This document shows, piece after piece, positions 1 to 32,662 of a DNA stretch of 32,662 bases. The stretch spans positions 1 to 32,662 of the forward strand of contig JAMPEW010000033.1 in the NCBI GenBank assembly GCA_023664775.1, given 5' to 3'. Each line of letters begins with the position of its first letter. Position 1 is the first letter of the stretch. Source of the DNA: Clostridium sp. (GTDB lineage: Bacteria; Bacillota; Clostridia; Lachnospirales; Lachnospiraceae). Position numbers and translations under genes: made by a program. A model generated the notes under the pieces. That model saw only the letters and a program-made list of their open reading frames with translations, ran no database searches and was not told the DNA's origin.

Positions 1-36
1 ATGCTTAGATAGCACAGGTTATAAAAATACAAAATA

Positions 37-100
37 AAAGAGGGCTTGTCATGGGGTAAACATTTATGTGCCTTAAATCCTTACTACGACAGCCCCTTTT
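37..100 (-). terminator. Candidate terminator after the bgl operon
   Basis: The arms AGGGCTTGTC (41-50) and GACAGCCCCT (88-97) form an imperfect inverted repeat with one bulged base and a loop of about 37 nt. Read on the minus strand, the second arm runs into TCTTTTATTTT. It lies just past the stop of the minus-strand glucosidase gene. The large loop makes it less certain than a classic intrinsic terminator. Confidence 0.5.
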
Positions 101-110
101 TAATTACTTG

Positions 111-1520
111 TTACGATAGGTCCTCACCGTTTGTCTCAATCACCTTTTTATACCAATAAAAGGAGTCCTTTCTATAGCGTGCCATATCTTTAAGGTCAAA
201 TTCGTCACGGTTTACATAAATAAATCCGTACCGCTTTACAATTCCCTCGTGGGTTGAGATAAGGTCAATGGCAGACCAAGGGCAGTAGCCCATCATTTCA
301 ACGCCCTCTGATACTGCAAGCTTAATCTGTTCAATATGCCTGCGGAGATAATCGATGCGGTACACGTCATGTATTTTTCCGTCCTCCGTAAGCTTGTCAT
401 ATGCACCAAGACCATTTTCCGTAACAAGCATAGGAAGGTGGTATCTGCTGTACATTTCACGTACCGTAGCCCGAAAACCGTCAGGGTCAATTTCCCAGCC
501 AAATTCTGTATGCAAAAGATTTGGGTTTGGAAAATTTTTATAAGCGCCCGGTTCACAGGAACCACTCTGCTGGTCGCCTGATATAGCTTCCGTATTTGTT
601 TCATCCCATTCAACGGTAGCTGTGGAATAATAATTAAAGCCGATAAAGTCAGGATGTCCCTGTGCCATAATCTCCATATCTCCATCTTCAATGTCAGGAA
701 TGGCGTCATGCTCCTCAAGGAATTTCCAAACGAGATTATTGTAGCGTCCCCATACTGCCATATCAAGATAGAGCCAGTTTCTTATGGCATTGAAATTTTG
801 TGCCGCCAAAATATCCTTAGGCTTGCAGCTTGCAGGATAAACAAGGGAAATGTTCGGCGCAGGACCGATTTTTGCACCCGGTATCATTTCATGGCAAAGC
901 TTCATGACCCTTGCCTGAGCCAGCAGCATATGATGATTTTCCTGATAAAGCTTTTTGTATTTGTTTGAAACACCCTCTAAATTGCAGGTGCCGATTACAT
1001 CACCTGAAAGGGTGAGCATGTTTTGCTCGTTAATGGTAAGCCAGTATTTTACCCTGTCGCCGTAATTTTCAAAAAGTATTTTTGCAAAATTAACAAATTC
1101 GTCAATGCTTTCACGTCTTGTCCAGCCTCCCTTTTTTTCTATTTCGTATGGGAGGTCAAAGTGAAACATTGTAACAAGGGGTTCGATGTTGTAGTTCAGA
1201 CATTCGTCAATAACATCACTGTAAAAATTAATTCCCTCTTGATTTATCTCACCAAAGCCTTTCGGCAGTATTCTTGTCCATGCAACGGAAAAACGGAAGG
1301 TTTTAAAGCCCATCTCTGCCATAAGGGCAATATCCTCCTTGTAGTGGTGGTAAAAATCTGCACACACGTCAAGCTCACTTGTGCCGGCAGGGACTGTTTT
1401 GACATCCTGCACGCTTGGACCCTTTCCGTGTGTCAGGTTTGCACCCTCCACCTGATATGCGCTTGTTGATGCACCCCAAAGAAAATCCTCAGGGAGCTTT
1501 TTATTTCTCGTTATAATCAT
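111..1520 (-). CDS. GH1 6-phospho-beta-glucosidase
   Basis: 469-residue cytoplasmic GH1 enzyme expected to hydrolyse 6-phospho-beta-glucosides such as cellobiose-6-phosphate. Seen: the N-terminal FLWGASTSAYQVEG signature, acid/base Glu in TINEQN (about residue 165), and nucleophile Glu in VTENG (about 368). The C-terminal segment S-T-H-E-G-I-V-K-R-Y-G-F-I-Y-V carries the Ser/Lys/Tyr set that binds the phosphate in 6-phospho-beta-glucosidases. Start choice: an ATG 42 nt further upstream is in frame, but the ATG at 1520 has AGGAGG at good spacing and begins directly at the family N-terminus (MIITRNKKLPEDFLWG). It lies 34 nt downstream of the ROK kinase gene, so the two are probably one operon. 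No PTS gene is nearby, so the phosphorylated substrate may come from that kinase. Specificity for phosphorylated versus free glucosides is inferred from motifs. Confidence 0.9.
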   Translation of the reverse strand: MIITRNKKLPEDFLWGASTSAYQVEGANLTHGKGPSVQDVKTVPAGTSELDVCADFYHHYKEDIALMAEMGFKTFRFSVAWTRILPKGFGEINQEGINFYSDVIDECLNYNIEPLVTMFHFDLPYEIEKKGGWTRRESIDEFVNFAKILFENYGDRVKYWLTINEQNMLTLSGDVIGTCNLEGVSNKYKKLYQENHHMLLAQARVMKLCHEMIPGAKIGPAPNISLVYPASCKPKDILAAQNFNAIRNWLYLDMAVWGRYNNLVWKFLEEHDAIPDIEDGDMEIMAQGHPDFIGFNYYSTATVEWDETNTEAISGDQQSGSCEPGAYKNFPNPNLLHTEFGWEIDPDGFRATVREMYSRYHLPMLVTENGLGAYDKLTEDGKIHDVYRIDYLRRHIEQIKLAVSEGVEMMGYCPWSAIDLISTHEGIVKRYGFIYVNRDEFDLKDMARYRKDSFYWYKKVIETNGEDLS

Positions 1521-1554
1521 GAGATACCTCCTGCTTCCATTCATTATTATGTTA

Positions 1555-2514
1555 TTATTCATTATAAAGCTGGTTGAAATTCATCATTGCGCCGTAAAGG
1601 TTGGAACGGTTGTTATATTTACATGTTCCGATTTTTATATCCGCAAACATTTTTGATATTTTTTTCAGCTTGTCAACGTATCGGCATATTCCCTCAAGAA
1701 CAAGAGGCTGTGCGCTTATACCGCCGCCGATTAGTATAATTTCAGGATTAAATATAACGTAGATATTTACGCACAATTTGGCAATTGTAAAGTACCAGTC
1801 CTCAAGAATATTTTGTACGCCTGCGTCGCCCTCGGATGCCCATTTAAAAATGTCCTCGCCTCCGACATCATGGTAGCTTAACCCTTTGTATTTGGCAGTC
1901 TTGCAGCGAAGACTTAACGTAGAACAGCAGGAGTCTGCAATATATGGAAGCACCTCAATTGTACGGCCGACCTCGCCGATAGTTTCAATCGGGGTAATTG
2001 TTTCGGACTGTGCCCTGTCCATATTATGTAAGGTATAGGAAACCTCGCCTGCTACCAGGCTGTTGCCGTGATGAACGTGGTGGTCGATTATCATGCCGCC
2101 GCCTACGCCTGTGCCTAAAACAAGAACATAGGCGTCCCTTACATTGCTGGCATTTCCTTTCCATGACTCGCAAAGAGCAGCACATTTTCCATCATTTTCA
2201 AGGGCAACAGGAAGGTTGTCGCATTTTTCCGATAGCAGCTTCCCAAGAGGCACGCCTGCAAGAAACTTCAATGCCCCGCCATCATGGACAAAACCGTTTT
2301 GCACATCGATGAGCCCCGGAAGCGACATTGCAATTCCTTCAATTGTTTTATCCTTGTACTTTGTATAAATTTCAAAAATGGAATTCACAAGCAACTCTAC
2401 TCCATGCGTGTTGTCAAGCTGTGTGGGAAATTTGTCGGTTTCGTCTATTTCGCCATGTTCATCCATAAGCGCATATTTAATAAATGTACCACCCACATCA
2501 AAAACAAGATACAT
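1555..2514 (-). CDS. ROK-family sugar kinase, probable beta-glucoside kinase
   Basis: 319-residue ROK kinase. It has the N-terminal ATP-binding DVGGT (residues 6-10), the ENDGKCAA segment with the catalytic-type Asp, GTGVGGG, and a C-terminal IGGGIS. There is no N-terminal helix-turn-helix, so it is a kinase and not a NagC/XylR-type repressor. The usual ROK zinc motif (CxCGxxGC) is absent: the region holds SCCSTLSLRC instead. Listeria-type beta-glucoside kinase (BglK) also lacks a canonical zinc motif and shares GGA, AGEv-Y and FxPxxIxIGGGI segments. Co-transcription with a GH1 6-phospho-beta-glucosidase supports a role in phosphorylating cellobiose or another beta-glucoside before cleavage. 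The start at 2514 has GGAGGG about 7 nt upstream. Glucokinase remains an alternative. Confidence 0.8.
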   Translation of the reverse strand: MYLVFDVGGTFIKYALMDEHGEIDETDKFPTQLDNTHGVELLVNSIFEIYTKYKDKTIEGIAMSLPGLIDVQNGFVHDGGALKFLAGVPLGKLLSEKCDNLPVALENDGKCAALCESWKGNASNVRDAYVLVLGTGVGGGMIIDHHVHHGNSLVAGEVSYTLHNMDRAQSETITPIETIGEVGRTIEVLPYIADSCCSTLSLRCKTAKYKGLSYHDVGGEDIFKWASEGDAGVQNILEDWYFTIAKLCVNIYVIFNPEIILIGGGISAQPLVLEGICRYVDKLKKISKMFADIKIGTCKYNNRSNLYGAMMNFNQLYNE

Positions 2515-2551
2515 AGTTTATCCCTCCAACTTTGTCATAAGACATACTACA

Positions 2552-2578
2552 TGTCAAGTTTTCATAGAAAACCTGACA
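2552..2578. promoter_or_regulatory. Near-perfect 12-bp inverted repeat upstream of the ROK/GH1 operon
   Basis: Arms TGTCAAGTTTTC and GAAAACCTGACA pair at 11 of 12 positions around a 3-nt centre; the mismatch becomes a G-U pair in RNA. No T-run follows on either strand, so a terminator is unlikely. On the minus strand a weak promoter-like pair, TTCAAA and TATGAA with a 17-nt spacer, would place the -10 inside the repeat, as an operator would. It could instead be a leader hairpin of the kinase mRNA. Confidence 0.45.
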
Positions 2579-2599
2579 CAACCTTTGAACGTCAGCCCA

Positions 2600-3139
2600 T
2601 TACTTAGCAGGTTCCATATCGTGTGTTTTTTCATTTATAAATTGTTCACATGCTTCAAAGCCAGACTTCACAAATGCATTTTTATAAATTCGGATACGGC
2701 CTTTCTGGAGCTTCAAAATCATGTGGTCGTCAATTTTTTCAATCGTTACAATATCGCTATATTGATATTTGACACTGATATTTTCCTCAATTATTTCAAA
2801 ATAATCGTTGAAGAAAAGAATACGTCTTTCCCAAGTTTCTTTGTTGTATGCCTTTGCATATGTATTATAACCTCTGGTTGCACTATAGCGCAAATATAAA
2901 TGCAAAATGCAAAAAATCGTATATATGGCGGACAAGGCACCGTCTGCCATATGATTTGTCAGTATGCATAATATCGTCAGCACAAAACTCAATATTGCCA
3001 TGCAAATCCAAAATATTTTGTTTTGGGTATTTTTTTTATTTTCATGTACCCATTTGACAACTAATTCCTTGGTGATTGCATATTTGTTTTCAATTAGGAT
3101 TTCATCATATTTGTTTGCCATGTTATTTGAATGATCCAT
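2600..3139 (-). CDS. YcxB-like membrane protein
   Basis: 179-residue protein of unknown function. Two hydrophobic segments (about residues 43-60 and 66-83) make a hairpin. They are followed by a soluble beta-rich part with FFNDYFEI, Y-S-D-I-V-T-I-E and a C-terminal amphipathic stretch. This order of two transmembrane helices plus a small PH-like beta domain is that of the YcxB-like family. The start at 3139 has GGAGG 6 nt upstream. The gene is separate from the ROK gene downstream (85 nt gap with an inverted repeat). It has its own extended -10 promoter. Assignment is from pattern recognition only. Confidence 0.6.
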   Translation of the reverse strand: MDHSNNMANKYDEILIENKYAITKELVVKWVHENKKNTQNKIFWICMAILSFVLTILCILTNHMADGALSAIYTIFCILHLYLRYSATRGYNTYAKAYNKETWERRILFFNDYFEIIEENISVKYQYSDIVTIEKIDDHMILKLQKGRIRIYKNAFVKSGFEACEQFINEKTHDMEPAK

Positions 3140-3199
3140 ATGTTTCCTCCATATTATTCTGTGGAAATTGGCAATCCTTTATTTTTGCAATATAGACAT

Positions 3200-3228
3200 A
3201 TTATATCATACATTTATGTGTTTGCACA
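3200..3228 (-). promoter_or_regulatory. Extended -10 promoter for the YcxB-like gene
   Basis: On the minus strand TATAAT (3205-3200) is preceded by TGA, an extended -10 element. A poor -35 (TGTGCA, 3228-3223) lies 17 nt upstream. The start site would fall near 3193, about 54 nt before the ATG. Confidence 0.5.
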
Positions 3229-3263
3229 TTCTCCAAGCAACGATTTTCCAAACTAATTTTATA

Positions 3264-3292
3264 TTGAAGAACCTTCTTAAAAATGGTATTCT
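3264..3292 (+). promoter_or_regulatory. Candidate promoter for the paaK-like gene
   Basis: TTGAAG and TATTCT are separated by 17 nt; each matches the sigma-A consensus at four of six positions. It lies 70 nt upstream of the start codon in the gap between divergent genes. Moderate to weak. Confidence 0.35.
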
Positions 3293-3361
3293 GTTAGGGA
3301 AAATTATAAAGGACTACGAAGTGCTGACAATCAAATAACATTGGAGGAGGATTATTTTTTT

Positions 3362-4669
3362 ATGGGAAATTATTTTCAGCCTGAGATAGAAACTGCATCT
3401 CAGGAGCAAATCAGGGCATGGCAGGATGAAAGGCTTGTAAAGCAGGTAAAGCACGTGTATGACAATGTTGCCATGTACCGGGAACGTATGGATGAGCTTG
3501 GAATTAAGCCTGAGGACATAAAGGGGGTTTGCGACTTACATAAGCTTCCATTTACAACGAAGGATGACCTTCGAGACCAGTATCCATACGGACTTTTGGC
3601 AAAGCCCCTTAGTGAGTGCGTGAGAATACAGTCGACCAGTGGAACAACAGGACGCCGTGTCGTTGCATTTTATACCCAGCATGATATTGATTTGTGGGAC
3701 GAGTGCTGTGCAAGGGCGATTGTTGCGGCAGGCGGCACAAATGAGGACGTCGTACATGTCTGCTACGGCTACGGTCTATTTACAGGAGGACCGGGACTGA
3801 ATGGAGGCTCCCACAAGGTTGGCTCCCTGACACTTCCAATGTCATCGGGAAATACGGAGCGTCAGATACAGTTTATGACGGACCTTGGCTCTACCATTCT
3901 CTGCTGTACGCCGTCCTATGCGGCATACCTTGCCGAGTCGGTGATTGAGAGAGGGGTAAGGGACAAAATAAAATTAAAAGCAGGCATTTTTGGTGCCGAG
4001 GCATGGACAGAGGAAATGAGACACGACATTGAGGATAAGCTTGGAATTAAGGCTTACGACATATATGGGCTGACAGAAATTTCAGGACCGGGCGTTTCCT
4101 TCGAGTGTGCCGAGCAGACAGGCATGCATATCAATGAAGACCATTTTATTGCCGAGGTAATCAATCCAAAGACAGGTGAGGTGCTTCCTGACGGAGAAAA
4201 GGGCGAGTTAGTCTTTACAAGCATCACAAAGGAAGCATTCCCGCTGTTAAGATACAGAACGAGAGACATCTGTATTTTAAGCCATAAGAAATGCTCCTGC
4301 GGAAGAACACACGTTAAGATGACAAAGCCGCTTGGAAGAAGTGATGACATGCTGATTGTAAAGGGTGTAAATGTATTCCCGTCACAGATTGAAACAGTAC
4401 TTCTTAACAAGGGCTACGCTGCAAATTATCAGATAATCGTAACGAGGGTACACAACAGCGATAACCTTGAGGTGCAGGTTGAAATGACACCAGAGATGTT
4501 CTCTGACTCCGTTGCAGAAATAGAAAAGAATGAGAAGGAGCTGGTAGGAGCACTTAAAGCAATGCTTGGAATTTATGCAGACGTAAAGCTTGTTGCACCG
4601 AAGACAATCACAAGAAGCGAGGGCAAGGCAGTAAGAGTCATTGATAAGAGAAATCTGTATCAAAGCTGA
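3362..4669 (+). CDS. Phenylacetate-CoA ligase family protein
   Basis: 435-residue adenylate-forming ligase expected to activate an aryl acid (phenylacetate, indoleacetate or similar) with ATP and CoA. Seen: P-loop STSGTTG (91-97), YGLTE (235-239), YRTRD (298-302) and GRSDDMLIVKGVNVFPSQIE near the C-terminus. Cys249, His256 and a CSC pair (311, 313) fit the structural zinc site described for some PaaK enzymes. Start choice: an in-frame TTG at 3341 lies inside the GGAGGAGG ribosome binding site, so the ATG at 3362 is preferred. An ACT-domain gene follows after 33 nt; this pairing is common in Firmicutes that ferment aromatic amino acids, where the true substrate is often not phenylacetate. No indolepyruvate oxidoreductase gene is in the window. 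Confidence 0.85.
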   Translation: MGNYFQPEIETASQEQIRAWQDERLVKQVKHVYDNVAMYRERMDELGIKPEDIKGVCDLHKLPFTTKDDLRDQYPYGLLAKPLSECVRIQSTSGTTGRRVVAFYTQHDIDLWDECCARAIVAAGGTNEDVVHVCYGYGLFTGGPGLNGGSHKVGSLTLPMSSGNTERQIQFMTDLGSTILCCTPSYAAYLAESVIERGVRDKIKLKAGIFGAEAWTEEMRHDIEDKLGIKAYDIYGLTEISGPGVSFECAEQTGMHINEDHFIAEVINPKTGEVLPDGEKGELVFTSITKEAFPLLRYRTRDICILSHKKCSCGRTHVKMTKPLGRSDDMLIVKGVNVFPSQIETVLLNKGYAANYQIIVTRVHNSDNLEVQVEMTPEMFSDSVAEIEKNEKELVGALKAMLGIYADVKLVAPKTITRSEGKAVRVIDKRNLYQS

Positions 4670-4702
4670 TGCTTTAAGAATGGATTTAAAGGAGGGTTAC
4701 AC

Positions 4703-5131
4703 ATGGAAATAAAGCAAATATCAGTATTTGTTGAAAATAAGGTAGGAAATCTTGCAGGGGTTGCAAAGGTTATGTCTGATGCGGGAATCAGCCTCCATGC
4801 CATTTCATTGGCTGATACAAGGGATTTTGGCGTGCTCCGCCTGTTGGTCGATGATACCTACAATGCAGTCAATGTGCTTCGGGACAAGGGATATATTTTC
4901 TCTGTGACAGATGTAATTGCAGTGGCAACGACAGATGAGCCGGGAAGTCTTTACGACATACTTACCATTTTTGACGAGGCAAACATTAATCTTGAATACC
5001 TTTATGATGTAAATACGGGCAAGAAAGATAAGGTATACATTATCTTCAAGGTTAGTGACAACGCATTGGCGCAGGACGTTTTAACGAAAAAGGGCGTAAA
5101 GCTTGTAACGCAGGAAGAATTGAGCGAGTAA
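4703..5131 (+). CDS. Tandem ACT-domain protein
   Basis: 142-residue protein made of two ACT domains. The first is about residues 1-70 (ISVFVENKVGNLAGVAKVM...GI..HAISLADT) and the second about 70-138 (TTDEPGSLYDIL..F.EANIN.EYLY). Stand-alone tandem ACT proteins of this size often sit next to paaK-like genes and are presumed to bind an amino acid as regulatory sensors; the ligand is not known from sequence. AAAGGAGGG lies 6 nt upstream of the ATG. It is almost certainly co-transcribed with the ligase, and a terminator follows. Confidence 0.85.
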   Translation: MEIKQISVFVENKVGNLAGVAKVMSDAGISLHAISLADTRDFGVLRLLVDDTYNAVNVLRDKGYIFSVTDVIAVATTDEPGSLYDILTIFDEANINLEYLYDVNTGKKDKVYIIFKVSDNALAQDVLTKKGVKLVTQEELSE

Positions 5132-5155
5132 ACATGAAATAAAAACGCATCAATT

Positions 5156-5195
5156 GGGGGAAGCTGTATAAAATGACAGCTTCTCCTTTTTATTT
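5156..5195 (+). terminator. Rho-independent terminator of the paaK-ACT operon
   Basis: The stem GGGGAAGCTGT / ACAGCTTCTCC with an 8-nt loop is followed by CTTTTTATTT. It begins 25 nt after the ACT stop codon. Confidence 0.85.
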
Positions 5196-5330
5196 ATAAG
5201 TGTATAGGCGATTGCAAAATTATGTTTTTGCAAACCACCGACGGCTTCAAAGCATCTATTTATGATATTGTCTACATTGTACAACTAGGTTTTAAAATAA
5301 GGAGCTTCGTAATTGCTTATAAAAAAATAG

Positions 5331-5359
5331 TTGACCGTTTAGGATTGGCTTGATATAAT
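5331..5359 (+). promoter_or_regulatory. Strong sigma-A-type promoter of the peroxide operon
   Basis: TTGACC (5331-5336), 17-nt spacer, then a perfect TATAAT (5354-5359). Start of transcription is expected near 5366, about 170 nt before the peroxidase ATG. It is one of the best promoter matches in the window. Confidence 0.75.
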
Positions 5360-5378
5360 TGAGTTAAATTTAATTGAA
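5359..5378. promoter_or_regulatory. Candidate OhrR operator
   Basis: A 20-bp imperfect palindrome directly downstream of the -10. Half sites TTGAGTTAAA and TTTAATTGAA match at 8 of 10 positions, with TTAAATTTAA at the centre. It resembles the AATTAAATT-rich dyads bound by OhrR-type MarR regulators. An OhrR homologue is the third gene of the operon, so autoregulation by binding over the start site is plausible. A further AAATTGAATT half-site follows at 5381-5390. Confidence 0.5.
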
Positions 5379-5534
5379 CAAAATTGAATTAGATATAACA
5401 AAACATGCTATCCACAAAATCAGTCATACAACGGACATCTGAAAAAAATGTTTTGCCTATATCGCACAACGAACTTTTACAAAAACAGAGTTTTGCTCAT
5501 GGCTATCAAAAAAATTAATATGGAGGTAAAAAAT

Positions 5535-6074
5535 ATGTCAATTTATGATTTTAGTGTGAAAGCACAGGATGGAACCGAAGTTTCGCTTGCAGATTACAAG
5601 GGTAAGGTGTTGTTAGTTGTCAATACGGCAACCGGCTGTGGATTTACGCCACAATATGATGCATTGCAGGATATTTATGATGAATATAAGGAACAGGGCT
5701 TAGAGATTCTTGATTTTCCCTGCAATCAGTTTGGGGAACAGGCACCCGGTGATGATGAAGAAATCCATTCCTTCTGTACAGGACGATATGGAATTACATT
5801 TCCTCAATTTGCAAAGATAGATGTAAACGGAGAGCATGCCATTCCGCTGTATCAGTGGCTTGTGGAAAACACGACCTTTGAGGGCTTCGGAAAAGGTCCA
5901 ATGGCACTTATGATGAATGGTGTTGCAAAAAAGATGGACAAGGATTACAAAAACAATGGTAGGATAAAGTGGAATTTTACAAAATTTTTGATTGACCGGG
6001 AGGGAAATATTGTTGCCCGTTTTGAGCCTACAGACATGAAAAGCTTAGAAGAAAAAATAAAGGAGTGCCTATAA
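5535..6074 (+). CDS. Glutathione peroxidase family thiol peroxidase
   Basis: 179-residue GPx-family protein reducing hydroperoxides, in bacteria usually with thioredoxin-type electron donors. Catalytic set seen: Cys35 in NTATGCGFTPQY, Gln in NQFGEQ (about 69), and Trp146/Asn147 in KWNFTKFL. The active site uses Cys, with no in-frame TGA for selenocysteine. Start choice: upstream in-frame Met codons exist (frame opens at 5448), but only the ATG at 5535 has GGAGG at good spacing and begins at the family N-terminus (MSIYDFSVKAQDG). It overlaps the next gene by one base (TAATG), so the two are translationally coupled. The OhrR gene downstream suggests induction by organic peroxides. Confidence 0.92.
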   Translation: MSIYDFSVKAQDGTEVSLADYKGKVLLVVNTATGCGFTPQYDALQDIYDEYKEQGLEILDFPCNQFGEQAPGDDEEIHSFCTGRYGITFPQFAKIDVNGEHAIPLYQWLVENTTFEGFGKGPMALMMNGVAKKMDKDYKNNGRIKWNFTKFLIDREGNIVARFEPTDMKSLEEKIKECL

Positions 6075-6334
6075 TGAGATACGAATATAAAACAAGTAAC
6101 ACCTGCTCACAGCTTATCTGCTTTGACATTAACGGAAATGTCATTTCAAATATTGAATTTCAGGGAGGCTGTAACGGTAATTTGAAGGCGATATCCAAAT
6201 TGCTTGAGGGAAGTACGGTGGAGGATATTGAAGAAAAACTTTTGGGAAATACATGTGGCAGACGTCCAACATCCTGTGCAGACCAGCTTGCACTTGCCGT
6301 CAGGGAAGCGTATAATCAGTTACAGCAATCGTAA
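6074..6334 (+). CDS. TSCPD-domain protein (TIGR03905-like)
   Basis: 86-residue protein with TSNTCSQLICFDINGN at the N-terminus, GGCNGN, and a C-terminal CGRRPTSCADQLALAV. This spacing of cysteines and the TSxCxDQLA block are typical of the small TSCPD family, found alone or at the C-terminus of class II ribonucleotide reductases. Its function alone is unknown; metal or thiol chemistry is possible given five cysteines. AGGAG lies 8 nt upstream of the ATG, within the end of the peroxidase gene. Its place between a peroxidase and a peroxide sensor suggests a redox role, which is inference. Confidence 0.8.
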   Translation: MRYEYKTSNTCSQLICFDINGNVISNIEFQGGCNGNLKAISKLLEGSTVEDIEEKLLGNTCGRRPTSCADQLALAVREAYNQLQQS

Positions 6335-6375
6335 GGTAGCAGTTATAAGTATTGTGGAAAGGATTATAACAGTAA

Positions 6376-6813
6376 ATGGATAATCAATATGAAGGACTAA
6401 AGCTTGAAAATCAATTATGTTTCCCACTGTATGCAGCTTCCCGCGAAGTGATTAAGCAGTATAGACCGTATTTGGATAAGCTTGACATCACATACACGCA
6501 GTATATCGCCATGATGGTGTTGTGGGAGGAAAAAAAGATAAGTGCAAGGGAACTTGGTAAAAAGCTGTTCCTTGATTCGGGGACACTGACACCTGTGATG
6601 AAAAGTCTTGAGACAAAAGGATATGTGAAACGCTACCGTAGCTTGGAGGATGAACGGGTGCTGCTGGTTGAGATTACGGAAAAGGGCGAAGCACTGAAGG
6701 AAAAAGTGAAGGATGTTCCCGAAAAGGTTGCAGGCTGCGTCAAGCTTGATACGCAGGAAGCCCTGCAGCTTTACACATTGCTCTATAAGGTGCTTGATAC
6801 ATTCTCAAAATAA
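6376..6813 (+). CDS. ohrR: OhrR-type organic peroxide-sensing repressor (MarR family)
   Basis: 145-residue MarR-family regulator closely patterned on Bacillus OhrR. The N-terminus reads KLENQLCFPLYAASRE with the reactive Cys at position 15. Tyr29 and Tyr40, which contact the sensing Cys in Bacillus OhrR, are conserved. The winged helix contains FLDSGTLTPVMKSLE and RSLEDERVL. A second cysteine, Cys121 in VAGCVKLD, is next to the site (about 120) matching the partner Cys of two-Cys OhrR proteins, so disulfide-type sensing is possible. It is last in the peroxidase operon, 41 nt after the TSCPD gene, with a weak AAAGGA about 13 nt upstream. Likely target: the dyad at 5359-5378. Confidence 0.9.
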   Translation: MDNQYEGLKLENQLCFPLYAASREVIKQYRPYLDKLDITYTQYIAMMVLWEEKKISARELGKKLFLDSGTLTPVMKSLETKGYVKRYRSLEDERVLLVEITEKGEALKEKVKDVPEKVAGCVKLDTQEALQLYTLLYKVLDTFSK

Positions 6814-6814
6814 G

Positions 6815-6844
6815 GGGCAGCACATACAGTAGTCTGTACTGCCC
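6815..6844. terminator. Candidate bidirectional terminator between convergent genes
   Basis: GGGCAG ... CTGCCC with inner TACAG/CTGTA (4-nt loop) forms a bulged hairpin between ohrR (plus) and carB (minus). T-richness is weak on both sides; the minus-strand side reads CTTATTTTG. Its position between convergent stops supports a terminator role. Confidence 0.45.
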
Positions 6845-6860
6845 ACAAGTACGATATGCC

Positions 6861-9800
6861 TTATTTATCTTTTATCATTGCATGGTGCTCCTGCAGGGAA
6901 GCAATTGCACCATCTCCGTTTTTGTTCACGTAGTTAATTCCCTTTGCAGTTGCCCTTGCAGCGGCAGTTGTTGTCATATAAGGAACCTTTCCCTTGATTG
7001 CCGCCTTACGGAGGTAGCTGTCATCATTTACACTGTCCTTGCCGACAGGGGAGTTGATGATAAGGTCAATCTGTCCGTTTGTGATTGCATCTAATATGTT
7101 TGGACGTCCCTCGTAAAGCTTCTTGATTTTCTCAGCCTCTATGCCTGCCTCGGTAATAACCTCATAGGTATTTCCTGTGGCAAGAATTTTAAAGCCGTCA
7201 TCCTTGAGGTATTTGGCAATCTCTACAATCTCAGTCTTGTCCTTACGGTTTACGGATAAAAGTGCAGTTCCGCCAAGTGGAAGCGGAGATTGTGCGGCCT
7301 CCTGAGCCTTGTAGAAAGCTTCGCCATAGTAGGTGGAAAGCCCTAACACCTCGCCTGTGGAACGCATTTCCGGTCCAAGAATCGGGTCAACCTCAGGGAA
7401 CATATTAAATGGGAATACAGCTTCCTTTACACCGTAGTAAGGAATATTTTGCTCCTTAAGCTCTGGAACCGGTGAAGGACGGCCTGTAATTTCCGAGGTA
7501 ATAATATCCGTGGCGATAGGCACCATTCTCACGTTACATACCTTTGAAACAAGCGGTACGGTACGGGATGCACGAGGGTTCGCCTCAAGCACGTATACCT
7601 TTCCGTTTTCGATTGCATACTGCATGTTCATAAGACCCTTGACATGCATTTCCTCTGCAATTTTTCTCGTGTATTCTTTTATGGTTTTCACATTTTCTTC
7701 CGTAATGTGCACGGAAGGAATGATACATGCCGAATCGCCGGAATGTACGCCTGCAAGCTCAATATGCTCCATAACCGCAGGAACAAATGCATGGGTTCCA
7801 TCGCTGATTGCATCTGCTTCACACTCAAGGGCGTGATTTAAGAAACGGTCAATCAGAATTGGACGGTCAGGCGTAACGCCTACGGCCGCATTCATATATT
7901 CAGCCATGCTGTCATCATCGTACACAACCTCCATGCCGCGTCCGCCAAGAACATAGGAAGGGCGGACCATGACAGGGTATCCGATTTTAGCTGCAATGGA
8001 AAGTGCTTCGTCAACTGTTGTAGCCATACCTGATTCAGGCATCGGGATTTCAAGCTTATCCATCATTTCCCTGAATAAATCCCTGTCCTCCGCAAGGTCG
8101 ATAACGGAAGGTGAGGTGCCAAGAATTTTGACGCCGTTTTTCTCAAGCTCTGCGGCAAGGTTCAGCGGCGTCTGACCACCAAACTGGGCGATAACGCCAA
8201 CAGGCTTCTCCTTATAGTAAATACTCAAAACATCCTCAAGCGTCAGCGGCTCGAAATAAAGCTTGTCGGATGTATCATAGTCGGTTGAAACTGTTTCAGG
8301 GTTGCAGTTTACAATAATTGTCTCAAACCCAAGCTTCTTTAATGCAAGTGCTGCATGAACACAGCAGTAATCAAATTCAATACCCTGACCGATACGGTTT
8401 GGACCGCCTCCAAGTATCATAACCTTTGGCTTGTCAGAATTTACAGGGTTTTTGTCAGGTGCATTGTAGGTTGAGTAGTAGTAAGCATTATCTTTTGTGC
8501 CGCTTACATGTACGCCCTCCCATGCCTCAACAACACCAAGGTCGTTCCGCTTAAATCTGATTTCATCCTCAGGGATGTCAAGAAGCTGGCTTAAATATTT
8601 GTCGGAAAAACCGTCCTTTTTCGCCTTTGTAAGCATTTCATCAGAAGGAAGGCTGCCTTTACATGCAAGTAAAGCCTCCTCCTCATCAACAAGCTCTTTC
8701 ATCTGCTCTATAAAATAATGCTTTACCTTTGTAAGCTCATATATCTCATCAATGGTGGCTCCTTTGCGGAGTGCCTCATACATTACGAAATGGCGTTCAC
8801 TGGAAGGTGTAATCAAAAGCTTTAAAAGCTCTTCCTTTGAGAGTGTATCAAAATTCTTTGCATGTCCAAGACCATAACGTCCTGTCTCAAGGCTTCTGAT
8901 TGCCTTTTGGAAAGCTTCTTTATAAGTCTTTCCGATACTCATAACCTCGCCTACGGCACGCATCTGGGTACCAAGCTTATCCTCAACACCCTTAAATTTT
9001 TCAAATGCCCAACGTGCAAATTTAATAACAACATAATCCCCATCAGGAACATATTTGTCCAATGTTCCGTATTTTCCACATGGAATATCCGCAAGGGTAA
9101 GCCCGCAGGCAAGCATGGCTGAAACAAATGCAATCGGAAAGCCTGTTGCCTTTGAAGCGAGTGCAGAGGAACGGGAGGTTCTCGGATTGATTTCGATAAC
9201 GATAATTCTGCCGTTTTCAGGGTTGCGTGCAAACTGTACATTTGTACCGCCGACAACCTGTACGGAATCGACGATTCTGTACGCCTGCTTTTGAAGCTCC
9301 TTCTGGACGTCCTCGGAAATGGTAAGCATAGGAGCAGAGCAGAAGGAATCACCTGTGTGTACGCCGATAGGGTCAATGTTTTCAATGAAGCATACGGTAA
9401 TCATATTTCCCTCGGAATCCCTGACTACCTCAAGCTCAAGCTCCTCCCAGCCAAGGACGGATTCCTCAACGAGAACCTGTCCGACAGGGCTTGCCTGAAG
9501 ACCTCTTGCACATACAACCTTTAATTCCTCCTTGTTGTAGACAAGTCCGCCGCCTGTACCGCCCATGGTGTAGGCAGGACGTAAAACTACAGGATAGCCA
9601 AGACCGTCGGCAATGGTAAGTGCCTCATCAACACTGTAGGCAACATCGCTTCTTGCCATATCAATATCAATTGCGTTCATGGATTTCTTAAATTCAATTC
9701 TGTCCTCGCCGCGTTCAATTGCGTCTATCTGAACGCCGATGACAGAAACACCGTATTTGTCAAGTATGCCCTTGGCAGCAAGTTCAGAACAAAGATTAAG

Positions 9801-10085
9801 TCCCGACTGTCCTCCCAGATTTGGAAGCACTGCATCAGGACGCTCCTTTGCAATAATCTGTTCAAGCCTCTTTGCGTTAAGCGGCTCAATATAAGTAACA
9901 TCAGCCATTTCAGGGTCTGTCATAATCGTTGCAGGGTTGGAATTGACAAGTACAATTTCATAACCAAGCTTATGAAGTGCCTTGCATGCCTGTGTGCCTG
10001 AATAATCAAATTCACATGCCTGACCTATAATAATCGGTCCGGAGCCGATAATAAGAATTTTATTAATGTCTGTTCGCTTTGCCAT
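6861..10085 (-). CDS. carB: Carbamoyl-phosphate synthase large subunit
   Basis: 1074-residue, full-length CarB. It makes carbamoyl phosphate from bicarbonate, ATP and ammonia from the glutaminase subunit, feeding pyrimidine and arginine synthesis. Layout: carboxyphosphate half about 1-400 (ILIIGSGPIIIGQACEFDYSG at the start), oligomerisation part about 400-545, carbamoyl-phosphate half about 545-930 (second ATP-grasp entry MILGGGPNRIGQGIEFDYCC), and a C-terminal MGS-like allosteric domain about 935-1074. AGGAGG lies 6 nt upstream of the ATG. No carA is on either side: the upstream minus-strand neighbour is an unrelated membrane protein 103 nt away. The small subunit must therefore be encoded elsewhere. 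A possible minus-strand -10 (TACAAT) lies about 50 nt before the start, but I found no good -35. Confidence 0.97.
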   Translation of the reverse strand: MAKRTDINKILIIGSGPIIIGQACEFDYSGTQACKALHKLGYEIVLVNSNPATIMTDPEMADVTYIEPLNAKRLEQIIAKERPDAVLPNLGGQSGLNLCSELAAKGILDKYGVSVIGVQIDAIERGEDRIEFKKSMNAIDIDMARSDVAYSVDEALTIADGLGYPVVLRPAYTMGGTGGGLVYNKEELKVVCARGLQASPVGQVLVEESVLGWEELELEVVRDSEGNMITVCFIENIDPIGVHTGDSFCSAPMLTISEDVQKELQKQAYRIVDSVQVVGGTNVQFARNPENGRIIVIEINPRTSRSSALASKATGFPIAFVSAMLACGLTLADIPCGKYGTLDKYVPDGDYVVIKFARWAFEKFKGVEDKLGTQMRAVGEVMSIGKTYKEAFQKAIRSLETGRYGLGHAKNFDTLSKEELLKLLITPSSERHFVMYEALRKGATIDEIYELTKVKHYFIEQMKELVDEEEALLACKGSLPSDEMLTKAKKDGFSDKYLSQLLDIPEDEIRFKRNDLGVVEAWEGVHVSGTKDNAYYYSTYNAPDKNPVNSDKPKVMILGGGPNRIGQGIEFDYCCVHAALALKKLGFETIIVNCNPETVSTDYDTSDKLYFEPLTLEDVLSIYYKEKPVGVIAQFGGQTPLNLAAELEKNGVKILGTSPSVIDLAEDRDLFREMMDKLEIPMPESGMATTVDEALSIAAKIGYPVMVRPSYVLGGRGMEVVYDDDSMAEYMNAAVGVTPDRPILIDRFLNHALECEADAISDGTHAFVPAVMEHIELAGVHSGDSACIIPSVHITEENVKTIKEYTRKIAEEMHVKGLMNMQYAIENGKVYVLEANPRASRTVPLVSKVCNVRMVPIATDIITSEITGRPSPVPELKEQNIPYYGVKEAVFPFNMFPEVDPILGPEMRSTGEVLGLSTYYGEAFYKAQEAAQSPLPLGGTALLSVNRKDKTEIVEIAKYLKDDGFKILATGNTYEVITEAGIEAEKIKKLYEGRPNILDAITNGQIDLIINSPVGKDSVNDDSYLRKAAIKGKVPYMTTTAAARATAKGINYVNKNGDGAIASLQEHHAMIKDK

Positions 10086-10188
10086 ATTTGTCCTCCTAGT
10101 ATCATCTCAATCAAAAATTACATTCTCTATATTGTATAACAGAAAGACAAAAAGTGAAAGAGAATAATTATTTTTTTTACCACTTTTT

Positions 10189-10809
10189 TTATCCTCTAAT
10201 TACTGTTATAGGAGCATCATTATAAGTGATTATCCACCATGGCTCTCCTTTTAGTATATAATCAAAAACAACATCAGGAATATCCATTTGAATAACAACA
10301 GGTTCTTGGCTGTTAATATATGTGCCAAGCTTAACAGTATATAGTGCAGGACCTGTGTTTGCATGTGGACGATAGAACTTCACTTTATATTCAAGTATAA
10401 TTCCTGTCTGCTTTTTGAAGTTTGAGTTCTGCTTGAAAATGCAGTCTCTTTTCATAGGTATTGCAATACACAGGAAACTTAACAAAAACAGAACACCAAA
10501 AAAGATTATATAACCGAGAAGTTTTGTGTCGTTGTTCTTTGCATGATAGATAACTCCGAGAATTGCGAAAATATCAATAGCAAACACCATCCCAATAATC
10601 TGTGCGGAGGTATTAATGGCGGTTTTGATTTTTTTGATATCGGTATCTGTTACATCACAGATAGAGATGTTTGGTTTGAATTCTTGCAATTCTGTGGTAT
10701 ATTGCTCGATTTTCAGAGTCTTGCGTTTCGGCATTTTTTTGTGACATAAAGCAAAAAGTAATAGTGGGATAAAAAATACTAATAAAAAGATGATATTTAT
10801 TAAATCCAT
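10189..10809 (-). CDS. Unrecognised protein with three predicted membrane segments
   Basis: 206 residues; I do not recognise the family. Hydrophobic segments lie at about 3-22, 70-89 and 97-117. A charged linker sits between the first and second, and a C-terminal soluble part of about 88 residues (118-206) is rich in beta-type strands (IILEYKVKFYRP, YTVKLGTYI, PVVIQMDIP) and ends ITVIRG. The frame opens with a GTG at 10818, but GGGAG is best placed for the ATG at 10809. It has its own promoter-like sequence (10875-10903). It could be a signalling or envelope protein; no function is claimed. Confidence 0.65.
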   Translation of the reverse strand: MDLINIIFLLVFFIPLLLFALCHKKMPKRKTLKIEQYTTELQEFKPNISICDVTDTDIKKIKTAINTSAQIIGMVFAIDIFAILGVIYHAKNNDTKLLGYIIFFGVLFLLSFLCIAIPMKRDCIFKQNSNFKKQTGIILEYKVKFYRPHANTGPALYTVKLGTYINSQEPVVIQMDIPDVVFDYILKGEPWWIITYNDAPITVIRG

Positions 10810-10874
10810 AAATGACACTCCCTATGATATAAATATAGTGAAAAACACATAGAAATTTACCGAGGTAATAACGT

Positions 10875-10903
10875 ATTATATAAAATTATATAGTAAAATA
10901 CAA
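10875..10903 (-). promoter_or_regulatory. Candidate promoter for the membrane-protein gene
   Basis: On the minus strand a perfect TATAAT (10880-10875) is preceded at 17 nt by TTGTAT (10903-10898). It lies about 65 nt upstream of the ATG, immediately next to a 12-bp inverted repeat (10907-10949). Confidence 0.5.
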
Positions 10904-10906
10904 TTG

Positions 10907-10949
10907 CATACAAGTAAAAAACAAGATTTTTTATGTGTTTACTTGTATG
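10907..10949. repeat. 12-bp perfect inverted repeat
   Basis: CATACAAGTAAA (10907-10918) and TTTACTTGTATG (10938-10949) are exact inverted copies 19 nt apart. They sit just upstream of the -35 of the minus-strand gene and upstream of the rpsF promoter region. Neither side has a T-run typical of a terminator, so a regulator binding site is more likely. Confidence 0.5.
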
Positions 10950-11019
10950 TAATAATATCAACGATTACTTGACAGAAACCCATCTTTAGGATTTAGCACC
11001 ATATTTTAATGTTTAATTC

Positions 11020-11071
11020 TGAAATTAGGTAATTGTTATAAAATATGAAATTAGGTAATTGTTATAAAATA
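11020..11071. repeat. Two perfect tandem copies of a 26-bp unit
   Basis: The unit beginning TGAAATTAGGTAATTG and ending TTATAAAATA occurs at 11020-11045 and again at 11046-11071 without a mismatch. It lies 5 nt upstream of the rpsF -35 element. Each copy contains TATAAAAT, so it may duplicate a promoter-like or regulator-binding element. Only two copies are present. Confidence 0.85.
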
Positions 11072-11075
11072 AGGC

Positions 11076-11104
11076 TTGATATTTTAAAATCCGTATGATA
11101 TTAT
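11076..11104 (+). promoter_or_regulatory. Promoter of the rpsF-ssb-rpsR operon
   Basis: TTGATA (11076-11081), 17-nt spacer, TATTAT (11099-11104); both hexamers match the consensus at five of six positions. Start of transcription is expected near 11111, giving a leader of about 150 nt. Confidence 0.65.
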
Positions 11105-11110
11105 CTAACT

Positions 11111-11263
11111 CTGTGATATATTTTACTTCATAGAAAGCCATGCTTGCTATGAAGCCGGTTTAACAAAACCATAAAAGGTTCAAACATAAGTCAGGGGCTT
11201 GTGTTTCATTCCTTGCTTCGGACGCAGCTCTGAAGCCATTAGACCATAAGGAGGTGCAATGAC
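11111..11263 (+). promoter_or_regulatory. Structured rpsF leader, candidate S6:S18 autoregulatory region
   Basis: The leader folds well by eye. Hairpin one (11126-11154) pairs CTTCATAG with CTATGAAG and, after a 1x1 mismatch, AAGC with GCTT. It is followed by CC and hairpin two, GGTTT/AAACC (11157-11170). Nearer the gene, GCTTC (11215-11219) can pair with GAAGC (11232-11236), or GGCTT (11196-11200) with AAGCC (11233-11237). These are mutually exclusive pairings about 15 nt before the AGGAGG. Ribosomal S6:S18 complexes repress rpsF leaders in many bacteria through a CCG-containing structure. I could not confirm the exact consensus. Confidence 0.4.
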
Positions 11264-11554
11264 ATGAACAAGTATGAATTAGCGTTGGTTGTTAGTGCAA
11301 AGATTGAAGACGATGCCAGAACAGCAGTTGTCGATAAGGCTAAGGCTATTATCGAGAAGGCTGGTGGTACAATTACTAACGTTGATGAGTGGGGCAAAAA
11401 AAGACTCGCTTACGAGATTCAGAAGATGAAAGAGGGCTATTACTATTTTATAGCCTTTGATGGTAGTCCTGAAAGCCCGGCTCAGGTTGAGGCCAATGTT
11501 CGTATCATGGAATCTGTTCTCAGATATCTTTGTGTCAGACAGGACGCAGAGTAG
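11264..11554 (+). CDS. rpsF: 30S ribosomal protein S6
   Basis: 96-residue S6, starting MNKYELALVVSA and containing the conserved WGKKRLAYEIQKMKEGYYYF block used to contact S18. Length is normal. AGGAGG stands 9 nt before the ATG. It is the first gene of the classic rpsF-ssb-rpsR operon, 18 nt ahead of ssb. Confidence 0.97.
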   Translation: MNKYELALVVSAKIEDDARTAVVDKAKAIIEKAGGTITNVDEWGKKRLAYEIQKMKEGYYYFIAFDGSPESPAQVEANVRIMESVLRYLCVRQDAE

Positions 11555-11572
11555 GATAAGGAGGAATTCCAA

Positions 11573-12016
11573 ATGAACAAAGTTATTTTAATGGGTCGTT
11601 TAACAAGAGATCCTGAGGTTAGATACTCACAGGCAGCAGAGCCTTTAGCTATAGCAAGATACACCCTTGCAGTTGATAGACGCGGAAGAAGGGATGCAAA
11701 CGGCAATGACCAAACGGCAGATTTTATTCCGTGTGTTGCTTTTGGGCGTGCAGGAGAGTTTGCAGAAAAATATTTCAGACAGGGAATTAAAATCGTAGTC
11801 TCAGGAAGAATTCAGACGGGAAGCTATACCAATAAAGACGGAGTAAAGGTTTATACCACAGAGGTTATCGTTGATGAGCAGGAGTTCGCAGAAAGCAAGA
11901 ACGCCAGTGAGTCACATAGTACAGCCAATACTGAAAGACCTGCCCCTTCAAACGCAAGTGCCGATGGATTCATGAGTATTCCTGAAGGAATAGAAAACGA
12001 CTTACCGTTTAAGTAG
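11573..12016 (+). CDS. ssb: Single-stranded DNA-binding protein
   Basis: 147-residue SSB. The OB fold takes about residues 1-105, with the opening NKVILMGRLTRDPEVRY, the middle FIPCVAFGRAGEFAEKYF and GIKIVVSGRIQTGSY. A flexible Ser/Ala/Asn-rich linker follows. The C-terminal partner-binding tip reads ENDLPFK. The usual DDDLPF tip is less acidic here, and a Lys follows the final Phe. AGGAGG is well placed upstream. The 110 nt to rpsR is longer than usual but contains no clear terminator. Confidence 0.97.
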   Translation: MNKVILMGRLTRDPEVRYSQAAEPLAIARYTLAVDRRGRRDANGNDQTADFIPCVAFGRAGEFAEKYFRQGIKIVVSGRIQTGSYTNKDGVKVYTTEVIVDEQEFAESKNASESHSTANTERPAPSNASADGFMSIPEGIENDLPFK

Positions 12017-12126
12017 TATATGTATTGACTTTTCGAAGAAAAGCTAATATGTAGCACGAGCCTATCGCTGAAGGTGATTTAAGATGGCGAGGGTTCATTG
12101 GTAAATATAAAATGGAGGTAAGAAAA

Positions 12127-12399
12127 ATGGCTTACAATAAGACAGAAAAAAGCGAACACGCAGATGCTCCTATGAAAAGAAGGCCAATCCGCAGAAGAAA
12201 AAAGGTCTGCGTATTCTGTGCAGAGAAAAATTCTGTTATTGACTATAAAGACGTAAATAAGCTTAAGAGATATATCTCTGAGAGAGGTAAAATTCTTCCT
12301 AGAAGAATTACCGGAAACTGTGCAAAGCATCAGAGAGCTTTAACAGTTGCCATTAAGAGAGCAAGACACATAAGCTTAATGCCATATGTAGTTGATTAA
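12127..12399 (+). CDS. rpsR: 30S ribosomal protein S18 (zinc-type)
   Basis: 90-residue S18 with [10 protein letters not shown] near the N-terminus and [14 protein letters not shown]. Cys28, Cys31, Cys65 and His68 give an intact zinc-binding set, so this is the zinc-containing form rather than the zinc-free paralogue. Start choice: an in-frame ATG at 12112 overlaps the ribosome binding site, while the ATG at 12127 has GGAGG 8 nt upstream. Last gene of the operon. Confidence 0.95.
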
Positions 12400-12412
12400 T
12401 TAAGAGCAATGG

Positions 12413-12450
12413 AGCTCCGACCGTAAAATGGTTGGAGCTTTTTCATTTTT
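12413..12450 (+). terminator. Rho-independent terminator of rpsF-ssb-rpsR
   Basis: AGCTCCGACC and GGTTGGAGCT form a 10-bp stem (one G-U) with a 7-nt loop, followed by TTTTTCATTTTT. It begins 14 nt after the rpsR stop. Confidence 0.9.
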
Positions 12451-12601
12451 ATAGGAAATTCCTAAAAAAGGTGAGCGGTATGCTGCTTCTTCCCTCAAAA
12501 AAGTATGGTATATCGCATGAGTTGGTGGTATTATGTTATAGAAATTTGAGTTATTGTTGCACAGTATATGCTGTGGTATTTAATTTATAAGGGGAAAACG
12601 C

Positions 12602-13567
12602 ATGAAATTTACGAAAATGGAAGGTCTTGGCAATGACTATGTGTATGTAAACTGCTTTCAGGAGAACGTGGAAAATCCAAGTGCGCTTGCGAAAAAAATA
12701 AGCGATAGGCATTTTGGAATAGGCTCAGATGGGCTGATACTTATAAAACCGTCAAAGACAGCGGATTTTATGATGGAGATGTACAATGCGGACGGATCAC
12801 AGTCAGAAATGTGTGGAAATGGCATAAGATGCGTTGGGAAATATGTGTATGATTATGGGCTTACGGACAAAACAAGCATAACAGTTGAGACATTAGCCGG
12901 GATAAAATATCTTGACCTGAAGATACAGCATGAGAATAAAATAAATGGTAGTCAAGATACAGGTGATATAAAAAAGGATAATGGCAGTAATAAAAAAAGC
13001 AGCAGGGTAAAGCTGGTAACCGTAGATATGGGAGCGCCTATTCTTGCACCGCAGGATATTCCTGTAAGTGTGGATGAAATTTTGAAAAATTGTACTGCTG
13101 TAAATGAGTTTCCGGAAAAAGTTATAGAAGCAGATATCAAGGAGACAGGCATGATAAGGGACTGCCCTGTAAGAATAGCAGGAAAGAAGTGGAATATAAC
13201 CTGTGTTTCCATGGGTAATCCCCACTGCGTTACATTTATAAATGATACGGATTCATTTCCAATAGAGGAAATCGGACCTCAATTTGAGACAAATCCAATA
13301 TTTCCCAACAGGGTAAATGCAGAATTCGTCCAAATCGTAAATAGAAAATATGCAAAGATGCGTGTTTGGGAGCGGGGAAGCGGTGAAACCCTCGCTTGTG
13401 GAACGGGGACCTGTGCCTCAGTTGTTGCGGCAATCCTGAACGGACTTACGGAGGATGAAGTTACCGTAAAGCTTTTAGGGGGAGAGCTTATCATAAAATG
13501 GGACCGGGAAAGCAACAAGGTTTATATGACAGGACCTGCAAGGGTTGTGTTTGACGGCGAGATATAG
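12602..13567 (+). CDS. dapF: Diaminopimelate epimerase
   Basis: Converts LL-diaminopimelate to meso-diaminopimelate for lysine and peptidoglycan. The two catalytic cysteines are present: Cys71 in SEMCGNGIRC and Cys266 in LACGTGTCAS. At 321 residues it is about 40 longer than usual. The extra length lies mainly at residues 109-137, a hydrophilic Asn/Gly/Lys/Ser-rich insertion (QHENKINGSQDTGDIKKDN) between core strands, probably a surface loop. AAGGGG precedes the ATG. Just upstream, CACAG/CTGTG (12560-12575) makes a small dyad of unknown use. dapL follows after 121 nt that holds a strong palindrome. Confidence 0.95.
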   Translation: MKFTKMEGLGNDYVYVNCFQENVENPSALAKKISDRHFGIGSDGLILIKPSKTADFMMEMYNADGSQSEMCGNGIRCVGKYVYDYGLTDKTSITVETLAGIKYLDLKIQHENKINGSQDTGDIKKDNGSNKKSSRVKLVTVDMGAPILAPQDIPVSVDEILKNCTAVNEFPEKVIEADIKETGMIRDCPVRIAGKKWNITCVSMGNPHCVTFINDTDSFPIEEIGPQFETNPIFPNRVNAEFVQIVNRKYAKMRVWERGSGETLACGTGTCASVVAAILNGLTEDEVTVKLLGGELIIKWDRESNKVYMTGPARVVFDGEI

Positions 13568-13570
13568 CGT

Positions 13571-13616
13571 CAGCCTATGCGTTCCCGATTTACAATGTAA
13601 ATCGGAGCATATGCTG
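13571..13616. repeat. Large palindrome between dapF and dapL
   Basis: A perfect 10-bp inverted repeat (CCGATTTACA and TGTAAATCGG, 13585-13605) is extended by outer pairs ATGC/GCAT and CAGC/GCTG. It starts 3 nt after the dapF stop. No T-run follows directly, so it is a weak terminator at best. It may be an mRNA-stabilising or partially terminating hairpin that sets relative expression of dapL. Confidence 0.6.
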
Positions 13617-13688
13617 AAAGTAAATTTGAGTTTTATAGGAAACTGCTGAGTAATGGGCGGATGTTCAAAGATTATGGAGGAATAAAAA

Positions 13689-14906
13689 ATGTTTAAAGTA
13701 AATGAAAACTATTTAAAATTACCGGGAAGCTACTTATTTTCCACAATAGGAAAAAAGGTAAGGGAATTTCAGACGGCAAATCCTGACAAGGAGATAATAA
13801 GGCTTGGAATAGGGGATGTGACCCAGCCTCTTGCATCTGCCATTATTGAGAGGCTTCACAGTGCAGTTGACGAGATGGGGGTAAAGGAAACCTTTAAGGG
13901 CTATGCACCTGATCTTGGCTATGAATTTTTAAGAAGTGCAATATCAAAAAATGATTATAAGGCAAGGGGCGTGGACATTGCCATAGACGAAATATTTATC
14001 AGTGACGGAGCAAAATGTGATTCAGGAAACATACAGGAGATATTTGCACTTGACAATAAAATAGCTGTATGTGACCCTGTATACCCTGTGTATGTGGACT
14101 CAAATGTCATGGCTGGAAGAACAGGAGAATATGACAGTGAAACGGGACTTTGGAGCAATGTAATATACATGCCGTGTAAGGAGGAAAACGGCTTTGCCCC
14201 TGAGCTTCCAAACGATACGCCTGACATCATATATCTCTGTTTCCCGAACAATCCTACGGGAGCGACAATTAAAAAAGAGCAGCTTCAGATGTGGGTTGAT
14301 TATGCAAACAGGGTTGGTGCAGTAATTATATATGACGCTGCATATGAGGCATATATAAGCGAGGAGGATGTTCCTCATACGATATATGAATGTGACGGAG
14401 CAAAGACCTGTGCCATAGAGCTTAGGAGCTTTTCTAAAAATGCAGGCTTTACGGGGACAAGACTTGGTTTTACGGTAGTACCGCATGCACTTAAGGCGGC
14501 AGACGGTACGGAACTAAATCCACTTTGGGCGAGACGCCACGGAACAAAATACAACGGCGCACCGTACATCGTACAGCAGGCAGGCGACGCAGTATATTCT
14601 GAGGAAGGAAAAAGACAGACTGCCGAACAGATAGCATATTACATGAAAAATGCAAAATACATATATAGCGGGCTTAAGGATGCAGGATATTCTGTGTCAG
14701 GTGGAGTGAATGCGCCATACATATGGCTGAAAACGCCTGATAATATGACCTCATGGGAATTCTTCGATTATCTTCTTGAGAAGGCAAATGTTGTGGGAAC
14801 GCCTGGCTCCGGCTTTGGACCAAGCGGCGAAGGATATTTCAGACTGACGGCATTTGGAACCTATGAGAATACGGTAAAGGCGATTGAGAGGATAAAGGGG
14901 ATATAG
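13689..14906 (+). CDS. dapL: LL-diaminopimelate aminotransferase
   Basis: 405-residue PLP enzyme that turns tetrahydrodipicolinate directly into LL-diaminopimelate, bypassing the succinylated or acetylated intermediates. Seen: N-terminal [20 protein letters not shown], the [12 protein letters not shown] substrate region, [11 protein letters not shown], and the PLP-binding Lys250 in [19 protein letters not shown] lies 8 nt upstream of the ATG. Placement next to dapF gives the two final steps to meso-DAP. Length is typical of the family. Confidence 0.95.
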
Positions 14907-14968
14907 AAAAATATTGATATGGAAATGTTAAAAAAGTGTTAAATAAATTAAAAAAGTATTAATTTTTG

Positions 14969-14997
14969 TTGCATTAAAATTAAATATGTGCTACAAT
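14969..14997 (+). promoter_or_regulatory. Promoter of the first secreted cysteine-peptidase-like gene
   Basis: TTGCAT (14969-14974), 17-nt spacer, TACAAT (14992-14997), about 58 nt before the ATG. A similar TTGCAT-led sequence precedes the paralogous gene at 15834. Confidence 0.55.
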
Positions 14998-15054
14998 CTC
15001 ATTTTGTGTGCGTGTAAAATAATAATAAGCGCATGAAAGATGAGGAGAATTAGC

Positions 15055-15693
15055 ATGTTTAGAAGATTAAGAAAGCAAACATATATGACACTTTTGGGAA
15101 TTACGATGCTTGGCGGAGTATTATCAGCAGGAAAAGATGCAAGGGCAGAGGAACATTCAGGAGATAGCACGCCGAATGAAGTGGTGCTCGATGTAACAGG
15201 CATCACGTACAACATATCAGGCGAGGGTCCTTATGCAGTGGGATGTGCATTTGAGGTGCGCGGCGAGGAGCTGGACCTATCGGGCTTTTCCACAATATCA
15301 CCTGAGGAGGCATACGAGAGGATGCTTGCCATGGAGGCTAGCTACCCTACAGGTACTTCATGGACGAATGGTAATTCATATGCGTGGAGCTGTGGATGGT
15401 CAGCGGCAGGCTGTATGGGCTTTGCACATATGATAAGTGACGCCGCGTTTGGCGATGCTTCCTTTCGGACAATAGAAAATGACGGCAGCGGAAACATGTA
15501 TGATAAAATTAAGGTTGGGGACATTGTAAGAACGGATTACAACAGTCATTCCGTAATCGTCCTTGAAAAAAACAGTGACTACATAGTTGTTGCCGAGGGA
15601 AACTGGGGTGGTCAGGTTTTATGGGGAAGAACCATATCAAAGGATAAGATAAACGGTGATTGCGCTTATATCGAGACGAGGTATGGGGAGTAG
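15055..15693 (+). CDS. Secreted cysteine-peptidase-like (NlpC/CHAP-type) protein
   Basis: 212 residues with a signal peptide: basic MFRRLRKQ, a hydrophobic core, then cleavage after DARA (about residue 31). A single domain follows (about 78-210). It contains CGWSAAGCMGFAHMISDAAFG, NSHSVIVLE and VVAEGNWG, in the order Cys-His-polar of NlpC/P60, CHAP or related papain-like folds. Cys120 and His165 are the likely catalytic pair, with Glu181 or Asn183 as third residue. The start at 15055 has GAGGAG 7 nt upstream; an in-frame ATG at 15040 is less well placed. The next gene carries a paralogous domain with about half of residues identical by eye. The substrate could be peptidoglycan peptides or a surface protein; the family is not firmly identified. 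Confidence 0.7.
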   Translation: MFRRLRKQTYMTLLGITMLGGVLSAGKDARAEEHSGDSTPNEVVLDVTGITYNISGEGPYAVGCAFEVRGEELDLSGFSTISPEEAYERMLAMEASYPTGTSWTNGNSYAWSCGWSAAGCMGFAHMISDAAFGDASFRTIENDGSGNMYDKIKVGDIVRTDYNSHSVIVLEKNSDYIVVAEGNWGGQVLWGRTISKDKINGDCAYIETRYGE

Positions 15694-15737
15694 TTGTACA
15701 TATATTTTTGGGGCTCCGAATGACAGAATGTTACATA

Positions 15738-15766
15738 TTGCATTATAAATGAAATTATGTTAAATT
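15738..15766 (+). promoter_or_regulatory. Weak candidate promoter upstream of the 15834 gene
   Basis: TTGCAT and TAAATT lie 17 nt apart, with the same -35 hexamer as the promoter at 14969. The -10 matches at only four of six positions, so read-through from the upstream gene is an alternative. Confidence 0.3.
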
Positions 15767-15833
15767 ACTACATGGAAACAGATTATGTGATAAATATAAA
15801 TCCGATGTACAAAAGCAAAAAAGGAGAAGTGCT

Positions 15834-17336
15834 ATGCGAAAAAAGGCATTTGCAACTGTAATAACTTGTATTTTTTTATTTAGTTCATTAGGTGGCGGTT
15901 CTGTTAATGCAATGGAACTAATGACGGACACGGATGCTGCAATAGAACTGATGACAGAGACTGATGCTGCAATTGATGATGATTCTACGGGCGAAACAGA
16001 CAGTTATGTTGAAAGTGATATAGATGAGGTATTGGAAGACGAGTTTAATGTTTATGCAAGTTATTCTACAATATCTTCAGACGAGGCATATAATAGAATG
16101 ATTGCCATAATGCCGCAATATCCTACAGGAATGACTTGGACAAATGATAATTCTTATACGTGGAATTGTGGATGGCAAGCATGGGGGTGCATGGGCTTTG
16201 CGCACTTGGTAAGTGATGCGGCTTTTGGCAATGCGGGATTTCGCACATTAAGTGATATTAGTGGTGACTGGTTTGATGCCATAAGGGTTGGTGATGTTCT
16301 TAGAGTGCCGTCTAATCATTCGGTTACTGTGCTGCAGATATATGATGATTATGTAGTTGTTGCAGAGGGAAACGCTAGTAGCACGATTAGATGGGGCAGG
16401 ACAATCTCAAAGGATACTATTAATAGTGAATGTTCATATATTGAAACGAGATATGCGGCAGATGCCCAAACAATAACGATTAGTCCGGAGACGGGATACC
16501 GTCTGTGGATGGTGGATGTTGGACCAAGGTGTTTTGATATGGAAATTGGTGATACGTACAAATTTTCAGCAACGATAACACCGAAAAACAGTAATGCAAC
16601 TATTCAGTGGACATCCAGTAATCCGGATGTGGCAGAGGTTTCCCAAGACGGAACGATAACTGGAAAGTATGTAGGAAAAGCAGTAATAACAGCGACATAC
16701 ATGGAAGCAGGTGTGTCGTCTTCTTATGAGGTTAATGTTATGCTGCCATACTCTGTTCCAACTGGAATATTTTTTCTGAAAAATGATCATACGGGATATA
16801 TAGCAGGCATTACCACCACGAATGTATCACCAAAATTTGAAGTGGAATACAGTTGGTATGCCAAGAGGGAATATGAGGAAAATGAGGAGTGTATATCTGA
16901 TTGGACATACGATAATGAATGGTTGAATTGGACGCCTAAGAAATATGGAAATTATACCTTGATTGGAAAAACGAGGGTAGATGGTGACGATGAAACCATA
17001 GAGGAAGTCAGAACAGATATAAGCTACAGCCCTTACATTAAAGGAAAATGTCAGATGCCTTATACGGGAGAGGGCGGAGGATACCTTATTGGTTTTGAAA
17101 CGTATGATAATCCTGGTCAAAAATACAGATATGAGATTTTAATTCTTGACTGTACATTGCTTGCGGAGGGAAAGGATGCATGGATATATACGACTACACA
17201 ATGTGGTGTGGAAGAAGGAAATGCATTTTGGACAATATGGCAGCCTAAGTATGGCTACTATTGGACACTTTTCAGATTGTTTGATGAAGATGGCAATTTA
17301 ATAGATGAGCAATGCTATGGTTTTCAAAACATATAA
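15834..17336 (+). CDS. Secreted cysteine-peptidase-like protein with BIG2 domain and shared C-terminal module
   Basis: 500 residues. Order: signal peptide 1-26 (cleavage near SVNA); an acidic Thr/Asp stalk with two copies of ELMT(D/E)TDAAI (28-47); a cysteine-peptidase-like domain about 78-208 (Cys112 and Cys119 in CGWQAWGCMGFAH, His162 in NHSVTVL, VAEGN); a BIG2 immunoglobulin-like domain about 215-303 (ATITP, IQWTSSNPDVAEVSQDGTITG); and the shared C-terminal module 305-500. AGGAG stands 7 nt before the ATG. The permease gene starts only 22 nt after the stop, so this secreted protein is probably in the glycan-export operon. There is no LPXTG, SLH or dockerin sequence. It may act on the cell wall or on surface proteins while held by the C-terminal module. 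Confidence 0.75.
   Translation: MRKKAFATVITCIFLFSSLGGGSVNAMELMTDTDAAIELMTETDAAIDDDSTGETDSYVESDIDEVLEDEFNVYASYSTISSDEAYNRMIAIMPQYPTGMTWTNDNSYTWNCGWQAWGCMGFAHLVSDAAFGNAGFRTLSDISGDWFDAIRVGDVLRVPSNHSVTVLQIYDDYVVVAEGNASSTIRWGRTISKDTINSECSYIETRYAADAQTITISPETGYRLWMVDVGPRCFDMEIGDTYKFSATITPKNSNATIQWTSSNPDVAEVSQDGTITGKYVGKAVITATYMEAGVSSSYEVNVMLPYSVPTGIFFLKNDHTGYIAGITTTNVSPKFEVEYSWYAKREYEENEECISDWTYDNEWLNWTPKKYGNYTLIGKTRVDGDDETIEEVRTDISYSPYIKGKCQMPYTGEGGGYLIGFETYDNPGQKYRYEILILDCTLLAEGKDAWIYTTTQCGVEEGNAFWTIWQPKYGYYWTLFRLFDEDGNLIDEQCYGFQNI
16746..17333 (+). other. Shared C-terminal surface module, copy 1
   Basis: Residues 305-500 of the protein at 15834. First half: GIFFLKNDHTGYIAGITT, then YSWYAKREYE, NEWLNWTPKKYGNYTLIG. 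Second half: KGKCQMPYTGEGGGYLIG, YEILILDCTLLAEGKDAW, WTIWQPKYGYYWTLFR, IDEQCYGF. Cys406, Cys440 and Cys494 are shared with the other copies. This is the most divergent of the three in the first half. Confidence 0.85.
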
Positions 17337-17358
17337 GTAGAAAGTGAGTATTTTTTAA

Positions 17359-18186
17359 ATGAGCAAGAAAAAATCTCTGCTTAATATGGAGGTTATAAAG
17401 GATACAGGTAAAAATCTGATTTATGATAGAAAACTGATACTGAATTTGGCTAAAAATGATTTTAAAACAAAATATGCAGGGTCATATTTTGGGATATTTT
17501 GGGCATTTGTGCAGCCGATTATATTGATGCTTGTATACTGGTTTGCACTTGACATCGGACTAAGATCTGGGGATATGCTTGATTATCCGTTTGTGCTGTG
17601 GTTAATGTGTGGACTTGTACCTTGGTTTTTCTTTGCAGACGCATTTGGTTCAGGAGCCAATGCTCTTACAGAATATAGCTATCTCGTAAAAAAAGTTGTA
17701 TTTAAAATTGATATTCTGCCAATAGTAAAGGTAACATCTTCAATATTTGTGCATTTGATATTTGTTGTGCTTACTATAATACTGCATGCGTTCTATAGCT
17801 TCTATCCTGATTTATATACCCTTCAGGTGTTATATTATATTATATGCATGTTTGCGCTTTTAATTGCACTTGCATATATTACAAGTTCCATTATAATCTT
17901 CTTTAAGGATTTGAATCAGGTCATATCTATAATATTGCAGGTTGGAATATGGGCTACGCCTATTATGTGGAATGCGGTAAATATATCTCCTAAATTGAAT
18001 ACTGTGATGAAGATTAATCCAATATATTATATTGTAAATGGATTTAGAGACACCTTTTTAGACAAAATTTGGTTTTGGGAAAGACCGAGGTGGACGATTG
18101 GTTATTGGATTGGAGTTTTTATTTTGTATGTAGTGGGAAGAAATATATTTAAAAGGTTACAGGTTCACTTTGCAGATGTTTTATAA
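17359..18186 (+). CDS. ABC-2 type polysaccharide export permease (Wzm/TagG-like)
   Basis: 275-residue membrane protein with about six hydrophobic segments. It carries the family marks AKNDFKTKYAGSYFGIFWAFVQPI near the N-terminus, a central GLVPWFFFADA, and a C-terminal NPIYYIVNGFRD. Proteins of this type pair with an ATPase to export lipid-linked O-antigen, teichoic acid or other cell-wall glycan. The matching ATPase is two genes downstream. The ribosome binding site is weak (AAAGTGAG), and the gene starts 22 nt after the secreted protein at 15834, which suggests one transcript. Confidence 0.9.
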   Translation: MSKKKSLLNMEVIKDTGKNLIYDRKLILNLAKNDFKTKYAGSYFGIFWAFVQPIILMLVYWFALDIGLRSGDMLDYPFVLWLMCGLVPWFFFADAFGSGANALTEYSYLVKKVVFKIDILPIVKVTSSIFVHLIFVVLTIILHAFYSFYPDLYTLQVLYYIICMFALLIALAYITSSIIIFFKDLNQVISIILQVGIWATPIMWNAVNISPKLNTVMKINPIYYIVNGFRDTFLDKIWFWERPRWTIGYWIGVFILYVVGRNIFKRLQVHFADVL

Positions 18187-18206
18187 ATAATGAAAGGAAA
18201 TTGATA

Positions 18207-19037
18207 ATGAATATTTTAGTGACTGGAGCAAATGGATATATTGGAAGGCATGTTGTGGAAACTTTATTGGATATGGGACATCAGGTTAGTGTATCAGATA
18301 TATGTTATGACGATGTGGACAAAAGGGCGATAAAATATGATGTTGAGCTTTTTGGAGGAGATGTGGACATATATCAGAGGTTTGGTTGTCCGGATGTGTG
18401 CATACATTTGGCATGGAGAAACGGATTTGTCCACAATGATTTAAGTCATATCAATGATTTGCCTAAGCACTATGAATTTATAAAAAATATGATAGACGGA
18501 GGATTACGGCATATCGTAGTTATGAGCACAATGCATGAGGTTGGATATTGGGAAGGTGCCATTGATGAAAACACGCCGTGTAATCCAAGCTCTCTTTATG
18601 CTGTGGCTAAAAATACCTTGAGGCAGCTTACATTTCTTCTTGCAAAAGAAAAGGATATATGCTGTCAGTGGATACGAGGATATTATATTATAGGCGATGA
18701 TCTGAAAAATAACTCGATTTTCTCTAAGCTTGTTCTTGCGGAAAAAGATGGAAAAAAAGAATTTCCATTTACAACAGGCAAAAATAAATATGATTTTATA
18801 AGTGTAAATGAGCTTGCACAGCAGATTGCCGCAGTATCCCTGCAAACTGAGATTGATGGGATTATAAATTGCTGTTCGGGCATACCTATATCGCTTGCTG
18901 ATAAAGTTGAAGGATTTATAAAGGATAATAATTTCAACATAAAGTTAAAATATGGTGTGTTTCCTGACAGGGCATATGATTCGCCTGCTGTATGGGGAGA
19001 TGCAGCAAAGATAAAAAAAATCATGTTACAGAAATGA
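18207..19037 (+). CDS. Extended SDR, NAD-dependent sugar-nucleotide epimerase/reductase
   Basis: 276-residue Rossmann protein with TGANGYIG at the N-terminus, HLAW after the third strand, STMHE, and SLYAVAKN giving the catalytic Tyr131/Lys135. It is shorter than UDP-glucose epimerases and closer in size to dTDP-4-keto-6-deoxyhexose reductases. A product such as a deoxyhexose fits the setting, but the substrate cannot be read from sequence. The frame opens with a TTG at 18201, but AAAGGAAA is better placed for the ATG at 18207. It lies 20 nt after the permease gene and 24 nt before the ATPase gene, so it supplies the same glycan pathway. Confidence 0.8.
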   Translation: MNILVTGANGYIGRHVVETLLDMGHQVSVSDICYDDVDKRAIKYDVELFGGDVDIYQRFGCPDVCIHLAWRNGFVHNDLSHINDLPKHYEFIKNMIDGGLRHIVVMSTMHEVGYWEGAIDENTPCNPSSLYAVAKNTLRQLTFLLAKEKDICCQWIRGYYIIGDDLKNNSIFSKLVLAEKDGKKEFPFTTGKNKYDFISVNELAQQIAAVSLQTEIDGIINCCSGIPISLADKVEGFIKDNNFNIKLKYGVFPDRAYDSPAVWGDAAKIKKIMLQK

Positions 19038-19061
19038 ACCGTGAAAATTGGGGGATAAAAC

Positions 19062-20342
19062 ATGAGTGATATAGCTATAAGTGTTGATAAAGTGAGTAAG
19101 CTATATAAGCTATACGACAAGCCTTCCGACAGATTAAAGGAGACGTTGGGATTCACAAAAGAAAAAAAATACAGAGAGCATTTTGCACTTTCTGATGTGA
19201 GCTTTCATGTTAAGAAAGGTCAAACAGTAGGAATAATAGGTACGAACGGGTCGGGAAAATCAACTGTTTTGAAGATTATTACTGGTGTACTCAATCCGAC
19301 ATCAGGGAAAGTGGATATATCAGGCAGAATATCTGCTTTGCTGGAATTGGGAGCAGGATTCAATATGGAGTATACCGGAATAGAAAACATATATCTTAAC
19401 GGTACAATGATGGGCTATTCAAGAGAAGAAGTGGATGAAAAGCTACAGACCATTTTGGATTTTGCTGATATAGGTGATTTTGTAAAGCAACCGGTAAAAA
19501 CATATTCAAGTGGTATGTTTGTTCGGCTTGCTTTTGCTGTGGCAATTAACATTGATCCTGAGATTCTTATAGTTGATGAAGCACTGTCCGTGGGAGATGT
19601 ATTTTTTCAGGCGAAATGCTATCATAAGTTTACCGAATTTAAAAATGCGGGGAAAACCATATTGTTTGTAAGTCATGACCTTGGAAGCATTGCAAAATAT
19701 TGTGACAAGGTCATATTACTTAACAAGGGAATAAAGATGGCTGAGGGTGATCCCAAAGAGGTAATAGATTTGTATAAGCAGGTACTAGTTAGTAATGCTG
19801 AAAATCGGGACTTAGGTGAAACTGGCACTGCAATCAACGAAGAACAGAAGCTGACTGAGGATGGAGCAGCATGGAAGGAAAGTCTGATGCAAAATCCTAA
19901 TGCACTTGAGTATGGGAACAAATATGCACAAATTATTGATTTTGCAATTATAGATGATAAGGGGAGAATAACAAACAACATTCAAAAAAATACAGAATTT
20001 AAAATAAGAATGAAAGTTAAATTTAATAAGGATATCGAAGAACCCATTTTTGCATTTACAATAAAAGATTTGCAGGGAACAGACGTTACAGGCACCAATA
20101 CAATGTATGAGCTTTTAAATTTCGGCTTGGTTAAACATGACGAGGTAAAGGTTATAGAGTTTTCACAAAACATGAATTTGCAGGGAAAAAATTACCTTTT
20201 ATCTTTTGGATGCGTAGGCTATGAAAATAATGATTTTGTCGTATATAACAGACTGTATGATGTGTGTAATATTAATGTCATTTCTGATAAAAATACTGTG
20301 GGTTTTTATGATATGAATTCATCGGTAAAGGTTCTTTGTTAA
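19062..20342 (+). CDS. Polysaccharide export ABC ATPase with Wzt-type C-terminal domain
   Basis: 426 residues. ATPase domain about 1-245: Walker A GTNGSGKST (60-68), signature YSSGM (148-152), Walker B ILIVDE (168-173), switch His205. An extra C-terminal domain of about 145 residues (280-426) is beta-rich (IIDFAIIDDKGR, NTEFKIRMKVKF, IFAFTIKDLQG, YLLSFGC) and matches the Wzt C-terminal carbohydrate-binding type. In O9a and O8 antigen export this domain recognises the capped non-reducing end of the chain. GGGGG lies 7 nt before the ATG. It works with the permease two genes upstream. The presence of the Wzt domain is a reason to look for chain capping enzymes, and two candidates follow. Confidence 0.92.
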   Translation: MSDIAISVDKVSKLYKLYDKPSDRLKETLGFTKEKKYREHFALSDVSFHVKKGQTVGIIGTNGSGKSTVLKIITGVLNPTSGKVDISGRISALLELGAGFNMEYTGIENIYLNGTMMGYSREEVDEKLQTILDFADIGDFVKQPVKTYSSGMFVRLAFAVAINIDPEILIVDEALSVGDVFFQAKCYHKFTEFKNAGKTILFVSHDLGSIAKYCDKVILLNKGIKMAEGDPKEVIDLYKQVLVSNAENRDLGETGTAINEEQKLTEDGAAWKESLMQNPNALEYGNKYAQIIDFAIIDDKGRITNNIQKNTEFKIRMKVKFNKDIEEPIFAFTIKDLQGTDVTGTNTMYELLNFGLVKHDEVKVIEFSQNMNLQGKNYLLSFGCVGYENNDFVVYNRLYDVCNINVISDKNTVGFYDMNSSVKVLC

Positions 20343-20360
20343 TATGTGGAGGAATTTGGT

Positions 20361-21284
20361 TTGAAAAACAATACTGAATATGTAGGCAAAGTGATGCTTG
20401 ATTACGGGTTCTACGGAGGAACAGACCTATATGTTGATGGCTCTGAAGAGGAGCTTTTAGATATAGTAAAACAGTATGACAATAGTGAATATAATAGGGT
20501 TATTGCTGAGAAAAAAAAGTGGCCCATATTATATCATTTATCAAATCTGCGGGGGAATATAGTTGACTGTATTCCTTTTACGAAAAATGATAAAGTTTTG
20601 GAAATTGGTGCAGGCTGTGGTGCGATTACGGGTACTATTGCAAAAAAGGCAGGTAAAGTTGACTGTATCGAGTTATCAAGGATGAGAAGCCTTGTAAATG
20701 CAGAAAGAAATAAGCACATGGACAATATTGTTATAACAGTGGGAAATTTTCAGGACATCGAAAGAAAAATCACGGAAAAATATGATTATATAACATTGAT
20801 AGGTGTGTTGGAATATGCAGGTAAGTATATAGCTTCAGACAATCCGTATGAAGATTTCATAATAATGCTTAAAGATCATCTCAATGAGAATGGTAAAATC
20901 GTTTTAGCCATTGAGAATAAATATGGACTTAAATATTGGGCTGGCTGTCGGGAAGATCATTTGGGTACTTTTTTTTCAGGAATAGAAGGGTATGTTGATG
21001 TTTATGATGTGAGGACATTTTCTAAAAACGAACTGCAAAAAATCTTTGTTGATTGTGGGTTCAATGACGTTATGTTTTATTATCCTTATCCTGATTATAA
21101 ATTTCCTATAACAATATATTCTGACAGTTATCTGCCTAAAATAGGAGGCTTATCAAATAATATGAATAATTTTGACAGTGACAGAATGATGTTGTTTGAT
21201 GAGATGAAAGTATATGATAACCTGATTGCTGACGGAATGTTTGATTTTTTTTCAAATTCCTTTATGGTAATCGCAGGTCCTTAG
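20361..21284 (+). CDS. Class I SAM-dependent methyltransferase, putative glycan-capping
   Basis: 307 residues. The SAM-binding motif VLEIGAGCGAITG is at about 79-91, and the acidic loop CIELSRMRS at about 102-110; a C-terminal half of about 150 residues follows. Start choice: a GTG at 20346 overlaps the GGAGG itself, so the TTG at 20361, 8 nt after GGAGG, is preferred; no ATG is available. It starts 18 nt after the ATPase stop, and a kinase-like gene follows within 36 nt. By analogy with WbdD of E. coli O9a, it could methylate a terminal sugar or phosphate of the exported chain. The fold is clear; the substrate is inference. Confidence 0.8.
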   Translation: MKNNTEYVGKVMLDYGFYGGTDLYVDGSEEELLDIVKQYDNSEYNRVIAEKKKWPILYHLSNLRGNIVDCIPFTKNDKVLEIGAGCGAITGTIAKKAGKVDCIELSRMRSLVNAERNKHMDNIVITVGNFQDIERKITEKYDYITLIGVLEYAGKYIASDNPYEDFIIMLKDHLNENGKIVLAIENKYGLKYWAGCREDHLGTFFSGIEGYVDVYDVRTFSKNELQKIFVDCGFNDVMFYYPYPDYKFPITIYSDSYLPKIGGLSNNMNNFDSDRMMLFDEMKVYDNLIADGMFDFFSNSFMVIAGP

Positions 21285-21320
21285 CATAAGATGCCGTGAC
21301 ATCTGAATAAGAGGTGCAAT

Positions 21321-22676
21321 ATGCAAAAAATTATTTTTACAAAATATTCTAATGACAGAAACCCTGATTATAATATAAAAACGAGCATAATGGAAGATGG
21401 GAAAGGAAACAGATATGTTTATAAGACTGGTGTCTCCGATGGTGGAAAAAAGCATATCAGGAACATGTATGAAAATTCACGTAAGCTTCAGGAAGTGTTT
21501 TCTGACTCAATATTTGAAATAAATAAAAGCGAAATGAAGGATGACAACCTTTTGCTGGAATATGTGTATGGTGAAACGCTGGAAGAAACATTAGATAGAT
21601 ATCTTGCGTCAAAGAATTACGACGCATTTACTGCTCTGATAAAAAAATATGCATATGAGATGAGAAAAAATGCTGTGAACAAATTTGTTCCATGTGAGGA
21701 ATATTACAAGGTGTTTGGTAAGACTGCAGTTGATACGGCAAATTGTGGGGCAATGCTGCCTTGCGATATTGATCTGATTTTTCCTAATATTATTGATGCT
21801 GACGGAAAATGGACGATTCTTGATTACGAATGGGTATTTAACTTCGCCATTCCCGTTGATTTTGTGTTGTTCAGGGCAATTTATTATTATGATTTTCCGT
21901 GTAGGGCAAAATTGCTGGATGGTATTAATCTTTGTAAATTGTTAGAAATTGATGAGAAACTATATGATGTTTATAAAGCTATGGATGATGAATTTCAAAA
22001 TTATGTTTTTAATGGAAATATACCATTGTGGGAGCTTTATGGAAAATTCGGTAAGAAAGTCCATTTTGCAGGGGGACTACCGATGGAAAATGTGAAATAC
22101 AAAATAGAATGTATTAGGTTTTATGCGGACCATTATGTATCAGAATATATTGATATATTTCCTGACGAGAATGGAAAGGTAGCGGTTTATATAGATGTGG
22201 ATGAAAGTGTCCAAACACTTGCAGTAGATCCTGCAAGCTGCAGTTGTATTGTACATGTTGATAAGGCCTTGGGGATTGCAGATGATGAATATGAATTATT
22301 ATATGGCAATAACGGAGAATCGACAGACAATAAAACAATATACTTTAACCATGGTGATCCGAGGTTTTTGTTTGATGATTTTCACTCAGGCATAAAACAG
22401 ATATATTTTGAATTTCATATAAATTATATTGATAATGAAAGTAGCAACCATATATGCAAAATGATTGGTGATTTCAATGATATAAGATATAGTAATTTAA
22501 CGAAAGATTCATTAATTGCGGAACAGTCAGAAAATATGAAAACGCTCCGACAGGAACTTACGGAACAGTCAGAAAATGTGAAGGCACTCCAACAGGAACT
22601 TGAAAATATAAAAAATTCAACAAGTTGGAAAATAACTGAACCTATGAGGAATATAACAAAAAAGATAAGGAGATAG
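21321..22676 (+). CDS. Kinase-fold protein with C-terminal coiled coil, putative glycan kinase
   Basis: 451 residues. The N-terminal 200 residues follow the small-molecule/protein kinase plan: Lys35 in RYVYKTG, hinge-like LLLEYVYGET (about 77-86), catalytic loop DLIFPN with Asp151 and Asn156, and the metal-binding Asp168 in WTILDYEW. The His that usually precedes the catalytic Asp is replaced. A middle part (about 240-390) is unassigned. The C-terminal end is a coiled coil containing two copies of EQSENxKxLxQEL, then NSTSWKITEPMR, an ending common in surface-glycan enzymes. The AGAGGTG ribosome binding site is 4 nt from the ATG. Kinase, coiled coil and the neighbouring methyltransferase together resemble WbdD split in two. 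Activity is not proven by motifs alone. Confidence 0.65.
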   Translation: MQKIIFTKYSNDRNPDYNIKTSIMEDGKGNRYVYKTGVSDGGKKHIRNMYENSRKLQEVFSDSIFEINKSEMKDDNLLLEYVYGETLEETLDRYLASKNYDAFTALIKKYAYEMRKNAVNKFVPCEEYYKVFGKTAVDTANCGAMLPCDIDLIFPNIIDADGKWTILDYEWVFNFAIPVDFVLFRAIYYYDFPCRAKLLDGINLCKLLEIDEKLYDVYKAMDDEFQNYVFNGNIPLWELYGKFGKKVHFAGGLPMENVKYKIECIRFYADHYVSEYIDIFPDENGKVAVYIDVDESVQTLAVDPASCSCIVHVDKALGIADDEYELLYGNNGESTDNKTIYFNHGDPRFLFDDFHSGIKQIYFEFHINYIDNESSNHICKMIGDFNDIRYSNLTKDSLIAEQSENMKTLRQELTEQSENVKALQQELENIKNSTSWKITEPMRNITKKIRR

Positions 22677-22678
22677 TT

Positions 22679-24577
22679 ATGGTTTTAGGCAATGATTCAA
22701 GTAGGCTGCTTATATATTTTTTTTATGATAAAAATGGAATAGTGGATGATTATATCCCATATGCTCTGGCAGATATGCAAAAGAATGTGTCGGATATATT
22801 TGTGGTGTGTAATGGAGCACTTGTGGACGAGGGGAAAGCAAAATTTCAAAGGTTCACGGATGATATTTTGGTGCGAGAAAATAAAGGCTTTGATGTATGG
22901 GCTTATAAGGAGGCCATGGAAAAGCTTGGGTGGGAGAAACTTGGAAATTATGATGAAATTATATTGATGAATTACACCATTGCGGGACCTGTATATCCTT
23001 TTGCGGATATGTTTTGTTCAATGAATGGTAAGGACCTTGATTTTTGGGGAATTACACAATTTTACAGAACAGAGGATGATCCCTTTGGGACAATGCCCGA
23101 CGGATTTATACCTGACCATATACAGTCCCATTTTATAGCGGTAAGAAAAAATATGTTGAATTCAGAGGTATTTCATAAGTATTGGGATGAAATGCCTATG
23201 ATTACAGGATATCTTGACTCTGTGACACGGCATGAAGCGAGGTTTACAAAATATTTTGAGAAAGCTGGATTTAAGTGGGAGGTATATGTTGATGCGGAGG
23301 ATTACAGGGATTTATCCCATCAGCCTGTGATAGGAATGGCAACAAAAGTTTTGGAAGAAAAAAAATGTCCGATATTTAAAAGACGCTCTTTTATGCAGGA
23401 TTATAATGTTGTGCTTAATGAGTCATGCGGTCAGGAAGCAATGTTGCTCTATAAGTATTTAGAGGAAAAAACTGATTATAATATGGATTTGATTATGGAC
23501 AATCTTCTGCGTGTTGAAAATCTTGCTGATTTGAAAAAAAATTTTCAGTGGAATTATGTTCTTTCCAGTAAAATTAGTGAGAATCCGAATGCCACGGCAG
23601 GAAAAAAAATAGCGTTGGTAATGCATATTTATTTTGAAGAGTTGATTGACGAATGTGCTTTATATGCATCGGCAATGCCTGATACGGCTGATTTATATAT
23701 CACTACAGATACAGAAAATAAAAAACAAAAAATTGAAGAAACATTTTCAAATTTAAAGTGTAACATGCTTAACATTACCGTCGTTCCGAACAAGGGGAGA
23801 GATGTTGCACCTTTTTTGGTAGGATTTAGAAAATATTTGGGACAGTATGATTATGTGTGCCATGTTCATGATAAAAAGGCAGGGCAGACAAAACCTGGTA
23901 CAATAGGCACGTCTTTTGCATATAAATGTTTTGAAAATGTCCTTGCTTCAAAGAAATATGTAGAGAATATTTTATCAACATTTGAACAAAACAAAAAATT
24001 GGGAATGCTTGTACCCCCACCTCCAAATCACGGAGATTATTATATAACATTAGGACTTGAGTGGGGGAATAATTACGAAAATACGGTTAAGCTTGCCAAG
24101 GAACTTGGAATAAATGTATCTATGTCTCCAGAAAAGGAACCGATAGCAGGTTTGGGTTCATATTTTTGGGTAAGGAGTGAGGCTCTCAAACCGATATTTG
24201 ACAAGGAATGGAGCTATGAGGATTTTCCTTCGGAACCGGTTGATGATGACGGAACCATCATGCATGCGATAGAGAGAATATATCCATTTGCAGTCCAAAG
24301 TATGGGATTTTATTCAGGCTGGGTCCTATCTGATATAGGGGCGGCATTGGAAATTACTAACTTAAATCATATGTTAAAGGAGCTTAACAATATTATATTT
24401 TTTAAAGGACAGGATGCAGGTACGTATCATGAAACGCGCATGAACCTATCAAGAGCTTACGATGTAGTAAATGGTGTGAGGCAGGGTGTATACATTCCTG
24501 CTAACAGAAAATTAGGTTTTTTACCTGATTCAATCAGAACCCCCATGGCTAAAGTATGGCATAAGGTGAAAAAATGA
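22679..24577 (+). CDS. RgpF-family (rhamnan synthesis F) glycosyltransferase
   Basis: 632 residues with two related halves. Each has a characteristic NKGxD: NKGFDVWAYKEAM at 68-80 and NKGRDVAPFLVGFRKY at 371-386. The second half also has YVCHVHDKKAG and a final block YSGWVLSD. The family adds side-chain or backbone residues to rhamnose-rich cell-wall polysaccharides in streptococci and relatives. The start is 2 nt after the kinase stop, with AAGGAGA inside the previous gene, so the two are tightly coupled. No dTDP-rhamnose genes or other rhamnosyltransferases are in the window, so the remaining assembly genes lie elsewhere. Confidence 0.88.
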   Translation: MVLGNDSSRLLIYFFYDKNGIVDDYIPYALADMQKNVSDIFVVCNGALVDEGKAKFQRFTDDILVRENKGFDVWAYKEAMEKLGWEKLGNYDEIILMNYTIAGPVYPFADMFCSMNGKDLDFWGITQFYRTEDDPFGTMPDGFIPDHIQSHFIAVRKNMLNSEVFHKYWDEMPMITGYLDSVTRHEARFTKYFEKAGFKWEVYVDAEDYRDLSHQPVIGMATKVLEEKKCPIFKRRSFMQDYNVVLNESCGQEAMLLYKYLEEKTDYNMDLIMDNLLRVENLADLKKNFQWNYVLSSKISENPNATAGKKIALVMHIYFEELIDECALYASAMPDTADLYITTDTENKKQKIEETFSNLKCNMLNITVVPNKGRDVAPFLVGFRKYLGQYDYVCHVHDKKAGQTKPGTIGTSFAYKCFENVLASKKYVENILSTFEQNKKLGMLVPPPPNHGDYYITLGLEWGNNYENTVKLAKELGINVSMSPEKEPIAGLGSYFWVRSEALKPIFDKEWSYEDFPSEPVDDDGTIMHAIERIYPFAVQSMGFYSGWVLSDIGAALEITNLNHMLKELNNIIFFKGQDAGTYHETRMNLSRAYDVVNGVRQGVYIPANRKLGFLPDSIRTPMAKVWHKVKK

Positions 24578-24646
24578 TTTACTGTCATTGGCTGGATGAG
24601 GTAAGACTATAGGGGCGGTAATGCATAACGTGAAAGAAGGGATTAT

Positions 24647-26743
24647 ATGAAAAATAAACGTTGGCTGAAAACGTCAATATTGCTTTTAATGGCTATAATG
24701 CTGAGTCTTTGCTGTATTCGATATCCTGTTATAGCTTTAGCGGAACAAAATAGTGATGTTCCGTTTGAAGAAAAAAATGGTTGTGAGGAATTTGAATGTA
24801 TAGAAATATCTGCTGAAGAAGCATATCTGTTTTCAGAAAAATTCGATGTTCAGGAACAGGCGCTTTATGTAGCAGGACGAAATTGGAGTATATATGGAAA
24901 TGATTATTGCAGGGAAAGATTGACGGCTGAAGAAAAGGAATTTTATGATGACATTGACAGTGTATGCAGAAAATACATAAATACAGATGTTGATGCTGAA
25001 TACAATGAGAGCTTTCAAAATTATTATATTGAAAGTGTTTCGTACAATGGGCTTGAATATGAGAGGGCAAAGGATATAGCATTTTTATATGCATATCAAA
25101 ATCCACAATATTATTTTTTGTCTTCAGGATTGATTTATAACCCGACTCGGAAAATAATATGGCTGAGATGTTATGATGCCTTTGCAGACGGCGAGGCAAG
25201 AAAAAGGGTAACAGAGGCATTTTTCGATAAAATTGACGCATGGACGATAGAGATAAGTGCAGAAGCAAATGACTATGATAAAGAAAAAAAGGCATATGAC
25301 ATTGTATGCCAAAATGTAGTTTACAAAGCAGGAGAATATGACCAATCGGCATACAGTGCTGTGATGCAGGGAGAGTCTGTCTGTGCCGGTTACACAAAAA
25401 TGTTTGGAATAATTATGAATGCTTCGGGTATTGATACTGTAGGAATAACAGGCTCTGGGCATGCATGGAATAAGGTTCATTTATATGGTAAGTGGTATAA
25501 TGTTGATTCTACATGGGATGATTTAGGGAACATAAGTGGTAATAATTATTTTAACAAATCTGATGCCAATATACGAACAGGACATGTGCCTTTCAGTATA
25601 TATGATGGACTTGCGCCTCTTGCATATGAGGATTATACAGTGAAGCCAGAAAAGATTGTGTCTGTAACGGGTATTACAATTGATAAGAACTCATGCAATC
25701 TTATTATGGGTAACAATGAAACATTAAATCTGACTGTCCAGGTAAGTCCTGCGGATGCGACGGATAAAACCACGTGGTGGCAGTCATCCGATACCAATGT
25801 AGCTTCTGTGAATCAGGATGGAGTTGTTACTGCAGTGGGACCAGGGGAAACAAATATAATGGTTATAACTACGGATGGATTGTATGTAGCGGTTTGTAGG
25901 ATTAATGTATATGCGGTATATGATATACCACAGGCTCCCACGGAAAAAAGTAAATCCGATACAAGCATAACGCTCAATGAAATTGCCGGATGTCTGTATT
26001 CTCTTGACGGAATAAACTGGCAAAGCAGTACTACATTTAATAACCTTAAACCGAATACAGCATATAACTTTTATGCAAAGAGGGCAGGTGCAGGCTTTTA
26101 TATGGAAAGTGATAAAAGCAGCGGAACGTCCATTTGGACAAAAGCAGTAGATTCAGAGGTGACCTCAAGCGGCTTGTATGTCGCAGAGCATAACAACAGA
26201 CATATTTTGGTCGGCATGGTTACGACAGCTACAAATCCTGCGGATTTAGAATACAGGTGGCTTGCATACCGTACGGATACAGAGGAGTGGAGCGAAATAC
26301 GAGACTGGGTAGCAAATGATGAGTGGCTTGACTGGACACCTGATTTGTCGGGACAATATATACTATTAGGACAGGCAAGAGTAATAGGAAATGAGGACAG
26401 TATTGCCGAAGCCGACATAGGAATAGAACATCATAAGCAGATAAAGGGTAAATGTCAGATGCCATATATCGGTGAGGGAGGAGGATATCTTATCGGTGTT
26501 GAATCCTTTGACAATCCAAATCAGGCGTATCAATATGAGATGCTGATATTAGATTGTACGCTGCTTGCCCAGAATAAGCCTGCATGGATATATACAACCG
26601 GTAAAACAAAAGTGAGCGAAGGAAATGCGCTTTGGACAATTTGGCAGCCAAAATACGGATATTATTGGACACTTTTCAGGATTTATGATGAAAATGGAAC
26701 AATGATTGACGAGGAGTGTTATGGTTTTGTGAATGCATATTAG
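24647..26743 (+). CDS. Secreted transglutaminase-like protein with BIG2 domain and shared C-terminal module
   Basis: 698 residues. Order: signal peptide about 1-32 (cleavage near IALA); an N-terminal unassigned region to about 210; a transglutaminase-like core with the triad Cys246 in GESVCAGYTKMF, His272 in SGHAWNKV and Asp287 in YNVDSTWDD; a BIG2 domain about 338-424 (VSVTGITIDKNS, VNQDGVVTAVGPG); a short Ig or Fn3-like part 430-500; and the shared module 504-698. Such domains can be proteases or protein cross-linkers; the intact triad supports activity. The ribosome binding site is AAGGGAT. The gene starts 69 nt after the RgpF gene with no terminator seen between, so it may share the transcript. 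Confidence 0.82.
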   Translation: MKNKRWLKTSILLLMAIMLSLCCIRYPVIALAEQNSDVPFEEKNGCEEFECIEISAEEAYLFSEKFDVQEQALYVAGRNWSIYGNDYCRERLTAEEKEFYDDIDSVCRKYINTDVDAEYNESFQNYYIESVSYNGLEYERAKDIAFLYAYQNPQYYFLSSGLIYNPTRKIIWLRCYDAFADGEARKRVTEAFFDKIDAWTIEISAEANDYDKEKKAYDIVCQNVVYKAGEYDQSAYSAVMQGESVCAGYTKMFGIIMNASGIDTVGITGSGHAWNKVHLYGKWYNVDSTWDDLGNISGNNYFNKSDANIRTGHVPFSIYDGLAPLAYEDYTVKPEKIVSVTGITIDKNSCNLIMGNNETLNLTVQVSPADATDKTTWWQSSDTNVASVNQDGVVTAVGPGETNIMVITTDGLYVAVCRINVYAVYDIPQAPTEKSKSDTSITLNEIAGCLYSLDGINWQSSTTFNNLKPNTAYNFYAKRAGAGFYMESDKSSGTSIWTKAVDSEVTSSGLYVAEHNNRHILVGMVTTATNPADLEYRWLAYRTDTEEWSEIRDWVANDEWLDWTPDLSGQYILLGQARVIGNEDSIAEADIGIEHHKQIKGKCQMPYIGEGGGYLIGVESFDNPNQAYQYEMLILDCTLLAQNKPAWIYTTGKTKVSEGNALWTIWQPKYGYYWTLFRIYDENGTMIDEECYGFVNAY
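26156..26740 (+). other. Shared C-terminal surface module, copy 2
   Basis: Residues 504-698 of the transglutaminase-like protein: GLYVAEHNNRHILVGMVTT, LEYRWLAYRTDTEEW, NDEWLDWTPDLSGQYILLG, then KGKCQMPYIGEGGGYLIG, YEMLILDCTLLAQ, WTIWQPKYGYYWTLFR and IDEECYGFVNAY at the very C-terminus. It is nearly identical to the GH9 copy in the second half. Confidence 0.88.
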
Positions 26744-26780
26744 GGCTATTAAGTAAATTTTACCATTGAAGGTAAGTTTA

Positions 26781-26809
26781 TTGTGATAAAGGGTCAGTTG
26801 TGATAAAAT
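26781..26809 (+). promoter_or_regulatory. Candidate promoter of the autolysin-GH9 operon
   Basis: TTGTGA (26781-26786), 17-nt spacer, TAAAAT (26804-26809), about 40 nt before the TTG start. The -10 matches at five of six positions. Confidence 0.5.
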
Positions 26810-26852
26810 TTAATTTATAAAATAGACACAAGAAAAGAGAGGTGCTTTTATT

Positions 26853-29800
26853 TTGAAAAAAATAAAAAGAATAATTGCGTTAATACTGAGTGTTTCCATC
26901 TTCCTTTCAAACGGTTGGATTGAAAGCTTGGCAGCAGAAAGAGTACATAAGGAATATAATAATGAATTCTATGAGGACACGGCTACAGATACTGATGCAC
27001 AATGTGCTACAGAAAGCGATGGGGCGCTTGACAGTGAAAACAGTATTCTTTTAAACTATCTTGTTGTAGACAAACCAAGCATTACTACAACTGATACCCA
27101 AAATATTCTCGTAGGCTTGGGAGATGGGAATGTTGTTTTTGATAATGCAGTACTTTACTATAAGAATGAGGAAAGTGGTACAGAGTACAGCAGTTATGCA
27201 AAAAGCGTTGACAGTGAGTCGGCACTTTTTGAGATATTAATTGATAAAAGCTATACATCAGGTAAATATATTATTACGGCTGTTGAGTACATGGCAGGAG
27301 AAACATCACATACTATATATTTATATGATGCAGGCATTCATGCATCATTTGGTGTTGACGACATTATAGAAACAGAAGCAGATGCTTATGTAGAAGATGT
27401 TGTAGATGAAATGATTTCAGATGCAGTAATTGTCAGTGATGACGGAGTTGTTACTGCGCAGGAAATGGAAAGCGCAGTTTTGGCAGCATCTGATGGTGCA
27501 GTAATGGCAAAAAATAAAAATGACATTGTTATAGTATTGGATCCCGGACACGGAACATCTAGTGGAGATCCTGGTGCTACATATGAATGGAATGGTGTTA
27601 CATATATTGAGAGAGATCTTAATTTGAAGATTGCCCAATATTGCAAGGAAGAACTTGAAAAATATAATGGCGTTAAGGTTTATCTGACAAGAACAACAAG
27701 TAATAATGGACTTGATTTGAGTGCGCCTAAAGGGGAATCTGTAGGACCTCTTGTTAAGTTTGCTGCTGATTTGGATGCTGATATATTTGTGAGCATACAT
27801 AACAATTCGGCAACTGTAGCAACTGCAAATGGCTCAGAGGTTTATTATCCTAATGCCAATTACAATCCGGAAATGAGTAAGGATGCTAAGGAATTGAGTG
27901 ATAAAATTTTGAGTAAGCTGTCAGAGTGCGGACTTACGAATAGAGGGGCTAAAATCAGGGATGATTCAGGAAATGTTCAATATTATCCGGATGGGTCTTT
28001 GGGTGATTATTACGGAGTAATAAGACAGTCAAAATTGTGTGGTTTCCCTGGAATAATAATAGAGCATGCTTTTTTGACAAATCAATCTGATGCAGAAAAC
28101 TTTTTGGGTTCAGATGAGAAATTAAAAAAGCTTGGACAGGCAGATGCAGCAGCTCTTATAGAATATTTTGGACTTACACAGGACTCGGAATATAAAGAGG
28201 ACGCAGCAACATTAACAGTTGTACAGAATAATCCTGACGGCTCCTATACGGTTGTTGTTTCAGGAGTAAATGCAGCAGGTAAAGTAGAAGTTCAGGTTAC
28301 AAGTAAAAGGACCGAGCAGATAAAAGATTATGGGACAATCGGACAAGGCGGTAATTGGTACGCAAGGTTCGACATAAATGATTTTGAAGCTTTTGGTTCA
28401 TATTTATTTGAGGCGTACGTTGTAAGGGAAAACGGAACAAGGTACAAGGTTGGAGAAACTGAAATTGAAGTAGCCTGTGCTAATAAAAGTGAAATTACAA
28501 TAAAAAATATTGACAGTTCAAATGGAACTTTTGATGTTATTATATCGGATATAGAAAGTTCTAATGGAATTTCTAAGGTACAGCTTTTGGCATGGTCAGA
28601 CAGTGATATGGGTAATCAATATCTTTATGATGCTAAAAAACAGGTAGATGGTACTTACTCGGTTCAGGTGAATTTAAAAAATCATAAAAATTATTATGGA
28701 AGCTACACTGTTCAGGCATTTGTTACGGATACAAAGGGAGTAAGGGTAAACACGGCTGAAAAACATCAGGATATAGTTCAGCCGGCATCCAAGGTGTCTG
28801 CATTTGATCCGGGTGACCAGAATACATATATACTTATTGCGGAAAATATACCTTCTGGTTATGATGTAGAAAATGTTAAATTTGGAGTGTGGCATCAGGG
28901 ATTAAGCGATTTAAAATGGTATGAGGGAAGCTTGGACTCATATGGACGATGGCTGGCACTTATGCCGATATCCGACTATGGCAAAAGTGGAAGTTATTAT
29001 ACAGATGCGTATGTGACTTTGGCAGACGGACAATTTATTAAAATCGGGAGCAGCTCATTTGATGTAAGTGCCCCGACTGCTACAACCATATATGTTACCA
29101 ACGAAAACAGGAGCGGTGGAACGTTTGATATTATTGTTTCAGGAATAAATACAGCATCGGGGATTGCAAGCATCAGAATACCTGTATGGTCTGAGCAGGA
29201 TTTGAGCGATTTATATTGGTATAATGCAGAAAGACAAAGCGATGGAACCTATATCGCACATGTAAATATTAAAAACCATAAGTACAATTATGGTGTCTAC
29301 GCAATGCAAGCATACGTAAAGGCAAATAATGGTGTTGAGGTGGTTGCATTAAGTAAATGCCATGATTTTGCCGAACCAACGCCAAAGGTTTCAACATTTC
29401 AGTGTGATAATGAGTTTAATTACATACTTATTGCGGAGGACATTCCGAAAGGAGATTTCGTTACCAGCGTTAGATTTGGAGTATGGAATCAGGGCTTAAG
29501 TGATTTAAAATGGTATCAGGCTGGTAAAGATGAATTTGGCAGGTGGCTGGCAGTGGTTGGTGTATCCGAGTATGCCAAAAGTGGCACCTATTACGGAGAT
29601 GCATATATGACCTTGAAGGATGGCAGTACAGTGAAATTAGGCGGTACGTCATTTAATGTCAGTTCACCTACTGTAAATAAAATGTATGTTGACAATGCGG
29701 ATAATATCGGGGGAACCTTTGACATAAAAATAGAGGGAGTAAATTGTATTCCTGGTATAGAAAGTATAAGGGTGCCTGTTTGGTCAGCGGCTGATTTAAA

Positions 29801-30509
29801 AGACATTCATTGGTACGATGCAAAAAAGGAAAGCGACGGAAATTATGTAGTGCATGTGGATATAAACAATCACAAAAATAATTATGCTACATATGCAATG
29901 CAGGTATACATAAAAGCAAAGAACGGTGTGGAAAATATTGCAGCCAGTCAGTGTTACACCTTTAAACAGCCGGAGGAAAAGCTTTATAAAATTATGGGAA
30001 GTAATGGAACTTCACTTGAACAGATGGTAAGATATTATAATAGTTATGCAACATATCCGGCGTTCTACGCTACTACGGACGCTCCGACTATACAAGATTT
30101 CTGTAAAATATATATAGAGGAATGTAATGCTGAGGGTGTAAAGGCTGAGGTCGCTTTTTGCCAGGCAATGAAAGAAACCGGTTTCTTGAGATTTGGAGGA
30201 GTGGTTGACATTTCACAATTAAATTTTGCAGGAATAGGCGCAACAGATGATGGGGGTACACCGGCAACATTTACATCTGTCCGCGAGGGCATAAGAGCAC
30301 AGGTTCAGCATCTCAAAGCCTATGCTTCTGATGAACCACTTGTAAATGCGTGTGTAGATCCTAGATTTGTGCTTGTTACCAGAGAAACGGCACAATATGT
30401 AGAGTGGCTTGGTATTCAGGAAAATCCATACGGAAAAGGTTGGGCTTCGGCGAAGGAATATGGATATTCCTTGAGGAAAGGCTATATTGAGGTATTGTTA
30501 AGTAAGTAA
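26853..30509 (+). CDS. Bifunctional autolysin: N-acetylmuramoyl-L-alanine amidase plus glucosaminidase
   Basis: 1218 residues. Order: signal peptide about 1-28; Thr/Asp-rich stalk (about 41-62, with TDTDA); an unassigned beta domain about 65-165; Amidase_3 about 224-440 with zinc ligands His233 (DPGHG), Glu253 and His316 (SIHNN) and catalytic Glu404 (IIEHAFL); six GBS_Bsp-like repeats 451-1040; and a C-terminal glucosaminidase-type domain about 1045-1218 with Glu1108 in QAMKETGF as the likely catalytic acid. Cutting both peptide-glycan and glycan bonds suggests a role in cell separation or wall turnover. The start is TTG with GAGAGGTG 9 nt upstream; no ATG fits. The GH9 gene follows after 20 nt. 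It lacks the shared C-terminal module; its repeats are the likely wall anchor. Confidence 0.92.
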   Translation: MKKIKRIIALILSVSIFLSNGWIESLAAERVHKEYNNEFYEDTATDTDAQCATESDGALDSENSILLNYLVVDKPSITTTDTQNILVGLGDGNVVFDNAVLYYKNEESGTEYSSYAKSVDSESALFEILIDKSYTSGKYIITAVEYMAGETSHTIYLYDAGIHASFGVDDIIETEADAYVEDVVDEMISDAVIVSDDGVVTAQEMESAVLAASDGAVMAKNKNDIVIVLDPGHGTSSGDPGATYEWNGVTYIERDLNLKIAQYCKEELEKYNGVKVYLTRTTSNNGLDLSAPKGESVGPLVKFAADLDADIFVSIHNNSATVATANGSEVYYPNANYNPEMSKDAKELSDKILSKLSECGLTNRGAKIRDDSGNVQYYPDGSLGDYYGVIRQSKLCGFPGIIIEHAFLTNQSDAENFLGSDEKLKKLGQADAAALIEYFGLTQDSEYKEDAATLTVVQNNPDGSYTVVVSGVNAAGKVEVQVTSKRTEQIKDYGTIGQGGNWYARFDINDFEAFGSYLFEAYVVRENGTRYKVGETEIEVACANKSEITIKNIDSSNGTFDVIISDIESSNGISKVQLLAWSDSDMGNQYLYDAKKQVDGTYSVQVNLKNHKNYYGSYTVQAFVTDTKGVRVNTAEKHQDIVQPASKVSAFDPGDQNTYILIAENIPSGYDVENVKFGVWHQGLSDLKWYEGSLDSYGRWLALMPISDYGKSGSYYTDAYVTLADGQFIKIGSSSFDVSAPTATTIYVTNENRSGGTFDIIVSGINTASGIASIRIPVWSEQDLSDLYWYNAERQSDGTYIAHVNIKNHKYNYGVYAMQAYVKANNGVEVVALSKCHDFAEPTPKVSTFQCDNEFNYILIAEDIPKGDFVTSVRFGVWNQGLSDLKWYQAGKDEFGRWLAVVGVSEYAKSGTYYGDAYMTLKDGSTVKLGGTSFNVSSPTVNKMYVDNADNIGGTFDIKIEGVNCIPGIESIRVPVWSAADLKDIHWYDAKKESDGNYVVHVDINNHKNNYATYAMQVYIKAKNGVENIAASQCYTFKQPEEKLYKIMGSNGTSLEQMVRYYNSYATYPAFYATTDAPTIQDFCKIYIEECNAEGVKAEVAFCQAMKETGFLRFGGVVDISQLNFAGIGATDDGGTPATFTSVREGIRAQVQHLKAYASDEPLVNACVDPRFVLVTRETAQYVEWLGIQENPYGKGWASAKEYGYSLRKGYIEVLLSK
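28203..29975 (+). repeat. Three tandem two-domain repeats inside the autolysin
   Basis: Six GBS_Bsp-like domains alternate in type A (xKVSxFxxxxxNYILIAExIP ending GRWLA) and type B (GGTFDIxVxGI, SIRxPVWS, NHKxNY). The A-B pairs start at 28203, 28782 and 29379. The second and third are spaced by exactly 199 residues (597 bp), and the first is slightly shorter and most divergent. This points to stepwise duplication of a 199-residue unit. Confidence 0.8.
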
Positions 30510-30529
30510 TTTAATCAGGGAGGGGTTAT

Positions 30530-32545
30530 ATGAAAAGAAAAATAGCAGTATGTCTTACAGCAATTATGATGCTTATGTCAATTAATGTTTATGAAGCTAA
30601 GGCGGCTGATATAGAGGCCAATTATGCCAAATTGCTACAGTATTCATTATATTTTTATGATGCGAATATGTGTGGCGATGGCGTGGACGAGCACAGTATG
30701 TTGTCATGGCGAGGGGATTGTCATACGTTTGACAAAACTACATATACCAGAAGTGATGGAAGCACTGTGACGGTTGATTTGGCAGGCGGCTTTCATGATG
30801 CAGGAGACCATGTAAAATTTGGATTGCCTGAAGCGTACGCTGCATTTGTACTTGGAATGAGCTATGATACAAGTAGGGAAGCATATGAGTATGCAGGACA
30901 GGTTGGACATCTTCAGACCATTACAACATATTTTGCAGATTATTTTGTGAACTGTGCTGTGCTGAGTAGTGATGGAAGTTATGTCGAGGCATTTTGCTGT
31001 CAGGTGGGACAAGGCGGCGGAGGATATGACCATGGCTATTGGGGGGCACCTGAAAACCAGACAAATGCAAATAGACAGATTTATTTTACAAGTGCGTCAG
31101 CGCCTTCTACGGATATTGTTTGTTTAAGTGCAGCGGCTTTGGTTATACAGTATAAGAATTTTGGCGGAGAACAGTATCTTGACACTGCAAAAAAACTCTT
31201 TGATTATGCAAAAAGAAACAACAAGGCAGTTAATACAACTGCGAATGGATTTTATAATTCCACAGGCTGGGAAGATGATTATTGTCTGGCTGCTATTTTA
31301 CTTTATCAGGTAACGTCAGATTCACAGTATCTTTCTGAATTTAATAATTACGCAGGAAGCAATAATGCTCAGAAGCCCTATTGGCCTTTGGGCTGGGATA
31401 ATGTGGGACCGGCTGTTGCATATTATAATGGAAATTCAAATGCACTTTCAACACTGATGAATCAGTACAGTGGAAGAACGAATAGCGACGGCTTTTGTTG
31501 TATTGATAGTTGGGGTTCGGCAAGATATAACACATCCATGCAGTATACAGGACTTTTGTATGACAGCATGACAGGAACAAATACAAATCTTACGTGGGCA
31601 GAAAATCAGATGAAATATCTGCTTGGAAATAACCCGAGAAATCAGTGTTACGTTGTAGGATATAATCAATACAGTGCAAAATATCCGCATCACAGGGCAG
31701 CTTCAGGATATACAGGCGGACCTCAAGGGACCAACACACAGGCAAATGTTTTGCTTGGTGCATTGGTAGGAGGACCGAAGCAGGGTGGTGAGTATATTGA
31801 TTCGGCAAGTGATTATCAATGTAATGAAGTTGCAATAGATTATAATGCAACGCTTGTTGCCGCAACTGCCGCACTTTATTACAGACATATAGGCGAATCG
31901 GATCAATACATTGATACAAATTATTATGTTGATGGTACAAGTGGCGGAGGAACGGGTACTACACCTATTATTTCCCGGGGAATTTATGTCGCTGAAAATT
32001 CTCCAACGAGAATTTTAGCAGGTATGACTACAAACTATACGGATAAGTCAGGTCTGGAATACAGGTGGGTTGCCTGTAAACAGGAGGATGAAAAATGGTT
32101 TGAGGTATCAGGATGGACACAGGGGAATGAATGGCTTGACTGGTCACCGGATACATACGGCAATATAATTCTTGTATGTCAGGTTAGGAAGGTTGGAGAT
32201 GAGACATCAACAGTGGAGTCCAGTGTTGGAATACAGCATCACATTATCAAGGGAATATGCCAAATGCCATATACAGGCGAGGGTGGCGGCTATCTTATTG
32301 GCGTGGAAACTTATAATAATCCAAACCAGTCATTTAGGTATGAATTGCTCATATTAGACTGTACTTTACTTGCTGAAGGTAAGGATGCATGGATATGGTC
32401 TACCGGACAGCATACTGTACCAGAGGCGGCTTTTTGGGCAGTATGGCAGCCAAAATATGGATATTATTGGACGCTTTTCAGAATATATGATGAAAAGGGA
32501 AATCTTATTGACGAGGAATGTTACGGATTTGTGAATGCATATTAA
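30530..32545 (+). CDS. Secreted GH9 endoglucanase with shared C-terminal module
   Basis: 671 residues. Signal peptide about 1-26 (cleavage near AKAA). The GH9 catalytic domain is about 28-460 with Asp90/Asp93 in GGFHDAGDHVKFGLP, His387/His388 in YPHHRAAS, and acid Glu433 in CNEVAIDYNATLVAA. A Gly/Thr linker (470-478) leads to the shared module at 483-671. There is no N-terminal Ig-like domain and no CBM3 or dockerin, so the C-terminal module is the only candidate for binding or anchoring. Expected action: endo- or processive cleavage of cellulose or mixed beta-1,4-glucan. GGGAGGGG lies 4 nt before the ATG, 20 nt after the autolysin. Cello-oligosaccharides released could feed the kinase/GH1 route at the other end of the window. 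Confidence 0.93.
   Translation: MKRKIAVCLTAIMMLMSINVYEAKAADIEANYAKLLQYSLYFYDANMCGDGVDEHSMLSWRGDCHTFDKTTYTRSDGSTVTVDLAGGFHDAGDHVKFGLPEAYAAFVLGMSYDTSREAYEYAGQVGHLQTITTYFADYFVNCAVLSSDGSYVEAFCCQVGQGGGGYDHGYWGAPENQTNANRQIYFTSASAPSTDIVCLSAAALVIQYKNFGGEQYLDTAKKLFDYAKRNNKAVNTTANGFYNSTGWEDDYCLAAILLYQVTSDSQYLSEFNNYAGSNNAQKPYWPLGWDNVGPAVAYYNGNSNALSTLMNQYSGRTNSDGFCCIDSWGSARYNTSMQYTGLLYDSMTGTNTNLTWAENQMKYLLGNNPRNQCYVVGYNQYSAKYPHHRAASGYTGGPQGTNTQANVLLGALVGGPKQGGEYIDSASDYQCNEVAIDYNATLVAATAALYYRHIGESDQYIDTNYYVDGTSGGGTGTTPIISRGIYVAENSPTRILAGMTTNYTDKSGLEYRWVACKQEDEKWFEVSGWTQGNEWLDWSPDTYGNIILVCQVRKVGDETSTVESSVGIQHHIIKGICQMPYTGEGGGYLIGVETYNNPNQSFRYELLILDCTLLAEGKDAWIWSTGQHTVPEAAFWAVWQPKYGYYWTLFRIYDEKGNLIDEECYGFVNAY
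31976..32542 (+). other. Shared C-terminal surface module, copy 3
   Basis: Residues 483-671 of the GH9 protein: GIYVAENSPTRILAGMTT, LEYRWVACKQEDEKW, NEWLDWSPDTYGNIILV, then KGICQMPYTGEGGGYLIG, YELLILDCTLLAEGKDAW, WAVWQPKYGYYWTLFR and IDEECYGFVNAY. The three Cys (577, 611, 664) and nearly all aromatic residues of the second half match the other copies. Confidence 0.88.
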
Positions 32546-32561
32546 GTTAGCATAAAAAGAT

Positions 32562-32606
32562 AAGCCTTTTGAATGGACAAAAAATGTTTTGTTGTTCAAA
32601 AGGCTT
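32562..32606. terminator. Strong terminator after the GH9 gene
   Basis: AAGCCTTTTGAA and TTCAAAAGGCTT form a perfect 12-bp stem, with an inner ACAAAA/TTTTGT extension. On the plus strand TCTTGAGTTT follows; on the minus strand ATCTTTTTATG follows, so it may work in both directions. Confidence 0.8.
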
Positions 32607-32662
32607 TCTTGAGTTTCCGCAAATTGCAATGTAAAAGTGAGTAAACCTCCCCGAAGTACTAA

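Follow-up and report, generated by a model that had tools for sequence, protein, structure and literature searches.

A tandem fibronectin-III-like module at the end of unrelated secreted proteins in a Lachnospiraceae genus: a candidate surface anchor that tracks the neighbouring glycan exporter

In Clostridioides difficile, the CWB2 domain of wall and surface proteins is described in PMC9045149 as binding a secondary wall polymer and as having an open alpha-beta Rossmann-type fold arranged in triple repeats; a phage endolysin contains a related domain. In Listeria, the surface retention of GW modules is described as dependent on the glycosylation of a wall polymer, wall teichoic acid (PMC7155027, PMC7238011). 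For ChW (PF07538), a family of clostridial surface-anchor repeats, PMC6700490 reports non-covalent surface display through an endolysin tail that its authors assigned to ChW by manual alignment and not by Pfam, and the ligand is given as unknown in PMC5817068. A tandem fibronectin type III (Fn3) architecture is described for RbmA of Vibrio cholerae, which binds the cell's own exopolysaccharide (PMC5605196). The module studied here (module A) resembles the CWB2/polysaccharide II pair of C. difficile in that it is proposed to be a surface-protein domain for a secondary wall polymer, but it has a predicted tandem Fn3 fold and no CWB2 match in Pfam. It also differs from the Listeria GW system, where one anchor family is accompanied by its sugar decoration, in that tails of different folds interchange, and from RbmA, a whole matrix protein, in being a module on enzymes. 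ChW repeats share with module A the C-terminus of orthologous glycoside hydrolase family 9 (GH9) proteins in six related genomes, but they are short (Pfam model of 35 positions), of another sequence, and show no Pfam match to module A.

The window, i.e., the whole stretch of 32,662 nucleotides that was analysed (Clostridium sp., contig JAMPEW010000033.1), encodes three secreted proteins that were originally predicted to share a C-terminal module, and this held for a module of about 195 residues (all features given here lie on the + strand). The first protein (15834–17336) comprises an N-terminal part with a secretion-signal-like start and one Big_2 domain (15834–16745; Pfam E 4.7e-14), followed by copy 1 of module A (16746–17333; profile E 1.3e-113; N-half about 16743–17030, C-half 17034–17333). 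It had been read as a cysteine peptidase, and by eye a part of it is presumably CHAP/NlpC-like, but Pfam recognises Big_2 only and the peptidase was not confirmed. In the second protein, a transglutaminase-like N-terminal part (24647–26146; Transglut_core E 4.7e-8, Big_2 E 1.1e-12), for which Pfam bears out the earlier reading, precedes copy 2 (26147–26740; profile E 1.2e-118; N-half 26147–26434, C-half 26435–26740). The third has a GH9 catalytic part (30530–31954; Glyco_hydro_9 E 6.7e-98), likewise as predicted, and copy 3 (31955–32542; profile E 4.4e-115; N-half 31955–32242, C-half 32243–32542). Copies 2 and 3 are 53–55% identical to copy 1 (alignment of 200 columns), and chance is excluded as the source of this likeness. 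A profile of the three recovers them at E 1e-113 to 1e-118; since it was built from these copies, only the four further sites that it found in the genome (three full copies plus a lone N-half) are independent evidence. The source genome thus holds six full copies in total. All three window genes have a stop codon directly after the module, so that no LPXTG tail follows it (by inspection, and in agreement with the original prediction), and most other carriers likewise end directly after module A. Sortases occur in 32 of the 37 genomes of the genus that were compared, with or without module A, and offer no contrast as its correlate.

Module A matches were found in 12 of these 37 genomes, with up to 25 per genome. 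The division of the module into two halves, the C-half being the more conserved, is borne out by 87 copies, 13 of which consist of a C-half with no detectable N-half. Near-invariant segments of the C-half are CQMPYTGEGGGYLIG and WxxWxPxYGYYxTLFR. The three cysteines described as invariant are so in the window copies, but in the family as a whole there are four conserved cysteine positions (99, 94, 83, and 96% of the 87 copies). As predicted, no named family appears to cover the module: profile and sequence checks against Pfam, NCBIfam, PHROGs, and the sequences of PDB entries were all negative. A PHROGs endolysin family (E 0.14, with one of the three copies only) and a fluorescent protein (the best PDB profile match, E 0.029) were judged to be chance hits. 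In line with the stated absence of SLH, dockerin, and CBM, none of these families had a Pfam match at E ≤ 0.1 in the window's three carriers, and the same holds for ChW. Similarly, CWB2, SLH, ChW, and dockerin had no Pfam match at E ≤ 0.1 for the carriers or E ≤ 10 for the modules alone. Module A was found neither in phages (IMG/VR, with 11 pattern matches, none confirmed, and INPHARED) nor on plasmids (PLSDB). A word search of the open literature, where motifs are not searchable, returned no account of module A, of the B repeat described below, or of a glycan-exporter-coupled anchor exchange among the matches listed.

An AlphaFold2 model of copy 3 (pLDDT 92.1) consists of two seven-stranded beta sandwiches of the fibronectin type III kind, the C-terminal one being the conserved core of the module. 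The first half had been called Ig-like, and a sandwich is indeed predicted there, but the C-half is likewise predicted to be a fibronectin-III-like sandwich. That the two halves have a common fold follows from the predicted structure only; at the sequence level, the two aligned in register but without significance for a duplication (hhalign P 0.21). The Fn3 and Y_Y_Y families (PF00041, PF07495) gave no match to the three window modules up to E 10, the best score of any scanned copy being 20.0 bits for Y_Y_Y against a cut-off of 26.6, and module A differs from both families by the C-half's own pattern of Cys, Trp, and Tyr. RbmA stands at rank 37 in the Foldseek list for module A (E 3.6e-5, 11% identity) and is not among the best 50 entries of a second structural match list.

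The carriers' catalytic parts are unrelated, as had been claimed, and have no common substrate. Among 74 N-terminal parts scanned there are 9 GH9, 8 CAP, 8 Big_2, 6 LRR_5, 4 transglutaminase, and 3 YkuD matches, with single cases that include GH16, NlpC/P60, and Cna_B, and adhesin-like parts are also found. What the many partners share is secretion (judged by eye from their N-termini), their functions being unrelated, as would be expected of the carriers of an anchor. The module had been said always to be C-terminal. This is so for 72 of the 76 complete carriers, which end at most two residues from it, but in four it lies internally or near the N-terminus, one of them having the module before NlpC/P60 and another twice in tandem. 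Such a position recalls the C-terminal domains of the type IX system, which are export signals, and module A could by analogy be a sorting signal, to be recognised and cut off during export. We regard this as extremely improbable, since the four exceptions place the module elsewhere, the carriers lack a hydrophobic tail, and the module is predicted to fold as a complete pair of sandwiches.

Orthologous proteins of the genus carry other tails in place of module A. The catalytic parts of the GH9 orthologues are 62–100% identical and their tails differ: module A in nine proteins from nine genomes, a repeat called B in two, ChW in six, and a Lys-rich Fn3 pair called D in two. Orthologues thus carry other surface-binding modules where module A would be, a second mark of an anchor. 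The B repeat (YDYxYYxxKYADLKxAFG...HFxxYGMxEGRQA) is unnamed and, unlike module A, is predicted to be all-helical (pLDDT 96, with no PDB structure matching at E ≤ 0.001) and also occurs in phage endolysins. It takes the same place as module A on GH9, on CAP, on the 15834-type protein, on a large protein of genomes G003 and G004, and on an L,D-transpeptidase. Of 39 complete B open reading frames, 18 end at most six residues from B and the rest have it internally; in the phage-contig proteins found, B is the C-terminal part in four of five (one Amidase_2, two phage lysozymes, and one GH25). The YkuD-type L,D-transpeptidase, whose gene is unlinked to the glycan locus described below, ends in three B units in four genomes (G009, G012, G013, and G030) and in one B unit plus the C-half of module A in three others (G001, G010, and G029). 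The latter tail has the look of a B tail in which module A has taken over a part.

These substitutions bear on two further readings of the module. As a carbohydrate-binding module for plant polysaccharides, module A would direct enzymes towards cellulose or hemicellulose, as might be needed in the rumen, in line with GH9 being the partner recognised most often (9 of 74), with conserved segments rich in Trp and Tyr, and with several records whose titles name goat or sheep rumen metagenome-assembled genomes (MAGs). This is nevertheless quite improbable, as L,D-transpeptidases, NlpC/P60, CAP, transglutaminase, and LRR proteins are among the partners, orthologous GH9 enzymes have ChW or an endolysin repeat instead, and no CBM model of Pfam matches the module. 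A docking role towards a surface protein (a scaffold or an S-layer partner), of the kind known for dockerin and cohesin, has a very small probability in our view. Fn3 pairs are classical protein-binding folds, and a C-half so highly conserved on unrelated carriers would fit one conserved partner, but no protein partner confined to A-type genomes was found when the fetched neighbourhoods were compared, and the substitutes B and ChW belong to wall-acting lytic enzymes. The proposed retention at the cell surface, perhaps by a new cell-wall-targeting family as originally suggested, is well supported by the diverse partners, by the ChW and endolysin-repeat substitutes, and by the lack of a named relative.

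The genes between the first two carriers form a glycan cluster. They encode a Wzm-like ABC-2 permease, i.e., the glycan exporter (17359–18186; Pfam ABC2_membrane), an NAD-dependent sugar epimerase/dehydratase-like protein (18201–19037; Epimerase E 1.3e-19), a Wzt-like ATPase with a Wzt_C domain (19062–20342; ABC_tran, Wzt_C E 6.8e-41), a methyltransferase (20346–21284; Methyltransf_12), a protein with no Pfam family above the cut-off (21321–22676), and an RgpF-like rhamnan synthesis protein (22679–24577; RgpF E 2.7e-200). The epimerase/dehydratase-like gene is present in the fetched module neighbourhoods of nine genomes; the 21321 gene, considered as an A-specific partner, is present in 26 of 37 genomes and is not specific. 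Wzm orthologues (at least 37% identity) occur in 27 of the 37 genomes, including module-negative ones, so that it is the clade of the exporter and not its mere presence that matters. Possession of module A (A versus non-A) requires a single change on the trees of Wzm (27 genomes), Wzt (27), and the methyltransferase (24), with A clade supports of 100/100, 94/96, and 94/95 respectively, compared to eight changes on the housekeeping tree of CarB1 (26 genomes) and five on that of CarB2 (20). Likewise, A versus B requires one change on Wzm and on Wzt but five on CarB1 and six on CarB2. Module A thus tracks the neighbouring glycan exporter and not the species. The independent events behind this match are few, with pairs in the same direction in six of six cases on CarB1 (p 0.031) and four of four on CarB2 (p 0.125). 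No Wzm orthologue was found in three A-carrying genomes (G001, G024, and G033, which are 75, 80, and 71% complete respectively). ChW is not confined to one exporter clade (G005 and G014 are separate on the Wzm tree), and one B-type genome with an exporter outside the A clade (G030) has an orphan copy of module A.

Strict mutual exclusivity of A, B, and ChW was rejected as a rule, as two genomes carry two types: G015 (4 A and 137 ChW matches, and additionally 4 B) and G024 (3 A and 83 ChW); G033 has 1 A and 49 ChW matches. Two such genomes compare with 7.3 expected under label shuffling (P 0.0002), a shuffle that ignores relatedness and uses thresholds set post hoc (at least 3 A, 10 B, or 18 ChW matches). 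Among the pairs of types, only B/ChW exclusivity is significant (p 0.013); for A/B the p value is 0.058 and for A/ChW it is 0.16.

The match to the exporter could also arise if module A is a surface anchor that was simply transferred as a block with Wzm/Wzt, its ligand being peptidoglycan, teichoic acid, or another glycan. In the window, all three copies are within or next to the glycan cluster, and in ChW-rich G015 both full copies found are on the cluster contig, less than 6 kb from Wzm. Since some copies are physically linked to the exporter in this way, co-transfer explains a part of the match. Many copies, on the other hand, lie off the Wzm contig (contig C11 in G003; C11, C13, and C18 in G007; C45 in G020; C2 and C5 in G025; and most of those in G010), and the transpeptidase shows a difference in tails at a site remote from the glycan locus. 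Block transfer alone is therefore insufficient, and we consider this account unlikely.

Taken together, module A is probably a new family of non-covalent surface anchors that bind the glycan of the adjacent Wzm/Wzt cluster. Secreted enzymes and adhesins would be exported by the ordinary signal-peptide route and held on the envelope by the C-terminal tandem fibronectin-III-like module. The polysaccharide of the surface or wall that the Wzm/Wzt-RgpF cluster makes and exports is its most likely ligand, and the C-half, with its near-invariant segments, is most likely the binding part. In lineages with another exporter clade, related proteins have B, ChW, or the Lys-rich Fn3 pair instead of module A; different tails with different exporter clades are what is expected if each anchor suits one glycan. 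Because the type of module tracks the exporter type of the adjacent locus, wall or surface targeting is favoured over plant-polysaccharide binding. As for the direction and cause of the exchange, we tentatively infer an exchangeable anchor code, an extension that is somewhat doubtful, in which a swap of the glycan locus would lead to a genome-wide swap of anchors on secreted proteins. For the display of most of its secreted proteins, each lineage would rely on a single anchor out of four or more unrelated ones (A, B, ChW, and D), each matched to one type of surface glycan, and horizontal replacement of the locus would leave hybrids (a B unit plus the C-half of module A), mixed genomes, and scraps.

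The surface location of the carriers cannot be predicted from the family libraries searched, as module A is absent from them. With an anchor family ready for profile searches, surface proteins could be predicted in these bacteria, known mostly from MAGs, and the family would also provide display tags. If anchors change with the glycan, a horizontally moving polysaccharide locus would be tied to a genome-wide change of surface proteins, and if the anchor code is true, the type of anchor would predict the type of glycan and phages would equip their endolysins with copies of the anchor in use. Such a coupling of anchor and glycan would matter for phage specificity, since endolysins, too, contain a competing anchor, an argument that rests on B and ChW and not on A, as module A was not found in the phage collections searched.

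Other proteins of the window and of the genus show further variation, including some that count against a strict rule of one anchor per lineage. Before the first carrier lies a short paralogue of it (15040–15693) whose translation is devoid of any module; a relative with 81% identity is encoded by the B-type genome G004. An autolysin (26853–30509; Amidase_3, six GBS_Bsp-like repeats, and a glucosaminidase) lies between the second and third carriers and has no module A; in its B-type relatives, B repeats occupy the central place and, in six B-type genomes, precede the glucosaminidase-like end. A second GH9 of the A-type genome G007 has, instead of module A, a Gly-rich linker and repeats that by eye we take to be choline/glucan-binding-like, and the GH9 of the B-type genome G032 has a D-like tail.

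The original prediction of a common C-terminal module on three proteins of the window was borne out: the same ~195 residues, here called module A, form the ends of the proteins at 15834-17336, 24647-26743 and 30530-32545, whose remaining parts match Big_2, Transglut_core plus Big_2, and GH9 in Pfam, respectively. The module was also said to be unrecognised, and it is a new family relative to the libraries searched: Pfam showed no match over cut-off inside the module of the three carriers, the modules alone gave chance-level matches only (up to E 10), and profile and family searches of NCBIfam, PHROGs and PDB sequences returned no named family. Its N-half and C-half are both predicted Fn3-like sandwiches. 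The fetched neighbourhoods hold 87 C-halves (85 distinct) borne by 86 ORFs, and since the N-half is undetected in 13 of the 87 copies, the C-half is the core of the module. C-half columns conserved at 95% or more in these 87 copies include CQxP, GGxLIG, W, WxxWxPxYGYYxTLFR and CxxF; the four cysteine positions are conserved at 99, 94, 83 and 96%.

C-terminal placement, which had been described as invariable, is a strong habit and no requirement: the module lies at most 2 residues from the protein end in 72 of 76 complete ORFs, and the other four run 131 to 531 residues past it. These exceptions are a protein with a hydrophobic start, the module and then NlpC/P60 (locus L102), one with the module twice in tandem and ~200 residues after it (L099), a related protein with one module (L088), and a protein with the module at its N-terminus (L074), which the incomplete ORF L109 resembles. 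N-terminal parts were prepared for 79 of the 86 ORFs, leaving out five ORFs of the near-duplicate species G020 and two that were too short; 74 were scanned with Pfam in two batches and five exceptions singly. Among the families listed for the 74 parts at E <= 1e-5 (in the second batch, the 25 commonest of 30) are GH9 (9), CAP (8), Big_2 (8), LRR_5 (6), Transglut_core (4), YDG (4), YkuD (3), Beta_helix_3 (3) and DUF5722 (2), with single cases of GH16, NlpC/P60, Cna_B, CBM_4_9 and others, and no substrate common to the partners is visible in these 74 parts. Secretion signals of the carriers were judged by eye from the N-terminal sequences.

The genome of the window has seven profile matches (three in the window, three more full copies and one N-half), and matches occur in 12 of the 37 genus genomes, with 1 to 25 each when half-module and weak matches are counted. 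In a family sample of 397 genomes, full copies outside the genus were found only in G165, six others having weak or partial matches only, mostly of the N-half; an order sample of 392 genomes gave no further genome with a full copy and five others with weak partial matches. Scanning 84,980 species genomes by pattern yielded 14 loci titled Lachnospiraceae, Clostridiales or Clostridium, goat and sheep rumen MAGs among them, several being, to judge by their equal length, the same contigs as in the compared genomes; the nearest named copy (98% identical) is in a MAG titled Clostridium sp. By these scans, the range of the full module is narrow and patchy. Another Lachnospiraceae genus has a GDSL-type hydrolase (L052:412-2319) with tandem repeats resembling the N-half, which suggests that this half is part of a wider Fn3-like repeat family. 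A DUF5722 protein of ~745-780 residues (L131:7692-10004, the one member of its group run against Pfam) has an N-half-like domain, no C-half and ~200 further residues C-terminally; relatives occur in L075, L079, L081, L123 and L132, in several genomes with module A, and adjoin module genes in some genomes.

Orthologous proteins carry other tails in place of module A. Among genus relatives with a catalytic part 62-100% identical to the window GH9, tail A ends nine proteins in nine genomes (G000, G001, G003, G007, G010, G015, G020, G025 and G029), helical repeats (type B) end those of G004 and G019, PF07538 repeats (ChW) those of G002, G005, G008, G011, G014 and G016, and a linker plus a pair of Lys-rich, Fn3-like domains (type D) those of G021 and G036; in G035 the contig stops in a linker similar to that of D. 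The GH9 of G032 is spread over two contigs with a D-like tail. Beyond these relatives, the distant GH9 of G028 (34% identical) has none of these tails, and one GH9 of G165 (45% identical) has tail A. Type D tails at L220:2303-2851 and L218:2142-2690, with an acidic Ser/Thr-rich linker, end GH9s of genomes close to the window's by the housekeeping-gene tree CarB1; D is possibly a fourth anchor type. A and B also stand in for each other on the 15834-type protein (53% to G004), on CAP proteins (47-60% identical), on an L,D-transpeptidase and on a large protein shared by G003 and G004 (48% over 856 residues).

The ALTERNATIVES on orthologues in place of module A, namely B and ChW, were considered for their roles. 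B is an all-helical domain (predicted, pLDDT 96) with no relative in Pfam or PDB, and Foldseek gives nothing for its predicted structure at E <= 0.001; its sole PHROG match is a weak one to phrog_14307, of unknown function (E 1.6e-4, from the B-only protein L240). Five IMG/VR proteins have B, four of them lytic enzymes with B C-terminal (one Amidase_2, two phage lysozymes and one GH25) while the fifth lacks an enzyme domain and has two B units; one unannotated INPHARED record matches B. None of the phage collections searched yielded module A. In six B-type genomes an autolysin has B repeats ahead of a glucosaminidase-like end, and the window autolysin (26853-30509), between module-bearing genes, has six GBS_Bsp-like repeats between its two catalytic domains, where those genomes have B. 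At that place G001 has weak N-half-like repeats. One paper on ChW describes its proteins as mostly endolysins and its wall ligand as unknown (PMC5817068), and another describes non-covalent surface display by an endolysin tail assigned to ChW by the authors' manual alignment (PMC6700490). Module A thus takes the place of units that have a wall- or surface-binding role in relatives, which supports retention; surface retention or cell-wall targeting, as originally proposed, is the best reading. In kind, module A would belong with the non-covalent wall-anchor modules; its unusual features are the fold predicted for it and a tie between anchor type and exporter type.

The copies in the window lie on both sides of a cluster encoding the glycan exporter subunit Wzm, an epimerase, Wzt with Wzt_C, a methyltransferase, an unknown protein and RgpF; among the module neighbourhoods fetched, each of its genes is present in 7 to 9 genomes. 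Wzm orthologues at least 37% identical occur in 27 of the 37 genomes. Of the ten genomes with at least three A matches, eight account for the eight best orthologues (66-100%); in the incomplete assemblies of the other two (G001 and G024) no Wzm orthologue was found. A versus non-A requires one change on each of the Wzm, Wzt and methyltransferase trees (A-clade bootstrap/SH-aLRT 100/100, 94/96 and 94/95), but 8 changes on CarB1 and 5 on CarB2, the second CarB gene, counted only in those genomes that have Wzt (26 and 20). For A versus B, Wzm and Wzt each need a single change, CarB1 needs 5 and CarB2 6; G033 (one A match) was taken as A in this comparison, and G030 was treated as B in all of them. 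The trees of the two CarB genes are quick ones. Sister genomes differ in type: on CarB1, 0.8% separates G025 (A) from G019 (B), G003 and G000 (A) adjoin G004 (B), and G029 (A) is placed among B genomes. Independent pairs were concordant in 6/6 cases on CarB1 (p 0.031) and 4/4 on CarB2 (p 0.125). CarB1 alone is no clean species marker, because the CarB1 of G021 matches that of the window genome at 99.7% identity and its CarB2 does so at 90.3%; carB was possibly transferred horizontally. The trees support the inference that the ligand is the glycan of the adjacent exporter.

Tail types are not strictly exclusive. At thresholds of at least 3 A, 10 B and 18 ChW matches, picked after the counts were seen, two genomes (G015 and G024, both A + ChW) have two types and 7.3 were expected, the P of 0.0002 for so few coming from a shuffle that ignores relatedness; pairwise p values are 0.058 (A/B), 0.16 (A/ChW) and 0.013 (B/ChW). 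G033 has one A and 49 ChW matches, G015 has four B matches, and by tree comparison ChW is spread over more than one exporter clade. Seven genomes have none of the types A, B and ChW; D is present in three of them (G021, G035 and G036), and weaker matches to it occur in G005, G028 and G032. G007 has one GH9 with a tail other than A, its second (L117, C7:112184-113515), where a Gly-rich linker is followed by repeats that we take, by eye, to be choline/glucan-binding-like. The B-type G030 has one orphan A; its 193-residue ORF at L105:15544-16125 is module A alone with the last conserved Cys missing, apparently an orphan or decayed copy.

Exchange appears to extend away from the glycan locus. A copies lie off the Wzm contig in G003, G007, G010, G020, G025 and G029, as does a YkuD-type L,D-transpeptidase in G010 and G029 (G001 offers no Wzm contig for the comparison). 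In the B genomes G009, G012, G013 and G030 this enzyme carries three B units; its counterparts in the A genomes G001, G010 and G029 keep the first unit, which is divergent, and continue from it straight into the A C-half (L090:9152-10315, L101:3588-4751 and L104:8423-9580). It looks as if the tail was replaced in place, leaving apparent mid-exchange hybrids, with the direction inferred. Short B scraps with an internal stop are also found in A-type genomes (G003:C11:42866-42997 and G020:C71:713-802), possibly relics of an earlier B-type state.
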